DNA of 64,000 nucleotides from Acidovorax sp. T1. Lineage in GTDB: Bacteria; Pseudomonadota; Gammaproteobacteria; Burkholderiales; Burkholderiaceae_C. Positions within the stretch are counted from its first letter, which is position 1, and every line of letters starts with the position of its first letter. Made by a program: the position numbers and the translations under genes. The notes below the pieces were generated by a model. It saw only the letters and a program-made list of their open reading frames with translations, did no database searches and was not told where the DNA came from. The DNA lies in the NCBI RefSeq assembly GCF_002176815.1, contig NZ_CP021648.1, positions 496,001 to 560,000 on the forward strand. Reading direction: 5' to 3'. Shown here piece by piece: positions 1-64,000 of this stretch.

Positions 1-721
1 GGCCATGTTCGAGGAAGAGCGCAGCCACCTCAAACCCCTGCCAGTGCTGGGAATGCAGTATTTCGACGAGGCGGTGCGCACCGTCTGCGACGACAGCTGT
101 GTGCGGGTGGATCACAGCAGCTACGCCGCTCGCCCGGCGAACATCGGCTCCAAGGTGTTGGTGCGCATCTACGCCCAGCGCATCGAGATTCGTGACATGC
201 ACACCCGTGCCTTGCTGCGCACCCACGCCAAGGCCGAGCGTCCCGGCACGGTGATTCTGCCCATGGAGGAGCGGGTGTTCAATCCGTCTCGCGAGACCCG
301 CCTGATCCTGCGTCAGGCCGGCGAGATTGGTGAGCACGCCAGCCGGCTGTGTGAGCTGCTCTTTGCCATCGAGGGTCGTGTCGGGCAGCGCAAGCTCTGG
401 GGCATTGTGGGACTCATGCGCCGTTACCCGGCGCACTGCATCAATGCCGCCTGCGCCCAGGCCCTGGAGCAAGGGGTCTACAGCTACAAGCGCGTGCTGG
501 CGCTGACCGAAGCCCTCTTTGCCCAGGCGATGGCGGCCATCGAGGCTACCTGCGGCGAAGCACCCGCCGCCGGTGCCCACGCGCTGACGCAGCAGCATGA
601 GCTCATCCGAGACGCTGAGGAGTACAGCGATCTCTTCGCGCTCGCCGCCGCCACGGCAAACACCACCACCACCACCACCACCACCAACAACACCACCAAC
701 GCACCGGGAGTTCAGCCATGA
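1..721 (+). CDS. istA: IS21 family transposase IstA, C-terminal part (runs in from outside the window)
   Basis: This is the C-terminal portion of the IS21 DDE transposase, which carries out cleavage and strand transfer together with IstB. The frame is open from the window edge; the first ATG, at position 5, is internal. The visible part lacks the catalytic core and holds the C-terminal DNA-associated region (SYAARPANIGSKV near the start), followed by a helical segment. The protein ends in an unusual Thr/Asn-rich tail encoded by an ACC trinucleotide run. Its stop overlaps the istB start (ATGA at 718-721), the usual IS21 arrangement for translational coupling. Confidence 0.88.
   Translation, partial: AMFEEERSHLKPLPVLGMQYFDEAVRTVCDDSCVRVDHSSYAARPANIGSKVLVRIYAQRIEIRDMHTRALLRTHAKAERPGTVILPMEERVFNPSRETRLILRQAGEIGEHASRLCELLFAIEGRVGQRKLWGIVGLMRRYPAHCINAACAQALEQGVYSYKRVLALTEALFAQAMAAIEATCGEAPAAGAHALTQQHELIRDAEEYSDLFALAAATANTTTTTTTTNNTTNAPGVQP
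662..685 (+). repeat. ACC trinucleotide repeat, eight units, inside istA
   Basis: Eight consecutive ACC codons encode a Thr run, followed by AAC AAC ACC ACC AAC, giving a low-complexity Thr/Asn tail just before the IstA stop. Because the unit is a codon, slippage would change tail length without breaking the frame. Confidence 0.9.
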
Positions 722-1482
722 ACATGATCGAGATCGAACGCGCGCTGCGCGAGCTGCGCCTGTCCGGCATCGCCGAGACCCTGTCCACCCGCGTGATGCA
801 GGCCCAGGCCGCCCAGCAGCCTTTCCTGGAGACCTTCGCCGCCATGCTGCAAGACGAGCTGGACCGCCGGCGCTCTCGCCTGACCGAGCGCCGCTTCAAG
901 CGCTCGGGTCTGGATGAGCGCCCCTCGCTGGCTGACTTCGACTGGCGTTTCAACCCGAAGCTGCCGCGCAGCGCCTGCTTCGAGTTGCACACCCTGAAGT
1001 TCATCGGCGAGGGGGCCAACGCGCTGATCATCGGCAAGCCGGGCACCGGCAAGAGCCATGTGGCCAAGGCCGTGGCCTACCAGGCCACGCTGCAGGGCTA
1101 TGACGTGCGTTACCTGGAAGCCGACACCGAGTTCGCCCGTTACGCGCTGGCCACTACGGCAGAGCGCACCGAGCTGCTCAAGGACTGGGTCGCGCCGGAC
1201 CTGCTCGTCCTCGATGACCTGTTCCTGGCCAGACGCATCAGCGAGCATGCCGCTGAAGTCCTACAGGCCATCGTGCACCAGCGCTACAAGCTGCGCCGCG
1301 CTGTTCTCATCACGTCCAACCGCGTGGTGCAGGACTGGGGCAAATACCTCGGCGACGCCACCATGGCCAGCACCATCCTGGATCGCCTCATGCACCGCTG
1401 CGCGATGCTGGAGTTCGAGGGCAAGAGCTACCGCCTCAAGGAGGCCGCTGCACGCATCGCCATCACACCCGAGTCGTCATAA
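718..1482 (+). CDS. istB: IS21 family helper ATPase IstB (copy A)
   Basis: This is the AAA+ ATPase partner of IstA, which binds target DNA and activates transposition. A 254-residue protein is normal for the family. Walker A is GKPGTGKSH at about residues 104-112, and Walker B (LLVLDDL) lies at about residues 161-167. The N-terminal segment with LRLSGIAETL matches the helical domain that contacts IstA. The start ATG at 718 overlaps the istA stop by four bases. Sequence identity with the IstB proteins at 4798-5583 and 57556-58356 is visibly low outside the ATPase motifs. Confidence 0.93.
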   Translation: MNMIEIERALRELRLSGIAETLSTRVMQAQAAQQPFLETFAAMLQDELDRRRSRLTERRFKRSGLDERPSLADFDWRFNPKLPRSACFELHTLKFIGEGANALIIGKPGTGKSHVAKAVAYQATLQGYDVRYLEADTEFARYALATTAERTELLKDWVAPDLLVLDDLFLARRISEHAAEVLQAIVHQRYKLRRAVLITSNRVVQDWGKYLGDATMASTILDRLMHRCAMLEFEGKSYRLKEAAARIAITPESS

Positions 1483-1608
1483 TCCGACCGTCCTGCCTGG
1501 GGGAATTTGGGGTGGCCAAGGGTGGGGGAATTTGACCTGGCCATCGGGGCCTCGAAACGTGCTCAATGCAGGTGGTGGCTACTCACTCACCGGCAGATCG
1601 GAGGCCTT

Positions 1609-2094
1609 GTGAAGCACTTGCACGGAATGTTTGACCAAGAGGGAGGGTTCTCGGGCCCTATTGTCTTTAGCGCTAGCAACCCGCGATTTATCGCCAACTT
1701 CCCTAATGACGAGGCGCAGGTTTGGTCAGCCGACCTTATTGCGAGTCGAACAGGCGGTGGCAGCCACGTTTTTGAGTCGATATTTTTCGTCGAAGACGAG
1801 GCAACCGTGAGCATCTATGGGGTGGAGAATGAGGATGGCTGCCCCCAATTTCTACGCGACGACTTAGCTATCAAGCAACAGCAGTTCATCGCCTTCCTGC
1901 GGGAGGAAACCGCTATGGACAACAGAATCCTGGGACCGATCCACAAGATCTTCACCGGCCACCTGTGCTCCAGCGAGCTCAAAGCGACAGGTGCCTATGT
2001 GGCGTCACGGGATTCGAAGCTGGATATCGGTGTTGGGTTCCGCGATGAGGAAGGCGTGTACACCCTGCTGGCTGTGCCTTCAACCGACTACTGA
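1609..2094 (+). CDS. hypothetical protein beside the IS21 end
   Basis: I do not recognise this roughly 161-residue soluble protein. The GTG at 1609 is preceded at good spacing by GGAGG, so I prefer it to the more upstream frame opening, which lies in IS21 terminal sequence; an ATG at 1627 is an alternative. No signal peptide or membrane segment is visible. The protein is acidic and mixed alpha/beta in character, with segments such as VFSASNPRFIANFP and DSKLDIGVGFRDEEGVYTL. It lies among other small cargo-like genes, so an immunity or accessory role is possible but not shown. Confidence 0.55.
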   Translation: MKHLHGMFDQEGGFSGPIVFSASNPRFIANFPNDEAQVWSADLIASRTGGGSHVFESIFFVEDEATVSIYGVENEDGCPQFLRDDLAIKQQQFIAFLREETAMDNRILGPIHKIFTGHLCSSELKATGAYVASRDSKLDIGVGFRDEEGVYTLLAVPSTDY

Positions 2095-2095
2095 A

Positions 2096-2326
2096 TCAGC
2101 CCGGCCCGGACGTGCTCTCTTCGCCTTGGGACAAAGATGCGATCCACCTATCGAAATCGGCGACATAGGCGTAGCGATTTCGACCATCCGCGATCGGACA
2201 TGTCGAGCCAACCAGAAAGTTGGCAAAGCCATCCTGGTAGGGTTGAGGCAACGAGTCCACCACCACATAGAGCGCGTCTGTGTAGCGGTAGGTCTTTACG
2301 ATGTTTTTCAGGTCGCTCGGTGTCAT
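2096..2326 (-). CDS. small hypothetical protein
   Basis: This 76-residue reading frame runs convergently to the preceding gene, with adjacent stops. Its composition is protein-like rather than shadow-like, for example YTDALYVVVDSLPQPYQ and YAYVADFDRWIASL, which suggests a small soluble alpha/beta protein or a fragment of one. No strong ribosome-binding site precedes the ATG. It could be the end of a longer gene truncated by rearrangement. No function is assigned. Confidence 0.4.
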   Translation of the reverse strand: MTPSDLKNIVKTYRYTDALYVVVDSLPQPYQDGFANFLVGSTCPIADGRNRYAYVADFDRWIASLSQGEESTSGPG

Positions 2327-2364
2327 CTTGTCAGGATTCTTGCTTGGAAGGGAACGCGAAAGTC

Positions 2365-2667
2365 ATGCAACCTCAGAATTCACTGGCGGACAACACAGAC
2401 CGCACACCGAGCGGCGACGAGATGAGCCCAGTTGCTTGCCCACGCTGCGACTGGCTTGGCACCAAGGATCAAACGGCTGAAGCTCAGACGTGTCCGAAAT
2501 GCCACACTAGGGTGAGCCGGTTGCGTCAAAAGGGCCTCGACAATCTGCGTAGTCACTATTGGCTTTTGTCCAAGATGGGGCGCAACTTCGCGCTCACTGT
2601 GGAGGAAAGAGACAAGGAGCGAGAACGTCTGGAAGAGTTCTTTCGGCGCATCGAGGCGCCATTGTGA
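2365..2667 (+). CDS. small zinc-ribbon protein
   Basis: This 100-residue hypothetical protein starts at the ATG at 2365; the upstream part of the open frame is low-quality sequence. Two CxxC pairs, CPRCDWLG and CPKCHTRV, about 20 residues apart form a likely zinc ribbon, followed by a charged helical C-terminus rich in Glu/Arg (VEERDKERERLEEFFRR). Its stop overlaps the GTG start of the next gene (GTGA), so the two are probably co-translated. Zinc binding is inferred from the cysteine pattern only. Confidence 0.5.
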   Translation: MQPQNSLADNTDRTPSGDEMSPVACPRCDWLGTKDQTAEAQTCPKCHTRVSRLRQKGLDNLRSHYWLLSKMGRNFALTVEERDKERERLEEFFRRIEAPL

Positions 2668-3011
2668 GTCTCGCCGACCTTGAGGCGAAGTATCCTCTGA
2701 TCTTCACACAGGGGCAGCCCCGCGGTGGGCCAGGGTGGAGTGCGTTGCTTGAGGTGCTGTGCGCCCGGCTTCAAGCGCGCGCCGACGAAAGCGGCCTGCA
2801 GCCCGTCGCATTGCAAGCTCGTGAAAAGTGGGGATATCTAAGCCTTCGTTTCCACGGGCTCGACCCGGCAGACGCTTCGATGGTGTCGTACGTTGAAGCG
2901 CTATCCAAAAGAGTCTGTGAGGCCTGTGGTGGCCCTGGACAGCTCATTGCGGAGAATTACCATCGAACGCGGTGCGATGAGCACAGGATGTTGGCGCCGA
3001 TTCAAAATTGA
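2664..3011 (+). CDS. hypothetical protein with CxxC motif, C-terminus overwritten by an IS21 end
   Basis: This is a 115-residue protein with a GTG start overlapping the previous stop. The core WSALLEVLCARLQ and KWGYLSLRFHG, followed by CEACGGPGQLI and a later RTRCDEH, resembles a widespread uncharacterised cysteine-containing family; the two cysteine pairs may bind a metal. The last codons (LAPIQN) are encoded by the terminal repeat of the IS21 element that starts at 2989, so the natural C-terminus was probably cut or replaced on insertion. Function is unknown. Confidence 0.5.
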   Translation: MSLADLEAKYPLIFTQGQPRGGPGWSALLEVLCARLQARADESGLQPVALQAREKWGYLSLRFHGLDPADASMVSYVEALSKRVCEACGGPGQLIAENYHRTRCDEHRMLAPIQN

Positions 3012-3017
3012 GCCACC

Positions 3018-4625
3018 GGGGGTGCGGATAAAAACTTGGACTGGTTTTATGCCGCAAGTCCAAGGCTCACCCGGTATTCGATCGGGCTGAGGGCCCCCAG
3101 GGAGATCTTGATCCGCTTCTGGTTGTACCAGCGGATGTACGAGTCGACCACTTCAATGAACTGCTCGATGGTCGTGCCCTTCCAGTTCCGAGGATAGAAC
3201 AGTTCGTTCTTGAGGCGACCGAAGAAGCCTTCGCAAGCCGCATTGTCCGGAGAACAGGCCTTGCGGGACATGGAGCGGGTAAGGTTCGCCTCGCTCATTC
3301 TCGATAGCCAGCCAGGCCAGCGGTAGTGCCCACCGCGGTCTGAGTGGACCACTGGTCGGTCAGCTGTGTCCGTCACAGTCTCGATGGCTGCATCCAGCAT
3401 GGTGTTGACCAGCTCAGCGTCAGGGCTCGTGCCAATGGTCCAGCTCACCACCATCCCGTCGAAGCAGTCGATGATCGGTGACAGGTAGACCTTGCCTGCT
3501 GGGATCTGGAACTCCGTGATGTCCGTCAGCCATTTCTCGTTGGGCGCTGCAGCCTGGAAGTCACGGTTGATGATGTTCTCCGGTGCCGGGCTGATCTCGC
3601 CAAGGTAAGACGCATACCGCCGCCGCTTGGGCTTTGCAACGACCAAGCTCTCTTGCTTCATCAAGCGCTGCACCACCTTTTCGGAGATGGTCATGTCCTG
3701 CTTGGTCAGCGAGGCCTGCAGCCTGCGATAGCCATAGCAGCGGTGGTTCGACTCAAAGATGTCGGTGATCGCACGACGTGCAGAGAGGTACTTGTCGCCC
3801 ACCGCAGCACGAGCGCGATGGTAGAAGTACGAGCTACGTGCAAGACCTAACTGTGCAAGGAGCTCTGGCAAGCCATAGTGCTCCTTGAGGGCGTCAGTCA
3901 GCAGTGTCTTCTCCCGGTTGGACAGGAGCTGCAGATCGACGCCCAGGCCTTTTTTTAACAGTTCATTGGCCTTGTTCAAGAGGTCCTGCTCAAGGCGCAG
4001 TTGCCTGACTTCGCGGCGCAGTATCTCAACCTCGCGCTCGAGCTCTTCGCGCTCTTGAGCCCGCGGGGATTGATTGTTGTGTTTCATGGATGCGGGTGCC
4101 TCACGTCCCAGAAGCTGGTTCTTCCAGTTGTACAACGTTGGCCGGCACACGCCGAGCTTGTCAGCCACTGCCTGCGCACTTTCCTGCCGAGTGCAAAGCT
4201 CCATCACTCCCGCTTGCTTCAAGGACTCGGGATACCTTCGTTGGCCCACACTGCCAACGACAGCCCTCCTGGCCTCAGGGAATGCCTCACGCACCCACTT
4301 GGTAAGCGTCCCACGACCGGGGTAGCCCAGCGCCCTCATGGTGGCCGCGATACACCGGTCATGGGTGAGGTAGTGCTCGATGGCTGCAGTCTTCTGCGCC
4401 TGCGAGAACTTCGGTTTACGGCCTGCGTAGCCAGCGGACAAGTCGAGCTTGAATTGGTACTCGTTGTACCAACCCTTCAAAGAATTCTTCGTCGGATAGC
4501 CCAGCTGCCGTATGGTGGGCCTGACGCGCTTGCCCAGCTTGATGTAGAGCTCAACGGCTCGGATTCGATCTTCGTAGGAATACATGAACTACCTCCTGGT
4601 AGTCCAAGTTTTCGTCCGCACCCCC
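3018..4625 (-). mobile_element. IS3-family insertion sequence, copy 1
   Basis: The 24-bp imperfect terminal inverted repeats begin GGGGGTGCGGA and end AAACTTGGAC (3018-3041 and 4602-4625), differing at two positions. A 3-bp target duplication, acc, flanks the element at 3015-3017 and 4626-4628. The 1608-bp element contains one transposase gene. It is inserted between the outer and inner terminal repeats of the IS21 copy B, and removing it restores two tandem IS21 repeats. A second copy of the same length lies at 58518-60125. Confidence 0.95.
3047..4585 (-). CDS. IS3 family transposase, single-frame OrfAB (copy 1)
   Basis: This 512-residue transposase contains, in order, two N-terminal helix-turn-helix regions (from about residues 10 and 60), a third HTH-like segment near SAQAVADKLGVCRPTLYNW, a leucine-rich coiled coil (about 175-215), and the rve-type DDE core. 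Catalytic candidates are D in WLTDITEF, D in VVHSDRGGHY and E in CEGFFGRLKNEL. Most IS3 relatives make this protein by -1 frameshifting between two ORFs; here orfA and orfB are one continuous frame. The ATG lies 17 bp inside the right inverted repeat. Confidence 0.93.
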   Translation of the reverse strand: MYSYEDRIRAVELYIKLGKRVRPTIRQLGYPTKNSLKGWYNEYQFKLDLSAGYAGRKPKFSQAQKTAAIEHYLTHDRCIAATMRALGYPGRGTLTKWVREAFPEARRAVVGSVGQRRYPESLKQAGVMELCTRQESAQAVADKLGVCRPTLYNWKNQLLGREAPASMKHNNQSPRAQEREELEREVEILRREVRQLRLEQDLLNKANELLKKGLGVDLQLLSNREKTLLTDALKEHYGLPELLAQLGLARSSYFYHRARAAVGDKYLSARRAITDIFESNHRCYGYRRLQASLTKQDMTISEKVVQRLMKQESLVVAKPKRRRYASYLGEISPAPENIINRDFQAAAPNEKWLTDITEFQIPAGKVYLSPIIDCFDGMVVSWTIGTSPDAELVNTMLDAAIETVTDTADRPVVHSDRGGHYRWPGWLSRMSEANLTRSMSRKACSPDNAACEGFFGRLKNELFYPRNWKGTTIEQFIEVVDSYIRWYNQKRIKISLGALSPIEYRVSLGLAA

Positions 4626-4797
4626 ACCGTGCCGATTGAATTTTGAGCCAGGGCTAATGGCCAACCTGTGAAGGTCGGCTGTGGATAAGTGTAGTGCCTT
4701 GGGTCGGTTTTGGTCTCCTTGGTGATCGAGCTCGGTGGTCGTCCGTTGAGAGCAAGCCGCGCAGGGCGAAGCCCGTAGCGGCTTGCCCTTGAACCGC

Positions 4798-5583
4798 TCA
4801 GAACGGCTCAGCCTTCTTGGCCTGTTCGCGTGCCTTGATGCGTTTCTTGGCCACGGCTGTGCTGTGCATGAACCTGTGGGACTCGTTGCCCGTCTCGACG
4901 ATGTGGCAGTGGTGCGTGAGTCGATCCAGCAGTGCCGTGGTCATCTTGGCGTCGCCGAACACGCTGGACCATTCCTTGAAGTCCAGGTTGGTGGTGATCA
5001 TCACGCTGGTCTGCTCGTAGAGCTTGCTCAGCAGGTGGAACAGCAAGGCGCCGCCTGCCTGGCTGAAGGGCAGGTAGCCCAGCTCATCAAGGATGACCAG
5101 GTCCATGCGCTGCAAGCTCGCTGCGATGCGGCCTGCCTTGCCTTGGGCCTTCTCCTGCTCCAGTGCGTTGACCAGGTCCACCGTGGAGTAAAATCGCACG
5201 CGTGAGCCATGGCGCGTGATGCCCGCCACGCCGATGGCCGTGGCCAGATGCGTCTTGCCCGTGCCGGGGCCACCCACCAGCACCACGTTGTGCGCCTGCT
5301 CGGTGAACGCCATGCTGGCCAACTGCTCGATGAGCTTTTTGTCCACGGGCGAGCATTCGAAGTCGAAGCCCGCCAGGTCGCGGTGCACGGGGAACTTCGC
5401 CGTGTGCATCTGGTAGCTCACTGAGCGCATGGCTCTGTCCGTGACTTCCGCTTGCAGCAGGTGCTCCAGCAGCCAGCGCGAGCTCTCCAGCGTGGCGTGG
5501 CCGCCTTGCTTGACCAGGTCCTCCCAGGCCCCGGCCATGCCGTACAGGCGCAGCTCTTTGAACTCCTTGTCCAGCTCACGCAT
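4798..5583 (-). CDS. istB: IS21 family helper ATPase IstB (copy B)
   Basis: This AAA+ helper ATPase of about 261 residues has Walker [10 protein letters not shown] and Walker [14 protein letters not shown]. The start MRELDKEF at 5583 is chosen because it matches the usual IstB N-terminus and overlaps the istA stop by 8 bp; the longer upstream frame runs through istA. A C-terminal basic tail ([12 protein letters not shown]) is present. The protein is clearly related to the IstB at 57556-58356, sharing long blocks such as [12 protein letters not shown], but less so to the one at 718-1482. Confidence 0.93.
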
Positions 5584-7102
5584 GATCGGCCTCCTGCATG
5601 TCGCTGCCAGCGCGCAGGCTGTCATAGCGCGCCGTGTCGGCCAGGGGTGTCTGGCTCACTTGCAGGTTGGTCGCAACCGTCTCGGGCAGGGGCTGCGCTT
5701 GCAGGCGGCCGAGCACGTTGATGACGTGCTCGGTGCTCACCCGCCCCGATGGCGGCGCACTCTCCAGGGCCAACTCCACCGCCACCAGCACGGCGTCCAG
5801 CCCTTGCTTGGGCACCTCGGCCAGTACCTGCGCCATCACCCTGTCGCCGCCCTCCTGGTGCAGCAAGCCTTTGCGCATGCGCTGCAATGGCTCGGGCAGG
5901 TCTGCAAAGGGCGCGCCGTTGCGCAGCGCGCCCGGCTTGCGCTCGATCAGCGGCACGTAATGCTGCCAGTCGTAGCGGGTCTGGTTGCGATCGCTCAGGC
6001 GCTCGTGCGTGGCCACCATAGCATCGCCGGCCACCACCACGATCTGCGCCGGGTACAGGTGTGTGCTGACCATTTGCCCCGCCCATTCGCAGGGCACCGA
6101 GTAGCGGTTGCGCGCCACCGTCACCAGGCAGGTGCTGCTCACCTTGGCCGGGTTCTCAACATAGCCATCAAAGGCCACCGGCATCGGCATCAGGTGGCTT
6201 TGCTCCAGCTCCAGCATCTCGGCGATGCTGAACGCTTTGTGCTGCGGGTGGCGCAGCTCTCGCCACAGAGCCCGGCAGCGCTCGCCCAGCCACGCATTGA
6301 GCTCGGTAAAGCTGCCAAAGCGCCGTTGCCCCGCCTCCACCCAGATGCGACGGCGGCTGTCTTGCACATCCTTCTCCACGCGCCCCTTCTCCCAGCCGCT
6401 GGCACGGTTGCAAAAATCAGGGTCGAACAGATAATGCGCGCACATGGCTGCAAAGCGCGCATTGACCACGCGGCCTTTGCCCTTCTTGACTTTGTCGACC
6501 GCCGTCTTCATGTTGTCGTAGATGCCACGGCGTGCCACGCCACCCAGCGCTGCAAAGCTGCGGGTGTGCGCATCGAACAGCATCTCGTGGCCTTGGCTGG
6601 GGTAGGCCACCAGCCAGAAGGCCCCACTGGCACACAGCTTCATGTGCGAGACCTGCATGCGGTAGTACACCCCGCCCACCAGCAAGCCGTCTTCGCTCCA
6701 GTCGAACTGGAAGGCCTCGCCAAGCTCGAAGGTCAATGGCACGAAGGCCTTGCAGGCCGCCTGTTGGCCTTCACCTTGGCGCCACTTGCGGATGAAGTCC
6801 GTCACCCGCGTGTAGCCACCTTCGTAGCCCGCTGCCTTGATCTGCGTGAACAAGGCCTTGGCCGTGCGCCGCTCCTTCTTGGGCCGCTTGGCATCGGCCT
6901 TCAAGGCTTGCTTGAGCTCCGCCTCGTGCGCCGACAGCTTGGTCGCCTTCGCCGCCTCCCGGCGGTACTTGGGCTCGACCGGCTGCGCCTCGTCCAGCCA
7001 CTTGGCCACCGTGTTGCGCGACAGACCCGTGGCCCTCGATATCTCCCGCTTCGTCTTCTTGTCCCGGCGATGCATCCGCCGTATCTTGCCAATCATGTCC
7101 AT
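5576..7102 (-). CDS. istA: IS21 family transposase IstA (copy B)
   Basis: This full-length IstA has about 508 residues. It has an N-terminal helix-turn-helix ([18 protein letters not shown]), followed by the DDE core: FQFDWSEDG holds the first Asp, an Asp in GIYDNMKT is probably the second, and the final Glu lies in the [12 protein letters not shown] region. The C-terminal beta-rich part contains [14 protein letters not shown] use the ATG at 7102, which has AAGAGGG about 8 bases upstream; in-frame starts at 7120 and 7135 also exist. The gene overlaps istB by 8 bp. Confidence 0.93.
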
Positions 7103-7219
7103 GGTGATCACCCTCTTCATTCCCTTGCTGCACAAAACAGCAGGGTAGGTAAAACACCTGGCTCAGTTTTAGGTCGGCATCACACCAAAAAGTGGCTCAG
7201 TTTTCGGTCGGCGTCAACA

Positions 7220-7275
7220 CTGGATTGGCAGCAGCACCAGAATGATGAATACAAGTGCTTTGCGCTCGTAACTAA
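7220..7275 (-). pseudogene. relic of a CzcI-like signal peptide cut by the IS21 end
   Basis: Immediately outside the IS21 end, the minus strand encodes ERKALVFIILVLLPIQ, which resembles the signal peptide of CzcI proteins; the intact CzcI at 9390 starts MSRWVVALMLALLPLQFSW. The reading breaks exactly at the IS21 terminus, and no clear start codon precedes it. This suggests that a second czcI-type gene was cut here. The stretch is short, so the assignment rests on pattern similarity alone. Confidence 0.35.
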
Positions 7276-7362
7276 TGGTAGCAGCCTCAATGGCCAGGAC
7301 CAATGAATCTGCCGAGTTCGCGCGCCTTCTTGGCCTGCGCTGGCACAGTTGGCAATGCACAG

Positions 7363-7632
7363 TCATACAACCATACCTGGGATCGAGAGCAGCACCTCTC
7401 GCAAGTAGTCCACGAAGGTGCTGATGAGCCATGGTCCGGCAATGAGCAGCACGACGATGGCGGCCACCAATTTGGGGATGAACGACAGCGTGTTTTCATT
7501 GATTTGCGTCACCGCCTGGAAGGTGCTAACGATCAGGCCCACCAGCAACACTACGAGCAGGATAGGCGCGGCGGTCATCAGCAACATGTGCAGTGCCGCC
7601 TGCGCAATGGTCAGGACTTGTTGCGAACTCAT
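7363..7632 (-). CDS. fliQ: flagellar export apparatus protein FliQ (orphan)
   Basis: This intact 89-residue protein is the normal length for FliQ, an inner-membrane component of the flagellar type III export gate with FliP and FliR. It has two hydrophobic helices (about residues 16-38 and 53-75), the conserved TQINENTLSFIPK segment between them, and AGPW near the second helix. No fliP lies upstream and no fliR downstream: sequence after the stop leads into a czcI-like relic and the IS21 end. It is probably a stray piece of a flagellar operon brought by rearrangement. Confidence 0.88.
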   Translation of the reverse strand: MSSQQVLTIAQAALHMLLMTAAPILLVVLLVGLIVSTFQAVTQINENTLSFIPKLVAAIVVLLIAGPWLISTFVDYLREVLLSIPGMVV

Positions 7633-7864
7633 AAGGGGGTCCTCAAAGAAGGAGCCATAGGGAAATGTTCGGACGAGTGCCGCTGCGAACTAGCGGCGCG
7701 GTCCGGCACCTCACTGCGCATCGAGTCACGACGGGACGTTTGATGGTTTACCGCCTGCGCGCGGACTGCCGCGCACAGGGGCAGTCACGCGAAGGCTTCG
7801 TGCAGAAAGGGATATTTGGGGGGCCACCGCACACTGGTGGCAGACGCGCGCCGAGGACGCGTAT

Positions 7865-8206
7865 TCAGGCCAGCGCCATCGGGGGACGCAGCAGGCCGTC
7901 CAGTGAGGGCGGCGAATAGCGTGGTGCCTGCTCAGGAATTAGGTCCGCCCGAGGCACGCTCGGAACTCCGAGCGCCAATGTCAGGATCAGCCCCGCAAGC
8001 ATCAGCCCCTCATCTGTATGCAGATGAGAGGCTGATGCGTTTTCATGCATGAACCGGTCTTCATTAGCTTGGTGCGCCACGTGTGTGAAAACTACCAGGT
8101 GCTCAAACTGGTCGGCGCGGGGTGCTCCTGCAAAGGGATTGACCATGCTAATTGCCTGCCAGAGAAGGGCAAGCACGAGCATGGCCGATTGCACGCGGTG
8201 GGACAT
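7865..8206 (-). CDS. small secreted or membrane protein beside the czc locus (possibly CzcI-like)
   Basis: Starting from MSHRVQSAM, this protein has about 113 residues: an N-terminal hydrophobic signal-like segment (SAMLVLALLWQAISM), a His-containing middle (FTHVAHQANE, SHLHTDEG), a second hydrophobic stretch (LMLAGLILTLALGV) and a Pro-rich end (SPPSLDGLLRPP). The His content and location upstream of the Czc genes suggest a small periplasmic metal-related protein like CzcI, but it lacks the clear CzcI cysteine/histidine signature. Its role is unproven. Confidence 0.5.
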   Translation of the reverse strand: MSHRVQSAMLVLALLWQAISMVNPFAGAPRADQFEHLVVFTHVAHQANEDRFMHENASASHLHTDEGLMLAGLILTLALGVPSVPRADLIPEQAPRYSPPSLDGLLRPPMALA

Positions 8207-8389
8207 GACGCCGGATTCTAGGCTAGCCACACGCGAACCGACACACAGTGCGCAGCACTTTACAAATCTGTCAAAAACGTAATCTTGCAGTCACTGCCTC
8301 GATGGTGCGCGATTTTTAGACTTCTCTCCGTGGTGCAAAAAAAGCATCTCCCGGTTGCCAAGAGGCAGCCGGTGCAACAGGAGATTCTC

Positions 8390-8761
8390 ATGAAAGTTCG
8401 CAACGCACTCATCATTGTTGGCCTGGCCACCGTCGCTACCGCTTCGTTCGCCGGGTCGGCGTATCACGCCAGCCCAGTGCAGGAGCAGGGAGCAGTTTTT
8501 ACTCCCGACCATCTGGGCAACACCGTGAGCCGGGAGTCAGTTCGCAACGCTGTGCTCGTAGCGCAGCAAGACGGCTCGCTCCAATGGATCAGCCGTGGCT
8601 ATCCCGCCACCTATCCGCTCGTGAAGGCTCCTGCCCTGAGCAAGACCCGCGAGCAGGTCAGGCAAGAACTGGAGTACTCACGCAAGAACCCCGTTACCGC
8701 TGACGGTATGCGCGACATGGGCGGCGAAGCTGGATGGGTCAACGCCCGACAGTTGCCCTAA
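8390..8761 (+). CDS. DUF4148 family periplasmic protein, one repeat
   Basis: This 123-residue protein starts at ATG 8390, preceded by AGGAG at good spacing; the frame extends upstream without a plausible start. A signal peptide is visible (ALIIVGLATVATASFAGSA). One DUF4148 unit, KTREQVRQELEYSRKN, lies near the C-terminus. DUF4148 proteins are short secreted proteins common in Burkholderiales, with no established biochemical role. It forms a pair with the next gene, directly upstream of czcI. Confidence 0.75.
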   Translation: MKVRNALIIVGLATVATASFAGSAYHASPVQEQGAVFTPDHLGNTVSRESVRNAVLVAQQDGSLQWISRGYPATYPLVKAPALSKTREQVRQELEYSRKNPVTADGMRDMGGEAGWVNARQLP

Positions 8762-8799
8762 CACCATCCAATCAATCTCATTCATTCAAAGGAACCACC

Positions 8800-9321
8800 A
8801 TGAACTTCAAGACCGCACTGCTGATCCTCTCGTTGGGCGCCGCACCCGCATTCGCTGCCGACCAGTCGGCACCTCTGACCCGTGAACAGGTTCGCGCAGA
8901 ACTCTCGCAGGCGATGCGTAGCGGCGAGATGTTGTCCCGCGGCGAGGCAAGCATGACGTTGCGCGAAATCAATCCGCGTGCTTACCCAGCCCCCGCAGCC
9001 ACTGTTTCAAAGACACGCTCGCAAGTGGCTCAGGAACTGAACCAGGCGATGCGGACAGGAGAAATTCTGGCCGCCGGTGAGTCCGGTGCCAAGCTCAACG
9101 AAATTGCACCCGGCAGCTATCCATCGCAGGCAGTGACCGCACAGGCCAAGACGCGAGACGAGGTTCGCCACGAACTGGAGGAAGCCATCGTCCACGGCGA
9201 GATGATGGCAAACGGCGAAGACGGCCGCTCGGTCAAGGAAGTATTTCCTGGCCTCTACCGTGGTAGCCACACTGACGTTGCCACTGAGCGTGGCTTCACG
9301 GGCCACTCCCAAAGTCTTTAA
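8800..9321 (+). CDS. DUF4148 family periplasmic protein, three tandem repeats
   Basis: This 173-residue protein starts at ATG 8800 behind AAAGGAA. It has a cleavable signal peptide ending near AAPAFAA. Three tandem DUF4148 units follow: LTREQVRAELSQAMRSGE, KTRSQVAQELNQAMRTGE and KTRDEVRHELEEAIVHGE, each about 40 residues with a terminal YP or LY. Repetition suggests a modular periplasmic protein, perhaps a metal-stress or envelope protein given its position between two metal-linked genes. No function is established for the family. Confidence 0.8.
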   Translation: MNFKTALLILSLGAAPAFAADQSAPLTREQVRAELSQAMRSGEMLSRGEASMTLREINPRAYPAPAATVSKTRSQVAQELNQAMRTGEILAAGESGAKLNEIAPGSYPSQAVTAQAKTRDEVRHELEEAIVHGEMMANGEDGRSVKEVFPGLYRGSHTDVATERGFTGHSQSL

Positions 9322-9389
9322 GGCGCTGACTGGCTCCGTTCTTTGACGCAGGCAGTCGAGAAGACTGGCTGCCATGCTAGAATAAAAAA

Positions 9390-9755
9390 ATGAGTCGCTG
9401 GGTCGTCGCTTTGATGCTCGCATTGCTACCGCTCCAGTTTAGCTGGGCAGCGGTAGCTACGTATTGCCAGCATGAGCGATTTACGTCCGCCTCTACCGTG
9501 CAGCATGTAGGTCACCACGAACACCAGCATGATTCAGGTGCCTCTGGCGGCAAAACCAAAGCAGGCGAAAAGAACCTCGATAAGTTCGACCCCGATTGCC
9601 GCTCATGCCATGGCCTTGGACTCGGTGCAGTCCACGTGCCAGTTGCCAAAATGCCTGCCAATCGCGGCAGCGGCATGAATGCTCCGGTCTTGTCACCGTT
9701 AGCTGGCATCAGCCCCATCCCGCCCGATCGCCCTCAGTGGCCCTCCCTCGCCTAG
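9390..9755 (+). CDS. czcI: CzcI, periplasmic regulator-type protein of the Czc system
   Basis: This 121-residue protein has the hallmarks of CzcI: a signal peptide (ALMLALLPLQFSW), then ATYCQHE, HVGHHEHQHDS and CRSCHG, which are metal-binding His/Cys clusters, and a C-terminus ending DRPQWPSLA. CzcI precedes czcCBA in Cupriavidus and relatives and is thought to modulate czc expression. The ATG follows TAGAAT (9378-9383) by only six bases, so the transcript may start at or very near the start codon; no Shine-Dalgarno is obvious. Confidence 0.85.
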   Translation: MSRWVVALMLALLPLQFSWAAVATYCQHERFTSASTVQHVGHHEHQHDSGASGGKTKAGEKNLDKFDPDCRSCHGLGLGAVHVPVAKMPANRGSGMNAPVLSPLAGISPIPPDRPQWPSLA

Positions 9756-9909
9756 TCGGCGGGGCTTCTTACTCGATCCATTTTTCATCCGCCTTCGATA
9801 AGGCGGTATCGCCGCGCGCGCCGTGGCCGAAATGGACTTGAACAGCCAGGCATCTTTGTCGGTGCCGTACCGCCGATTTCCTCGTGTTTCAAGGTCACTG
9901 GAGAATCGG

Positions 9910-11268
9910 ATGTTCAAGGGAATTCATATTTCAAATGGCCTGGTCGCTGCGCCCGGCCGGAAGAATTTTGCGGTCACAACGATCGTTGCAGCCACGTTGT
10001 TTGCGGCTGGATCAATCGCGCTCGCCCAGGGCGTGTCTTCGGGCGCCGTGGGAAGCCAGCCGGTAGTTGTTCACAGCGCCTCGGCATCGTCCGCTGCTCC
10101 GATGTCGTTGGCCAGGGCCATCGACTTGGCGCTGGAGGGAAATGCAGACGTTGCTGCGGCCACGCGTCAGGTTGAGGCGACGGAAGGGCAAGTCATTCAA
10201 GGACGCGCGCGCCCAAACCCAGAGTTCGCGTACTCGCTCGAAGACACACGCTCGAAAACGCGCACGCAAAGCTGGCAGCTCAACCTTCCGATCGAACTTG
10301 GCGGGAAGCGTGCTGCACGGACTAAAGCCGCGCAAAGTGCTCGGGAGCAAGCACAAGCTCAGCTCACCGAGGTGAAATCCACGGTACGCGCCAGCGTGGT
10401 TGCCGCTTACTTTGACGCACTGACTGCCCGAGAGCGGCTGGCACTGGCAAAGGACAGCGCAACGCTTGCCAAGTCATCCACTGACACCGTTGCGAAGCGT
10501 GTCGCGGCTGGCAAGGTCTCCCCGGTCGAGGAGACAAAGGCACGCGTTGCTGAAGCTGGAATACGCGTGGAGCTGACGCAGGCGGCGAGCGAAGAGCGCA
10601 ATGCGCTGACCCGCCTCTATGCATTGTTGGGCCGCAGCACCGCGGTCACTCTCCAGCTGGAAGGCGATGCCGAGAGCATTCCAACCGTTCCTGATCTTGC
10701 TGCGCTGCAATCATTGGTCGCGTCATCACCAGCCGTTGTTGTCGCCAAGGCTGAAGTGGATCGGCGCAAAGCTTTGACCGAGGTGGAACAAAGCAAGCGC
10801 GTGCCGGACGTGACTGTGAGCGCAGGTATGCAGCGGAGCAACGAGACACAGCGCAACATGCTCCTGCTCGGAGTGTCGGTACCTCTACAGGTATTCGACC
10901 GCAACCAAGGCAACCTGCTGGAGGCCCTGAAGCTTGAAGACAAAGCCAGGGACGAGCTGCAAGGCACCACCGTGCGGCTGCACAGCGAGGTGACCCAAGC
11001 CCATGATCGACTGTCAACGATCAGTACCGAAGTGCAGGTGCTGCAGAGTGACGTGCTTCCCGGTTCCAAGTCAGCCTACGACGCGGCAACCATTGGGTTC
11101 GAGAACGGCAAATTCAATTTTCTCGAAGTTCTAGACGCACAACGCACGTACTTCACTGCCAAGTCGCAATACCTCAAGGCGTTGGCCGAGGCCCATCGAG
11201 CAGCCGCGGAGATCGACCGCCTGCTGGGCAACCCGACGCCCAATGCACCGACCAACCAGCAAAACTGA
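9910..11268 (+). CDS. czcC: CzcC, outer-membrane factor of the Co/Zn/Cd efflux pump
   Basis: This TolC-like outer-membrane component of the CzcCBA tripartite pump has about 452 residues. Start ATG 9910 has GGAGA 5-6 bases upstream; a longer frame from 9823 is open but lacks such a site. A signal-like segment (TIVAATLFAAGSIALAQG) precedes two OEP domains, each with long helices, for example SLARAIDLALEGNADVAAA and LKLEDKARDELQGTTV. The protein ends in a hydrophilic tail. It is followed 8 bp later by czcB in the same operon. Confidence 0.92.
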   Translation: MFKGIHISNGLVAAPGRKNFAVTTIVAATLFAAGSIALAQGVSSGAVGSQPVVVHSASASSAAPMSLARAIDLALEGNADVAAATRQVEATEGQVIQGRARPNPEFAYSLEDTRSKTRTQSWQLNLPIELGGKRAARTKAAQSAREQAQAQLTEVKSTVRASVVAAYFDALTARERLALAKDSATLAKSSTDTVAKRVAAGKVSPVEETKARVAEAGIRVELTQAASEERNALTRLYALLGRSTAVTLQLEGDAESIPTVPDLAALQSLVASSPAVVVAKAEVDRRKALTEVEQSKRVPDVTVSAGMQRSNETQRNMLLLGVSVPLQVFDRNQGNLLEALKLEDKARDELQGTTVRLHSEVTQAHDRLSTISTEVQVLQSDVLPGSKSAYDAATIGFENGKFNFLEVLDAQRTYFTAKSQYLKALAEAHRAAAEIDRLLGNPTPNAPTNQQN

Positions 11269-11276
11269 GATCGACC

Positions 11277-12878
11277 ATGAACTCCATCAAATCAAGCATC
11301 AGCAAGAAGCATCTGATCGCCATCGCCGTCGTCATCGCGATGGGCGTTGGTGCTGGCGCCCTCATTCTGCAGGGTGGCAAGACGAAGGCAGCAGCCAGTG
11401 AGGGAGATGGCCACGGCCACGGCACACACACTGAAGCCAAGGGGCACGGAGACGGCGAGCACCATGGCAAAGCGGATGGCAAAGGCCACGACGACGACAA
11501 AGGTCATGCCGACGGGGAGCATCACGAGAAAAGTGAGTCGAAGGGTGCGAACGGCGGCAGCCTCTTCAAGGAAGGCGACTTCGGGCTGGAAGCCCTGCTC
11601 GCAGAAGACGGCGGCGAGCCACGCCTTCGCGTCTGGATGTTCGACAAGGAAAAGCCACTGCCCCAGAGCGCCGCCACTGTCGCCGCAACAATTACCCGGC
11701 CGACGGGGGAAAAGCAGACGCTCTCATTCATTCAGGAAAAGGCTGGATGGGTGAGCCGCGAGAACGTGGCAGAACCGCATGTGTTTGACATTGAGATCAT
11801 TGCGCAAAAGGGCAATGAGCCTTTCCTTTTCGTGATGAGCAAGGAAGAAGGCAAGGTCGAGCTGACAGATGCCCAGATTAAGGCGTCAGCTATCAGCATT
11901 GACTCGGCATCCCCTGCGAGCATCAAGTCTGCGCTGCTGCTGCCCGGCGAGATCCGTCTCAACGAAGATCGCACTTCGCACGTGGTCCCGCGCCTTGCAG
12001 GCGTGGTGGAAAGCGTCAACGCCAGCTTGGGCCAGGTTGTCAAGAAGGGGCAGGTGCTGGCCGCTATCGCAAGTCCCACAGCATCGGAGCAACGCAGCGA
12101 GCTGCAGACGGTCCAAAAGCGCATGGCGTTGGCAAAGACGACCTACGAGCGGGAGAAAAAGCTCTGGGAGCAGAAGGTTTCGGCAGAGCAGGACTACCTG
12201 CAAGCTAAACAGGCTCTCAGCGAAGCCGAAGTGGCCGTCGCAAACGCTAACCAGAAGCTGGGTGCACTGGGCCTTTCGTCCTCATCCGCCTCTGGTTTGA
12301 ACCGGATTGAACTGCGTGCGCCCTTTGATGGGATCGTCATCGAGAAACATCTGAGCCTTGGTGAAGCCGTCAAGGAAGACGCTGCTGTGTTCACGATTTC
12401 GGACCTGAGCCAAGTTTGGGCTGAGATCAACGTGCCAGCCAAAGATTTGCCTCAGGTGCGAGTTGGCGAGAAAGTCACTATCAAGGCCACCGCTTTCGAC
12501 GCTTCAGCGACGGGCACAGTGGCCTTCGTGGGCGCGCTCATAGGCGAGCAAACCCGAACCGCCAAAGCGCGGGTGGTACTGGATAACCCCAAGGGGGCAT
12601 GGCGGCCAGGTCTGTTCGTGAACGTCGAGGTCGTGGCTGATGAAGCCACAGTGCCCGTGACGATCGCTGCAGACGCGGTCCAGACGGTTGGAGAAAAGCC
12701 GGTTGTCTTCCTCAAGGTCAATGGAGGCTTCATTGCCCAACCAGTGCAACTGGGGCGCAGCGACGGCAAACGGATCGAGGTCCTGCAAGGCATCAAGCCT
12801 GGAACGCCTTATGCAGCGTCCGGCAGCTTCGTAGTGAAGTCCGAACTGGGCAAGGCGTCCGCCGAGCACACGCACTGA
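11277..12878 (+). CDS. czcB: CzcB, periplasmic adaptor (membrane fusion protein) of the Czc pump
   Basis: This 533-residue adaptor links CzcA to CzcC. It has an N-terminal membrane anchor (residues about 11-31), then a His/Gly/Asp-rich segment (about 43-85; HGHGTHTEAKGHGDGEHHG and similar), which is likely to bind metal, then barrel-sandwich/lipoyl halves flanking a helical hairpin (QTVQKRMALAKTTYEREKK). The C-terminal beta-barrel includes VWAEINVPAKDLPQVRVGE. A further His pair closes the protein (EHTH). The length and His-rich insert fit CzcB of Co/Zn/Cd systems rather than Cus-type adaptors. Confidence 0.93.
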   Translation: MNSIKSSISKKHLIAIAVVIAMGVGAGALILQGGKTKAAASEGDGHGHGTHTEAKGHGDGEHHGKADGKGHDDDKGHADGEHHEKSESKGANGGSLFKEGDFGLEALLAEDGGEPRLRVWMFDKEKPLPQSAATVAATITRPTGEKQTLSFIQEKAGWVSRENVAEPHVFDIEIIAQKGNEPFLFVMSKEEGKVELTDAQIKASAISIDSASPASIKSALLLPGEIRLNEDRTSHVVPRLAGVVESVNASLGQVVKKGQVLAAIASPTASEQRSELQTVQKRMALAKTTYEREKKLWEQKVSAEQDYLQAKQALSEAEVAVANANQKLGALGLSSSSASGLNRIELRAPFDGIVIEKHLSLGEAVKEDAAVFTISDLSQVWAEINVPAKDLPQVRVGEKVTIKATAFDASATGTVAFVGALIGEQTRTAKARVVLDNPKGAWRPGLFVNVEVVADEATVPVTIAADAVQTVGEKPVVFLKVNGGFIAQPVQLGRSDGKRIEVLQGIKPGTPYAASGSFVVKSELGKASAEHTH

Positions 12879-12894
12879 TCACGGAGCCTTACAC

Positions 12895-15800
12895 ATGTTT
12901 GAAAAACTGATTCGATTCTCGATCGAGCAGCGGTGGCTGGTGCTGCTAGCCGCCCTTGCAATGGGCGCCTTAGGTGTCTTCAACTACCAGAAGCTTCCCA
13001 TCGACGCCGTCCCGGACATCACCAACGTCCAGGTCCAAATCAACACTCAAGCAGCTGGTTACTCGCCGCTTGAGACTGAGCAGCGCGTGACCTACCCCAT
13101 CGAGACAGTCATGGCGGGCCTGCCCAATCTTGAGCAGACAAGGTCATTGTCTCGCTATGGACTTTCCCAGGTCACCGTGATCTTCAAGGACGGCACGGAC
13201 ATCTACTTCGCGCGCCAACTGGTGAATGAACGCATCCAGGAGGCCCGAGATAAGTTGCCGGCAGGCATTACCCCTGCGCTGGGACCGATCTCGACCGGCC
13301 TCGGAGAAATCTACCTGTGGACGGTTGAAACCAAGGATGGCGCCAAGAAGCCAGACGGCAACCCCTACACCCCGACAGACTTGCGTGAGATTCAGGACTG
13401 GATCATCAAGCCGCAATTGCGCAATGTGCCTGGCGTCACCGAAATCAACTCCATCGGCGGCTTTGCGAAGGAGTACCAGATTGCGCCAGTCCCCGAGCGC
13501 CTGGCCTCGCTCGGCGTGACGCTGCAAGACATCGTCACTGCTTTAGATCGCAACAACGGCAATGTTGGCGCCGGCTACATCGAGAAGCGCGGCGAACAGT
13601 ACCTGGTTCGCGCACCTGGCCAAGTCAAGTCAATGGAAGACATAGGCAATGTGATCCTGAGCAGCGCCAACGGTGTGCCTGTGCGTGTGCGGGATGTCGC
13701 CGACGTATCCATCGGCCGGGAACTGCGCACTGGCGCCGCCACGGACAACGGCCGTGAAGTCGTGCTCGGTACAGTCTTCATGCTTATCGGCGAAAACAGC
13801 CGTACTGTGTCTCAAGCTGTAGACAAGAAGATGGTGGAGATCAACCGCAACCTACCCGAAGGCGTGCACGCGGTCACGGTCTACGACCGGACTGTCCTGG
13901 TGGACAAGGCCATCAGTACGGTGAAGAAGAACCTCATGGAAGGCGCGATCTTGGTGATCGTGATCCTCTTCCTGTTCCTGGGCAACATCCGGGCTGCGGT
14001 GATCACGGCAACGGTGATTCCGCTGTCGATGCTTTTCACGTTCACCGGGATGGTGAACTACAAGGTAAGTGCCAACCTGATGAGCCTTGGAGCGCTGGAC
14101 TTCGGCATCATCATTGACGGAGCGGTTGTGATCGTCGAGAACTGCGTTCGCCGCCTGGCGCATGCACAAGCGCATCACGGTCGGCCGCTGACCCGAGCCG
14201 AGCGCTTCCATGAAGTGTTTTTGGCATCCAAAGAATCACGCCGCGCCCTGCTGTTCGGTCAGCTCATCATCATGGTGGTGTATCTGCCGATCTTCGCCCT
14301 CACAGGTGTTGAAGGAAAGATGTTCCACCCGATGGCGTTTACCGTGGTGGCAGCGCTTGTCGGCGCAATGATCCTGTCGGTAACGTTCATCCCCGCCGCA
14401 GTCGCGCTGTTCATCGGCAACCGGGTCAGCGAGAAGGAGAACTTCCTGCTCGGTCATGCGAAGCGAATCTATGCGCCCCTGCTGGATCGAGTCATGTCCG
14501 CCAAGGCCTTGGTGCTCTCCATTGCCGCGGTGGCCGTAGTGCTCTGCGGATTGATCGCGACCCGAATGGGCAGCGAGTTCGTTCCCCAGCTCAATGAAGG
14601 CGACCTCGCCATCCAGGCGCTGCGCATCCCCGGTACCAGCCTCTCGCAATCTATCGCCATGCAGCGTCAGATCGAAGGGACGCTGAAAGAGAAGTTCCCT
14701 GAGATAGACCGGGTATTTGCCAGAACCGGGACTGCAGAAATTGCCTCGGACCCGATGCCGCCGAACATCTCGGACGGATACATCATGCTCAAACCCATGG
14801 ACCAGTGGCCCGAGCCGCGAAAGACCCGCGACGAACTGCTTACCGCGATCCAGGAAGTGGTTGGCAAGATCCCTGGCAACAACTACGAATTCTCTCAGCC
14901 GATCCAATTGCGCTTCAACGAGCTTATTTCCGGTGTGCGCAGCGACGTTGCGGTCAAGATCTTTGGGGACGACATGGACGTCCTGAACAAGTCTGCAGAA
15001 GAGATCTCGTCGATGCTGCAGAAGATCCAAGGGGCATCGGAGGTGAAGGTGGAGCAGACAACCGGGCTGCCGATGCTCACCGTGAATATCGACCGCCAGA
15101 AGGCTGCTCGCTATGGCCTGAATGTGGCCGACATCCAGGACACCGTGGCCACAGCCATTGGTGGACGTGAAGCGGGAACGATGTTCGAGGGTGATCGGCG
15201 ATTCGACATCCTGGTGCGCCTGCCCGAAGCGATCCGCAATGATATGGAAGGCATGAAGCGACTGCCTATCCCGCTGCCTCGCTCAGCGGGTACCGCCGAA
15301 GCACGGACCAATTTCATCCCGCTTGCCGAGGTCGCTTCTTTTGAACTCGCCCCTGGCCCCAATCAAGTCAGCCGCGAGAACGGAAAGCGCCGCATAGTGG
15401 TCAGCGCCAACGTGCGTGGCCGCGACGTGGGATCTTTCGTTGCGGAGGCAGAGCAAGGCCTGGCTCAGATCAAGATACCAACGGGCTACTGGACGAGCTG
15501 GGGCGGAACATTCGAAAACCTGCAATCTGCCTCCAAGCGTTTGCAGATTGTGGTGCCCGTCTCACTGCTGCTGGTCTTCGTTCTGTTGTTCGCAATGTTT
15601 GGAAATGCCAAGGACGGGCTGCTGGTCTTCACCGGAATTCCATTCGCGCTAACTGGTGGCATCTTGGCACTATGGCTTCGCGACATACCCATGTCGATCT
15701 CTGCGGCCGTTGGCTTCATCGCGCTTTCAGGCGTTGCTGTTCTTAACGGGCTTGTGATGATTTCATACATCCGGACGTTGAGAGAGGAAGGCGTTCCGCT

Positions 15801-16077
15801 GGACGATGCCATCCGCGATGGAGCGTTGACACGTCTGCGACCTGTGCTTATGACCGCTCTCGTGGCGTCTCTGGGCTTCATTCCAATGGCCATTGCAACA
15901 GGCACCGGCGCTGAGGTTCAACGCCCACTAGCAACCGTGGTTATTGGCGGCATTCTTTCCTCCACTCTGCTCACTCTGTTGGTGCTGCCAATCCTCTATC
16001 GACTGGCTCACAAGCCCGACGAGAAGGACGAAGACGTGTCGGCAGAGCCCGTGCACTCTGTTCCCTCCGCCCACTGA
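12895..16077 (+). CDS. czcA: CzcA, heavy-metal efflux RND transporter
   Basis: This 1060-residue inner-membrane proton/metal antiporter of the HME-RND family is expected to have twelve membrane segments in two repeats. DFGIIIDGAVVIVEN at about residues 402-416 in TM4 is the HME1-type motif associated with divalent Co, Zn and Cd export. The N-terminus (MFEKLIRFSIEQRW) and PIDAVPDITNVQVQI are typical. It lies 16 bp after czcB, and an intrinsic terminator follows the stop. The gene appears intact. Confidence 0.95.
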   Translation: MFEKLIRFSIEQRWLVLLAALAMGALGVFNYQKLPIDAVPDITNVQVQINTQAAGYSPLETEQRVTYPIETVMAGLPNLEQTRSLSRYGLSQVTVIFKDGTDIYFARQLVNERIQEARDKLPAGITPALGPISTGLGEIYLWTVETKDGAKKPDGNPYTPTDLREIQDWIIKPQLRNVPGVTEINSIGGFAKEYQIAPVPERLASLGVTLQDIVTALDRNNGNVGAGYIEKRGEQYLVRAPGQVKSMEDIGNVILSSANGVPVRVRDVADVSIGRELRTGAATDNGREVVLGTVFMLIGENSRTVSQAVDKKMVEINRNLPEGVHAVTVYDRTVLVDKAISTVKKNLMEGAILVIVILFLFLGNIRAAVITATVIPLSMLFTFTGMVNYKVSANLMSLGALDFGIIIDGAVVIVENCVRRLAHAQAHHGRPLTRAERFHEVFLASKESRRALLFGQLIIMVVYLPIFALTGVEGKMFHPMAFTVVAALVGAMILSVTFIPAAVALFIGNRVSEKENFLLGHAKRIYAPLLDRVMSAKALVLSIAAVAVVLCGLIATRMGSEFVPQLNEGDLAIQALRIPGTSLSQSIAMQRQIEGTLKEKFPEIDRVFARTGTAEIASDPMPPNISDGYIMLKPMDQWPEPRKTRDELLTAIQEVVGKIPGNNYEFSQPIQLRFNELISGVRSDVAVKIFGDDMDVLNKSAEEISSMLQKIQGASEVKVEQTTGLPMLTVNIDRQKAARYGLNVADIQDTVATAIGGREAGTMFEGDRRFDILVRLPEAIRNDMEGMKRLPIPLPRSAGTAEARTNFIPLAEVASFELAPGPNQVSRENGKRRIVVSANVRGRDVGSFVAEAEQGLAQIKIPTGYWTSWGGTFENLQSASKRLQIVVPVSLLLVFVLLFAMFGNAKDGLLVFTGIPFALTGGILALWLRDIPMSISAAVGFIALSGVAVLNGLVMISYIRTLREEGVPLDDAIRDGALTRLRPVLMTALVASLGFIPMAIATGTGAEVQRPLATVVIGGILSSTLLTLLVLPILYRLAHKPDEKDEDVSAEPVHSVPSAH

Positions 16078-16081
16078 CAAG

Positions 16082-16121
16082 TGGGCCTTCGGGCTCCGCA
16101 AATTGCGGGGCCCATTTTTTT
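16082..16121 (+). terminator. intrinsic terminator after czcA
   Basis: The outer stem TGGGCC/GGCCCA (16082-16087 and 16109-16114) encloses an inner stem CCGC/GCGG around AAATT. It is followed directly by a run of seven T residues. The position 5 bp after the czcA stop is appropriate for ending or attenuating the czcCBA transcript. Confidence 0.75.
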
Positions 16122-16144
16122 CTTTCACTTACTCAGGAAACACC

Positions 16145-16519
16145 ATGAAAGCAATGCATATCCTTCTCGCGCTGGCCTTGTCCATTTCTGGAACTGCGAT
16201 GGCCGCGGACAACCATGACGCAAAACCAATGCACGGAGGCATCGTTTCACAGGCAAAAGACATCCACTACGAACTGGTGACCAGCGCAGCCAAGTTGCAG
16301 CTTTACGTACGGGATCATGGCAAGCCTGCCGACGTTTCCGGAATGACTGCGAAGATAACGCTTTTGACAGGCTCAGAAAAGCAGGACGTCGAGTTGCTGC
16401 CGGTGGATGGAAAGCTGGAGGCGTCGGGAAGCTTCAAGCTTGCCGCAGGCACAAAAGCCGTCGCAGTAGTCTCGAAAGGCGGCAAGTCCGTCGCATCGGT
16501 CCGCTTCGCTTTGAAGTAA
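16145..16519 (+). CDS. small periplasmic protein downstream of czcA
   Basis: This 124-residue secreted protein has a signal peptide (LLALALSISGTAMAA), followed by a beta-rich domain (KLQLYVRDHGKPADVSGM, KAVAVVSKGGKSVASVRF). His residues near the mature N-terminus (NHDAKPMHGG) could take part in metal binding. The start ATG lies within CACCATG after AGGAAA. It sits after the czcA terminator, so it may be read at lower level or from its own promoter. Similar small proteins accompany czc loci; I assign no name. Confidence 0.7.
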   Translation: MKAMHILLALALSISGTAMAADNHDAKPMHGGIVSQAKDIHYELVTSAAKLQLYVRDHGKPADVSGMTAKITLLTGSEKQDVELLPVDGKLEASGSFKLAAGTKAVAVVSKGGKSVASVRFALK

Positions 16520-16616
16520 TCCAATTGCGATGAGCCGTCATCGTTGCAATTGCCCCTGGCGATGCACCTCGTCGCACAGGGTCCAGGTGTGGTCAGCACG
16601 TTGAACGGTTTCAAAG

Positions 16617-16838
16617 ATGGGTTACGGACTCGCCGCAAAGCTTTTTTGGATCTGGATCAGCCTGATCGTGACAGTGATCACATTCTGGCGGGTCCGCCAC
16701 ATGTGGCTAAAACGGCATCCAGAACGGGACAAGGGCCTCAAGTACAGCCAGCGCTTGGCCAAGCGGCTCAGAGATCGTAGGGTGCTGCAGTTGCAATCCC
16801 GGCAGGGAAAGAACATCGATAGGCGCCGCCGCCATTGA
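16617..16838 (+). CDS. small single-span membrane protein
   Basis: This 73-residue protein has one membrane helix (about residues 8-24, FWIWISLIVTVITFW) followed by a strongly basic cytoplasmic-type tail (RLAKRLRDRRVLQLQSRQGK). No good Shine-Dalgarno is visible. It lies in the czcA-czcD interval in the same direction and could be a small accessory protein of the efflux locus. The protein-like hydrophobic pattern supports it being real; function is unknown. Confidence 0.5.
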   Translation: MGYGLAAKLFWIWISLIVTVITFWRVRHMWLKRHPERDKGLKYSQRLAKRLRDRRVLQLQSRQGKNIDRRRRH

Positions 16839-16898
16839 TGCTGAGATAGTGGTAGTGCAAATGCTTTTTAAATAAGCGAAAACATAGGATGTACCGGT

Positions 16899-17843
16899 AT
16901 GAGTGCCTCACACGAACATGCATTACCAACAACTGGGAATGAGCGACGGCTTTGGATCGCTCTTGGGCTGACGGCGTCTTTCATGATCGCCGAGGTTGTT
17001 GCGGGGATTCTCACCAACAGCCTCGCGCTTATTTCCGATGCGGCACACATGCTGACCGACGCGGCCGCTTTGGCTATCGCCCTTGCTGCAGTACAAATCG
17101 GCAAGAGGAAGGCAGACTCTCTCCGGACTTTCGGTTACTACCGATTTGAGATTTTGGCGGCAGCTTTCAACTGCCTGATGTTGTTTGGGGTTGCGATCTA
17201 TATCCTGATAGAGGCTTACTCTCGCTTTAAGAATCCACCGGAGGTACAGACCGGCGCGATGATGCTGGTCGCAATCCTGGGCCTGGTCGTAAATCTGATC
17301 AGCATGAAGTTGCTGCAGAGCGGCAAGGATGCAAGCCTCAACGTTAAAGGTGCCTACCTCGAGGTCTGGAGCGACATGCTTGGCTCACTGGGTGTGATCA
17401 TCGGAGCGATCATCATCCGTTACACGGGCTGGACGACGGTAGACGCAATCATCGCCGTGCTGATTGGACTGTGGGTCTTGCCGCGCACGTGGGTTCTTCT
17501 TAAGGAAAGCTTGAACATCCTGCTGGAGGGTGTGCCAAATGGGATGGACATTGCCGAGGTCAGGAACAGCATCGCCAAAGTAAGCGGCGTGACGTCGGTT
17601 CACGACCTGCACATCTGGGCCCTGACCAGTGGCAAACCCAGCCTCACGGCACATGTCGTGCACGACCCTTCGTCCACTCCTGAGATCGTGCGGGAAGCCA
17701 TCAATGCGATTCTTGCTGACAGGTTCGCAGTTTTTCATACGACCCTACAGATGGAGTCGGTTTCCTGTCGTCTGGCGGATGAGATGGACACCTTTACGGC
17801 GCCGGCAAAGCACGTTGGTAGACAAGCAGAAGGCCATGCATAG
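16899..17843 (+). CDS. czcD: CzcD, cation diffusion facilitator (Zn/Co/Cd efflux)
   Basis: This 314-residue CDF transporter exports divalent cations from the cytoplasm in exchange for protons. Six membrane helices are expected. Metal-site residues are visible in SLALISDAAHMLTDA (TM2; D and H of the DxxxHxxxD-type site) and EVWSDMLGSLGV (TM5). A C-terminal cytoplasmic ferredoxin-like domain follows (about residue 210 on, with VHDLHIWALTSGKPSLTAH). The N-terminus is short and has few His residues. It follows the czc operon on the same strand. Confidence 0.93.
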   Translation: MSASHEHALPTTGNERRLWIALGLTASFMIAEVVAGILTNSLALISDAAHMLTDAAALAIALAAVQIGKRKADSLRTFGYYRFEILAAAFNCLMLFGVAIYILIEAYSRFKNPPEVQTGAMMLVAILGLVVNLISMKLLQSGKDASLNVKGAYLEVWSDMLGSLGVIIGAIIIRYTGWTTVDAIIAVLIGLWVLPRTWVLLKESLNILLEGVPNGMDIAEVRNSIAKVSGVTSVHDLHIWALTSGKPSLTAHVVHDPSSTPEIVREAINAILADRFAVFHTTLQMESVSCRLADEMDTFTAPAKHVGRQAEGHA

Positions 17844-17901
17844 CGCAAGGCGAATCTGACGACGCACTATCGTGAAGCTTGGCCAAGAAACGAGGACACT
17901 G

Positions 17902-18378
17902 ATGTCGAAACCAGAAGGATTTGGCAACGAGCCAGATGAACTTTCGGACGATGGCGACTTGACGGACATGCTGGGGGAGCTTCGGGTTCTATTGCCGACC
18001 GCGCAGCTACTTTCTGCTTTCCTGATAACTGTGCCATTTACCCCCGGCTTCAGTGCAATCGCCAACGCGGAGAAATGGGTCTTCCTTGCGACGTTTGTTC
18101 TGGCTGTTGTCGGCTTGGTACTTCTGAGTGCGCCGGCTGTGCAGCATCGCTTGATTCGGCCGTTGCTTGATCGACCTCGATTCAAGTCGCTTGCTTCCCG
18201 CCAGATTCTGGTGGGAGCGGTCGCGCTCGCGAGCGCTCTCGTTTCCGGCGCGCAGCTTGTACTGTCCACAATATTTGGACATGTGGTCGGGAGCTTGGCA
18301 GCTGCGCTGGTCGCCGGGTTGATATTTCTCCTATGGTGGTGGCTGCCGCGTCGATGGAAGCAATCCGGAAAACTGTAG
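17902..18378 (+). CDS. DUF6328-type four-helix membrane protein
   Basis: This protein of about 158 residues starts from ATG 17902 behind GAGGA; a longer frame from 17872 exists. After an acidic N-terminus (GNEPDELSDDGDLTDML), LGELRVLLPTAQLLSAFL leads into roughly four membrane helices separated by a basic loop (QHRLIRPLLDRPRFKSLASR). This layout and the ELRVLLP-type motif fit the DUF6328 family of unknown function. It lies at the end of the czc-associated group. Confidence 0.65.
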   Translation: MSKPEGFGNEPDELSDDGDLTDMLGELRVLLPTAQLLSAFLITVPFTPGFSAIANAEKWVFLATFVLAVVGLVLLSAPAVQHRLIRPLLDRPRFKSLASRQILVGAVALASALVSGAQLVLSTIFGHVVGSLAAALVAGLIFLLWWWLPRRWKQSGKL

Positions 18379-18756
18379 ATCACCATGCGATCTTGCAACT
18401 TGCAGTGCCGCTAGATGCGCCGAGGTGATCTCCATGGTTTGATACAGCGGGCGCAAGTTCCTGAACGTGGCACCAATTGTTGGCGCTGCTGACTCGGCCG
18501 TTGGCTGAGGCGTAGAGGAAACGGGCGAGCACCGTCTCAAACTGCTTTGCGTGAAGCAGGGCTCGCCGGCCTGCTGGCGCAGCTGCAGCGTAAGCGCGCG
18601 GCGATCCCATCTTGACCGACAGCTTTGGATAGCCGCGAGCACCCGCTTTGGGCGCCCAAATCTGACTTTGCACAGGCTTACTTGAGTGACCGCATTGCAG
18701 CGGTTGAACGAGTAAGTGGCAACAACCCCAAACTATGCCGAAAACACGGCACGTTG
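18379..18756. other. decayed intergenic stretch with an IS66-like end
   Basis: No convincing gene is visible in this 378-bp gap. It contains gtaagcgcgcggcgatccca at 18590, nearly the same as the left end of the IS66 element at 18867 (27 of 29 positions over 18590-18618), but no transposase follows. It therefore looks like the remnant of an earlier IS66-type insertion. Confidence 0.5.
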
Positions 18757-18866
18757 TTAATCGGCAAGTGCACCGCGCAACCAGGGGTCGACGGTACCGC
18801 CCCGGCCGTCGAACGACTCGACGAGATAGTCCATGAAAGCACGCGTGCGTGCCGGCACGTATTTGC
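18757..18866 (-). pseudogene. C-terminal end of a LysR-type regulator, separated by IS66
   Basis: The minus strand reads RKYVPARTRAFMDYLVESF and ends after ...VDPWLRGALAD at a TAA. This is the typical last part of a LysR-family effector-binding domain. The upstream half of the same gene lies on the other side of the IS66 element (21488-about 21650). The 8-bp target duplication lies inside the RKY codons, so precise excision would rejoin the frame as PTRKYVPARTRAF. Confidence 0.75.
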
Positions 18867-18917
18867 GTAAGCGCGCGGCAATCCCATGTTGACCGCAGCC
18901 GGCCGCACAGGTATTGA

Positions 18918-20474
18918 TCAGGAGTTCGGGGCCTGCCAGCGATGCGGCAGCAATTCTTCGATCCTGCTGGCCCGGTGCGTGGGCAAGCGCGTGAGCACGT
19001 CCTTCAGGTAGGCATAGGGGTCATGCCCGTTCATGCGCGCCGACTGCACCAGGCTCATCACCGCGGCCGCACGTTGGCCTGCTCGCAGGCTGCCGGCGAA
19101 CAGCCAGTTGTTGCGGCCAATGGCGATCGGCCGGATCTGGTTCTCGATCCAGTTGTTGTCCACCGGCAGTTGCCCGTCACCAACGAAGCGCGTCAGTGCA
19201 GTCCAGCGCCGCAGGCTGTAATCCAGCGCCTTGGCCGTGGCCGAGCTGTCGGGCAGTTTTTGTCTCTGTAGCAGCATCCACTCGTGCAGTGCAGCTAGCA
19301 ATGGCTTGGTGTGCTGCTGCCGGATGGCCTGGCGCTGATCCGTGTTCAATTCCTTGACCTCGCGCTCGATGTCGTAGACCTTGGCGAACTGCTCCAGCGC
19401 GAACCCGGCGATCTGGCTTTTGTGGGCCGCGTGCAGGTCAAAGAATTTGCGCCGCGCGTGCGCCAGGCAACCCGCTTCCGTGATGCCATTGGCAAACCCA
19501 GCCTTGTAGCCGCTGAAGTCATCGCATACCAGGCTGCCGCGCCAGTCTCCGAGGAAGTTGCGGGCATGCTCGCCTGCTCTTGACTCGCAGAAGTCGTACA
19601 CCACGGCCTTCATGTCTTCGAAGGCGCCTGGTGCGTAAGCCCACAGGTAAGCCCGGTGGGTGCTGCCTTTGCCAGGCTTGAGCATTTGCACCGGCGTCTC
19701 GTCGGCGTGCAGCACGCTGCGGCTGAGTATCTCCGCCTTCAGCGCATCGACCAGCGGCTGCAGCCGCACGCCGCAGGTGCCGACCCACTGCGCCAGAGTC
19801 GAGCGGGGGATGGCCAGACCGGCGCGTCCAAAGATCGCTTCCTGGCGGTATAGCGGCAGGTGGTCGGCGTACTTGGCCACCAGCACCTGGGCCAGCAGGC
19901 CCGTGGTGGGGATGCCCTTGTCGATCACATGCGCTTCGACCGGCGGCTGGGTGATGGTTTCGCACTGTGCGCAGGCCCACTTGCCACGGATGTGGCGCTC
20001 CACCGTGAACACGCCGGGCACATAGTCCAGCTTTTCGGCCACGTCTTCACCGATGCGCTTCATCGCACAACCACAGGCGCAGGTAGTCAACTCAGGCTCG
20101 TGGCGGATCTCGCGCCGCGGCAGGTTGGCCGGCAGCGGCTGGCGCTTGGGTTGCTGTTTGGCTTGGGGCGCTGGCGCAGGCGGCTGCAGTTGCTCGATCT
20201 CGACGGCGACCGCTGCCAGGTCGGCCTCGATCTCGTCTTCAAGCAGGCTGCGCTGCTCGGCGTTGAAGCGCTCGGACTGGGCCGCGAACTTCATGCGCTT
20301 CAAGAGCGCGTTCTCGTGGGTGAGCTTGGCGTTGAGCGCCTGGCTGTGCTTGAGTTCGGTTTGGTGGCGGGCGATTTGCGCGTCCTTGTCGCTCACGTGG
20401 CCCATGAGGCTGGCAACCATCTCGCGCAGTTGCTCTGCGCTGAGATTGTTCAGGGATTGTTGCTGCACCACCAT
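18918..20474 (-). CDS. tnpC: IS66 family transposase TnpC
   Basis: This 518-residue protein has an N-terminal leucine-rich coiled coil (KDAQIARHQTELKHSQALN), a zinc-binding segment (TTCACGCAMKRIGE and CAQCETI), and the DDE core with LHADETPVQM (first Asp), VCDDFSGYK (second Asp) and VDNNWIENQIRPIAIGR near the final Glu. The C-terminal IS66 tail, RASRIEELLPHRW, is intact. It acts with TnpB and TnpA in transposition. Confidence 0.95.
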   Translation of the reverse strand: MVVQQQSLNNLSAEQLREMVASLMGHVSDKDAQIARHQTELKHSQALNAKLTHENALLKRMKFAAQSERFNAEQRSLLEDEIEADLAAVAVEIEQLQPPAPAPQAKQQPKRQPLPANLPRREIRHEPELTTCACGCAMKRIGEDVAEKLDYVPGVFTVERHIRGKWACAQCETITQPPVEAHVIDKGIPTTGLLAQVLVAKYADHLPLYRQEAIFGRAGLAIPRSTLAQWVGTCGVRLQPLVDALKAEILSRSVLHADETPVQMLKPGKGSTHRAYLWAYAPGAFEDMKAVVYDFCESRAGEHARNFLGDWRGSLVCDDFSGYKAGFANGITEAGCLAHARRKFFDLHAAHKSQIAGFALEQFAKVYDIEREVKELNTDQRQAIRQQHTKPLLAALHEWMLLQRQKLPDSSATAKALDYSLRRWTALTRFVGDGQLPVDNNWIENQIRPIAIGRNNWLFAGSLRAGQRAAAVMSLVQSARMNGHDPYAYLKDVLTRLPTHRASRIEELLPHRWQAPNS

Positions 20475-20539
20475 GGCAGCCAGTGTGCCAAGGAAGGCCC
20501 TGCGCTGCCATGCGCAGATCCACCGATTGCGCGCCGGCT

Positions 20540-20872
20540 TCAGACCATGGTGATAATGCCGGCGTTTCCCATGCGTTGCCAGGGCAGGCCCAGCACCAGG
20601 GCGTCAAGCTGGACAGGCTCCAACTGCCACTGCTCATTGCCTGGCGCCGGCCAGACGAACTTCCCCTGGTGCAGGCGGCGAGCGGCCAGCCAGATGCCGA
20701 TGCCGTCGTGCACCAGCACCTTGATGCGGTTGGCGCGTCTGTTGGCGAACAGGTAGGCGTGATGAGGGTGGGCAGCACCGAACACGCTGACCACCCGGGC
20801 CAGCGCCGTGTCGGTGCCGGCGCGCATGTCCAGCGGGGCCGTGGCAAGCCAGGCAGCGTCGATACGGATCAT
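20540..20872 (-). CDS. tnpB: IS66 family accessory protein TnpB
   Basis: This 110-residue protein starts MIRIDAAWLATAPLDM and contains the family signature FGAAHPHHAYLFANRRANRIKV, which is followed by the DGIGIWLAARRL block. The start at 20872 is chosen by homology; it overlaps the tnpA stop as ATGA. TnpB is required for IS66 transposition, although its biochemical role is unclear. Confidence 0.92.
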   Translation of the reverse strand: MIRIDAAWLATAPLDMRAGTDTALARVVSVFGAAHPHHAYLFANRRANRIKVLVHDGIGIWLAARRLHQGKFVWPAPGNEQWQLEPVQLDALVLGLPWQRMGNAGIITMV

Positions 20873-21417
20873 TGCCGCAGCACCTGGAGCAAACCCTGCA
20901 ATGCGCGGGAACACTCGCCAGCAGCGGCCACCGGCCAATTGACCGTCACGAGGGTGCCGTGATGACAGCACTCGATGCGGATGTCTGATGAGGGAGTTGC
21001 CGATGCAGCACTTGGGGCAGCTTGCGCACCCGCTGGCTGAGGCCCCATCGCCGGCGAGCCCAGCGTCATCGCGATGAAGGCGGGCACGGTGCTGGCATGA
21101 GGCAGATGCGCCGGGGCACGAACAGGCTGTGCATTGGCCATTGGCTCAGCCGCTGCATCGTCGCAGTGCGGGGCGATGCCGGACGCCACAGCATGCGCGG
21201 TATCGCAGGTGGGCTGGTGAAGGCCCAGACGATGCTCCTTGAGCCAGCGATGCAGCACATTGGCATTCATGCCATGTTCACGTGCTGTGGCGGCAATTGA
21301 TGCGCCGGGCTGCTGGCACGCGGCGATCAGTTCAACCTTGAATTGCGCGCTGTAGACCCGGCGTGTGCGGGGGACACGGGAGCGCGAGTTGGGGATCTCT
21401 TGAGACATGGTGTGCAC
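20869..21417 (-). CDS. tnpA: IS66 family protein TnpA
   Basis: This 182-residue protein has an N-terminal helix-turn-helix (RVYSAQFKVELIAACQQPG, then GMNANVLHRWLKEH) followed by a long Ala/Pro-rich linker and the C-terminal IRIECCHHGTLVTVNWP block. It is longer than many IS66 TnpA proteins because of the linker. Starts at 21417 (MHTMSQ) or 21408 (MSQ) are both possible. It overlaps tnpB by four bases. Confidence 0.9.
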   Translation of the reverse strand: MHTMSQEIPNSRSRVPRTRRVYSAQFKVELIAACQQPGASIAATAREHGMNANVLHRWLKEHRLGLHQPTCDTAHAVASGIAPHCDDAAAEPMANAQPVRAPAHLPHASTVPAFIAMTLGSPAMGPQPAGAQAAPSAASATPSSDIRIECCHHGTLVTVNWPVAAAGECSRALQGLLQVLRQ

Positions 21418-22360
21418 GATGGTTTACGTGGACACGATGGTGCTTGCAATTGCTCATTCGAGGTAGATGGGGTGGCCGGACGGATACGTATTTGCGGGTG
21501 GGCATGGCGGCATACAAGGTGGTGGTGAGCATGTGCCATCCGGGGCGCACGCGCTCCAGTGCTTTGCCGCGCAGTGCGTCGGCCACCACAAACGATGGGA
21601 GCCCGGTAATGCCCATGCCCGCCAAAGCCGCTGCAAACATGGCCAAGGCCCAGTCCACCGACACGTCGGGGCTGCGGCCCGTCTCGCGGGCAAAGATGCG
21701 CTCGAAGGAACGCTGCGAGGCGGCCCGGCTGGCCGGATCGCTGGGTTCGAAGAACATCGTCGTGTACTGCTCCAGCGTTGCAGGCCCCTGTGCTGCCAAG
21801 TCGTAAAAGAGTTGCTCGCCCGCCTTGACGAGTTTGCCGGGCGGTGTTGTCGAGATCAGGACTGCATGGCTGACGCTGGCGCCGAACATGGCGACATAGA
21901 TCTGCGCCACGATGCCGCCGAAGGACCAGCCGCCGATGACCACATCCTTGAGGCGCAGGCCATCGATCAGATCTTTGGCATCCTTGACCAGCGCGCTGGG
22001 GTTGTAGGAGCGTTCACCGGTCGACAGGCCCATACCGGAATGGTCGAACGTGATGACCTGAAAGCCCTGCGCAGCAAGCGCGTCGATGAACGCCGGGTCC
22101 CACAGGTCAAGCACGCCCCGAAAGCGGTGGGCCAGCACGATCGGCTTGCCCTTGCCGACGCTGCGGTAGGCCAGCTTGCGGCCACCGCTTTCAACGAACA
22201 GCGTGTCGGCGTATCCTGCGCCTGCAGCCTTCGCAACCGCTGGCACAGCAATGGCCAACACGGCAAGGACCCCGGCGCCGCCCAGGAGGGCATGTCGGCG
22301 GGACGCGGCGGGGAAGCCGACTGCAGAAGCGTCGGGACGAGTGGATGAGATGGCAGGCAT
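21332..22360 (-). pseudogene. truncated Tat-type alpha/beta-hydrolase fused in frame to a LysR remnant and read-through into IS66
   Basis: From ATG 22360 (AGGAG upstream), residues about 1-237 form the first part of a secreted alpha/beta-hydrolase: a twin-arginine-like signal (SRRHALLGGAG), an oxyanion region, D in ITFDHSGMG and the nucleophile elbow GGWSFGG. The catalytic Asp/His part is missing. Near nucleotide 21650 the frame changes to a LysR C-terminal sequence (AALAGMGITGLPSFVVADAL, AAMPTRKYV), and from 21487 it is IS66 terminal sequence. The chimera arose by a deletion or recombination that happened to keep frame. It is unlikely to be an active hydrolase. Confidence 0.75.
21488..21650 (-). 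pseudogene. upstream part of the split LysR effector domain
   Basis: The block encoding AALAGMGITGLPSFVVADAL then ERVRPGW and LYAAMPTRKYV is characteristic of the C-terminal half of LysR proteins, not of hydrolases. It abuts the IS66 right end and continues across it at 18866. The N-terminal DNA-binding part is absent; hydrolase sequence takes its place. The boundary near 21650 is estimated from where family similarity changes. Confidence 0.7.
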
Positions 22361-22384
22361 GGGTACTCCTTGGTGGTGGTGCAC

Positions 22385-22793
22385 CTCACTGTGCCGGTAC
22401 TGGCGGATGCGCGCACTCGCTGAAAGCGCCGATCAGCCAACCAAACGCGCCAGTTCTTCGTGCCCGTTGGCGACTTGCGCGGACGCCTCGTTGCTGAACC
22501 CTGCCTCGAAAAGATTTGAAGGACATCACCGGGCCAGCTTGATCGGCGAACTGTTGCCTCACCGCTGGAGAGCGCAGAAGTATGAGACGCAGGCCGCCAT
22601 TGCGTCTCCGGTACTATGGCCGCTGTCGGTCGAGGCTGTGTGGAAACGCTCACCGAGCATACGTGCCAGCCCCATCCCGCAGCACCGAGCCGCATTTTCC
22701 ACCAGCGCTTCGGTCGAGCCGTTTCTGGCGCACCTGGACCTTTTGACGCGTTCCTGACGCCTTTCTCGGCCTTTAAAAAATGCCATAAAGGCC
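22385..22793. other. gap with a short IS66 TnpC remnant, otherwise nothing recognised
   Basis: On the plus strand at about 22521-22575, the sequence encodes HRASLIGELLPHRW, matching the C-terminal tail of IS66 TnpC (compare RASRIEELLPHRW in the intact element). No ends or other IS66 parts are attached. The rest of the 409-bp stretch holds no convincing gene. The short sequence before 22385 includes the Shine-Dalgarno of the truncated hydrolase. Confidence 0.5.
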
Positions 22794-23419
22794 TCAAGCC
22801 TTCGCCATCCGCATCGCCTTCATCATCTGCACGATACCCATCACGCCCATCACCCTCTTGAGGTTGTAGGCCAGGACATGCAGGCTCATCTCGGTGCCCA
22901 CGTGCTTGAGGGTCTTCATCAGGAAGTGCGTTGAGCCCATCCAGTGCTTGAGCGTTCCGAAGACATGCTCCACGGTGGACCTGCGCAATGTCATCGCCTC
23001 GGGGTTGCTGTCCAGCCGTTGCTGAACGCGCTCCAGCACTTCTTCGTGTTCCCATCGCCGGATACGTCGGTATTTGCTGGTCGTGCATTGCTCGCGCAGC
23101 GGGCAGTGCGGACAGGCACTTGACCAATAGATGCTCAGGCTCAGGCCTTTCTCGATCGTTTTGAACCGATGGATCGCACGCTCACCTGCCGGGCACTGAT
23201 ACTCGTCATCCTTGGCGATGTAGATGAAGTCGCCTTTGTCGAAGCGCCCCTCGGCTTTCGCGTTGGATGTCATCGGCTTGGGCACGAAGGTCGTGATGCC
23301 AGCGTCCTCGCAGGCCTTGAGCTGCGGGCCACTGAAGTAGCCTCGGTCGGCGAAGGCTTGCAGGTTTTCGCTTCCCATGGCCTGGTCTGCGGCACAGGCC
23401 ATGCTGTGCAGTTGTGCCC
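22794..23419 (-). pseudogene. IS1182-family transposase, C-terminal part cut by Tn3
   Basis: The frame is open up to the Tn3 end at 23420 and lacks the N-terminal half. The remaining 200 or so residues show DRGYFSGPQLKACEDAG, the C-terminal cysteine region (CPAGE, CPHCPLREQC) and TVEHVFGTLKHWMGSTHFL, typical of IS1182/IS5-superfamily DDE transposases. The missing half is not present on the other side of the Tn3 element, so the Tn3 boundary is also a deletion junction. It is non-functional. Confidence 0.85.
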
Positions 23420-23525
23420 GGGGTCTCCTCGTTTTCAGTGCAATAAGTGACGGTACGAAAAGCTAGCACTGGCGCGGAGGTGGTGTTGGTAGATCGTTGA
23501 TTTCATTGACTTTCCTGTTCACTTT
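23420..23525 (+). repeat. left terminal inverted repeat of the Tn3 element (about 106 bp)
   Basis: Reads GGGGTCTCCTCGTTTTCAGT inward and pairs with 26518-26623 with about six mismatches over 106 bp. The first 37-38 bases are identical on both sides. The extra inner part includes CGTTGATTTCATTGACTTTC, also perfectly repeated. Confidence 0.88.
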
Positions 23526-23562
23526 CAAATCTGCGATTCGTGGCGTCAAACCGTGGTCGGTT

Positions 23563-26478
23563 TCATCCATTGGTGCCAGTTATCGATGCATTTGGCCGCG
23601 AAGGCAGGATTTGGTCAGCATAGCGGTCAACCGGGAAGCGAAACACACCCCGCAAGTTGATGCTCTCCAGCCTGGTGGGCGCAATCTTCCCGATCAGTTC
23701 CGGTGGAATGACCTGGCGGCGGTTCGACCAGCGATCCAGGACCGCCTGCATCTGTGAGGTATTCCACGCCATCACGATGTTGGCCATCAGGCTCAACGCA
23801 TCGGCCACAGCCTGCATTTCATCGACACGTTTGGCCTGCGCCGGGCTGATCCGGCCGGTATAAATGGCGCGCTTGAGGGCGTTAACAGCCTCGCCCCGAT
23901 TGAGCACCCGGCGCAACTCGTTCCTGAAAGCGTCCTTGACAAAGTAGTCAGCCAAAAACGCCGTACGCAGCAACCGCCCCAATTGCACGCCAGCCTCATA
24001 GATTGGATCGCCCTGGGCGGCAGAACCGAACCGCGCAAGAGCTGCCACCGCACTGGCATGTCCGCTCATGACCGAGGCTGCCAGGTGCACCAGACTATCC
24101 CAATGCTTTTCGATCAAAGCGACGTCGACATTGGCTTCGCACACCGCAGCGATTTCTGCGGGCACTTTGGTGCCGCGTGGCACAAAGAGGTGGCGCTGTT
24201 TGAGTTCCTTCAACCGCGGGCAAAGATCAAAACCAAGCAAACGGGCATGTGACATGGCAAAGTCGGTGTAGCCATGGGTATCCACAGCAAGCTGGCTGGT
24301 CTCCAGCTTTTCTTGGCGGATGACACCTTCAATGGCCACGCTCGCCTGGCGCTCATTGAGCACAAAGGGCTGCGCATGGAAGATGCCCCACCGGTCTTTT
24401 ACATGGGAGTAGATTCCAATGGAAGGTGTGTTGCGCCGAGGATCAAGCCGGGCTTGCCACACCCGTTTGGTGGTCTCCATGCTCATCATGTCAGAAGATG
24501 CCAAATCGGACCGCCCCCAGGTGGCGGCAATCGGGTGTCGCTGCATGAATTCCAGCACAGCCTGGCAGGCCTGGCTCAGACGCCGTTCGTCCCGCGCCCA
24601 GCGCATGGCCTGGCGAATGCTGGTGGCAGACAATTGCGGAATCATGCGCGCGCATTCGACCGCAGTCAGACTGGTGCCGTGGGCCATGATGCCGGCATAG
24701 ACCATCAGCAGCTCGTCGGTAGAGCGCGGCTCACGTCCGAGCATGATCCAGCTAAAGCGCACCTGGGCGTCAACGGCCAGAATCACTTCCGGCAATTGAA
24801 CCTCACCGATGCGGTGATCCAAAGCCGCGCGCAGCTTGGTCACTTCTGGGTCTTCGTCCTCTGCGGGCAATGGCGACAAATGGAGTTCATCATCCACGCG
24901 CAGTACGCCACTGCGGGCTGCAGCGGCCACCGCATCGACACCGGCAGTTACTCTGGCCAGCAAAGGCTTCAAGAAAGTGGCAGCCTTGCTGGGTAACGAT
25001 AGACGGGCATAGTGTTTCTTGGACTCTGCCTGCCAACGCTCGTCCGTGAAGAACAAGCGCGCACGACCCCGAAAGCTCAGGCTGTGCTCAATCCAGACCG
25101 AGCCATTGCGCACCGCGCGGCGCAGGGCAAACAGGGTGGCCACCTCCAACGCCTGAAACGCCCGTTCCCGGTCTGGGCTGGAGATCGAAACCTGCCAGAT
25201 CATTCCCAGACTTGGTGCCACCACTTCAACTGGCAGCTTTCTGGATCCTTTGAGATATAAAGCTTGCAGCTTGGCAAGGTACTCGATGGCAGGATGCTCG
25301 CCGGTGGCCTGCCAGGGCAGCTTTGCAATGGCGACGAGCAACGACCGCACGGGGCGAATTCCATCAATCAATCCCTCGCGGACCAGGGAGGCCCTGCTCG
25401 GTGGTTTGCGTTTCTGGGTTTCGGTGATCAAGGCTTCAAGACGGGCACGCAACTCAGCATCTGGCACCGCACCTTGCGCGCTCAAGGCAACAAGTTCGCC
25501 GAGCAGCGTTTTGTACATTGCGGCCCAATTGACGGTAGCGGGGACATCGGCGGCAGCCTGACGCCACAGATCGGCGATCCGGCGCTGCACCATAAGGATC
25601 AACTGGTCTGTGGTGGTGAACAGGCAATACCGAAGAAAGCATGCGACCTCCACGGTGCGCGCTGGCTCTTTGATCTTGGCTCCGGCTGAGGGCGGCCTGG
25701 AGACAAGTCGGCGCGCGTAGCGGCGCAAGATGAGATCGGGGATGTCTGCCAGGTGCTTATGAACGTCCAGCGTGTAAAGCAGGTCGATGCGCTCCAGTAC
25801 CTCGCTGATTTGGCGGGTTGAGTGTTTCGCCGGTGCAGCCCATAGCCAACTCTGCTGGGTTTGTCCATCTGGGCGCAGCTCTGAAACTGAGGCTCGCCAG
25901 CGATCAAGTGTTGCTGGATCAACGCTGGCGGCGATGGCGGTGCCTGTTTCAACTTCAAGCTGGGCAAGTGCCGCCGCAATCAGTGTCCGAATTGCCCGCT
26001 CGTGCACGATCACCAGCTTGTTCTTGTACAGCCATTGACGCGCCCGCACGAGTAGCTGATCGCGGTCGGCGCAGCGCGCCACTTCGTCGCGCAGTTCACG
26101 TACCAGTGAGCGGCGCTGGTGCTCGCTCATCCACTGGAATCCAAGGACCGTGCAGGCTACTTGTTGGTGATCGAATAGCGTGCGCCCGCGTTCATACATG
26201 GCTCTCAGCGAGGCGACTTCTGGTGCTGCAATGCCAAGCTCGTTGCCAAGGTGGCGCCACAAGGCTACTGGAATTACCCGAAAGGCACCGAGCAAACGCC
26301 CACTCATGCGCAGGAAACCAATATGGAGCGCCAGACCAAGCTTGTGGGAATCACCTCGGCGTGCATTGATTGCGTCGCGCTCGGCACCATCGAAGGTGAA
26401 AAATGCCTTCATCTCGAAGTCGCTGATATCGCGGGGGAGCCCACGCATCCCCAAAAACGTTGTGTGCCAACCCTGCAT
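23563..26478 (-). CDS. tnpA: Tn3 family transposase TnpA
   Basis: This transposase has about 971 residues. Start ATG 26478 has GAGG seven bases upstream; the TTG at 26490 is an alternative. The N-terminal DNA-binding domain (FFTFDGAERDAINARRGD) matches Tn3 ends recognition domains. The C-terminal catalytic region contains DTHGYTDFAMSHARLLGF and LFVPRG, followed by the DRWSNRRQVIPPELIGKIAPTRL-type tail. The length is normal for the family. No resolvase is encoded beside it, so cointegrates would have to be resolved by other means. Confidence 0.94.
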   Translation of the reverse strand: MQGWHTTFLGMRGLPRDISDFEMKAFFTFDGAERDAINARRGDSHKLGLALHIGFLRMSGRLLGAFRVIPVALWRHLGNELGIAAPEVASLRAMYERGRTLFDHQQVACTVLGFQWMSEHQRRSLVRELRDEVARCADRDQLLVRARQWLYKNKLVIVHERAIRTLIAAALAQLEVETGTAIAASVDPATLDRWRASVSELRPDGQTQQSWLWAAPAKHSTRQISEVLERIDLLYTLDVHKHLADIPDLILRRYARRLVSRPPSAGAKIKEPARTVEVACFLRYCLFTTTDQLILMVQRRIADLWRQAAADVPATVNWAAMYKTLLGELVALSAQGAVPDAELRARLEALITETQKRKPPSRASLVREGLIDGIRPVRSLLVAIAKLPWQATGEHPAIEYLAKLQALYLKGSRKLPVEVVAPSLGMIWQVSISSPDRERAFQALEVATLFALRRAVRNGSVWIEHSLSFRGRARLFFTDERWQAESKKHYARLSLPSKAATFLKPLLARVTAGVDAVAAAARSGVLRVDDELHLSPLPAEDEDPEVTKLRAALDHRIGEVQLPEVILAVDAQVRFSWIMLGREPRSTDELLMVYAGIMAHGTSLTAVECARMIPQLSATSIRQAMRWARDERRLSQACQAVLEFMQRHPIAATWGRSDLASSDMMSMETTKRVWQARLDPRRNTPSIGIYSHVKDRWGIFHAQPFVLNERQASVAIEGVIRQEKLETSQLAVDTHGYTDFAMSHARLLGFDLCPRLKELKQRHLFVPRGTKVPAEIAAVCEANVDVALIEKHWDSLVHLAASVMSGHASAVAALARFGSAAQGDPIYEAGVQLGRLLRTAFLADYFVKDAFRNELRRVLNRGEAVNALKRAIYTGRISPAQAKRVDEMQAVADALSLMANIVMAWNTSQMQAVLDRWSNRRQVIPPELIGKIAPTRLESINLRGVFRFPVDRYADQILPSRPNASITGTNG

Positions 26479-26517
26479 CGTGAACCTCAAAAGTGGGAGG
26501 CCACCATACCCGTTTAC

Positions 26518-26623
26518 AAAGCGAACAGGAAAGTCAATGAAATCAACGGTCTACCCAGACCACCCCCGCGCCAGTGCTAGCTTTGCGTACCGTCACTTAT
26601 TGCACTGAAAACGAGGAGACCCC
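26518..26623 (-). repeat. right terminal inverted repeat of the Tn3 element (about 106 bp)
   Basis: This is the reverse complement of the left repeat; its outer end is CCCC at 26620-26623. It ends 20 bp before the start codon of the deaminase gene at 26644, so outward transcription from the element could reach that gene. Confidence 0.88.
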
Positions 26624-26643
26624 GTGAACTGACGAGCCCGGCC

Positions 26644-27156
26644 ATGTTCGACCCCGACCTGCCCGCACAGGGCCTGCGCCCCACGCACGACCAGATGCTC
26701 AAGCACCTGCGCCGCTCCAACGCGGTGGCGCAGCGCGCGGTCTCGCTCGGCCACCATCCCTTCGGTGCCGTGTTGGTCGGCCCCGACCAGGAGACGGTGC
26801 TGCTCGAGCAGTGCAACATCGACACGGTCAACCATGCCGAGTCGACGCTCGCGCGCGTGGCGGCGACCAACTTCACGCCCGAGTTCCTGTGGGGCTGCAC
26901 GCTCTACACCGCGGTCGAGCCCTGCTGCATGTGCGCCGGCACGGCCTACTGGGCCAACATCGGGCGCGTCGTCTACGGCATGACCGAGGCGCAACTGCTG
27001 GCCGAGACCGGCAGCCATGCCGAGAACCCGACGATGAGCGTGCCGTCGCGCTATGTGTTCGACCACTGCCAGAAGCCGGTCGAGCTCATCGGCCCGGTGC
27101 CGGAAATCGCCGAGGAAACCGTGGCGATGCAGCGGGCGTTCTGGGCATCGCGCTGA
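26644..27156 (+). CDS. nucleoside/nucleobase deaminase (cytidine deaminase-like fold)
   Basis: This 170-residue zinc hydrolase has the deaminase signature: HAE in NHAEST (zinc ligand and proton shuttle) and PCCMC in VEPCCMCAGTAYW (zinc ligands). The size and GHHPFGAVLV region suggest a guanine- or nucleoside-deaminase-like enzyme rather than TadA, but the substrate is not readable. It begins 20 bp after the Tn3 terminus with no clear Shine-Dalgarno, so its native promoter has probably been displaced. It converges with the next gene, with a gap of 18 bp. Confidence 0.85.
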   Translation: MFDPDLPAQGLRPTHDQMLKHLRRSNAVAQRAVSLGHHPFGAVLVGPDQETVLLEQCNIDTVNHAESTLARVAATNFTPEFLWGCTLYTAVEPCCMCAGTAYWANIGRVVYGMTEAQLLAETGSHAENPTMSVPSRYVFDHCQKPVELIGPVPEIAEETVAMQRAFWASR

Positions 27157-27174
27157 GGCGCGCGCGGATGCGTC

Positions 27175-27477
27175 TCAGCGCAGCAGCGGTGTATGCCGCA
27201 GCTTCTTGCAGTCCTTGCCCGTCGATTCCTTGACGAAGCGCTTGTCCTCCGAGGTGATCCAGCGCATGTTCTCGCGCGTGTCCTGTCCCCCGGCACAGAG
27301 CTGGACCACGTAGCCGATCTGCCAGTCGGGGCAGGCGCCTTCGGCCTGCCCGGTGGATGGGCAGGGGTGTTCCTGCCGAAAGGCGCGCTGCTCGGCGTGG
27401 TCGCGGTGCTTGTTGCGGGCGTCGGCCATGCCGGGCAGGGCGGCGAAGAGGAGGCAAAGAAGAAGGGTCTTGGTCAT
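27175..27477 (-). CDS. small secreted HNH-like protein with an altered active site
   Basis: This 100-residue protein has a signal peptide (LLLCLLFAALPGMADA). The mature part, RAFRQEHPCPSTGQAEGACP followed by WQIGYVVQLCAGG and ENMRWITSE, matches a family of small HNH-nuclease-like proteins in which this position normally reads IDHVVPL. Here the Asp-His pair is replaced by Gly-Tyr, so nuclease activity is doubtful. Cysteines (CPSTG, ACP, LCAGG, KDCKK) could form disulfides or bind zinc. Its role is unknown. Confidence 0.65.
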   Translation of the reverse strand: MTKTLLLCLLFAALPGMADARNKHRDHAEQRAFRQEHPCPSTGQAEGACPDWQIGYVVQLCAGGQDTRENMRWITSEDKRFVKESTGKDCKKLRHTPLLR

Positions 27478-27575
27478 GGTGGAAGGCCGCGGCGCCCGGG
27501 CCGCGGTGCTCTATGCTATCCGGCTGCCGCGCGGGGTGCCGCACGTTGTCGCCCGCTCTCTTTCTCACTTCTCAG

Positions 27576-28562
27576 ATGCACTTGCCGTTCCCGAATTCCG
27601 ATGTCGCTACCGCGCGCGCGCCCCTGGTTGCCGTGACCGGCGCGACCGGCTTCATCGGCCGGCATCTCATCGCCGCGCTGGTGCAGGCGGGCTGGCGGGT
27701 GCGGCTGCTGCTGCGGCGCGAACCGTCCGGCGCCGAATGGCGCCAGTCGACGCCCGAAGTCGTGGCCGGCTCGCTCGACAACGAGGCCGCAGTGGCGCGT
27801 CTCGTGGAGGGCGTCGATGCGGTGATCCATCTGGCCGGACTCATCAAGGCGGCACGGCGTGCCGATTTCTTTGCGGTGAACGAGCAGGGTGTCGCGCGGA
27901 TCGCGCGGGCGACGAAGCAACTGTCGCCCGACGCGCATTTCCTGCTGGTCTCCAGCCTGGCCGCGCGCGAACCGCTGCTTTCCGACTACGCCGCCAGCAA
28001 GCGTGCCGGCGAGGCTGCGGCACTCGACGCGATGGGCGCGCGCGCCACCGTGCTGCGCCCACCGGCTGTCTACGGCCCGGGGGACCGCGAAACGCTGCGC
28101 TTCTTCCAGGTTGCCCGCTGGCCGCGCGTGCCCCTGCTCGGCGGGCCGGACGCGCGCGCCGCGCTGATCCACGTGCGCGACGTGGCCCGGCTGATCGTCA
28201 TGCTCGTCGCGTCGACGCCGCAGGGCCAGGTGCTGGCGGCGGCGGATGGCCAGCCAGCGGGCTATCGCTGGGACGAACTGCTCGGTGCCGCGGCGCGGGC
28301 GGTCGGCAACCCGACGCCGCGCTTCCTGCAGGCGCCGCAAGGGCTGCTGCGTGGCATCGCATGGGTCGGCGATGTGGCGCGCCTCGGCGGCTCGGCGGCC
28401 ATGCTCAATTCGCAGAAGCTGCGCGAGCTGCGCCATGCGGATTGGGGCGTTTCGCCGGCCGAACTCGCGCGGCCGGAGGGCTGGTCGCCGCAGTTCGACA
28501 TCGACACCGGCTTCGCCGATGCGGTCGCCTGGTACCGGTCGGCCGGCTGGTTGCCGGGGTGA
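27576..28562 (+). CDS. NAD(P)-dependent epimerase/dehydratase-type oxidoreductase; candidate ceramide-pathway reductase
   Basis: This 328-residue extended-SDR protein has the Rossmann motif VTGATGFIGRHL at the N-terminus, followed by AVIHLAG and a YAASK active-site motif (SDYAASKRAGE). The start at 27576 is chosen because the Rossmann strand follows 16 residues later. Bacterial sphingolipid loci encode an SDR of this type (CerR) that reduces the 3-keto intermediate. This gene lies at the edge of such a locus, so that role is plausible, but many other substrates are possible. Its stop overlaps the next start (GTGA). Confidence 0.7.
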   Translation: MHLPFPNSDVATARAPLVAVTGATGFIGRHLIAALVQAGWRVRLLLRREPSGAEWRQSTPEVVAGSLDNEAAVARLVEGVDAVIHLAGLIKAARRADFFAVNEQGVARIARATKQLSPDAHFLLVSSLAAREPLLSDYAASKRAGEAAALDAMGARATVLRPPAVYGPGDRETLRFFQVARWPRVPLLGGPDARAALIHVRDVARLIVMLVASTPQGQVLAAADGQPAGYRWDELLGAAARAVGNPTPRFLQAPQGLLRGIAWVGDVARLGGSAAMLNSQKLRELRHADWGVSPAELARPEGWSPQFDIDTGFADAVAWYRSAGWLPG

Positions 28563-29641
28563 CGGTGACATCGTCCGATTCCGGCGCAGTCCCGGTCTGG
28601 GTGCTGCTCGGCGCGCGCCATGGCGACAACCAGCAACTGCTGGCCATCGCCGATGCCTTGGGCGTGCCGTACCGCACCGTGCCCTTGCGCTTCAACACCG
28701 CTGCGGGGCTGCCGCCGGTTCTGCTGGGCGCCTCGCGGCTGAGTTGGCGCAGCGAAGATGCGGCAGTGCTGCAGCCGCCCTGGCCGCGCGTGGTGCTGGC
28801 GGCCGGGCGCAAGAGCGTGCCGGCGGCGCGGTGGATCCGGCAGCGGTCGGGCGGGCGCACGCAGCTGGTCCACGTCAACCGGCCGTGGGCGCCGCTGTCG
28901 TGGTTCGACCTGATCGTGACGACGCCGCAGTACGCGGTGCCCAAGCGCGTCAACGTGCTGAGCCATCGCCTGCCCTTCATGCAGCCGCCGTCCGCGAGCG
29001 AGGTGCTCCTGCCGTCCGCATGGCAGGCGCAGGCGGCCCGCATGCCGCGGCCCTGGACGCTGGTGATGGTCGGTGGCGACAGCCGGCCCTTCGTGCTCGA
29101 CGACGCGGCAGCCGTTGGCCTGGCGCGCCTCGTGAATGCACAGGTGCGAGCGCAAGGTGGCAGTGCCTGGGTGCTCGGCAGCCCGCGGACGCCAGCCGCT
29201 GCAATCGATGTGCTGGCCCAGTGCCTGGACGTGCCTGCGCATGTCGTCCGCTGGGGCGAGGGCGAGAACCCCTACGCCGCCCTGCGCCAGCGCGCCGACC
29301 GCATCATCGTCACGACCGACAGCGCGTCGATGCTGACCGAGGCGCTGCTCACCGGACGGCCGGTCGCGCCCTTCGCATTGCCACGGCAACCGGATTGGCG
29401 CTGGCGCCTGGCGACGGCCTGGCGCGCCGCCGCGGCACGGCGGCCAGGGTCGCTGGTGGCGCGCAGCTTCGATGCCCTGCAGGACCTCGGATTGCTCTCG
29501 TCGCTGCGCGACCTGGGCTTGCTGCACGCTGCGCTGGACGCCGCCGGTGCGTTCGACGGCGGCGGGCAGGTGCTCGCGTTGGCACGGCAGGAGCGCGAGG
29601 CCACGCTGGCGCGCATCCACGCACTGATCGATCGGCCCTGA
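28559..29641 (+). CDS. ELM1/GtrOC1-like protein (DUF1022 type)
   Basis: This 360-residue protein of the mitochondrial-fission-ELM1-like family is glycosyltransferase-like in fold. The N-terminal VLLGARHGDNQQLLAIADAL, the later VVLAAGRKSVPAARW and the C-terminal RIIVTTDSASMLTEALLTGRP are characteristic. The GTG start overlaps the preceding SDR stop by four bases, indicating co-translation. Bacterial members usually lie near envelope-sugar genes, but no reaction has been established. It converges with the next gene. Confidence 0.75.
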   Translation: MTVTSSDSGAVPVWVLLGARHGDNQQLLAIADALGVPYRTVPLRFNTAAGLPPVLLGASRLSWRSEDAAVLQPPWPRVVLAAGRKSVPAARWIRQRSGGRTQLVHVNRPWAPLSWFDLIVTTPQYAVPKRVNVLSHRLPFMQPPSASEVLLPSAWQAQAARMPRPWTLVMVGGDSRPFVLDDAAAVGLARLVNAQVRAQGGSAWVLGSPRTPAAAIDVLAQCLDVPAHVVRWGEGENPYAALRQRADRIIVTTDSASMLTEALLTGRPVAPFALPRQPDWRWRLATAWRAAAARRPGSLVARSFDALQDLGLLSSLRDLGLLHAALDAAGAFDGGGQVLALARQEREATLARIHALIDRP

Positions 29642-29669
29642 TCGGCTGGATCGGGCAGGGGGGGCCTGC

Positions 29670-30554
29670 TCAGGCCGTGGCGCGCGAGGCGCGGGCCACG
29701 CAATCCAGCGCATCGCTGCGCACATGGCCGCGCGCGATCTCGGCGTCGACCAGGGCGCGGTCGATCGCGCCGTTGTCCAGGCATTCGCCCAGCATCCGGA
29801 AGAACAGCTTTTCCTGCGCCGGATCGGGGTGCCGGCGGTAGCGCCCGGCACCGCGCCCCGTCAGCTTGCGCAGCCAGATGCCGGCGCGCGAGGTGAGCGT
29901 GGTGCCGCGCGGCGTGAAATCCGAGGGCAGGCCGGTCTTCCACGGCTGTGTGCGGCGATGGGTGTTGTGCAGCAGCTTGGTCTGGGGCGTGAGCCGGTCG
30001 AAGTCGTTCCACTCGGGCTCCAGTGCCGCGACGCTGCTGGGCGGCTCGAGCAGCAGCCACATCCAGTCTCGGTAATCACGCTCGCCGCGAAAGGTGCGCT
30101 CGAAGTCCGCTTCCCACTGCCAGTGCTTGAGGCGCGCGCAGTCCATCAGCATCACGCTCGACGCGTAGTGCAGCGGGCGGCGGAAATCGCCGTCCATCTG
30201 CCGCGCCATCACAGCAGCGCCGCCCATGTTGCGCTCGAGCAGCGCGTTGATGTCGCCGAGCGCGAAGATGTCGGGGTCGATCAGCACCGCGCGACCGGCA
30301 TAGCCCATCTGCTCGGGCACGGCGAAGCGCAGCGGCGTGAACGACTGCAGGTCGTCGTTGCGCCACGGCACCTGCTGGCCTTCGCGCAGGTAGCGGCGAC
30401 CCTCGAAGCGTTCGAAGGCCGGGAAGTCCGTCGTCTGGAGGATGCGCACGTCGAAGCGCTCGGGCGCGGCGCTGCGGCTGCGCAACGCGTGCTGCGCCAC
30501 CAGGGCGCCGACGATCTGCTTGGGGTTGGTGTGGATGAAGACGGCGTTGCGCAT
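29670..30554 (-). CDS. glycosyltransferase-like protein (GT8-type fold suspected)
   Basis: This 294-residue protein has FIHTNPKQIVGALVAQHAL at the N-terminus and LIDPDIFALGDI, a DxD-like motif typical of GT-A glycosyltransferases. Later segments include SSVMLMDCARLKHW and TKLLHNTHRR. This resembles GT8-like proteins that handle nucleotide sugars. The donor and acceptor are unknown; glycosylation of a lipid is possible given the neighbours. It is divergently arranged from the next gene across about 190 bp that should hold both promoters. Confidence 0.6.
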   Translation of the reverse strand: MRNAVFIHTNPKQIVGALVAQHALRSRSAAPERFDVRILQTTDFPAFERFEGRRYLREGQQVPWRNDDLQSFTPLRFAVPEQMGYAGRAVLIDPDIFALGDINALLERNMGGAAVMARQMDGDFRRPLHYASSVMLMDCARLKHWQWEADFERTFRGERDYRDWMWLLLEPPSSVAALEPEWNDFDRLTPQTKLLHNTHRRTQPWKTGLPSDFTPRGTTLTSRAGIWLRKLTGRGAGRYRRHPDPAQEKLFFRMLGECLDNGAIDRALVDAEIARGHVRSDALDCVARASRATA

Positions 30555-30741
30555 GCCGTATTTTCACCTCTGGCACGACCCTAGCCGAGAACGATCCATC
30601 TCGGGTCACCCGAGCCGACTCGACCGCCGGGATACACTGGCGCCGCATGAAGGTAGTACATCTCCTACACGAGCCACATTTTCCGCAATCAATCCGAATG
30701 GCTGTCGACGTCCGAGTCGGTGCTGCATGGGGGAGTTCAGC

Positions 30742-31647
30742 ATGCATTTGCTGATGACCGGTAAGGGCGCCAGCGGCAGTTGGCAAATCCGGGGCGTTCA
30801 ACTGGGGCAGACATTGCGGGCAGCCGTGGTCCCGAACGCCAAAGATCTTGCACCCTACAACTTGGCAGTGCTCGTGAAGCGGCAGACAACCGATTTGCTG
30901 GAGAGATTCCATCAGTCCAAGGTCCCGCTGATCTGGGATGTGGTCGATGCATGGCCTCAGCCCATTGGAAACGCATGGCAGAAAGACCGGTGCTTGGAGT
31001 GGCTGGCCGGCGAAGTGAAGACGATCCGGCCTGCGGGGATCGTCGCGGCGACACGAGCGATGGCTCGGGACTGCGAGGGCTTTGGCGTGCCGGTGCTGGC
31101 GCTACCGCACCACGCACGGCCGGGCCTGCGGCAGAACCCGATCCGGCCGCTGAAAGTGCTGGGGTATGAAGGCGGGGAGAAGTACCTGGGACGCTGGCTG
31201 CCGATCATCAAACGTCAGTGCTCAGCACGCGGATTGCGGTTCGTCATCAATCCCACAGAGGTGGCGGACGTGGACGTCTTGGTCGCGCTGCGTGACTGCG
31301 ATGGCTATGCCCCAAGGAATTGGAAGAGCAATGTCAAGCTGGCCAACGCACAGGGAAGCGGGACGCCAGTGATCTGCAATCGCGAGGCGGGGTATCTTGA
31401 GACGGCTTGCGGGGCTGAACAGTGGGCCGACGACGAAGCTGAATTCGCCGCGGCACTGGATGCGTTGGAGTCCACCGAGGCGCGGCGATCAACTGCGCAA
31501 GTCTTACGCGCTGCTGCTCCCAGCATCGATAGCGTCACCGCTACGTACCTTCAATGGCTGCGGTCGGAGTTCCAAATTTCCAAGGTACCATCGATAGCCG
31601 TTGCGACGACGGCCAAGCGACGATGGGGTATTTGGGGCGCGTCGTGA
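30742..31647 (+). CDS. putative GT-B type glycosyltransferase
   Basis: This 301-residue protein starts at ATG 30742 with GGGGGAG upstream. LLMTGKGASGSWQIRGVQLG and VPLIWDVVDAWPQP resemble the first Rossmann domain of GT-B enzymes. The second domain contains KVLGYEGGEKYLGRWLPIIK and the donor-site-like NVKLANAQGSGTPVICN followed by an acidic patch. It is shorter than typical GT4 enzymes. No acceptor is readable. It ends 4 bp before the convergent stop of the acyltransferase-type gene at 31652. Confidence 0.6.
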   Translation: MHLLMTGKGASGSWQIRGVQLGQTLRAAVVPNAKDLAPYNLAVLVKRQTTDLLERFHQSKVPLIWDVVDAWPQPIGNAWQKDRCLEWLAGEVKTIRPAGIVAATRAMARDCEGFGVPVLALPHHARPGLRQNPIRPLKVLGYEGGEKYLGRWLPIIKRQCSARGLRFVINPTEVADVDVLVALRDCDGYAPRNWKSNVKLANAQGSGTPVICNREAGYLETACGAEQWADDEAEFAAALDALESTEARRSTAQVLRAAAPSIDSVTATYLQWLRSEFQISKVPSIAVATTAKRRWGIWGAS

Positions 31648-31651
31648 GCGC

Positions 31652-32833
31652 TCAACGCCGCGCACTGGCCAGCGCGGCGATGATCTGCCCGATGTCGTCG
31701 TCGCTGTGCGCCGCGCTGAGGCTGATGCGCACGAGGCTCAGGCCGGCGGGCGTGGCAGGCGGGATCATCAGGTTGGTGTAGATGCCGCTGTCCAGCAGCG
31801 ACTGCCACAGGGCCTGTGCTTCGGCGCGTTCGGTGAAGACCAAGGCCACGACCGGGCCGGGCGTCGTGGTGCCCAGCCGGTAGCCGAGCTTCGTTGCTTC
31901 GGCGTAGAGGCGTTCGGCGTGCCGCCACAGTCGTTCGCGCAACGCATGGCCATCCAGCATCTGGCGCAGCGCTTCGCGCGTGGCCGCGATCGAGGGCGGC
32001 GACGACGAGGCCGTGAAGATGTACGGTCGGCTCACCATCCGAACGTATTCGAGTTCCGCGTGCCGGCCGATGCAGAAGCCGCCGACGCCGCCCAGGCTCT
32101 TGGAGAAGGTGCCGACGATGAAGTCCACGTCGTCGAGCACGCCCAGTTGCTCTGCCAGGCCGAGGCCGCGTTCGCCGAACACGCCGAAGGAATGCGCTTC
32201 GTCGACCAGCAGCCAGGCGCCATAGCGCCGTTTGATCTCGGCGATTTCCTGCAACGGCGCGCGGTCGCCCAGCGTGCTGTAGACGCCTTCGACCACGATC
32301 AGCGCGCGATGCGCATCGTCGCCCAGCCGCGCCAGGCGGCGGTCGAGGTTTTCGGGGTCGTTGTGCCGGAAGCGGATGGTCGTCGCATTGCTCAAACGGC
32401 AGCCGTCATGGATGCTGGCATGGCTGTCGGCATCCACCAGCAGGTAGTCGCCGGTGTCGGCCAGCGCGGAGATCACGCCGAGGTTGGTCTGGTAGCCGGT
32501 GGAAAAAACGATGCAGGACGGCCAGCCGACGGCGTCTGCCAGTTCACGTTCGAGGGCGCGGTGGCCGGCGTAGTTGCCGCTCGCCATGCGCGAACCGGTG
32601 GAGCCGGTGCCCTGGGTCTCGATGGCCGCGATGGCGGCGGCGCGGCAGGCGGCGTCGTAGGTCAGGCCGAGGTAGTTGTTGGTCCCCGCGAGCACCATGC
32701 GGCGCCCCCCGATGGTCGCTGAGGTGGCTGAATGGATCTCGTCCATCGGCGTCGCGATCGGTGCCACGCCACCCATCGCGTCCAAGCTCGCCTGGAGCTG
32801 GCGCTGCGCGCCGAACTTGTTGAGAAGACTCAC
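31652..32833 (-). CDS. spt: serine palmitoyltransferase-type alpha-oxoamine synthase
   Basis: This PLP enzyme of 393 residues belongs to the alpha-oxoamine synthase family, which condenses an amino acid with an acyl thioester. GTGSTGSRMASGNYAGH, the His in DADSHASIHDG, and the PLP-lysine motif VGTFSKSLGGVGGF are present. TFSKSLGG followed by VGG favours serine palmitoyltransferase over BioF. The immediately preceding gene is a dedicated acyl carrier protein (GTGA overlap), and an acyl-AMP ligase precedes that, as in bacterial sphingolipid operons. I infer the product is 3-ketosphinganine; CqsA- or KBL-like alternatives are less likely. Confidence 0.8.
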   Translation of the reverse strand: MSLLNKFGAQRQLQASLDAMGGVAPIATPMDEIHSATSATIGGRRMVLAGTNNYLGLTYDAACRAAAIAAIETQGTGSTGSRMASGNYAGHRALERELADAVGWPSCIVFSTGYQTNLGVISALADTGDYLLVDADSHASIHDGCRLSNATTIRFRHNDPENLDRRLARLGDDAHRALIVVEGVYSTLGDRAPLQEIAEIKRRYGAWLLVDEAHSFGVFGERGLGLAEQLGVLDDVDFIVGTFSKSLGGVGGFCIGRHAELEYVRMVSRPYIFTASSSPPSIAATREALRQMLDGHALRERLWRHAERLYAEATKLGYRLGTTTPGPVVALVFTERAEAQALWQSLLDSGIYTNLMIPPATPAGLSLVRISLSAAHSDDDIGQIIAALASARR

Positions 32834-33087
32834 GCCGCACCGCCGGTCAGTTGGGCGATGCCGGCGCGCAGCCCGTTGATGGTGTGCGCCTGGGCCAGCG
32901 TCTCCACCGGGATCGACAGGTCCAGACGGTCCTCGATCTCCATGACGAGGTCCATCACGCCGATCGAGTCGAGGTCTGCCTCCTGCATCAGGTCGGCATT
33001 GCCGCCCAGGCTCGCCGTGCCGGGACGGATCGCGTCGAGTGCTTCGCGGATGGCGCTTTCGATGGTTGCCAGATTCAATTCGGTCAC
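32830..33087 (-). CDS. dedicated acyl carrier protein
   Basis: This 85-residue ACP has the phosphopantetheine-attachment motif DLDSIGVMDLVMEIED. Its predicted four-helix length and acidic composition are typical. It starts with GTG and its stop overlaps the next gene's start. Its position between an acyl-AMP ligase and the serine palmitoyltransferase suggests it delivers the acyl group for long-chain-base formation. Activation would be by a phosphopantetheinyl transferase such as that at 38492. Confidence 0.88.
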   Translation of the reverse strand: MTELNLATIESAIREALDAIRPGTASLGGNADLMQEADLDSIGVMDLVMEIEDRLDLSIPVETLAQAHTINGLRAGIAQLTGGAA

Positions 33088-33097
33088 GGGTGAGGGC

Positions 33098-34921
33098 TCA
33101 ATCAGGGGTCGTCAGGGCAATGTCGCGGCCGATGCTCGCGTGCTGGGTCTGCACGCGCGCATCGTCCTTGACGAAGCCGACCTGCGGCTCCTCGCCGCAA
33201 CGCTTGAGGAAGTCGCTGCGCGCCATGCTGCGCGACAGCTTGCCCGACGAGGTGCGCGGCAGGGTGTGCGGCGGCACCAGTTCGATCAGGCAATGGATGC
33301 CGAACTCGGCGTTGATGGCCTGCTTCAGGCGCACCGACAGCGAGGCCAGCTTGATCGGATCGGTTTCCCGGCACTGCACGACCAGCACTGCGGTTTCGTT
33401 CTCGTCCTCGTCCACGACCGTGAAGGCGGAGGCATCGGTCGGCCGGACTTCGGGCTGCTGCTCGGCCAGGTATTCGAGGTCCTGCGGCCAGATGTTGCGG
33501 CCCTTGATGATCATCAGGTCCTTGGCGCGGCCGGTGACGAACAGCGAACCGTCGGCGAAGTAGCCCAGGTCGCCGGTGTTGAGCCAGCCATCGTCCGACA
33601 GCACCTCTTGCGTGGCCTCGGGGTTGCCGAAGTAGCCCGACATCACGCTGGGCCCGCGCAGATAGATGGCGCCGCACCGGCGTTCGGGTAGCGCGTTGCC
33701 CCGGTCGCCCCGTACTTCGACCTCGAAGCCCGGCAGTGGCCGGCCGCAGTCGATGAAGGCCTTGCCCTTGACCGCGGCTTCACCCTCGATCGGCGGACGT
33801 GCCTCGCCCGTGCGGGACAACCTGTCGATGTCGATGAGGTCGCTGCGTGAGCCGCTGCCCACGGGCGCGAAGCTCACGCCCAGCGCACATTCCGCCATGC
33901 CGTAGCTGGGCAGGAAGGCGCGTTCGTCGAAGCCGGCCGGTGCCAGGATCTCCGACACCTGGCGCAGGGAATCAGGGTGGATCATCTCGGCGCCCACGCC
34001 GGCGATGCGCCAGGAGGACAGATCGAGCGCCTCGATGTCCGCCGGACGCAGGCGGCGTGCGCACAGCGTGTAGCCGAACGGCGGGCTGTAAGAGATGGTG
34101 CAGCGGTTGCGCGAGATCAGCTTGAGCCAGAGGCGCGGGCGCATCGCGAACTCGCGCGTCGGCAGGTAGTCGACCGAGCGCTGCGTGGCCATGCACCCCA
34201 GCACGATGCCCACCAGCCCCATGTCGTGGTAGTGCGGCAGCCAGGAGCAGAAGCGATCGTCCGCGGTGAGCGCAAAGCCATGGTTGAAGATGGCGCCCAG
34301 GTTGGCCATGACCGCGGACTGTGTGATCATCGTGCCGCGCGGGAAGCGGGTGCTGCCCGAGGTGTACTGCAGATAGGCCAGGTCGGTCGGCGCGGGCGGT
34401 GGCGGCAGCTTTTCCTGGGCGTCCAGTGCCAGGAAGTCGTCCAGCGTGCCGGACAGCGCGAGCGGCAAACCTTCGCTGGCTTCGTTCAGGAAGCCGACGA
34501 ATTCGGACGGTGCGAAGGCAGCGACCGCCTGGCAGTCGCGCATCAGCTGGCGCAGGTGGCGAACGTACGCCTCGCGGCCGCCCAGGTGCACGGCGGCCGG
34601 CAGCGGCACGGGCACCAGCCCGGCGTACTGGCACGCATAGAACATGACGGCGAAGTCCGGGTGCGTTTGCGCAACCAGGGCCAGCCGCTGACCGCGGCCG
34701 AGCGGCGCCAGGTGGCGCGACATCTCCAGGGCGCGGCGACGCAGTTCACGGTACGGCAGAACGGCCGAGAGCTTGTCGCGGCCATCGTAGTAATTGAACC
34801 CGGTCTCGCCGGTCGCGGCATAGTCCAGGGCTTCCGTCAGGGTGGAGAAGAGCGCGCTGCGCAGCGGAATGCCACTGGCCGTCGGCGTCGGTGTCGTACC
34901 GAGGAGCATTGCTTGCGTCAC
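33098..34921 (-). CDS. fatty acyl-AMP ligase / acyl-ACP synthetase (1)
   Basis: This 607-residue adenylate-forming enzyme activates a fatty acid as acyl-AMP and loads it, probably on the adjacent ACP. Motif A3 reads YTSGSTRFPRGTM, with Arg where Lys is usual. Later motifs are LPSYGMAECALG, GWLNTGDLGYF and the C-terminal catalytic Lys in TSSGKLSRS. The GTG start at 34921 has GGGAGGG seven bases upstream; ATG 34909 is an alternative. It leads an operon with the ACP and serine palmitoyltransferase-type gene. Confidence 0.88.
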   Translation of the reverse strand: MTQAMLLGTTPTPTASGIPLRSALFSTLTEALDYAATGETGFNYYDGRDKLSAVLPYRELRRRALEMSRHLAPLGRGQRLALVAQTHPDFAVMFYACQYAGLVPVPLPAAVHLGGREAYVRHLRQLMRDCQAVAAFAPSEFVGFLNEASEGLPLALSGTLDDFLALDAQEKLPPPPAPTDLAYLQYTSGSTRFPRGTMITQSAVMANLGAIFNHGFALTADDRFCSWLPHYHDMGLVGIVLGCMATQRSVDYLPTREFAMRPRLWLKLISRNRCTISYSPPFGYTLCARRLRPADIEALDLSSWRIAGVGAEMIHPDSLRQVSEILAPAGFDERAFLPSYGMAECALGVSFAPVGSGSRSDLIDIDRLSRTGEARPPIEGEAAVKGKAFIDCGRPLPGFEVEVRGDRGNALPERRCGAIYLRGPSVMSGYFGNPEATQEVLSDDGWLNTGDLGYFADGSLFVTGRAKDLMIIKGRNIWPQDLEYLAEQQPEVRPTDASAFTVVDEDENETAVLVVQCRETDPIKLASLSVRLKQAINAEFGIHCLIELVPPHTLPRTSSGKLSRSMARSDFLKRCGEEPQVGFVKDDARVQTQHASIGRDIALTTPD

Positions 34922-35138
34922 CTTGCACCCTCCCGCTTCCCGTGCTCCTGAACTCTCGGGAGAACGCTAGAACACAACATTTTGGGCATGCACTGCTTCA
35001 CTCTATAACTTGACTGAACTGTACGATACTGTACGGTTTTGGCTACCCGCAGGCCGCGCACCCCATGGAAAAAACTCGACCGCCGCGGGATTGTAAAATC
35101 CGGAAACGTCAAACTGTCATAAATGCTATGCACAGTGA
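34922..35138 (-). promoter_or_regulatory. promoter region of the acyl-AMP ligase-ACP-SPT operon with a palindrome
   Basis: This 217-bp intergenic region is AT-richer than its surroundings. At 35018-35037 it contains the imperfect palindrome ACTGTAC-GATACT-GTACGGT, which is also a direct repeat of CTGTACG. On the minus strand TATAGA lies shortly downstream and could serve as a -10 element. The palindrome resembles operators of TetR-type regulators, but no such gene is present in the window. Confidence 0.45.
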
Positions 35139-37100
35139 TCAGGTCTGGGTTTCGTCCAGAAGTTTCGCCAACTGCACCAACGTCGGGTAATCGAAAAGAT
35201 CCGTGACTTCGATCCGTTGGGGGAATTCGCGCTCGATCGCTTCATGGATACGCGCCAGGGTGAGCGATTTGAGGTTGATTTCGAGCAAGTTGGTTTGGAC
35301 CGTGATCTGCTGGTCTGGAATCAACGGCTCGCAGATCTCCTTGAGGCGCAGGGCCGTGGATTTCGGCTTCGCCTCGGCAGGTTCGATCGCAGCGTTCGCT
35401 GACATAAACCCTGCCAATTCCGCGAGTATTGTAGCGAATTCGCCTTGTTCGAAGGCGGCGGCCAGGGCATAGCGTTGCAGCTTGCCACTTGTGGTCTTCG
35501 GAATGGCGCTCACGGGCACGACGTTGTTCAGCGCCAGGTCGGTCTTCTGGCCGATGATGCGCCGCAATGCCTGCGCCTTCGGCACGAAGTCCGCCAGATT
35601 CCCGCGGTGGATCACGAAGAGGGCCACCGACTCGGTGCCTTCGATCGCATCGCGCACACCGACCGCCGCCACGCGGTTGGCCTCGATGCCAGGCACCTGT
35701 TGGGCGATTTCCTCGAGGTCGGTCGGGTAGTAGTTCTGGCCGTTGACGATGATCAGGTCCTTGGCCCGACCGGTGATCACGAGTTGGCCGTCGAGGATCA
35801 AACCCAGATCGCCGGTGTCCAGCCATCCTGGGTTCGCGCCCGAATCGGCGCTGGTGCGTCCGCCGGGAAAGTAGCCGTGGGATACGTTGTCGCCGCGGAT
35901 CCGCACATGGCCGACCGTCTGCTCGGGCAGCCCGTCGCCGGTGTCGCCCACGATGCCGAGCTCGCATCCGGGCACGGCGCGGCCGAGCTTGACGAATTCG
36001 ATGGCATGCGTCGACCCAGGTGCCGCAGCCCGCACCGGCGCGCCGACGCGAAGGGTTGTCCGGTCGAGTTCGATCGTCTCGAGCGGCGTCGAGGGGGGCG
36101 GAAAGCTGACCGCCAGGCTGGCTTCGGCCAACCCGTACACAGGAAACATGGCGTTCGGCCTGAGTCCGTGGGGCGCCATGGCCTGGGTGAAGCGCCGGCA
36201 CAACTCGGCGGAGATCGGCTCGGCGCCATTGAAGATCAAGCGCACGGCAGACAGGTCCAAGCCCTGTGGCGGCTTGAGCGCGAACTGCCGCAGGTAATGC
36301 TGGTAGCCGAAGTTGGGCGAGCAGAGCACCGTGGCGCGGCGCTGGCTGGCCTGCTCGAGCCAGAGCAGGGGGCGGCGCGCGAACAGGTCGGTGCGCATGA
36401 TCGCGTGGCTGGCGCCGCAGGCCAGCATGTTCAGGTGGAAGCCGATCAGGCCCATGTCGTGGGACAGCGGCATCCAGCTGAGCGCCACGTCGCGGTCGGA
36501 GAAGGCCGCGGCTTCGATGATCGCGGCGATGTTGGCGCACAGGTTGCGGTGCGTCAGCAGCACGCCCTTGGGTTCGCCGGTGGAGCCGGAGGAATACTGG
36601 ATGAACGCCAGGTCGTCCGGACGCGGCGACACGGGCTGTCCCGGTTCGCCGCCGATGTCGAGGCCGCCCGGAACCAGGGCGCGGGCACGCAGCGCCGCCG
36701 CCTGGTCGGCCAGCCCTTGTGCCGCGGCGAAGCCGTCGAGCCGTTCCAGCGACGTGCGGTCGATGTAGACCGACGCCTTCGGGCCGAGCTGCGCGAACAC
36801 ACGCAGCAGCTTCTGGCGGTGCGCATCGGTGGCGCCGGGCGCGAGCGGCACCGGCACGATGCCGCCCAGCACGCAGGCCCAGAACATTTCCAGGAAGCGC
36901 TCGTTGTCTGCCAGGCACAGGACCACCGTGTCGCCGGTCGCGATCGACTGGCGCTGGAGTGCCCCGAGCACGGCGAGCGCGCGCTGGCGCAGCCGCTGGA
37001 AGCTCAGCACGCGCTGCTCCTTGTCGCCTTCGATGAGCGTGATCTGGCGGTCGTCGCGCGTGGTGGCGGGCAGGATGGCGTGGAGGGTATCGAATCGCAT
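35139..37100 (-). CDS. fatty acyl-AMP ligase fused to a C-terminal carrier domain (2)
   Basis: This protein has about 653 residues. Residues 1-560 are an adenylation enzyme with YSSGSTGEPKGVLLTH, VYGLAEASLAVSF, GWLDTGDLG and the catalytic Lys in KTTSGKLQR. The last 80 or so residues form an acyl/peptidyl carrier domain in which LLEINLKSLTLARI holds the Ser for phosphopantetheine. The enzyme can therefore self-load its product. The start ATG at 37100 lies 15 bp after the P450 stop and lacks a Shine-Dalgarno. I expect a modified acyl chain destined for the same lipid. Confidence 0.85.
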   Translation of the reverse strand: MRFDTLHAILPATTRDDRQITLIEGDKEQRVLSFQRLRQRALAVLGALQRQSIATGDTVVLCLADNERFLEMFWACVLGGIVPVPLAPGATDAHRQKLLRVFAQLGPKASVYIDRTSLERLDGFAAAQGLADQAAALRARALVPGGLDIGGEPGQPVSPRPDDLAFIQYSSGSTGEPKGVLLTHRNLCANIAAIIEAAAFSDRDVALSWMPLSHDMGLIGFHLNMLACGASHAIMRTDLFARRPLLWLEQASQRRATVLCSPNFGYQHYLRQFALKPPQGLDLSAVRLIFNGAEPISAELCRRFTQAMAPHGLRPNAMFPVYGLAEASLAVSFPPPSTPLETIELDRTTLRVGAPVRAAAPGSTHAIEFVKLGRAVPGCELGIVGDTGDGLPEQTVGHVRIRGDNVSHGYFPGGRTSADSGANPGWLDTGDLGLILDGQLVITGRAKDLIIVNGQNYYPTDLEEIAQQVPGIEANRVAAVGVRDAIEGTESVALFVIHRGNLADFVPKAQALRRIIGQKTDLALNNVVPVSAIPKTTSGKLQRYALAAAFEQGEFATILAELAGFMSANAAIEPAEAKPKSTALRLKEICEPLIPDQQITVQTNLLEINLKSLTLARIHEAIEREFPQRIEVTDLFDYPTLVQLAKLLDETQT

Positions 37101-37114
37101 GAAGGAGGTGCCGC

Positions 37115-38428
37115 TCAGCGGCGCGACACGAGCCGCATCCGCAGGGGATGGCGCGTGCGCAGGTTGATCTGGAACTCGGCTTCGGCCGGCTCGGTGCCGA
37201 CGGGAACCAAACGGAAGCGCTCCGCCACCATCGTCAGGTGCGTGGCCATCTCCGCCATGGCGAAACCCGCACCCACGCAGAAACGCGGGCCGGCCGAGAA
37301 GGGCAGGTAGGCGAAGCGATGCCGGCCCGCGGCCGCATCGGGCATGAAGCGTGCGGGATGAAAGGCCTCGGGGCGCTCCCACTGGGCCGGGTCGCGGTGC
37401 AGCAGGTAGGGGCAGATGAAGATGTCGGTGCCAGCCGGCACGTGGTAGCCGCCCAGGGTGTCGTCCTGCACGGCTCGGCGGCTGAAGAGCCACACCGGCG
37501 GGTAGAGCCGAAGCGCTTCCTGCAGCACCTGTTCGACGTAGTCTGCCGATGCGAAGGGTGTCGCCAAGGCCTGGTCCGGCGCGGCTTCGGTGGGCGCCGC
37601 ATTGGCGATGGCGGCGTGGAGCGCCGCCTCGGCTTCGGGGTGCCGGGCCAGCAGGTACCAGGTCCAGTTGAGCGTGCTGGCGGTGGTCTCGTGGCCGGCG
37701 ACGATCAGCGTCATGACCTCGTCGAGCAAGGCCCGGTCGGGCATCGGCTCGCCGCTGGCCTTGTCGCGGGCCTGCATCAGCATCGAGAGCCAGTCGGACT
37801 CGACCCGCGCCTCCAGGCGGCGGGTCTCGATGATGGCGCGCACGAAGCGGGCCAGGCCGCGGAAGCGGGCCGCGAACTGCAGATCGCGACGGCTCTCTTC
37901 GGTCAGCAGGTCGAAGGGGCTGCCGCCCTCGGTCTCGACCAGTCGGTCGAAGTCCGCACTGAACAGCGCCCGCAGCACGATCTCGAGCGCGACGCTGCTG
38001 AGCTCGTGCGTCAGGTCGATGGGCTCGCCGCTGTCGGCATGCGCGCTCCAGCGCGTCAGCAGGTCAGCGTTGACCTGCCGCACCACCGGTGCGAAGCCGC
38101 GCGTGGCCTGGCCCTGGAAGGCCGGTTGGATCATGCGGCGCTGGCGCACCCACAGGTCACCGTCGCTGACGATCAGGCCGTTGCCGAGGAGCACGCGCAC
38201 ACGCTCCAGGCCCGCGCCCTTGACGTAGTTGCCGCGGTTGGTCAGCAGCACGCGGCGGATGTCGTCGGGGTCGTGGATGACGAGGCCGTCGCCCGGGCGC
38301 GTCAGCGACGGAACGCGACAGATCGGGCCGTAGCGTGAACGCAATTGCTGCAGCACCGGCAAGGTCTCATCATTGGCGTCGAGGTCGTAGCCCTGGTCGG
38401 GGCCCGGCGCCAAATGTCCCTGTGCCAT
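37115..38428 (-). CDS. cytochrome P450
   Basis: This 437-residue P450 monooxygenase has the I-helix AGHETTASTLNW, the ExxR motif in LQEALRLYPP, and the heme-binding segment FSAGPRFCVGAGFA with the Cys ligand. No membrane anchor is visible, so it is a soluble bacterial type. It is translated just before the carrier-fused acyl-AMP ligase. P450s in such positions may hydroxylate a carrier-bound or free fatty acyl chain; that is inference. The substrate is not known. Confidence 0.92.
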   Translation of the reverse strand: MAQGHLAPGPDQGYDLDANDETLPVLQQLRSRYGPICRVPSLTRPGDGLVIHDPDDIRRVLLTNRGNYVKGAGLERVRVLLGNGLIVSDGDLWVRQRRMIQPAFQGQATRGFAPVVRQVNADLLTRWSAHADSGEPIDLTHELSSVALEIVLRALFSADFDRLVETEGGSPFDLLTEESRRDLQFAARFRGLARFVRAIIETRRLEARVESDWLSMLMQARDKASGEPMPDRALLDEVMTLIVAGHETTASTLNWTWYLLARHPEAEAALHAAIANAAPTEAAPDQALATPFASADYVEQVLQEALRLYPPVWLFSRRAVQDDTLGGYHVPAGTDIFICPYLLHRDPAQWERPEAFHPARFMPDAAAGRHRFAYLPFSAGPRFCVGAGFAMAEMATHLTMVAERFRLVPVGTEPAEAEFQINLRTRHPLRMRLVSRR

Positions 38429-38491
38429 AATCCAAAATTACCCTTGGTGGTGAGCCTTCGATTATGTCATGTGCGCGCCAATGCTGCGCCC

Positions 38492-39148
38492 ATGCCCATC
38501 TCCGTCTTGATTGCCCATGACTTCGTGCTTTCCACGGCGCTCGAGGCTGCTTGGATGGACGAATTGCCGCTCGACCGCCGGATCCAGATCTCCCGCTGGC
38601 CCAGCGTTCGCAGCCGGCACCGCTCGCTGATCGCCAGCCGATTGCTGCGCGAAGGGCTTCGGCAGTTCGGTCACCGCGGCACCGTGCTCGCGTCGTTGCG
38701 CTACACCCCGCGCGGCCGACCGACGCTCGATCTGCCGGTCGACTTCAGCATCTCCCACTGCGAAGGGCGCGTCGTCTGCGCCGTGTCGACCGACGGCTCG
38801 ATCGGCGTGGACGTCGAGGCGATCGGCACGCTGACGGGCGACGACTTCCCGCGCTACCTCAACGACGGCGAGCGTGCCTGGGCCGGTCGTGATCCGCGGC
38901 GCTTCTGTGCGGTTTGGACGCGCAAGGAGGCGGTGGCCAAGGCTGCGGGCGCCGACAGCCTGGACAAGCTTCGCGACATCGATACCCGGCCGGCGGGTGA
39001 GGACGCTGCATTCGCCGGCCAACTCTGGCAGACTTCGGCGCTCGATATGGGAAGCGCCCACGTGGCGCATCTCGCGTTTCGAAACCGGTGCGCGACACGG
39101 GTGTCCAGCGCATGGCTCGAACTCGACCTGTGCATCGATCGGGCCTGA
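38492..39148 (+). CDS. 4'-phosphopantetheinyl transferase (Sfp type)
   Basis: This protein has about 218 residues; the start MPISVLIAHDF at 38492 gives the usual family length. Signature residues are GVDVEAIG (magnesium binding) and WTRKEAVAKAAG; DFSISHCEG matches the upstream active-site block. It transfers the phosphopantetheine arm of CoA to carrier proteins. It lies divergently to the P450/ligase operon, next to one free ACP and one fused carrier domain, which makes those its natural substrates. Confidence 0.88.
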   Translation: MPISVLIAHDFVLSTALEAAWMDELPLDRRIQISRWPSVRSRHRSLIASRLLREGLRQFGHRGTVLASLRYTPRGRPTLDLPVDFSISHCEGRVVCAVSTDGSIGVDVEAIGTLTGDDFPRYLNDGERAWAGRDPRRFCAVWTRKEAVAKAAGADSLDKLRDIDTRPAGEDAAFAGQLWQTSALDMGSAHVAHLAFRNRCATRVSSAWLELDLCIDRA

Positions 39149-39211
39149 TTCCCCGACCCGCATCGCCGACCCACCCCCAACCGTCCTTCCTTTTCTGATT
39201 GGTGAACCAAC

Positions 39212-40003
39212 GTGTCCAGACCTGAGCGTGCCCTCATCCTCGGCGCCGGCCAAGGCAGCCGCCTGCTGCCGCTGACCGAACAACTCCCGAAGTGCCTGCT
39301 CGACCTGGGCAATGGCCGCAGCATGCTCGAATGGCAACTGCGCGGACTGATGGAGGCGGGCATCGGCGAAGCGGTCGTCGTGACCGGCTTCCGTTCCGAC
39401 CTGGTCGAGCAGGCGCTGCAACGCATCACGCCGGCCGGCATGACGGTGCGCACCCTGTTCAATCCGTTCTACAAGCTGGCCGACAACCTCGCGAGCTGCT
39501 GGATGGCCCGGTCCGAACTCCGGGCGCCTTGCCTCATCCTCAACGGCGACACCCTGTTCGAGCCCGAGATCGCGCGCCGTCTGCTCGCGGCACCCGCGGC
39601 GCCGATCACGGTCACCATCGACTGCAAGGCAGGCTACGACGCCGACGACATGAAGGTCGAGGTGGAGGGAGATCGCCTGCGCGCCATCGGCAAGACCTTG
39701 TCGGCCGATCGGGTCAATGGCGAATCGATTGGCTTCCTTCGCTTCGAGGCCGAGGGTGCGGCGCTGTTCGTCGCCGAGCTCGAACGCACGATGCGTACCG
39801 CCGAAGGCCCGGGCCTGTGGTACCTCTCGGCGATCCATCGCCTGGCCGGTGCGGGGGCGGACATCCGCGTGGCCTCGATCGAAGGCCTGCAGTGGGGCGA
39901 ACTCGATTTCCCGGCCGACCTGACGTACGTCCGGACCCTGGCTGCCGGCTGGCTCGGCGCCAGCGCGACGCCGCAGACAGCGAAGCTTTCAGCGACCGCC
40001 TGA
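39212..40003 (+). CDS. sugar-phosphate or alcohol-phosphate nucleotidyltransferase
   Basis: This 263-residue nucleotidyltransferase starts ALILGAGQGSRLLPLT, followed by PKCLLDLG, as in LicC-like phosphocholine cytidylyltransferases and related enzymes. LILNGDTLFEPEI is the metal-binding Asp region. It should form a CDP- or UDP-activated group. Together with the CDP-alcohol phosphatidyltransferases of the cluster, a CDP-alcohol headgroup precursor is plausible. It converges with the next gene, the two coding regions overlapping by 15 bp. Confidence 0.78.
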   Translation: MSRPERALILGAGQGSRLLPLTEQLPKCLLDLGNGRSMLEWQLRGLMEAGIGEAVVVTGFRSDLVEQALQRITPAGMTVRTLFNPFYKLADNLASCWMARSELRAPCLILNGDTLFEPEIARRLLAAPAAPITVTIDCKAGYDADDMKVEVEGDRLRAIGKTLSADRVNGESIGFLRFEAEGAALFVAELERTMRTAEGPGLWYLSAIHRLAGAGADIRVASIEGLQWGELDFPADLTYVRTLAAGWLGASATPQTAKLSATA

Positions 40004-40810
40004 GGTGGACGGGCCATTCAGGCCCGGGCCCTCGGCCGCCACCAGTCGGCGCACCAGGTCCAGGTCCGCGGCCTTGTCCACGTCGATCGCGGCGCGCCCG
40101 TCGCGGATCGACACCAGCGCGAGCCGCGCACCGCCGGACAACGCGCCCAGCCGCTCGGCCGCTGCCGCCGAACGGAGCCAGCCCAGCCGATAGCGCAGCG
40201 CGAACCACCAGCCCAGGCGCTGCATCATGCGCAGCGGCTCCTTGCGCAGACGTTCCATCTCGCCCCAGAACACGATCACGCCGGCCGCCTTCGGCCGTGC
40301 CAGCAGGAACAGGTTGCAGCCCGAGAAGTCGTCGTCCGAGAAGCGCAGCCAGGTGCGCCGCGTGGCGGGCGCGGCCGCTTCGACCGCCTGGCGCGGTGCC
40401 AGCGCGGCGGCCACGTCGGCCTCGGGCGGGCAGGCGGCGAGGAATTCGTCGATCCATGCGGCCTGCAGCAGCGCGTGGTCGGCCGTGGTGACGAGCAGGG
40501 GCGTGCCTTCTTGTGCGAGTGCGGCGGCGACGGTGGCGCTCGGGCCTCCCTGCGTCGGCATGGTCGTCCAAGGCTTGCCGCAGACATCAGGCTGGAGACC
40601 GGGCAGGTCGTTCAGCAGTCCGGGTCGGTCGATCGCGATCACGATGCGCCCGACGGCCGGCGCAGCCACCAGTGCCGCGACGACGCGCTCGATCATGGTC
40701 GTGCCACCGATCTCGATCAGCGCCTTGTGGCTCACGCCGGCGTAGTCGGCCAGCGGGTCGCCGCCGGTCCGTGTGCCGGCCAGCACCAGCGCGGTGAGTG
40801 GGGCTGCCAT
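39989..40810 (-). CDS. MobA-like NTP transferase family protein
   Basis: This 273-residue protein begins TALVLAGTRTGGDPLADYAG, with a variant of the GT-A nucleotide-binding loop, then SHKALIEIGG. LLVTTADHALL replaces the usual D-x-D region and retains one Asp. The large C-terminal segment contains RFSDDDFSGCNLFLL. It is co-directional with the ceramide-synthase candidate just upstream and starts 1 bp after its stop. It probably supplies an activated headgroup, with a substrate different from the enzyme at 39212. Confidence 0.68.
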   Translation of the reverse strand: MAAPLTALVLAGTRTGGDPLADYAGVSHKALIEIGGTTMIERVVAALVAAPAVGRIVIAIDRPGLLNDLPGLQPDVCGKPWTTMPTQGGPSATVAAALAQEGTPLLVTTADHALLQAAWIDEFLAACPPEADVAAALAPRQAVEAAAPATRRTWLRFSDDDFSGCNLFLLARPKAAGVIVFWGEMERLRKEPLRMMQRLGWWFALRYRLGWLRSAAAAERLGALSGGARLALVSIRDGRAAIDVDKAADLDLVRRLVAAEGPGLNGPSTSGGR

Positions 40811-40811
40811 G

Positions 40812-41939
40812 TCAGGTGGAGAGCGTCTTCTCGTACACGCGGTAGGTCTTGTACGGGGCGGCGCCGAGAGACTCGATGATGTGCCGCATCGGCCGGTTGT
40901 CCTCCAGGATCCACGACAGTTCGACCTGCTTCACGCCCTTGGCGCGCAGGCCCTGTCGCATCGTGTCGATGGCCAGGAAGGGCGCGATGGCGCCGGCCAG
41001 TTCGCCGCTGATGCTGCGGCTGATGCCCATCAGCGGCACGCGCGCCGTCTTCGTGCCGCGCTTGAGACGCAGCATCAGCTTGGCCCAATTGAAGGGCAGC
41101 AGCTTGCCGCCGAAGTCCGCGATCATCTCGTTGAGGTTGGGCAGGGCGATGCCGAAGCCCACGGCCTTGCCGTTGAGTTCGACGATGGCCACGCAGGTCG
41201 GGTCGATGAACATCTTCAGGCTCTTGGCCATGTGCGCGATCTCCGCTTCGGTGAACGGGATGAAGCCCCAGTTCTGCGACCAGGCGTCGTTGAAGATCGC
41301 GGTGACCGTGTCGAACTCTTCGAGGTAGCGCTTGGTGTCGAGGTTGCGCACCGTCAGCGCCGACGGCTTGCGCGGGCCGATCATGCGGCGCGCGGCGGCG
41401 GGCATCTCGTGCTCGATGTCGTAGAGGTAGGCGATCGTGTCCTTCGCCTTCGCGTAGCCCTCGGCCTCGACCCGTGCGCCGACGTAGCGGGCGTCGTGGC
41501 CCATCAGCATCATCGGCGGCGTATCGAAGCCATCGATCAGCAGGCCCGTCTCCTCGTTGATCGACAGGTTGAAGGGGCCGAGCACCTTCGTCTTGCCGCG
41601 CGCGGCGAGCCACGCTTCGGCGGCCTTGAACAGCGCCGCGAAGACCTCGGCGTCGTCTTCCGCGCAGATCATCCCGAAGTGGCCGACCGAAGGGTCCTTC
41701 ACGAGCTTGTCGATCTGTGCGCTGATGCGGCCGACGTCGCGCCCGTCCTTGCGGGCGAGCCAGAACTGCGTTTCGGCATGCGCGAAGTAGGGGTTCTTGC
41801 GCGGCGACAACGCCTCGCGCCGCTCCATCATCAGCGGCGGCACGAAGTGCGGGTCGCGTGCATGGATGCGCGAAGGCAGCTGGATGAAGCGGTCCAGTTC
41901 CGCCGGTGTGCGCACCGGAACGATTTCGAGCGTGGTCAT
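40812..41939 (-). CDS. bcerS: GNAT-fold acyltransferase; candidate bacterial ceramide synthase
   Basis: This protein has 375 residues. The N-terminal block (RIHARDPHFVPPLMMERRE, PYFAHAETQFWLARKDGR) and a second GNAT half (KAVGFGIALPNLNEMI, KQVELSWILEDNRPM) match the two-domain acetyltransferase-like family that includes bacterial ceramide synthase. In Caulobacter that enzyme N-acylates 3-ketosphinganine before reduction. The length and order of motifs agree. It is in one operon with a CDP-alcohol phosphatidyltransferase and LptF/LptG-like genes. Identification rests on recall of family features. Confidence 0.68.
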   Translation of the reverse strand: MTTLEIVPVRTPAELDRFIQLPSRIHARDPHFVPPLMMERREALSPRKNPYFAHAETQFWLARKDGRDVGRISAQIDKLVKDPSVGHFGMICAEDDAEVFAALFKAAEAWLAARGKTKVLGPFNLSINEETGLLIDGFDTPPMMLMGHDARYVGARVEAEGYAKAKDTIAYLYDIEHEMPAAARRMIGPRKPSALTVRNLDTKRYLEEFDTVTAIFNDAWSQNWGFIPFTEAEIAHMAKSLKMFIDPTCVAIVELNGKAVGFGIALPNLNEMIADFGGKLLPFNWAKLMLRLKRGTKTARVPLMGISRSISGELAGAIAPFLAIDTMRQGLRAKGVKQVELSWILEDNRPMRHIIESLGAAPYKTYRVYEKTLST

Positions 41940-41945
41940 CAGACT

Positions 41946-43154
41946 TCAGACAGCCGGGCGGGCCTTGTTGCGTGCGAGGAAGCCGAGCCAGAGCGTGCGA
42001 ACGCCGTGCCAGGCGAACGTCAGCCCTTGCCAGGCGGTGACGAGGTACAAGCCGGCCGGGCCGGCGCCGATCAGCAGCGCGAGCGCCATGATCGTCATGG
42101 TGATGTTGCGGCGGGCGATGAAGCTGCGCACCCGGCCGTCCAGCCGGGTCGCCGCGTGCAGCGCGAAGCCCAGGCGCGCCTTGGCGACGCCGAGCACGAT
42201 GCGGTCGCCCAGGTAGAAGACGATCAGCCAGACGGCCGATGCGTAGAGCGGATCGTCCATCGACCGCCCGCCCAGGCCCCAGGCCCAGGCGAAGTACCAG
42301 AAGGGCGGGTGCACGATGTCCAGGCCATGGTCGAGCACGTTGCCGATGGCCGAGTCGGTGAGCGTCACGCGCGCGATCTTGCCGTCGACGCTGTCGAGCA
42401 CGCTCATGCCGTAGGCGCACAGGAAGCCCAGCAGGAAGTCGCCCCGCGCGAACAGCGGCACGGCCACGACCGTCAGGATGATCGACAGCACCGTCACCGT
42501 GTTGGGGTGGATGCCCCAACGGGTGCACAGGCGCACCAGCGGCCACACCAGCGGCGGGTAGACCCAGCGCGTGAGCAGGTCGGTCGAGCCCTTGTAGTTG
42601 TCCCAGAACATCTGGCGCTCGAGCCGGCGGCGCGTGGCCTTGTCGTTCACCGCGTAGATCCAGTAGGGCAGAGAGCGCCGCAGCTTGTTGACGTAGGCGG
42701 GGAAGTCCTGCTCGTCGTACGGCGCGATACGGCCTGCGGCCAGCAGGGCGTCGGCCACCTCGCGCAGCGTCTGTGCGTCGGCCGGGATGGCGTCGATCAG
42801 CGCGGGCTCGAGGCGCAGCACGACGGCGCGTTCGGCGCCCTCGCCGCGGGTGGCGACGCACGGGGACGTGCCGCGCAGCAGCACGTCGATCAGCCGCGGG
42901 TCGACCGCATTGCCGCCGTCGATCGCCACCAGCGCGCCGCCGGCCAGCGCCTGGCGCAGGCGCGCGCCCAGCGCTGCGGTGTCGACCTCGGGTCGTGCAG
43001 CGGGCCAGGCGGTGCGCCCGGCGTCGACGCCGGACAGGACGACCTGCACCCCGGCATCGAGGTGCTTCACGCTGCGCCGCAGGCGCTCGACCGGCGGGAT
43101 GCCGTAGAGGGGTTCGGCGCGGGTGGCGCCGGTGGTGTCGATCCAAAGATTCAT
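41946..43154 (-). CDS. CDP-alcohol phosphatidyltransferase with N-terminal nucleotidyltransferase-like domain (1)
   Basis: This protein has about 402 residues. The C-terminal membrane part has the CDP-alcohol phosphotransferase motif DGKIARVTL...GNVLDHGLD (DGxxAR...GxxxDxxxD). Residues 1-150 form an extra domain resembling a degenerate nucleotidyltransferase (VVLSGVDAG, LVAIDGGNAVDP). This layout recalls IPCT-DIPPS fusions, which make inositol-phosphodiesters. It should transfer a CDP-activated alcohol phosphate to a lipid or polyol. The start at 43154 overlaps the LptG-like stop (ATGA). Confidence 0.8.
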   Translation of the reverse strand: MNLWIDTTGATRAEPLYGIPPVERLRRSVKHLDAGVQVVLSGVDAGRTAWPAARPEVDTAALGARLRQALAGGALVAIDGGNAVDPRLIDVLLRGTSPCVATRGEGAERAVVLRLEPALIDAIPADAQTLREVADALLAAGRIAPYDEQDFPAYVNKLRRSLPYWIYAVNDKATRRRLERQMFWDNYKGSTDLLTRWVYPPLVWPLVRLCTRWGIHPNTVTVLSIILTVVAVPLFARGDFLLGFLCAYGMSVLDSVDGKIARVTLTDSAIGNVLDHGLDIVHPPFWYFAWAWGLGGRSMDDPLYASAVWLIVFYLGDRIVLGVAKARLGFALHAATRLDGRVRSFIARRNITMTIMALALLIGAGPAGLYLVTAWQGLTFAWHGVRTLWLGFLARNKARPAV

Positions 43155-44218
43155 AGACGCTCGGAGGCTCTCAGTTGCAGGAGGCCGATCGCGGCGAACA
43201 GCGCCGGCGCGGCGAGCGCGATGACCAGGGGGGGCCAGCGGGCGGCGAGCCCCAGGGCTGCGACGATCCCGTCGCAGAGAAGAAAGCCCAGGCCCAGGAT
43301 CAGCGCCATCGCCATTCTCGACCCACCGCCCGTTCCGCGCGGCAGCGACACCGCCGTCGGCAGCGCCAGCAGCAGCATGACGAAGATCGCCAGCGGCGCG
43401 GCGTACGAACGGTACAGCACGCTCTGGTAGTAACGGTGGGGCTGGGTCCCGGTGCGCGTGCCGGCGATCACCTCGGCCAGCATGGCGGTCGAGAGGTTCG
43501 GCCGCGCGACGTCGAGCCGCAGCACGTCCTCGGGCCGCAGGTTGGTGTCCCAGGCGCGCTCGGCCACCTGGATGCGTTCGACGCGCCGGTCCCCATAGAC
43601 GAATTCGTTGACGCCCTTGAACCGCCAGACCTGGCCGTCCCATTGCGCCTCGGTGGCGGTGAGTCGGCTCTGGATCAGGCCGCGGTCGTCGCGGACATAC
43701 AGCCGGACGTCGATCAGCCGCCGGCCATCGGGGCTGGTGCTTTCCATGGACACGGTGCCGCCGGAGGTGTGCGCCCAGCGCTTGGTCGGCGTGTCGTCGG
43801 CCGGCGCGCTCGCGCTCCACCATTCCTTCAGGCCGTTCTCGGCCGGCGGCAGGACATGGTCGGACAGCACGAACTGGGCGACGGCCAGCACCGCCGCCAG
43901 CGGCAGCAGGTAGCCGAGCAGCCGCATCATGCTCAGGCCCGCCGTGCGCATGGTGGCGATCTCGAGGTTGCGCGCCATGTTGGCCAGCGCCATCAATGTG
44001 CCGAGCAGCACCGCGGGCGGCAAGGCCATCACCAGCTCGGCCGGCAGGCGCAGCAGGCCGTAGTAGACGATGCCGATGAAGCCCTGGTCGCGCTTGAGCA
44101 CGTCGGTGGTCACGTCGAGTAGCTCGAGCACCTGCATCAGCGCGGTGATGACCAGCAGCAGCACGAGGATCTGCGTGCCGACGCGGCGCCGCAGGTACGA
44201 AGCCATCGCGCGGTTCAT
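43151..44218 (-). CDS. LptG-like permease of the LptF/LptG family
   Basis: This protein has about 355 residues: six predicted membrane helices in two groups, with a periplasmic beta-jellyroll between them (SPDGRRLIDVRLYVRDDRG, RVERIQVAERAWD). GTLMALANMARNLEIATMRTAG contains the E that marks the coupling helix for the ATPase. LptF and LptG normally extract lipopolysaccharide with LptB. This pair lies inside a lipid-synthesis operon, not beside pepA, so it may be a paralogue dedicated to another lipid, but it could also be the only LPS pair. It overlaps neighbours on both sides (ATGA). Confidence 0.82.
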   Translation of the reverse strand: MNRAMASYLRRRVGTQILVLLLVITALMQVLELLDVTTDVLKRDQGFIGIVYYGLLRLPAELVMALPPAVLLGTLMALANMARNLEIATMRTAGLSMMRLLGYLLPLAAVLAVAQFVLSDHVLPPAENGLKEWWSASAPADDTPTKRWAHTSGGTVSMESTSPDGRRLIDVRLYVRDDRGLIQSRLTATEAQWDGQVWRFKGVNEFVYGDRRVERIQVAERAWDTNLRPEDVLRLDVARPNLSTAMLAEVIAGTRTGTQPHRYYQSVLYRSYAAPLAIFVMLLLALPTAVSLPRGTGGGSRMAMALILGLGFLLCDGIVAALGLAARWPPLVIALAAPALFAAIGLLQLRASERL

Positions 44219-45405
44219 GGCGCGGCCTTCGCCACGTTGCTCAGGCGCCGCGGCTTGAGGCGTTCGATCAGGCGCTCCAGCACGCCGACGGTGCGCGACA
44301 CCGGGTTGTCGCCGGGCCAGGCGAGGCTGCCGCGGAAGATCCACAGGCTCAGCAGCGCGAAGAGCAGGAAGGGCGTCCACACCGCCAATGCAGCGGGCAG
44401 GCGGCCGCTCTCGGCCAGGCTCTTGCCGAACTGGAGCGTGTGGTTGAGCAGCAGCAAGGCCAGCGACGCGAAGACCACGCCCGGCGTGCGGCGACCGCGC
44501 TTGGACGCCATGCCCAGCGGCAGCGCCAGCAGCGGCAGCAGCAGGGGCAGCAGCGCACGTGCCAGCCGGCTGTGGAATTCGGCGGCCGAGTCGGGGTCGC
44601 AGGTCTTGCACATGGCCAGCCAGAGTTCGGGCAGCGTGCGTTCGGTGGCCGTCTCGCCGCGATCGCGGTAGGGCGCACGCGTCTTCGAAAAATCTTCCAC
44701 GTAACCGTCGACGAAGCGGGTGGTGGCGATCGCGCCGTCGGGCGTCTGGCGCACCCGCAGGCCATCCTCCAGCTTGAGGCGCATCTTGCGCGTGTCGGGG
44801 TCGCTTTCGAGCTGGCCGCGCACGGCGGTCGTGATCTCTTCGATGCCGTTCTGGCGCCGTTCCATGAACACGCCGGTGAAGCGGCGGCCGTTGTCTTCGA
44901 CCCGGTCGGCGCTGAAGCTGAAGCCGTGGGCGATGTCGATGAAGCGGTTCTCTTCGATCTTCGCGTCCCAGTTGGTCTGCAGCACCGCGTCCATCTTCAC
45001 GTGGTAGTCGTAGCGCGCCAGCGGCTGCAGCCGGCCAAAGAGGTAGAGATTGAACACGCACAGGAAGAGCGCGAGGATGAAGTAGGGCGCCGCGATGCGC
45101 GCGATCGAGCGGCCGGTGGCGAGCATCGCGTCGAGCTCGCTGTCGTCGCCCATGCGCGCGGCGGCCATGAAGATGGCGGCCGTGAACGCCACCGGCAGCG
45201 CGAGGCCCAGGTAGTGCGGCACCAGGTCGGCTGCGAGGAACAGCACGCTGGCGATCGATGCACCCGTGGACGCCGCGATGTCGAACAGACGCAGCAGGCG
45301 CTGGAGCATGGTCGCCAGCAGCATGGTCGCCAGCGCCGTGAAGAGCGGCACGGCGAACAGGCGCACCGCGTAGCGGTCGAGCCGATCGAACGAGAAAAAG
45401 CGCAA
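44215..45405 (-). CDS. LptF-like permease of the LptF/LptG family
   Basis: This 396-residue protein has the same architecture as the next gene: membrane helices, a periplasmic domain (FIDIAHGFSFSADRVEDNGR) and further helices. GDDSELDAMLATGRS is the coupling-helix block. The N-terminus, FSFDRLDRYAVRLFAVP, starts close to the first helix. It is the first gene of the minus-strand operon LptF-LptG-CDP-alcohol transferase-GNAT-NTP transferase. I read it as one half of an export permease acting with an LptB-type ATPase encoded elsewhere. Confidence 0.82.
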   Translation of the reverse strand: MRFFSFDRLDRYAVRLFAVPLFTALATMLLATMLQRLLRLFDIAASTGASIASVLFLAADLVPHYLGLALPVAFTAAIFMAAARMGDDSELDAMLATGRSIARIAAPYFILALFLCVFNLYLFGRLQPLARYDYHVKMDAVLQTNWDAKIEENRFIDIAHGFSFSADRVEDNGRRFTGVFMERRQNGIEEITTAVRGQLESDPDTRKMRLKLEDGLRVRQTPDGAIATTRFVDGYVEDFSKTRAPYRDRGETATERTLPELWLAMCKTCDPDSAAEFHSRLARALLPLLLPLLALPLGMASKRGRRTPGVVFASLALLLLNHTLQFGKSLAESGRLPAALAVWTPFLLFALLSLWIFRGSLAWPGDNPVSRTVGVLERLIERLKPRRLSNVAKAAP

Positions 45406-45424
45406 GGGACGATGCCTCAGTCTC

Positions 45425-45868
45425 TCAGGGGGCGGTGCGCTGCAGGGCCTCGCGCAGGGCGACGCTCAGTTGGGCGGTCATCGCGGCGTCGAGCGCGACG
45501 GCCGCGTCCAGCGCCGGCGGGCCGGGCCAGCCGGCGTCAGGGAAGGCCACGCCGTCGAAGCTGCGCGTGCCGTCGTAGCGCGGGATCACGTGGAAGTGCA
45601 CGTCGGGGTCGACCATCATCAGCATCAGGTAGTTGATGCGTTCGTAGCCCACCACCTCGTGCAGCGCGGCCTCGATGCGGCGGACCATTCCCTGCATTTC
45701 CGCGAAGGCCTTCGCGCTCACATCGGCGAAGGCCTGGACCGGCTCCCGGCACACCAGCACCAGTGCCCCCAGCGTGGGCTGCTTGGGGCGCAGCAGCAGC
45801 GTCCAGCAGTCCGTCTGCGCGAGGCGTGTGGCGGGATCGCCGAATTTCGTTTCAGTGGCATTGGCCAT
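45425..45868 (-). CDS. HIT family protein
   Basis: This histidine-triad nucleotide hydrolase/transferase has 147 residues. The signature is DVHFHVIPRYDG, which gives two of the three triad His residues; the position where an extra His is common (HVHFH) is Asp. The N-terminal TDCWTLLLRPKQPTLGALVL is typical. The ATG at 45868 is chosen by length. It lies 19 bp from the LptF-like gene start on the same strand. HIT proteins remove AMP from diverse adducts, for example failed acyl or aminoacyl adenylates; a clean-up role here is speculation. Confidence 0.82.
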   Translation of the reverse strand: MANATETKFGDPATRLAQTDCWTLLLRPKQPTLGALVLVCREPVQAFADVSAKAFAEMQGMVRRIEAALHEVVGYERINYLMLMMVDPDVHFHVIPRYDGTRSFDGVAFPDAGWPGPPALDAAVALDAAMTAQLSVALREALQRTAP

Positions 45869-45930
45869 CGCAGTCGTCCAGGGTCGTGTGTTGCTTGTGC
45901 TCAGCGGGCGACATTCTCGCCTGAGTCGCT

Positions 45931-46824
45931 TCAGCGAGCGCGCGGCAGGGCCAGCGCGTAGGCGCCGTCGGCGACGAAGGCCTCGGCCTCGGTCGACCAG
46001 CGGCGCACCTCGACCATGACCTGGGGGCCACCGGCGCCGTCCATCAGTCTCAGCCGGTGCCAGAGCGCGCCCTGGTCCTTCGGGTTCGGCACGGCCGACG
46101 ACGAGGGCACGCAGAGGCATGGGATCGGCAGCGACGGGCCAGCGACCACGTCCATGCGGGCGTCGCGGGCGTGGCCATGCAGTACCAGCTCGGCGCCGGC
46201 ACGCTTGAGCACGGCGCGCAGCGCCGGGGCGTCGGCCAGGGCCTTGCGCCAGCCGATGGCGCCTGCGGCCGGCGGGTGATGCAGCATGACGATGCGGGTC
46301 CGTCCCGCCTGGCCTTCAGCGATCAGCAGCTGTTCGAGGCGCGCGAGCTGCGCGTCGCCGAGCCGGCCGCGGGCCAGCAGCGGCGCGGTCGGCAGCGCCG
46401 AGTTCAGCCCGATCAGCGCCACACCGTCGCGGTGGTGCACGACGGGCCAGCCGTCGTCGGCGCGAGTCCAGCCCTGCCAGAGCCCGAGGCCCTGTGCGTG
46501 CGGCACGGGCACCAGGGCGTCGTGGTTGCCCGGGACGATGCTGATGCGCTCTGGCGGCGCGAGCGCCGTGAGCCAGCGCGCCGCCTGCTCGAATTCGCCG
46601 GGCAGCGAGAAGTTGGTGATGTCGCCGGTGACCAGGATGTGATCGACCGCATGGGCGCGCAGGTCCTGCGCGAGCGCGTCGAGGATGTCGGTGCGGTGCA
46701 GCGCGCGCCGCCGCTGCCACGACCAGGCACTGAGCTGGCGCTTCGACAGGCGTTGCCGTGGCGAGAGCACCGGCTCGAAGGGAAGGTGCAGGTCCGACAC
46801 GTGGGCCAAGGTCAATCCGCTCAT
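45931..46824 (-). CDS. calcineurin-like metallophosphoesterase
   Basis: This 297-residue phosphoesterase has the dimetal motifs HVSDLHLPF, VTGDITNF, VPGNHDALVP, MLHHPPA and HGHARD in order. The start at 46824 gives a normal N-terminus directly before the first motif. The dimetal phosphoesterase fold is clear. Possible roles include hydrolysis of a nucleotide-diphosphate-linked intermediate (LpxH-like) or of a lipid phosphate. It is divergent from the CDP-alcohol phosphatidyltransferase gene at 46906. Confidence 0.82.
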   Translation of the reverse strand: MSGLTLAHVSDLHLPFEPVLSPRQRLSKRQLSAWSWQRRRALHRTDILDALAQDLRAHAVDHILVTGDITNFSLPGEFEQAARWLTALAPPERISIVPGNHDALVPVPHAQGLGLWQGWTRADDGWPVVHHRDGVALIGLNSALPTAPLLARGRLGDAQLARLEQLLIAEGQAGRTRIVMLHHPPAAGAIGWRKALADAPALRAVLKRAGAELVLHGHARDARMDVVAGPSLPIPCLCVPSSSAVPNPKDQGALWHRLRLMDGAGGPQVMVEVRRWSTEAEAFVADGAYALALPRAR

Positions 46825-46905
46825 CGATAATCGCCCGCTGCTTTCTGTCTGGACACTCGCTTCGATCATGCCAAAACTTCTTACCCCGCGTGCCGGGCTG
46901 CCCAA

Positions 46906-48039
46906 ATGAGCGCCGACAAGGTGCCCACCCAGCGCGTTGCCGGGATCGTCGTCGGCCAATCGCCCTTGCGTGTCTGGGGCCTCACGTCGGAGGCCCGCTT
47001 GCAGCGCCAGTTCGCGCGGGCCGGCATGGCGGCGACGCCGGCCGATGCCGACCGTGTCGTGCTGCTGCGGGCCGATTGGGTCTTCGACGAAGCGCTGGTG
47101 CGCGGCCTCGCCGGTGCGACGGACGACGTCGCGTTGCGGGCGGGCGAGGGCGACGGCGAGGTGGTCGCGCTGTCGGTCGCGGCTGCGCAGGCCGCCGAAG
47201 CCGCGACGCGGCTGGCCGAGCGGCAAGCGCTGGCCGGCGCACGCACCGTCTCGCCGGCGCAGATCGCCGACGGCTACAACGACAAACTGCGCAAGCGCGA
47301 ACCGCCGTACCTGCTCCCGCTGACCGCGGAAAGCATGGACGCCATCGAGTGGCGCACCTTCCGCGGCGCCTACAAGGGCGTGACCGACCTGGTCACGCTC
47401 TACGCCTGGCCGCGGCCGGCGCGCTACGTCACGCGGCTGTGCGCCGAAGCCGGCATCACGCCGAACCAGGTGACCTCGCTCAGCCTGGTGCTGGTGCTGG
47501 CCGCGATGTGGCTGTTCTGGACCGGGCACTACGGCTGGGGACTGGCGGCCGCCTGGGGCATGACCTTCCTCGACACGGTGGACGGCAAGCTGGCGCGCGT
47601 CACGCTGAACTCGTCGCGCTTCGGCGACTTCTTCGACCATTCCATCGACCTGGTCCATCCGCCGTTCTGGTGGTGGGCCTGGATCGTCGGGCTGGCGGCC
47701 GTCGGCCTGCCGCTGACGCATGCCGCGCTGGCGCTCACGGCCATCGTCGCGGGCTACGTGCTGCAGCGGCTCGAAGAAGGCCTGTTCATCGCGTGCTTCG
47801 GCATCGAGATGCACGTGTGGGAGCGCTTCGACAGCCGCTTCCGGCTCATCACCGCGCGCCGCAACCCGAACCTGCTGCTGCTGACCGCGTCCCTTCCCTT
47901 CGGCCGTCCCGACCTCGGCATCCTCGCCGTGGCGATCTGGACCGTCGCCTGCCTGGCCGTGCATGCCGTGCGGCTGCTGCAGGCCGCCGTGGCGCGCCGC
48001 CGCGGCCCGCTGCGCTCCTGGCTTTCGGCCTCGACGTGA
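46906..48039 (+). CDS. CDP-alcohol phosphatidyltransferase with N-terminal domain (2)
   Basis: This 377-residue protein is built like the one at 41946-43154. The membrane half carries DGKLARVTL...GDFFDHSID. An N-terminal region of about 130 residues begins GIVVGQSPLRVWGLTS and contains DRVVLLRADWVFD, reminiscent of a reduced nucleotidyltransferase domain. The segment TFRGAYKGVTDLVTLYAWP parallels WDNYKGSTDLLTRWVYP in the other enzyme. The two are paralogues, presumably with different alcohol or acceptor preferences. It overlaps the next gene start by four bases. Confidence 0.8.
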   Translation: MSADKVPTQRVAGIVVGQSPLRVWGLTSEARLQRQFARAGMAATPADADRVVLLRADWVFDEALVRGLAGATDDVALRAGEGDGEVVALSVAAAQAAEAATRLAERQALAGARTVSPAQIADGYNDKLRKREPPYLLPLTAESMDAIEWRTFRGAYKGVTDLVTLYAWPRPARYVTRLCAEAGITPNQVTSLSLVLVLAAMWLFWTGHYGWGLAAAWGMTFLDTVDGKLARVTLNSSRFGDFFDHSIDLVHPPFWWWAWIVGLAAVGLPLTHAALALTAIVAGYVLQRLEEGLFIACFGIEMHVWERFDSRFRLITARRNPNLLLLTASLPFGRPDLGILAVAIWTVACLAVHAVRLLQAAVARRRGPLRSWLSAST

Positions 48040-48968
48040 GCGAGGACCTGCGCGCGCTGATCGACGACGAGCTGCGGCGCGCCGTGTCGCCCGCCGTCGT
48101 CACGCTGGCCGAGCGGCTGGCCGCGCGCGCGCAAGGCGGGGCGGCCGCCGTGCTGTTCTACGGCTCGGCCCTGCGCGACAGCGCGCTCGACGGCGTGCTC
48201 GACTTCTACGTGCTGGTCGACCGCGTCGGCGACTGGCCGGGCTCGTGGCTCGCGGCCTGTGCCAACCGCGTGCTGCCGCCGAACGTCGGCTACCTGGAGG
48301 AGTCGGTCGATGGCCGCAGCCTGCGCGCCAAGTACGCGGTGATGACGGTCGCGCAGTTCCGGCGGGCGATGTCGGTGCAGCGCATCGACACCACCCTGTG
48401 GGCCCGCTTCTCGCAGCCCTGCGCCTGCATTCATGCGCGCAGCGAGGCCGACCGGCTCACGATGCGCGATGCGGTGTGCGACGCGGTGGTGGCCGCCGCG
48501 CATTGGGCGGCGATGCTCGGGCCGCTGCGCGCCGAGCCGGTCGCCTTCTGGCGCGCCCTCTATGCGCGCACCTACGCGGCGGAGTTGCGGGTCGAGCGCA
48601 GCACGCGCGGCGCAGACCTGCTCGCGCACGACGGGCCGCGCTATGCGCGCCTGCTGCCGCTGGCCTGGGAAGAGGGCGGGCTGGCCTTCACCACGGCGCC
48701 GGGCGAAGTGGCACCCGTGCTCGCGCCGGACGAGCGCACCACCGCCGAGCACCGCTGGCGCAGGCGTCGCCGGCTGGGGCCGGTGCTGAACCTGCTGCGG
48801 CTGCTGAAGGCGGCGCTGACCTTCGACAACGCCACCGACTATGTCGCGTGGAAGGTCGAGCGCCACAGCGGCTACAGGATCGAGCCCACCCCCTTCCAGC
48901 GGCGGCATCCGCTGCTGGCGGCGCCGGGCATCTACTGGCGCTTGCGCCGCCGCGGCGTGCTGCGCTGA
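48036..48968 (+). CDS. nucleotidyltransferase-fold protein of the lipid cluster
   Basis: This 310-residue protein starts with a GTG at 48036 overlapping the preceding stop (GTGA). LFYGSALRDSALDGVLDFYV is a GSxxR...D-type nucleotidyltransferase pattern. The remainder is helical with many Trp and Arg residues (VERHSGYRIEPTPFQRRHP). It has no membrane segments. Coupling to a CDP-alcohol phosphatidyltransferase suggests it makes or transfers an activated phosphate group for that enzyme. The exact reaction cannot be read. Confidence 0.6.
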   Translation: MSEDLRALIDDELRRAVSPAVVTLAERLAARAQGGAAAVLFYGSALRDSALDGVLDFYVLVDRVGDWPGSWLAACANRVLPPNVGYLEESVDGRSLRAKYAVMTVAQFRRAMSVQRIDTTLWARFSQPCACIHARSEADRLTMRDAVCDAVVAAAHWAAMLGPLRAEPVAFWRALYARTYAAELRVERSTRGADLLAHDGPRYARLLPLAWEEGGLAFTTAPGEVAPVLAPDERTTAEHRWRRRRRLGPVLNLLRLLKAALTFDNATDYVAWKVERHSGYRIEPTPFQRRHPLLAAPGIYWRLRRRGVLR

Positions 48969-49007
48969 TGCGCCGAGAATGGGGGGATCTTTCCCGCCTT
49001 CTCGCCC

Positions 49008-49775
49008 ATGCCCTTCTTTCCCCTGAGTTTTTCCCGGCATCGCCTCTGGCTGTGCACGGCGGCCCTGCTCGCATCCACTGCGTTCGCCGCCGAACCGAGT
49101 GCGCCGCCGCCGCGCGACGCCGAGGCCAAGGTCTACCCGACCCGCATCGCGCGCTCCTTCACCGTGCTCTACCAGATGCAGCGCGGCGGCATCCGGGGCA
49201 GCGGCGAGTTCGTCTGGAAACGAACGGCCGATGCCTACGAGGCGCACCTCAAGGGCACGGTCGCCGGCCTGGCGCTCATCAACTGGGGCAGCCAGGGCGG
49301 CTTCGACGCCGCGGGCGTGGCCCCCGGCAGCTACGTGGAGAAACGCCTGGGCAAGTCCGCGCGGGAGGCGACTTTCGTGCGCAGCGAATCGAAAATCGAT
49401 TTCTCGGGCTCCGCCCCGGACATCCCGCTGGTGCCGGGCGCCCAGGACCGCGTGAGCTGGCTGGTACAACTGCAGGCCATCCTGACGGCGGACCCGGCCA
49501 AGGCGAAGGCCGGCGGGCGGGTCGTGATGCCCGTGGTGGGCGTGCGCGGCCGAGCCGAAACCTGGATCTTCGAAGCCTCGGGTGCCGAGACGGTCAAGAC
49601 CCCCGCAGGCAACCTGCGGACCCAGAAGCTGACACGCGTGCTGCGCCAGCCCGACGACACCCGGGCGGAGGTCTGGGTCGAGCCGGCGCGGCAGTTCCTG
49701 CCGGTGCGCATCCGCCTCACGCTGCCGCCCTTCGACGCGCCGCTGGACATGACGCTGGCCGACGTGAGCGGATAG
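49008..49775 (+). CDS. DUF3108 domain protein, secreted
   Basis: This 255-residue protein has a signal peptide (LWLCTAALLASTAFAA). The mature part contains the DUF3108 pattern: TVLYQMQRGGIRGSGEFVW, GGFDAAGVAPGSYVEKR, and KTPAGNLRTQKLTRVLR near the end. This family is found in Burkholderiales as a periplasmic or outer-membrane-associated beta-rich protein without established role. It sits between lipid genes on the same strand, so a role in envelope lipid trafficking is possible. Confidence 0.8.
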   Translation: MPFFPLSFSRHRLWLCTAALLASTAFAAEPSAPPPRDAEAKVYPTRIARSFTVLYQMQRGGIRGSGEFVWKRTADAYEAHLKGTVAGLALINWGSQGGFDAAGVAPGSYVEKRLGKSAREATFVRSESKIDFSGSAPDIPLVPGAQDRVSWLVQLQAILTADPAKAKAGGRVVMPVVGVRGRAETWIFEASGAETVKTPAGNLRTQKLTRVLRQPDDTRAEVWVEPARQFLPVRIRLTLPPFDAPLDMTLADVSG

Positions 49776-49871
49776 CCGTTTTCCTGCAGAACGCTGCGGA
49801 ACTGGAGCCCCCGCCGGGGGCTTCCCGCAACCGGTATGCTTTAGCCCCCTCCCGATTCCTTCCGCAGAGCC

Positions 49872-50987
49872 GTGACTGCCACCTCCACCCCCCTTGAACG
49901 GGCTCCCGCCGCCTCAGCGGCTGCACGAAATTTCGCATGGCGGGGGCAGGCGCGCGCGCTGATCGACGACCTGTTCGAACGCTCACCGGCCATCTACTGG
50001 ACCGACTTCCTGCTCAGCACGGGCATCGGCTGGGCGTTGACGGCCGTCTATTTCTTGGCGACGCCCTGGAGCGCCGTGCAGATCGCCGCGTTCGTGGTCG
50101 CCAGCCTGCTGTTCTTCCGCTCGGGCACCTTCATCCACGAGATCATCCACATGCCGAACCAGCAGATGGTGTGGTTCAAGCGGGCGTGGAACCTGTTGCT
50201 GGGCATCCCTTTCCTGATGCCGTGGATCATGTACAGCAACCACATCGAGCACCACAACCACCGCCGCTTCGGCACCCCGTCGGACGGCGAATACCTGCCG
50301 CTCGGTTCGTCGCCAGTGAAGGAAACCCTCAAGTACCTGGCGCAGGCGCCGCTGCTGCCGCTCTTCATGGTGGTGCGCTTCGGCGTGCTGGGGCCGCTGT
50401 CGTGGCTGCACGGCGGGCTGCGCCACTGGGTGCTGACGCGCGCGTCGGCGGCGGTGTCCAACCCGTACTACAGCGAGCGCTTCCCCAAGCGCTTCGAGAA
50501 GCACCTGAAGATCGTCGAGGCGCTGTGCTTCGCGTACATCGTGGCGCTCGCCGTGCTGGTCTGGCGCGACGTCATCAGCTTCAAGCACGTGGCCATGGGC
50601 TACCTGCTGCTGGCCTTCACGCTGGGGCTGAACTGGGTGCGCAACCTGGCGGCGCACCGGTACGTCAACGACGGCACGCCGATGGACCTGGCGGGCCAGG
50701 TCGAGGAATCCATCAACATCACCGGCCAGACCTGGCTGACCATCGCCTTCTTCCCGGTGGGCCTGCGCTACCACGCGCTGCACCATCTCTTCCCGGCGCT
50801 GCCGTACCACAACATGGACGAAGCGCATCGCCGCCTGATGCAGAACCTGCCGGCGGATGCGTCGTACCGCATCACCAACCGCGACAGCTTCTTCGCCGCC
50901 GTGCGCGAGCTCTGGCAGTCGGCCCGGCAGACGCCGCACGAGCAATCGGCGATGCGTGCGTGGCTGCCGCGGTCCGGCCGATCTTGA
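49872..50987 (+). CDS. membrane fatty acid desaturase / hydroxylase family
   Basis: This 371-residue di-iron membrane enzyme has His boxes FIHEIIHMPN (HxxxH), NHIEHHNHRRF (HxxHH) and YHALHHLFP (HxxHH) in the expected order, and membrane helices around them. The start is a GTG at 49872. The family includes desaturases, hydroxylases and ketolases acting on lipids. In this context it could modify the acyl chain or long-chain base. The next gene starts at or shortly after its stop. Confidence 0.88.
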   Translation: MTATSTPLERAPAASAAARNFAWRGQARALIDDLFERSPAIYWTDFLLSTGIGWALTAVYFLATPWSAVQIAAFVVASLLFFRSGTFIHEIIHMPNQQMVWFKRAWNLLLGIPFLMPWIMYSNHIEHHNHRRFGTPSDGEYLPLGSSPVKETLKYLAQAPLLPLFMVVRFGVLGPLSWLHGGLRHWVLTRASAAVSNPYYSERFPKRFEKHLKIVEALCFAYIVALAVLVWRDVISFKHVAMGYLLLAFTLGLNWVRNLAAHRYVNDGTPMDLAGQVEESINITGQTWLTIAFFPVGLRYHALHHLFPALPYHNMDEAHRRLMQNLPADASYRITNRDSFFAAVRELWQSARQTPHEQSAMRAWLPRSGRS

Positions 50988-52006
50988 TCGCCAGCGTACC
51001 CGGAGGGACGCCTCTCTCCGAAGTGATCGAGTCGCTGGCGAACGCCGCGCTGCCGCCGTGCCTCATCGTCAACCCGCTGAGCTTTCGCGCCTCGCGCGGC
51101 CTGGCCGAGCAGGCGCAGGCCGTGGCGAAGGCGCAGGGCGCGGAGGTGGTCGTGGTCGACGGGCCCGCATCGCTCACCGCCGCGGTCGAGGCCATCCTGG
51201 CCCGTCGCCAGCGCCACGTGATGGTGCTGGCCGGCGACGGGACCGTGCGCGCGGTCATCGACCAGCTGGCCAGCCTGCCCACGGGGGCCTGGATGCCGGA
51301 CCTGCTCGTGCTGCCCGGCGGCCGCACCAACCTGACGGCCGCCGACCTGACACCGGGTATCGACGCGATGCGCCTGCTCGAGCGCGGCCTGGCGGCCGTC
51401 GCGGACAAGCGCTGGGATGCTGCCGTCGTCGAGCGCGCCACGCTGTGCATCGAGCAGGGGCCGGCACCGGCACGCCGCGGCCTGTGGGTGGGCGCGGCGC
51501 TGATCGACGGCGTGATCCGCCGCACGCACGCCCACCGCATCGGTGGTGACGGCGCGCTGCGCACCGGCCACCTGAGCACGCTGTCGTCGCTGCTGCGCCT
51601 GGTGGTTCTCGCGTTGCGCGGTCGGTCGGGGCTGTCGTGTCCGACATTGCGCATCGATGCCGGTCCGCTGGGCCGCTTCGAGGGCAAGGTGAACCTGCTG
51701 CTGGCGACGACGCTGCAGCACCGCCAGGGTTTGTTCGACCCCTACGCCACGCGCGCCGATGGCGGCATGCGCCTGACGGCCGTGTCGCGCCATGCCAGCC
51801 GCTTCTACCGCTCGCTGCCGCGCCTGCTCACGGGGCGTTTCTCGCGCGCGATGGACACCGCCCACGGCTTCCTCAGCGGCGGCTGTGCGCAGGTCGAGAT
51901 CACGGGCCTCGGCGGCTATTCGCTCGACGGCGAGGCCTACGACACCGACCCGGCGCGCCCGGTCGTGATCCGTCGCGGCCCCTCTCTTCGGTTCTTTGCC
52001 GCATGA
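50984..52006 (+). CDS. diacylglycerol-kinase-family lipid kinase; candidate ceramide kinase
   Basis: This 327-340-residue protein has the kinase catalytic-domain loop VLAGDGTVRAV and LIVNPLSFRASRGLAEQA at the N-terminus, with the lipid-kinase C-terminal beta-sandwich (YSLDGEAYDTDPARPVVIRR). The start is uncertain: TTG 50984 overlaps the desaturase stop, and GTG 51023 lies downstream of CGGAGGG. Bacterial sphingolipid loci encode a lipid kinase of this family that phosphorylates ceramide. I infer the same here, but sphingosine, diacylglycerol or other lipids remain possible. Confidence 0.72.
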   Translation: MIASVPGGTPLSEVIESLANAALPPCLIVNPLSFRASRGLAEQAQAVAKAQGAEVVVVDGPASLTAAVEAILARRQRHVMVLAGDGTVRAVIDQLASLPTGAWMPDLLVLPGGRTNLTAADLTPGIDAMRLLERGLAAVADKRWDAAVVERATLCIEQGPAPARRGLWVGAALIDGVIRRTHAHRIGGDGALRTGHLSTLSSLLRLVVLALRGRSGLSCPTLRIDAGPLGRFEGKVNLLLATTLQHRQGLFDPYATRADGGMRLTAVSRHASRFYRSLPRLLTGRFSRAMDTAHGFLSGGCAQVEITGLGGYSLDGEAYDTDPARPVVIRRGPSLRFFAA

Positions 52007-53775
52007 GCGGTGAGCCCATCGACGCCGTGACCGCCGCCCGCGCCCGCGGCGCGGTGCCCATGATCGCCGCCTTCGTGCGCGCCTATCCCGGTCGCAGCCT
52101 GGCCGCGCTCGCCGCGGTCTTCGTCGCGGGGCTGCTCGACGGCCTCGGCATGTCGATGCTGCTGTCGATGCTCACGCTCACGACCGCCGACGATCCGGGC
52201 CGCAAGCCCTCCATGCCCGAGCAGGTCGCCACGCGCATCGCCGATGTCCTCGGCCTGCAGCCGACCGCGCCGGTCATGCTCACGCTGGCGATCGCGCTGA
52301 TCGCGCTGCGTGCCGGACTCACGCTGGTGGCCAACAAGCAGGTCGGCTACACGGTGGCGCACATCGCCACCGACCTGCGCCTGGCGCTGATCCGCGCGGT
52401 GATGGGCGCGCGCTGGAGCCATTACCTGCAGCAGTCGGTCGGCCGGCTGTCGAACGCGGTCGCCACCGAGGCGCAGCGTGCCTCCGAAGCCTTCCAGTAC
52501 AGCGCCGAGATGGCGGCGATGCTGCTCAATTCGCTGATCTACATGGGCATCGCGCTGGCGATCTCGTGGCAGGCGGGCGTGGCCACGGCGATTGCCGGCG
52601 GCCTGCTGCTGACGCTGCTGCACACGCTCATCCGCAGCTCGCGCCGCGCGGGTCAGCACCAGACGCAGCTCTTGACCTCGCTGCTGTCGGCCATCGGCGC
52701 GCAGCTGGCCGCGGCCAAGCCGCTCAAGGCGATGGCGCGCGAAGACCACGTCGATGCGCTGCTGTCGGACCAGATGAAGCAGTTGCGCCGCGCGCTGCGC
52801 CGCCAGGTGGTCAGCCGCGAAGCGCTCAGCGCGCTGCAGGACCCGCTGCTCGCCATCATGGTCGGCACCGGCTTCTTCCTGAGCCTGGTGGTGCTGAAGA
52901 TGCCGCTGGCGTCGGTGCTGGTCATGCTCTTCCTGCTGGCGCGGGTGGTGAGCTATCTCTCGAAGACGCAGCGCGCGTACCAGCAGATCGTCGTGCGCGA
53001 GAGCGCCTATTGGGCCCTCATCGACGGCATCGACGCCGCGCATGCGCAGGCCGAGCCGAAGGGCGGCGACCGCACGGCGACGCTGTCCGACGGCATCGCG
53101 TTCGACGGCGTGCGCTTCCGCCACGGCGACGGCCGCCTGGTGCTCGAGGACGCGTCCTTCACCATCCACGCGCGCGAGCTGACCGTTGTCGTCGGCCCCT
53201 CGGGCGCCGGCAAGACCACGATGCTCGACCTGGTGGTCGGCCTGCTGCAGCCGGAGGCCGGCAGCGTGCGCGTCGATGGCGTGCCGATGCCCGAGCTGGC
53301 CCTGCGCCCCTGGCGCCGGCAGATCGGCTACGTGCCGCAGGACTCGGTGCTGGTCAACGAATCCATCGCCTACAACCTCGCGCTGGGCGAGCAGGACCTG
53401 AGTGAGGCCGACCTGCGCGATGCCCTGCGTGCCGCCGATGCGCTCGACTTCGTCGACGCCATGCCCGAGGGCCTGCAGACGCGGGTGGGCGAGGGCGGAT
53501 CGCGCCTGTCCGGCGGCCAGCGCCAACGCCTGGCCATCGCGCGGGCGTTGGTGCACAAGCCCAGCCTGCTGGTGCTCGACGAAGCCACCAGCAGCCTCGA
53601 CGCCGAGGCCCAGGCCGTGGTGATCGACACCGTGCGGCGCCTCAAGGGCTACCTGACCATCCTGGCCGTGGCGCATCAGGGCCTGCTGATCGACGCGGCC
53701 GACCGGATCTACCGGCTGGCCGATGCAGAGGTGAGTCTGGTGCGCGGTCCGCAGGAGCCAGAGGGGGACGCATGA
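52003..53775 (+). CDS. MsbA-like ABC exporter (fused membrane and ATPase domains)
   Basis: This 590-residue half-transporter has an N-terminal six-helix membrane domain (GLLDGLGMSMLLSML, MVGTGFFLSLVVL) followed by an ATPase with Walker A VVGPSGAGKTTM, signature RLSGGQRQRLAI, Walker B LLVLDEATSSLD and H-loop AVAHQG. This is the lipid or polysaccharide exporter type. The ATG overlaps the kinase stop (ATGA). Coupling to a kinase and an acyltransferase implies flipping of a finished lipid across the inner membrane. Confidence 0.9.
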   Translation: MSGEPIDAVTAARARGAVPMIAAFVRAYPGRSLAALAAVFVAGLLDGLGMSMLLSMLTLTTADDPGRKPSMPEQVATRIADVLGLQPTAPVMLTLAIALIALRAGLTLVANKQVGYTVAHIATDLRLALIRAVMGARWSHYLQQSVGRLSNAVATEAQRASEAFQYSAEMAAMLLNSLIYMGIALAISWQAGVATAIAGGLLLTLLHTLIRSSRRAGQHQTQLLTSLLSAIGAQLAAAKPLKAMAREDHVDALLSDQMKQLRRALRRQVVSREALSALQDPLLAIMVGTGFFLSLVVLKMPLASVLVMLFLLARVVSYLSKTQRAYQQIVVRESAYWALIDGIDAAHAQAEPKGGDRTATLSDGIAFDGVRFRHGDGRLVLEDASFTIHARELTVVVGPSGAGKTTMLDLVVGLLQPEAGSVRVDGVPMPELALRPWRRQIGYVPQDSVLVNESIAYNLALGEQDLSEADLRDALRAADALDFVDAMPEGLQTRVGEGGSRLSGGQRQRLAIARALVHKPSLLVLDEATSSLDAEAQAVVIDTVRRLKGYLTILAVAHQGLLIDAADRIYRLADAEVSLVRGPQEPEGDA

Positions 53776-53840
53776 GCGACGCGCCGGGCCGCCCCAAGAA
53801 AGCTCGCACCGCAGTGCGCAGCACGAAGGTACTCCTGTGA
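53772..53840 (+). other. 22-codon micro-ORF linking the ABC exporter and acyltransferase genes
   Basis: An ATG that overlaps the ABC exporter stop (ATGA) begins a 22-residue peptide, MSDAPGRPKKARTAVRSTKV followed by LL, which ends in a TGA overlapping the next GTG start (GTGA). The first bases TGAGCGACGCG are repeated at that GTG start. It could be a coupling device or the relic of a duplicated 5' end. Confidence 0.4.
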
Positions 53841-54784
53841 GCGACGCGGAACGCCCGGTCGACCTCGGCCGCCGCCTGCGGCGCGCCCGCCGTCGCGCGC
53901 TCTTCCTCGGCCTGCGCACGGTGCTGCGCGTGGCTGGCTTCCAGCGCGTGCGCCTGCTCGGCCAACTGACGGGCGCGCTGCAGTACCGGCTGGCCTGGCG
54001 CCAGCGCCGGCGCATCGCGCACGACATGGCCGTGGCGCTCGGCCGCCCGCCCGGCGACCCGTCGATCGCGCCGCTGCTGCGCGAGGCCTACCGCGTGAAC
54101 AACACTGCCGTGCTCGAGATCCTGGCGATGTTCGACCAGCGCCAGGACGAGGACATGCTCATCGCGCGCTGCGAGGTCGACGGCCTCGCGCACCTGCGCA
54201 CCGCCATGGCCGGCGGGCGCGGCGCGATCCTGCTGGCCACGCACATGGGCAATGCGGCGCTGCTTACCATCAAGCTGGCCCGCGCCGGCTGGGGCGTGAG
54301 CGTGGTCTACCGCGAGGCGCGGATGATGTCGGCGGGCCTGCTGCAGAACGGGCTCGAGCAGTACGGCATCGAAGGCATCCTCGCGAACACCGGTCTGCGC
54401 GCCTACGCCCAGATGGTCTCGGCGTTGAAGCAGGGCCGCATCGTCTTCGTCATGATGGACCAGGGCGTGCAGCAGGCCGAGACCGGGCTGATGCAGCGCT
54501 TCCTGGGCAAGGACGCCGCCATGCCGGCCGGCCCCGCGCAACTCGCCCGCGCGGCGCGTGCGCCGCTGCTGCCGGTGACCACGACGGCGGCCGAGCCGGT
54601 CTGGCGCTTCGAGATCCAGCCGCCGGTGCTGTTGGGTCAGGGGTCACTGGCGTCGGATGTCGAGCGCCTGGTTCAGCTCACCGAACAGCAGGTGCGCCAG
54701 CATCCGCAGCTGTGGAGCTGGCATCACCGCCGCTGGCGCAAGCTGCCGCTGGCCACCACGCCGCCGCCCGTCGCGTCTTCCTGA
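53837..54784 (+). CDS. LpxL/HtrB-like lipid acyltransferase with altered active-site motif
   Basis: This 315-residue protein of the lipid A lauroyl-acyltransferase family has a GTG start at 53837. The catalytic box normally reads HxxxxD/E; here it is LATHMGNAALL, so the position expected to be Glu/Asp is Ala. Downstream FVMMDQGVQQAETG is the typical DQ block. The basic N-terminus (RRLRRARRRALFLGL) could associate with the membrane. It is the last gene of the plus-strand lipid operon. Activity is uncertain because of the missing acid residue. Confidence 0.78.
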   Translation: MSDAERPVDLGRRLRRARRRALFLGLRTVLRVAGFQRVRLLGQLTGALQYRLAWRQRRRIAHDMAVALGRPPGDPSIAPLLREAYRVNNTAVLEILAMFDQRQDEDMLIARCEVDGLAHLRTAMAGGRGAILLATHMGNAALLTIKLARAGWGVSVVYREARMMSAGLLQNGLEQYGIEGILANTGLRAYAQMVSALKQGRIVFVMMDQGVQQAETGLMQRFLGKDAAMPAGPAQLARAARAPLLPVTTTAAEPVWRFEIQPPVLLGQGSLASDVERLVQLTEQQVRQHPQLWSWHHRRWRKLPLATTPPPVASS

Positions 54785-54851
54785 CGCGGCCTTCTGACGA
54801 AGCCCCATCGGACTTGCTTTCGGTGAGTTCGACTTGCTGCTGTCATCTAAA

Positions 54852-54877
54852 ATTCAATCATTCGACTATGATTGAAT
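54852..54877 (+). promoter_or_regulatory. palindromic ArsR operator
   Basis: The perfect inverted repeat ATTCAATCAT-TCGACT-ATGATTGAAT ends one base before the arsR start codon (54879). It has the size and AT-rich arms typical of ArsR/SmtB operators, so arsR is likely autorepressed. No Shine-Dalgarno is visible in the same short stretch. Confidence 0.82.
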
Positions 54878-54878
54878 A

Positions 54879-55199
54879 ATGGAAACAAATGAGGCTGTCC
54901 GTGCGCTGGCCGCGCTTGCCCAACCCCTGCGGCTGCAGGTCTTCCGGAGTCTGGTGATCGCCGGCACCGACGGCATGACGCCCGGGGCGCTGGTCGAAGC
55001 CCTCGGTGTCCCCAACACCAGCCTCTCGTTCCACCTCAAGGAGCTGACGCATGCCGGCCTCGTCACGCAGGAGCGCCAGAGCCGCAATCTCATCTACCGC
55101 GCTGCCTTCGACCAGATGAAGGCGCTGCTCGGCTACCTCACGGACAACTGCTGCCAGGGCGAGGCTTGCATGGCCTCGGACGGCTCCCTTCGTTGTTGA
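54879..55199 (+). CDS. arsR: ArsR/SmtB family repressor with C-terminal cysteine site
   Basis: This 106-residue winged-helix repressor has its recognition region at TSLSFHLKELTHAGLV and the wing at QERQSRNLIYRAAF. It lacks the CVC motif in the recognition helix that binds arsenite in E. coli ArsR. Instead, the C-terminus has NCCQGEAC (Cys91, 92, 97) and a final Cys106, like the C-terminal site of the Acidithiobacillus ferrooxidans type. It lies behind a palindromic operator and starts an ars operon with arsC and arsB. Confidence 0.9.
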   Translation: METNEAVRALAALAQPLRLQVFRSLVIAGTDGMTPGALVEALGVPNTSLSFHLKELTHAGLVTQERQSRNLIYRAAFDQMKALLGYLTDNCCQGEACMASDGSLRC

Positions 55200-55222
55200 T
55201 CTCCACCAACCCACCGACCATC

Positions 55223-55720
55223 ATGACCGACACCCTCCACAACGTGCTGTTCATCTGCACCGGCAACTCCGCGCGTTCCATCCTGGCCGAAGGCCTGCTC
55301 AACCAGTTGGGCGGCCGCCGGTTCAAGGCCTTTTCCGCCGGTAGCCATCCCAAGGGCGCCGTGAACCCGCTGGCACTCGAAACGCTGCGCACGCTCCACA
55401 TCGAAGACCGCGGCTACAGCAGCAAGAGCTGGGACGAGTTCGCCAAGGAGGGCGTTGCGCCGATGGACTTCGTGATCACCGTCTGCGACCAGGCCGCGGG
55501 CGAGATGTGCCCGGTGTGGCCCGGCCAGCCGATCACCGCGCACTGGGGCCTGCCAGACCCCGCCGCAGTGGAAGGCACCGAGGAAGAGAAAAGGCGGGCC
55601 TTCATGGACACGGCGGTGACGCTCAAGCGCCGCATCGAGTTCATGCTGTCGCTGCCGATGGACAAGCTGGAGCGCATGGCCATCCAGCATGAAGTGCGCG
55701 AGATCGGGACCCGCCGGTGA
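55223..55720 (+). CDS. arsC: arsenate reductase ArsC (low-molecular-weight phosphatase type)
   Basis: This 165-residue enzyme reduces arsenate to arsenite. It has the LMW-PTPase loop [11 protein letters not shown] (CxxxxxR) near the N-terminus, a further Cys pair in [16 protein letters not shown] for the disulfide relay, and the DP motif in [10 protein letters not shown]. The start MTDTLHN at 55223 is the usual position. The gene is intact, 23 bp after arsR. Its product needs an efflux pump, but the following arsB is truncated. Confidence 0.93.
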
Positions 55721-55778
55721 AGATGATCGTCCTGATCCTCCGCACCCACAAGAAACGCGCCGTGTGCGAGCAGCCCCC

Positions 55779-55930
55779 ATGCTGACGGCCATCCTCATTT
55801 TCATCTTCACGCTCGTCCTGGTCATCTGGCAGCCCAGAGGCCTGGGCATCGGCTGGAGCGCGTCGCTGGGCGCCGTGATCGCGCTGATCTTCGGCGTCGT
55901 GCAGCTGGGCGACATCCCGGTGGTCTGGGG
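55779..55930 (+). pseudogene. arsB: arsB, cut by an IS21 insertion
   Basis: Starting at [20 protein letters not shown], the sequence follows ArsB (the arsenite/proton antiporter with 12 helices) through [17 protein letters not shown] and GDIPVVWG. It then runs into the IS21 end TGTTGGCGCC at 55931, after about 50 codons of some 430. The rest of arsB is not found after the element in this window. The product cannot be functional, so arsenite export is lost here unless another copy exists. Confidence 0.88.
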
Positions 55931-56048
55931 TGTTGGCGCCGGCCGAAATTTGACCCACTTGTGAGGGTTGTGCCGGTTCAAATTTGACCCGGGTGTTCAG
56001 CCTACCCTGCTGCTTTTTTAAGCGGTGGGGGAATGAGGATTGATCACC

Positions 56049-57563
56049 ATGGCCATGATTGGCAAGGTCCTGCGGATGCACCACCGCGAGAACAAATCGG
56101 TGCGAGAGATCGCGAGGGCGACGAGCCTGTCGCGCAACACGGTGAGGAAGTACCTGCGCGTGCCGGTGGCGCAGCCACCGAAGTACGTGCGCCGAGCGGC
56201 CTCGACGAAGCTGACGCCGTTCGTCGAGATGGTGAAGATGGCGTTGTTGGCCGACGCGCGTCGCCCGAGGAAGGAGCGGCGAACCGCGCGAGCGCTGCTG
56301 CAGCAGATTGCGGCGGCCGGCTATGAAGGCGGCTACACCCAGCTGACCGACTTCATCCGCGCTTGGAGAGCGCAGCAAGGAGGTGTCGCAGTCGGCAAGG
56401 CATTCGTGCCGCTCGCCTTCGAGCTGGGCGAGGCGTTCCAGTTCGATTGGAGCGATGAGGCGCTGGTGATCGGCGGGATCTACCGCAAGCTGCAGGTTGC
56501 GCACATGAAACTGTGCGCGAGCCGCGCGTTCTTCCTTGTGGCGTATCCGGGCCAGGGGCACGAGATGCTGTTCGATGCCCACACCCGGTCCTTCGCGGCG
56601 CTGGGCGGGGTGGCGCGTCGCGGGATCTACGACAACATGCGCACGGCCGTGGACAAGGTCCACAAGGGCAAGGGCCGCACCGTCAACGCCCGCTTCTCGG
56701 TGATGTGCGCGCACTATCTGTACGACCCCGACTTCTGCAACGTCGCCTCGGGCTGGGAGAAGGGGGTGGTGGAGAAGAACGTGCAGGACAGCCGCCGGCG
56801 CATCTGGATCGACGCGCGTGAGCGGCGCTTCGCCAGCTTCGACGAGCTCAACGCCTGGCTGGGCGAGCGCTGCCGGGCGCTGTGGGAGGAGATCAGGCAT
56901 CCCGAACACAAGCAGTTCAGCGTGGCTGAGGTGCTCGAGCACGAACGGGTGCAGTTGATGCCGATGCCCGCCGCCTTCGACGGCTACGTCGAGGAGGTGG
57001 CACGGGTGAGCAGCACCTGCCTGGTGTCGGTGGCGCGCAATCGCTACTCGGTGCCATGCGAGCTGGCCGGGCAGATGGTCAGTTCGCACCTGTATCCGAC
57101 GCGCGTAACGGTGGTGGCCGGCGACGTGGTCGTGGCCGAGCACGAGCGGCTCACGGACAAGGGCAAGACGCTCTACGACTGGCAGCACTACATTCCGTTG
57201 GTGCAGAGGAAGCCGGGGGCGTTGCGCAATGGAGCGCCGTTCACGGATCTGCCGGAATCATTGCAGCGGCTGCGCCGGGGGCTGTTGCGCGAGAGCGGCG
57301 GCGACCGCCTGATGGCGCGGGTTCTAGCCCTGGTGCCGACGGCGGGACTGGAGGCGGTGCTGGTGGCCGTGGAGTTGGCGTTGGACGGCGCGCCGCCGTC
57401 GGGGCGCGTGAGCGTCGAGCACGTCATCAACGTGCTGGCGCGTCTGAACGCTGCGCCGAGGCCGGCCAACGTGCAAACTTCGCTGCAGGTGCTGACGCCG
57501 CCGATCGCCGATACGGCTCGCTACGACCGGCTGCGCGACATCCAGGAGACCGGCCATGCGTGA
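56049..57563 (+). CDS. istA: IS21 family transposase IstA (copy C)
   Basis: This transposase has about 504 residues. ATG 56049 ([10 protein letters not shown]) is preceded by GAGGAT and matches the start used for copy B; a TTG at 56040 extends the frame. The N-terminal HTH is [18 protein letters not shown]. The DDE core is visible in [17 protein letters not shown] and [11 protein letters not shown]. The C-terminal barrel has [15 protein letters not shown]. It overlaps istB by 8 bp, the same overlap as in copy B. Confidence 0.93.
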
Positions 57564-58356
57564 CGTCATTGCCGAACTCAAGGCGCTTCGCCTGCACGGG
57601 ATGGCCGGGACCTGGGCCGATCTGATCGAGCAGAACAATGCCGAGCTGGAGCGATCGCGCTGGCTGGTCGAGCAGATGCTGCGCGCCGAGACGACAGAGC
57701 GCGCCACGCGATCGGTGAGCCACCAGTTGAACGCGGCCAAGTTCCCGGTGCATCGGGATCTTGCGGGGTTCGACTTCGAGGTCTCCCCGGTGGACCGCAA
57801 GCTGGTGGCGCAATTGGCCGAGATGGCCTTCACTGACGAGGCGCACAACGTCGTGTTGGTGGGCGGACCCGGCACCGGAAAAAGCCATCTTGCGACGGCC
57901 ATCGGCGTGGCAGGCATCGTGCAGCATGGCAAGCGCGTGCGCTTCTACTCGACGGTGGACCTGGTCAACGCGCTGGAGCAGGAGAAGGCCCAAGGCAAGG
58001 CGGGTCGCATTGCGGCGAGCATGCTGCGCCTGGATGCGGTCGTCCTGGACGAGATGGGGTACCTGCCCTTCAGCCAGGCCGGAGGGGCGCTGCTGTTCCA
58101 TCTGCTGTCGAAGCTCTACGAGCACACCAGCGTGGTGGTGACGACCAACCTGGACTTCGCCGAGTGGTCCAGCGTGTTCGTAGATCCGAAGATGACCACC
58201 GCGCTGTTGGACCGGCTCACGCATCACTGCCACATCGTGGAGACGGGCAACGACAGCTACCGCATCACGCACGCCACGGCCAACTCGAAGAAACGCATCA
58301 GGGCTCGCGAGCAGGAGCTCAAGGAGGCCAAGGCGCCACCCAACGACCTCACCTGA
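57556..58356 (+). CDS. istB: IS21 family helper ATPase IstB (copy C)
   Basis: This 266-residue ATPase has Walker [10 protein letters not shown] and Walker [14 protein letters not shown]. The start MRDVIAEL overlaps istA. It is related to copy B across its whole length (shared [20 protein letters not shown]) and ends in the same basic [15 protein letters not shown] tail. It is likely functional. Confidence 0.93.
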
Positions 58357-58517
58357 TCAACCGCACGCAGGGACAAGGCGCTGCGGGCTTCGCCCTTCGC
58401 GCCCTATGGGACCGAACATCAACAAGCAAGTGAAAAGGAGGAAAGCGCTACAGTTGTCCACAGCCAGCATCAACGATGCCGGCCTCCGTCCCCGGGTCAA
58501 AGTTCAACCGGCAGGGT

Positions 58518-60125
58518 GGGGGTGCGGATAAAAACTTGGACTGGTTTTATGCCGCAAGTCCAAGGCTCACCCGGTATTCGATGGGGCTGAGAGAGCCAAG
58601 GGAGATCTTGATCCGCTTCTCGTTGTACCAGCGGATGTACGAGTCGACCACTTCAATGAACTGCTCGATGGTCGTGCCCTTCCAGTCCCGAGGATAGAAC
58701 AGTTCGTTTTTGAGGCGACCGAAGAAGCCTTCGCAAGCCGCATTGTCCGGAGAACAGGCCTTGCGGGACATCGAGCGGATGAGGTTGGCATCGCTCATTC
58801 TTGATAGCCAGCCTGGCCAGCGATAGTGGCCGCCGCGGTCGGAGTGGACCACAGGCCGGTCAGCGGTGTCCGTCACCGTCTCGATGGCTGCATCCAGCAT
58901 GGTATTGACCAGCTCAGCGTCGGGGCTCGTGCCAATGGTCCAGCTCACCACCATGCCGTCGAAGCAATCGATGATCGGCGACAGGTAAACCTTGCCGGCG
59001 GGGATCTGGAACTCTGTGATGTCCGTGAGCCACTTCTCATTGGGTGCCGCAGCCTGGAAGTCGCGGTTGATGATGTTCTCTGGTGCTGGACTGATCTCCC
59101 CCAGGTACGAGGCGTATCTGCGCTTCTTGTGCATTGGAACAACCAGGCGCTCCTGCTTCATCAGCCGCTGCACCACCTTCTCCGAGATGTTGACCTGCTG
59201 CCTGGTCAGCGAGGCCTGTAGCCTGCGGTAGCCGTAGCAACGGTGGTTCGACTCGAAGATCTCGGTGATGGACTGACGCACTTGGAGGTACTTGTCACCC
59301 ACCGCTGCGCGGGCCCGATGGTAGAAGTACGAGCTACGTGCAAGACCCAACTGTCCAAGGAGCTCTGGCAAGTCATAGTGCTCCTTGAGGGCGTCAATCA
59401 GCAGTGTCTTCTCCCGGTTGGACAGGAGCTGCAGATCGACGCCCAGGCCTTTTTTTAACAGTTCATTGGCCTTGTTCAAGAGGTCCTGCTCAAGGCGCAG
59501 TTGCCTGACTTCGCGGCGCAACGCATCAACCTCGCGCTCGAGCTCGTCGCGCTCTTGAGCCCGTGGGGACTGATTGGTGTGTTTCATGGATGCGGGTGCC
59601 TCACGTCCCAGAAGCTGGTTCTTCCAGTTGTACAACGTTGGCCGGCACACGCCGAGCTTGTCAGCCACTGCCTGCGCACTTTCCTGCCGAGTGCAAAGCT
59701 CCATCACTCCCGCTTGCTTCAAGGACTCGGGATACCTTCGTTGGCCCACACTGCCAACGACAGCCCTCCTGGCCTCAGGGAATGCCTCACGCACCCACTT
59801 GGTAAGCGTCCCACGACCGGGGTAGCCCAGCGCCCTCATGGTGGCCGCGATACACCGGTCATGGGTGAGGTAGTGCTCGATGGCTGCAGTCTTCTGCGCC
59901 TGCGAGAACTTCGGTTTACGGCCTGCGTAGCCAGCGGACAAGTCGAGCTTGAATTGGTACTCGTTGTACCAACCCTTCAAAGAATTCTTCGTCGGATAGC
60001 CCAGCTGCCGTATGGTGGGCCTGACGCGCTTGCCCAGCTTGATGTAGAGCTCAACGGCTCGGATTCGATCTTCGTAGGAATACATGAACTACCTCCTGGT
60101 AGTCCAAGTTTTCGTCCGCACCCCC
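58518..60125 (-). mobile_element. IS3-family insertion sequence, copy 2
   Basis: This is the same 1608-bp element as copy 1, with the same ends (58518-58541 and 60102-60125). The 3-bp target duplication is ggt (58515-58517 and 60126-60128). It is inserted in the istB-distal terminal region of IS21 copy C, the position equivalent to that of copy 1. The half containing the transposase N-terminus (59581-60120) appears identical to copy 1; the half with the catalytic core differs more. Confidence 0.95.
58547..60085 (-). CDS. IS3 family transposase, single-frame OrfAB (copy 2)
   Basis: This 512-residue protein has the same length as the copy at 3047-4585. Catalytic residues WLTDITEF, VVHSDRGGHY and CEGFFGRLKNEL are intact. 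The N-terminal 165 residues are identical to copy 1. Substitutions cluster between about residues 175 and 330, for example EVDALRREVRQLR and LVVPMHKKRRYASYL. It is probably active. Confidence 0.93.
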   Translation of the reverse strand: MYSYEDRIRAVELYIKLGKRVRPTIRQLGYPTKNSLKGWYNEYQFKLDLSAGYAGRKPKFSQAQKTAAIEHYLTHDRCIAATMRALGYPGRGTLTKWVREAFPEARRAVVGSVGQRRYPESLKQAGVMELCTRQESAQAVADKLGVCRPTLYNWKNQLLGREAPASMKHTNQSPRAQERDELEREVDALRREVRQLRLEQDLLNKANELLKKGLGVDLQLLSNREKTLLIDALKEHYDLPELLGQLGLARSSYFYHRARAAVGDKYLQVRQSITEIFESNHRCYGYRRLQASLTRQQVNISEKVVQRLMKQERLVVPMHKKRRYASYLGEISPAPENIINRDFQAAAPNEKWLTDITEFQIPAGKVYLSPIIDCFDGMVVSWTIGTSPDAELVNTMLDAAIETVTDTADRPVVHSDRGGHYRWPGWLSRMSDANLIRSMSRKACSPDNAACEGFFGRLKNELFYPRDWKGTTIEQFIEVVDSYIRWYNEKRIKISLGSLSPIEYRVSLGLAA

Positions 60126-60482
60126 GGTGGGTTAGGTTTGCGTGGAAATCTGCAAGAAGCGGACCGTTCATGCGCCTGCGGCTCGAATAAAGCCAGTCCC
60201 CCAGACTGCGTCCTATATCGCATGTGGTGAGTTAGACCATTGGCACGAGCCCAGATGCTGAGCCGGTCAACACCATGCTGGATGCAGCCAAAGAGACGGT
60301 GGCGGAAACAGCGACCGACCAGTGGCCCGACCAACTTAACTCATTCTGAGGTGAATTCGATTTTTTGCTTCGCTAATTCGCAATGTCATCGTTGGAGTCA
60401 TCAGGCCCCTCCCAGCGCAAGTCCAACTTGCCCGGCCTAACAAATGCTTGCTGACGTAATTGTGGAGGTAAAAGTGATTTCT
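60126..60482. other. gap with an IS3 transposase remnant
   Basis: At about 60238-60325 the plus strand encodes VNTMLDAAKETV followed by ATDQW, matching VNTMLDAAIETVTDTAD of the IS3 transposase core; it is a diverged fragment in opposite orientation to the adjacent copy. The first 25 bp after the IS3 may contain a degenerate IS21 outer end. The rest shows no gene; it may include the end of the Tn554-like element. Confidence 0.5.
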
Positions 60483-61103
60483 CTACGGCTTGCGAGTGCG
60501 CGCGCTAAGTATCGGATGTATTTTATTCGCAGAGGAAATGTCGAGTAGGTGGAGTAACTGTTCTTTCTCCAAATTTGCTCTATTTAGTTCCTGCTGCAGA
60601 TCAACAAGTTCAGCTCGTGCCTGTTGCAGATCAAGCTCGGTGTCTCTGTGAGACTGTTGAAGTCCAGCATACAATTTTCCCCAAGCGGCAACTCGCTTCG
60701 CTAGACTTAGTCGTTCTATTGGAACATCATCGGAAATAGACGATTTATTGGCTAATCTCCATTGTTTAACCCAGTTGAAAACATCCTTCTGATTTTCTGT
60801 ATAAAAAGTTGTTGGGTGAATTTTCGCCCGTCTTGCTATTTCTGCAAAAGAAATACGCCCTTTGTTATGCGGATAGTTTCCGTGGTTTTCGGCGAGTTCA
60901 GTTTCTATGGTGGCTAACGCGGCACGCACGCGATCTTTGACTTCGCCGGATCGTCGAGCTGTCAAGCTCGATGCTTTCCCATCTGGCAGGGAAAGCGATT
61001 GGCTTAATGACAGATTATCAGCCTGCAAGTTTTTCAATCTGAAATCCAATTCATTTGCAAGTTTCCTTGTAGTATCTCTCGAACCGTGGGATCTTCCATC
61101 CAT
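60483..61103 (-). CDS. Tn554 TnpC-like small accessory protein
   Basis: This 206-residue protein has an HTH-like segment (RISFAEIARRAKIHPTTFYT) in the middle and a long C-terminal coiled coil (LDLQQARAELVDLQQELNR). This is the layout of the third protein of Tn554-type recombinase trios, which guides insertion orientation or specificity. It overlaps the end of the preceding recombinase by 70 bp in another frame, so a shorter start is possible. Base composition is visibly more AT-rich than in the lipid cluster. Confidence 0.65.
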   Translation of the reverse strand: MDGRSHGSRDTTRKLANELDFRLKNLQADNLSLSQSLSLPDGKASSLTARRSGEVKDRVRAALATIETELAENHGNYPHNKGRISFAEIARRAKIHPTTFYTENQKDVFNWVKQWRLANKSSISDDVPIERLSLAKRVAAWGKLYAGLQQSHRDTELDLQQARAELVDLQQELNRANLEKEQLLHLLDISSANKIHPILSARTRKP

Positions 61104-63342
61104 TTATTATGAAGATCTGAAAATCTCGAGATATTTGTCCGGATCTGCCCGGCCCAGTGTGCTTGCACCAAAAAATCCTTTGACAAAGCCGACGACTTAT
61201 AGCCTTCAATAGCAGCGCTAATACTTGCGTCCACATCTTCGCGAAGAAAGCCCTCCTCTAGTCGATGATGGCATAAAGAGCTACAGCTTGCAGGCTCGGG
61301 ATGTCCCTTACTTTTATTGCACGGCCCTGATTCGGTACCAGGGAATTTAGTGCAAACCACTCCTTGGCGCACCAATTGCCAAGCTTTCCCACCGAGCGTA
61401 AGAATGCTTGCTAATTCAAGTGCATCTGAAGCGCCCCAATCTACCCCAGACTCGCGGGCACGCTTAGTAGTTTGGTTTACAGCTCTCTGTAGTGCGAGAG
61501 CTGCCGGACCTCCGTAACCGCCGAACTGAAGTGAACCTCTTCCCTTCGCCTCAGCTTCCATCATCGCTTCGACAGCCTCTTTTGCTCGCATTATTCGAAG
61601 TTCGCGAGATACCACCTCAATATCTGCGCGAAGATTCTCATCGCTCAATATGTACGTCAATGTCATTTCGATGGACTTGTGCCCAAAAACCTGCATTAAG
61701 ATTTTCGGCGCCTCAATCAGCGCTAGAGCGACAAGCCGTGCAATAGTTTTTCTGATCCGATGGCTTCGCATTCGCTGGCCTCCTGGGTTAGCTTCTAACC
61801 CAAGATCTTTTGCATACTTTACAAGTGCTTTATTAATATCTATCAATGGCTCTGTCCGGCGACTTGACGCCGACGTTCCCAGTTGAGCCCATAGGTGATT
61901 TCCAAAAAGTGGGGACTTGCTCGGGGGTTGAGCGTCGCGTGAACCGATTTTTTCACCAATGCAAACTAATTTCCTCTGCCGCTCTATTGCGTTTACGGCG
62001 GCATTTGGAAGTACCCAGTCACGCTCCTCACCTTCGAATGCATCTACGAGCTTGAAAGTCTTGCCAATTGCATACGAAAGGCCATTTTGGAGTGAATTAG
62101 GCAATCTCTCTGTAGATGCAGTAGCTCCGAACGTCTGGCGGCCATTGACATAGATATGATAAATAAATGGGCGGCCTGCAGTGTATTCATAAGCCCCATG
62201 AATTGGCTGAAGTTTCTGGGTGGCCAAACGTTATCTACCCTGACTTCCTTGCGCTTTAAATGTGAATTACTGCCGAATTTCGAAAGGGATAGTTCGAAGG
62301 GTAGACTGCCAATTTCAACACCCTTACTATCCGTCCACTTGAAGTTCTGTAGAAATTTTTCAACTTGGTGCAAATACTGGTGATACTTTTTCAGTTGAGA
62401 AAATTCATGTTCTAGATTCGAGAACATCGAATAAACGAAGTCGGCGGCGGTAAGAATACTTCCGGAAAGCTCTTGAGTTAGCCAAAGGCTACACGTTCCC
62501 ATGTGCGCTATAAAATCATCCGGCAGCGGCAAATGAGGGTGACTTATTTTTTCTGCCTCTACCTTTTCAGCCGATCCTGCTACAGCGGTAGGTTTATTCA
62601 GATGCGGCTTGCTTAGGGGCGCGTCATGCCAAAAGCCGAGATCCCTAAATTTTTTCATTCGCTTAATTTCAGTGAGCAGGCATCCTCGCGCAGATGAACT
62701 AAAGGTCTGAAGATTGAATGGAGTATATCCTTCAAAATATTTTATGGGTTTTGAAGATTCGATACCAAAAAACAATGATTTCTGGGAACTTCGACTTGCT
62801 ATGAGATGGCGGGTGATGCTGTCAGCTAGCAACGCCGGCAAATGTTGGTAGGCGATTATAATTAGGGTTGTAACGTCAAGGGGCGCTCCGTTCCCACGAT
62901 TCCCCAGTCCTGATGGCCCGATTCTGCAAAGAACCAGATATTTTTTAAGAAACAGTACGGCCCCGATGAGTATCTGGAATGCGAATGCATAACCCCCCTG
63001 TGCCCTATTAATTTGGTATCTTTTTGCGGAATCCGCATTAGAAAACAAACTAAAGTGAGCTTTATGTTCGACTGGAATATAACTTAGGATCCGTCGCCAT
63101 AAGTCAATTCTTCTGAGACCCTCTTGAATAAATGGTGCCCAATGAGCCGGAGTCTCCCAAATTCCGAAGGTGTTGCCATGCATCAGAATAGATTGCAGTT
63201 CAACAATCTCAGATACGCCCAAATGTTGGATGCTTTGGAGATCAGTGGCTCTCAATGCATCGTCACAGGTAGAGGTCAGGAGTGAAGGCTCTAAATTCAT
63301 CGCTAATTTTGTAGGAGATGAATTTTTACTGGCTGATCGCAT
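61034..63342 (-). pseudogene. second tyrosine recombinase of the trio (Tn554 TnpB-like), broken by a frameshift
   Basis: From ATG 63342 the first frame runs to a stop at 62044 and contains AARRSELLHLQRDCL, the box I Arg region. A second frame (to 61034) contains RMRSHRIRKTIARL (HxxR) and FGHKSIEMTLTYI (C-terminal Tyr). Together they make one recombinase of about 765 residues. The switch fits one missing A in the run CCAAAATGG near 62083-62090, which would join IHSK to NGLSYAIGKTF. The frameshift could be mutation, sequencing error or recoding. Confidence 0.78.
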
Positions 63343-63361
63343 TTTGCTTTACTCCAGTTAT

Positions 63362-64000
63362 CTAAAGGCCGTCAAATTCGATAGCGCGGTGCTTGTTTTT
63401 GCTAATCAGATCAATCCACTTTTCGATTTCGGTATCGGCTTTTTCGCTGTCGTAGAACTTAAGAATTTCCTCTGTATTATTCAGTTCTTCATCGAAGGAC
63501 GAATTCAGGAATAATGCAATTGACATTCTGCTCTTTATATATCGGAGCTCCGCAACTCGCTTTGCGAGGCCTTGAATACTTTCTGGAAAGACAACCGCAT
63601 GCTCACAGAGCGTGCAACGTTGAACGGGGCAAAGTGTATTTCCGTCAGCGGTGAAATTTGGAGCAACGGTCTTTGGAGGTTGGGTGGGATTTTTGCAGCC
63701 GATATCAAGTCGGCTCCGCAAAAGCATGCGATACGAATTAAGCCTAAGCCGCTCATCGTCGCTTGGTTGCCCGTCGCGTGCCCATTTCGCTAGCACTGAT
63801 GGTTCAACTCTTTTTGAAATCTTAATTTCATGCCAGAGCGAGTCGCTAAATTTGCTATACAGCTTGTCTGCCTGCTCGTTAATAATATTGTTGTCCAAAT
63901 ATACTTGAGTACTTTTAAGGCTCCGATGACCAAGCGCTTTCATGACATGCAAAACCAGGCCGCCGCTACCACTGTATACGGATGCCGCGAATGCATCTCG
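63362..64000 (-). CDS. first tyrosine recombinase of the trio (Tn554 TnpA-like), N-terminus outside the window
   Basis: The frame is open at the window edge; its start lies beyond position 64000. Visible is the C-terminal catalytic region with HVMKALGHRSLKSTQVYLD, giving the last His/Arg region and the nucleophilic Tyr. A long tail follows with a possible zinc-binding cluster (CPVQRCTLCEH). It precedes the second recombinase by 19 bp on the same strand, the order seen in Tn554-type elements. Functional status cannot be judged from this part. Confidence 0.78.
   Translation of the reverse strand, partial: RDAFAASVYSGSGGLVLHVMKALGHRSLKSTQVYLDNNIINEQADKLYSKFSDSLWHEIKISKRVEPSVLAKWARDGQPSDDERLRLNSYRMLLRSRLDIGCKNPTQPPKTVAPNFTADGNTLCPVQRCTLCEHAVVFPESIQGLAKRVAELRYIKSRMSIALFLNSSFDEELNNTEEILKFYDSEKADTEIEKWIDLISKNKHRAIEFDGL

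Follow-up and report, generated by a model that had tools for sequence, protein, structure and literature searches.

A candidate phosphosphingolipid synthesis and export locus bordered by mobile elements in Acidovorax sp. T1

In Caulobacter crescentus, a 17-gene region (CC_1168-CC_1152) is described for ceramide (di)phosphoglycerate, CPG2 (PMC11324152). According to that description, the region encodes a kinase, a CDP-alcohol transferase, nucleotidyltransferases, LptC2/F2/G2, and a flippase, and has relatives in other proteobacteria. The same source reports that Caulobacter makes both CPG and CPG2, and suggests that the first condensation might depend on an enzyme not yet known. CpgD of the locus is treated in PMC12275187 and PMC13228409. 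CPG2 genes are reported to be needed for the polymyxin sensitivity of Caulobacter (PMC11324152), and CPG2 is reported to support in part its life without lipopolysaccharide (PMC12275187). Contiguous CPG2 clusters are described in Azotobacter vinelandii and Pseudomonas luteola (PMC11324152).

The window, the whole stretch of 64,000 nucleotides analysed here (contig NZ_CP021648.1, positions 496,001 to 560,000), contains a block that resembles this locus. The CC numbers of orthologs are set by gene order (Table 1). Fourteen genes of the block have counterparts in the Caulobacter CPG2 locus, with much of the local order kept: AasR, CerR, AcpR, Spt, CpgC, the CpgB-type kinase, CpgA, the phosphoesterase, the HIT protein, LptF2, LptG2, CerS, CC_1153, and CpgD. 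In particular, the order HIT-LptF2-LptG2-CerS-CC_1153-(opposite strand)-CpgD is preserved, except that a second CDP-alcohol transferase is inserted before CerS in the block. In contrast, FAAL-ACP, the PPTase, the P450, the second transferase, the ABC exporter, the desaturase/hydroxylase, the LpxL-like protein, two putative glycosyltransferases, and the mobile-element borders belong to the block and not to the Caulobacter locus. Conversely, no block counterparts are found for LptC2 of the Caulobacter locus L067 or for the gene after it, and none of the block proteins scanned matches an LptC family in Pfam.

Table 1 Features of the locus, in window coordinates
Feature	Position	Strand	Basis
IS1071, Tn3-family element	23414-26629	-	Pfam PF01526; transposase 23563-26478
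Block common to G680, a genome from another genus of the family	26624-55930		DNA alignment
Pathway genes, SDR gene end to LpxL-like gene end	27576-54784		
CerR ortholog (CC_1164), SDR/epimerase family	27576-28562	+	PF01370
ELM1 family putative glycosyltransferase	28601-29641	+	PF06258, E 2.4e-49
Putative GT8-like glycosyltransferase, weak assignment	29670-30554	-	PF01501, E 0.034, below cut-off
Spt, serine palmitoyltransferase	31652-32833	-	NF047599, 581.7 bits (cut-off 500); VGTFSKSLGG
AcpR, dedicated ACP	32830-33087	-	PF00550; DSI serine motif
AasR, acyl-ACP synthetase (fatty acyl-AMP ligase)	33098-34921	-	NF006624, 763.7 bits (cut-off 600)
FAAL-ACP, second fatty acyl-AMP ligase with fused C-terminal ACP	35139-37100	-	PF00501, PF00550
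Cytochrome P450 without reductase domain	37115-38428	-	PF00067, E 1.6e-78
4'-Phosphopantetheinyl transferase (PPTase)	38492-39148	+	PF01648
CpgD ortholog (CC_1152), CTP:phosphoglycerate cytidylyltransferase candidate	39212-40003	+	PF00483; 62-63% to Caulobacter L046
CC_1153 ortholog, MobA-like nucleotidyltransferase	39989-40810	-	PF12804; 46% to Caulobacter
CerS ortholog (CC_1154), N-acyltransferase	40812-41939	-	~55% to Caulobacter, full length
Second CDP-alcohol transferase	41946-43154	-	PF01066, catalytic motif, tree, distribution
LptG2-like permease	43151-44218	-	PF03739; TIGR04408, 230.1 bits, slightly under cut-off 240
LptF2-like permease	44215-45405	-	PF03739; syntenic with Caulobacter gene
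HIT-domain protein	45425-45868	-	PF01230; 59% to Caulobacter
Metallophosphoesterase, CC_1158-type	45931-46824	-	PF00149; 45% to Caulobacter L067:14829-15716; pDCB2 annotation
CpgA ortholog (CC_1159), CDP-alcohol transferase	46906-48039	+	PF01066; 52% to gene at Caulobacter CpgA position; tree
CpgC ortholog (CC_1161), candidate nucleotidyltransferase	48036-48968	+	YGS ... DFY; 45% to Caulobacter
DUF3108 protein	49008-49775	+	PF11306
Fatty-acid desaturase/hydroxylase family	49872-50987	+	PF00487, His boxes
CpgB-type ceramide kinase candidate (CC_1160)	50960-52006	+	PF00781; AGDGT motif
ABC exporter of MsbA kind	52003-53775	+	PF00005, PF00664
LpxL/HtrB-like protein	53837-54784	+	PF03279, E 2.8e-27
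arsR, arsC, truncated arsB	54879-55964	+	PF12840, PF01451; followed by IS21
IS21 transposase and helper	56049-58356	+	PF22483, PF01695

All named pathway features are located within 27576-54784. The best family E-values across the block lie between 6e-8, from Pfam for one CDP-alcohol transferase, and 1e-229, from NCBIfam for the acyl-AMP ligase. Together with the identity of CerS to its Caulobacter counterpart and a gene order common to distant genomes, these values indicate that the gene-family content of the block is beyond chance. As far as sequence can tell, the block is a nearly complete gene set to build and export an unusual, negatively charged sphingolipid, with mobile DNA on both sides. 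We read it, with a probability of about 0.8, as a beta-proteobacterial counterpart of the Caulobacter CPG2 locus that moves horizontally and has gained an acyl-supply/oxidation module and a headgroup transferase. Its product class is best read as an outer-membrane phosphosphingolipid of CPG2 type with additional acyl and headgroup tailoring. The sphingolipid assignment of the sequence-only reading thus stands at the sequence level, as does its proposal of a CDP-alcohol headgroup and export to the envelope, since both fit the Caulobacter CPG2 genes. Its view that a locus much larger than the known core is a novelty does not stand, because the 17-gene Caulobacter region is already published (PMC11324152). 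The pathway is mostly known from Caulobacter; what is new is its mobility and a number of the tailoring genes. Three unusual traits are absent from the sequence-only reading: the FAAL-ACP/P450/PPTase module, a second transferase well separated from the first, and mobility. That reading also does not mention the two nucleotidyltransferases at 39212-40003 and 39989-40810, the metallophosphoesterase, the HIT protein, the desaturase/hydroxylase, the LpxL-like protein, or the two putative glycosyltransferases.

Similar clusters occur elsewhere. According to PMC11324152, the clusters in Azotobacter vinelandii and Pseudomonas luteola are, like the block, compact, probably transferred, and devoid of CC_1166-1168; the paper gives them no CC_1158 counterpart and, in the part that covers them, names no FAAL-ACP, P450, or PPTase. 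Plasmid pPNP1 of Pseudomonas sp. JS425 shares with the block Spt (53% identical), ACP, acyl-AMP ligase, SDR, kinase, LptF/G, nucleotidyltransferase, CDP-alcohol transferase, phosphoesterase, and ABC exporter. The CerS match on pPNP1 extends over 81% and is located at an IS5 gene, the locus has an aspartyl/asparaginyl beta-hydroxylase family gene, and no FAAL-ACP is found in it at E<=1e-150.

The serine palmitoyltransferase, dedicated ACP, acyl-AMP ligase, and SDR reductase that had been proposed for the sphingoid base and ceramide core are all borne out. Spt exceeds the NF047599 cut-off, which places it in the proteobacterial ACP-dependent type, and is predicted to use acyl-ACP. The rival identity, an alpha-oxoamine synthase of BioF or CqsA kind in a locus not devoted to sphingolipids, has the shared superfamily in its favour, and the bioF model (NCBIfam) gives Spt 333.9 bits. 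However, this score is below the cut-off of 426.45, the score against the autoinducer-synthase model NF005526 (215.6 bits) is below its cut-off of 428, and orthologs of the ACP, AasR, CerR, and CerS lie in the same block. Such an identity is therefore refuted at the sequence level, and its probability is negligible. The acpR gene lies directly before spt with the AasR-type ligase nearby, and the acylation specificity of AcpR is predicted. AasR is 46% identical to the gene at the AasR position in Caulobacter, and the CerR ortholog is 49% identical to Caulobacter L067:8716-9666, a gene between aasR and acpR. The N-acyltransferase had been called a GNAT-type ceramide-synthase candidate. The ceramide-synthase part holds: the reference for its identity over the full length is CerS of a Caulobacter vibrioides strain, at the corresponding place. 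The GNAT part finds no support in Pfam, where the protein matches no family at E<=0.001 (a PUA match has E 0.08); it matches no NCBIfam family either. Some distant CerS homologs are labelled GNAT in plasmid records.

The headgroup genes include the two CDP-alcohol phosphatidyltransferases that had been reported, both with a complete D..DG..AR..G..D..D motif. In the tree, the second forms a clade apart and well separated from CpgA, and this clade is an addition of Burkholderiales-type loci. In Caulobacter-type genomes, the second transferase finds CpgA-type matches only, with a single one in Caulobacter itself (G731). Caulobacter makes CPG with such matches only, indicating that the second transferase is not a general missing enzyme. 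It may lengthen the headgroup by a third phosphoglycerate, or use another CDP-activated alcohol, with the first CPG bond not its work. The single CpgA-type match of a species that makes CPG and CPG2, and the second clade being such an addition, point in that direction. However, the published suggestion of an enzyme for the first condensation argues against it, as does the place of the gene in the core operon, where lptG2 and cerS are its immediate neighbours on either side. We consider this alternative a serious contender, somewhat short of an even chance. Among the other headgroup genes, the nearest PDB sequence to the CpgD ortholog is a CTP:phosphocholine cytidylyltransferase. The CpgC ortholog has Y42, G43, S44, and D56 invariant in 40 aligned sequences. 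It matches no Pfam family at E<=5, and the Tam41/Mmp37 family PF09139 matches the ortholog in none of three genomes at E<=1. Nor is there a convincing PDB profile match: the best (E 0.044) is an unrelated reductase, followed by a nucleotidyltransferase-domain protein at 0.054. For CC_1161, PMC11324152 mentions an InterPro domain suggesting a CDP-DAG synthase. The proposed lipid kinase with a GDGT loop is present, with the DAGK_cat family and the motif, but is only 29% identical to its Caulobacter counterpart. PF00149 is also found in the Caulobacter counterpart of the metallophosphoesterase. The gene caller initially preferred an antisense ORF over 45931-46824 to this gene.

The FAAL-ACP/P450/PPTase module forms one insert between aasR and cpgD. 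FAAL-ACP scores 381.4 bits against NF006624, below the cut-off of 600, and its phosphopantetheine serine is kept in the 13 aligned rows listed, some of which are one protein twice. The P450 has the heme Cys, AGHET, and ExxR motifs, and relatives in the PDB. In a family survey of 399 genomes at strict limits, we find Spt in 11, FAAL-ACP in 10, and the P450 in 8, with FAAL-ACP and the P450 within a few kb of Spt. Among 80 Spt loci, FAAL-ACP (>=60% identity, that is, at least 60%) and the P450 occur together in 14, and neither is found in the available DNA of the other 66. The PPTase lies beside FAAL-ACP in all nine family relatives holding FAAL-ACP, or 10/10 loci with the window. It also accompanies FAAL-ACP in 13 of the 14 loci of the 80-locus set; the remaining one, L005, ends before the PPTase place. 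The PPTase is not found in the examined stretches of G386, G100, G140, and G107. The P450 is missing from two FAAL-ACP loci (G528 and G719), indicating that it is not essential to the module. PDB relatives of FAAL-ACP include peptide and polyketide synthetase domains, and on plasmid pDCB2 it is annotated as 'non-ribosomal peptide synthetase'. These labels, and the single insert, would suit a separate small natural-product or lipopeptide pathway unrelated to the sphingolipid. However, neither FAAL-ACP nor the P450 is found without Spt in the 399 genomes at the limits used, and none of the three proteins has a condensation, ketosynthase, or release domain in Pfam. A separate pathway is therefore unlikely.

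The two proposed LptF/LptG-like permeases are found. The MsbA-like exporter that had been proposed is an ABC exporter, as expected, but scores 221 bits against the MsbA model (cut-off 602), indicating that its likeness to MsbA is loose; none of the 25 NCBIfam models listed reaches its cut-off. In Caulobacter, the flippase counterpart is of the PF01943 type, which the ABC exporter probably replaces. The kinase and the LpxL-like protein likewise reach no NCBIfam cut-off. The catalytic dyad of LpxL/HtrB acyltransferases is HX4(D/E). In the LpxL-like protein the His is kept, and the acid is A, S, or V in all nine aligned rows.

The ELM1 and GT8-like genes raise the possibility that they add sugars, so that the final product would be a glycosylated phosphosphingolipid. 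The two genes are neighbours and have counterparts encoded in one ORF in G100 and G140; in L192, residues 91-214 are 33% identical to the GT8-like protein and residues 373-635 are 45% identical to the ELM1 protein. Behind the fused ORF, G100 has two further genes of glycosyltransferase families, one of a methyltransferase family, and one without a family. The ELM1 protein is annotated as an ELM1/GtrOC1 family putative glycosyltransferase on pDCB2, and a Spt locus on a Pseudomonas plasmid includes an ELM1/GtrOC1 gene as well. However, the GT8 assignment is weak (PF01501 is precomputed on 1 of 120 listed homologs), Pfam recognises the fused ORFs in their ELM1 half only, and some related loci show no match to the GT8-like protein (G729, G610) or to ELM1 (G442). 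Glycosylation is thus possible, though we regard it as doubtful.

The right end of IS1071 abuts the block, which on its other side meets a truncated ars operon with IS21. The arms of IS1071 (112 nt) are 93% complementary, and it is 99.8-100% identical to elements in plasmid records, most of those listed being labelled IS1071. The GC content is 0.69 in the block and 0.60 to its left. The block aligns with G680 in three pieces, at 91, 94.5, and 97% DNA identity, with 30573-31604 unaligned. A copy of the block with 97.8% DNA identity over 29.2 kb resides on pDCB2, a plasmid typed as IncP and conjugative. The island could have been captured and now be silent or decayed, with no lipid made in this host: insertion elements lie on both sides, Spt occurs in only one genome among 47 of the genus, and the adjacent arsB is cut (61 aa, against 428 aa in G680, where it is ArsB PF02040). 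However, the frames of the pathway are open, identity to the G680 proteins is 92-99% from CerR through to the LpxL-like protein (except the PPTase, 83%, and ELM1, 88%), and whole genes are annotated in the pDCB2 copy. A silent island is quite improbable.

Under the preferred reading of a mobile CPG2-type locus, every proposed reaction is based on homology. AasR, by family membership and by the reaction known in Caulobacter, would load a fatty acid on AcpR, and Spt would condense it with serine. By orthology, CerS would N-acylate and CerR reduce to give dihydroceramide, in an order debated in the literature. A second fatty acid may be carried as acyl-ACP by FAAL-ACP, which the PPTase would activate. 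The P450 may hydroxylate this bound acyl, and CerS may take it as the amide chain. The kinase would make ceramide-1-phosphate and the CpgC ortholog might activate it to a CDP-ceramide-like species, to which the second transferase might join glycerate or phosphoglycerate, the step without a named enzyme in the literature. By orthology, the CpgD ortholog would make CDP-glycerate, the CpgA ortholog would add the outer phosphoglycerate, and the phosphoesterase would trim; the CpgA addition and the trimming are proposals in the literature too. Finally, the ABC exporter may flip the lipid, and LptF2/LptG2 may carry it towards the outer membrane.

In the boldest reading, which we hold to be rather unlikely, the pathway would be self-contained and spread by conjugation, and its host would gain an entire outer-membrane lipid class new to it. 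The amide chain of the ceramide would then be provided and oxidised on a dedicated ACP (FAAL-ACP, with PPTase and P450), and the first phosphoglycerate bond would be formed from CDP-ceramide by a new family of CDP-alcohol transferases. For the CPG-making enzyme, for the flippase, and for where the amide chain comes from and how it is oxidised, the locus offers concrete candidates. Were such a pathway to move on an IncP plasmid, an outer-membrane lipid class would be a transferable trait.

The serine palmitoyltransferase (Spt) encoded by the block scores 581.7 bits against the NCBIfam model NF047599 (cut-off 500), bearing out the assignment in the sequence-only reading. BioF and CqsA identities are ruled out by the bioF model (333.9 bits, cut-off 426.45) and the autoinducer-synthase model (215.6 bits, cut-off 428). 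In addition, AasR reaches 763.7 bits against NF006624 (cut-off 600). Within the named genome collection, Spt comes closest to the proteins of Variovorax sp. N23 (95%) and Ramlibacter sp. (93%), and the Spt of plasmid pDCB2 of Diaphorobacter sp. JS3051 is 99.5% identical. The window belongs to a genome of 4.4 Mb, whose host most probably falls in the Acidovorax/Diaphorobacter group. Every other gene listed in the sequence-only reading is likewise present in the window, and its interval, 27576-54784, matches the outer ends of the SDR gene and the LpxL-like gene. The core claim of a sphingolipid locus is correct; the product and mechanism proposed are predictions. In the comparison collection, the Spt locus of L043, a metagenome bin titled Klebsiella pneumoniae, closely resembles the loci of L040 and L044, both gamma-proteobacterial bins, and the title looks mislabelled.

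Fourteen window genes have Caulobacter counterparts at corresponding places, all in Caulobacter vibrioides T5M6 (L067) except CpgD, which is matched in another Caulobacter locus (L046). CC numbers follow gene order and the descriptions in PMC11324152; that of the HIT gene, if it is any of the 17, is uncertain. The Caulobacter region CC_1168-CC_1152 comprises 17 genes: five for ceramide, six for ceramide (di)phosphoglycerate (CPG/CPG2), LptC2/F2/G2, a potential flippase, and two that are probably unrelated (PMC11324152). PMC9386255 describes how the pathway begins in an ACP-dependent manner, and CpgD is a CTP:phosphoglycerate cytidylyltransferase (PMC12275187; PMC13228409).

Features of the window and identity to Caulobacter counterparts
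Feature	Coordinates	Identity (locus)
AasR		46% (L067)
CerR		49% (L067)
AcpR		44% (L067)
Spt		51% (L067)
CpgC		45% (L067)
Kinase		29% (L067)
CpgA	46906-48039	52% (L067)
HIT protein		59% (L067)
LptF2		40% (L067)
LptG2		33% (L067)
CerS		56% (L067)
CC_1153 counterpart		46% (L067)
Phosphoesterase		45% (L067)
CpgD		63% (L046)
FAAL-ACP	35139-37100	
P450	37115-38428	
PPTase	38492-39148	
Second CDP-alcohol transferase	41946-43154	
DUF3108 protein	49008-49775	
LpxL-like protein	53837-54784	
Doubtful ORF	30742-31647(+)	
Discarded ORF	46177-46830(+)	
Block compared with G680	26624-55930	
Gap in G680 alignment	30573-31604	
Segment shared with pDCB2	26970-56145	
Metal-efflux genes	10102-17840	
Dense insertion elements	1-7102, 18918-26490, 56049-60125	
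IS3-type copies	3018, 58518	
Low-GC stretch	61034-63952	

Two gene calls need comment. The ORF first called on the plus strand just upstream of CpgA was discarded: its protein looks antisense, and a metallophosphoesterase is encoded on the other strand, in agreement with the pDCB2 annotation. The doubtful ORF has no Pfam match and lies in a stretch unaligned to G680 (same family, other genus), yet is annotated on pDCB2. No RNA family reaches its gathering threshold in the window, and no tRNA is found there.

The interval between aasR and cpgD encodes a P450, a PPTase, and a further acyl-AMP ligase, distinct from AasR, to which an ACP is fused (FAAL-ACP). This acyl module would supply and oxidise the amide chain of the ceramide. 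Among 399 genomes of the family, Spt occurs in 11 (E ≤ 1e-100), FAAL-ACP in 10 (E ≤ 1e-150), and the P450 in eight (E ≤ 1e-120), and all carriers of the latter two are among the 11; these searches scored the best three to four first-look candidates per genome under strict limits, leaving remoter relatives possible, and the three E-limited genome sets are treated as one on their identical handles. The PPTase gene lies beside FAAL-ACP in nine of nine relatives' neighbourhoods (10 of 10 with the window), and the P450 is absent from two FAAL-ACP loci among the neighbourhoods compared (G528 and G719). G386 carries Spt, as do G100 and G140 from another family, and FAAL-ACP, P450, and PPTase were not found in the stretches of these three that were examined. 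Across 80 Spt loci of named genomes, covered to at most 10 kb on either side of Spt, with several contigs stopping earlier and L011, L014, and L018 beginning right beside the ligase gene, 14 carry both FAAL-ACP (at least 60% identity) and the P450. Within the DNA covered, the remaining 66 give a top FAAL-ACP match of 38% and no P450 match.

The ACP serine of FAAL-ACP is kept across the aligned rows. The P450 shares 99% identity with a P450 from Acidovorax sp. JS42. Among its best 60 of 501 PDB matches, the top sequence is the putative P450 7wzl, and further relatives include plant LUT5, human 4B1 and 3A4, and the fatty-acid hydroxylase BM3. These relatives are compatible with fatty-acyl oxidation but do not show it.

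Both CDP-alcohol transferases of the block retain the full catalytic motif. In the tree, one groups with Caulobacter CpgA, and the second falls in a separate clade with full support and a long branch, the depth of the clade being uncertain given the tree program's warning on long branches. The members of this clade come from the window's family, from genomes titled Burkholderiales or its genera, and from a single bin whose title gives just Pseudomonadota; its 20 tree rows include duplicates of the same protein, with alternative starts or separate locus names, and represent about 15 genomes. When the second transferase was searched against 19 genomes from other Spt loci, 16 gave a match (E ≤ 0.001), always at 40% identity or less; the 14 strong matches in those genomes (E ≤ 6e-40) are CpgA-type genes, and three are weak. 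Both types occur in the genome of the window, G367, G100, and G140, the second transferases of the latter two (67-69%) having been detected after tree building; neither occurs in G386 (E ≤ 1e-5). The clade looks like a Burkholderiales addition.

In Caulobacter, CC_1161 may make an NDP-activated ceramide, after which a so-far unknown enzyme might be required to attach glycerate or 2-phosphoglycerate (PMC11324152). The second transferase is a candidate for this condensation step, which has no named enzyme. However, Caulobacter makes CPG without a second transferase, and therefore a role in adding a third unit or an alternative headgroup is no less likely. An invariant Y-G-S followed by D (mostly with F-Y after it) is common to CpgC homologs, a pattern that resembles nucleotidyltransferases; searches of CpgC with Pfam, Tam41 (PF09139), and PDB profiles were all negative.

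The Caulobacter locus carries a PF01943 flippase, whereas the window block carries an ABC exporter of the MsbA kind, which is under every NCBIfam cut-off among the matches listed (best 25). In all nine aligned rows, the LpxL-like protein carries A, S, or V where HX4(D/E) has its acid, and classic acyl transfer by this protein is therefore doubtful. HMGN is kept in the eight beta rows and one gamma row of this alignment. The ELM1-like and GT8-like regions form one ORF in L192 (G100:C20:14237-16453) and L193 (G140:C46:23823-26048), of 738 and 741 aa, inside the sphingolipid locus, which suggests that the two proteins act jointly. In G100, the fused ORF is followed by two further glycosyltransferase-family genes, one methyltransferase-family gene, and one gene without a family. 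A PDB search with the GT8-like protein was unproductive (top E 0.53). The desaturase/hydroxylase has no match in three alpha-proteobacterial genomes, one of them Caulobacter (E ≤ 1e-5), and is therefore probably not closely related to the hydroxylase that PMC11324152 names for Caulobacter. The DUF3108 protein could be a periplasmic lipid carrier; among the loci compared it has a relative in G680 only, and another is on pDCB2.

The block aligns to G680 as three pieces (91-97% DNA identity) and one gap, and its flanks have no aligned piece longer than 200 bases in 75 kb of G680 (E ≤ 1e-20). The G680 copy lies in a region of GC 0.67-0.72 with an intact arsB (428 aa). The window block starts at an IS1071 end and finishes in an arsB that is cut short, after which comes IS21; the GC of the block is 0.693 versus 0.604 for the left flank, and Spt is found in one of 47 genomes of the genus. 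By eye, the adjoining IS1071 copy has no matching 5-bp duplication at its flanks, making rearrangement likelier than clean insertion at this border. The two IS3-type copies are 95% alike over 300 nt, and the second is bounded by a GGT/GGT pair of its own, which rules out a simple composite transposon. The insertion elements of the window are IS21 (three), IS3-type (two), IS66, a DDE transposase, and IS1071. Elsewhere, the metal-efflux genes encode an outer-membrane efflux protein, a HlyD/CusB-type protein, an AcrB-family pump, and a cation-efflux-family protein. The low-GC stretch (0.45-0.49) contains frames resembling tyrosine recombinases, one of three with a sub-cut-off Phage_integrase match (E 5e-5).

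The segment shared with pDCB2 (L188, NZ_CP065408.1, 28000-77623) is 97.8% identical. The plasmid copy also adjoins IS1071 (internal gap of ~200 bases), at a different junction point, and its neighbours are the IS1071 copy and mercury-resistance genes. PLSDB types pDCB2 as IncP, MOBP, and conjugative, and from this typing the plasmid would be transferable. CpgA relatives occur in 16 of 72,556 plasmid records (E ≤ 1e-20), two from Pseudomonas, one from Diaphorobacter, and 13 from Roseomonas, and all 16 are also in the Spt (32) and CerS (38) lists, the Roseomonas replicons thus carrying relatives of all three. Plasmid pPNP1 of Pseudomonas sp. JS425 (L190, NZ_CP073662.1) carries a different, more distant Spt/CPG-type set, with IS5, a recombinase, and a Tn3 transposase close by. 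By word search, pDCB2, sphingolipid, and lipid are absent from the main text of the JS3051 paper (PMC8406286). A full-text literature search, covering open papers without supplements, returned PMC11324152 among its matches but no title reporting a plasmid-borne sphingolipid cluster; broader searches gave no relevant title among the matches listed, and a narrower one gave none.

Other proteobacteria have related clusters, two gamma-proteobacteria having probably gained theirs by horizontal transfer, as PMC11324152 suggests. Since these and the 17-gene region are already described in that paper, size alone is not new. The novelty claimed for a combination much larger than the known core was overstated as to size, whereas the tailoring genes and the mobility were given too little weight. 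The locus belongs to the CPG2 type as a new version of it, with a predicted product and mechanism.
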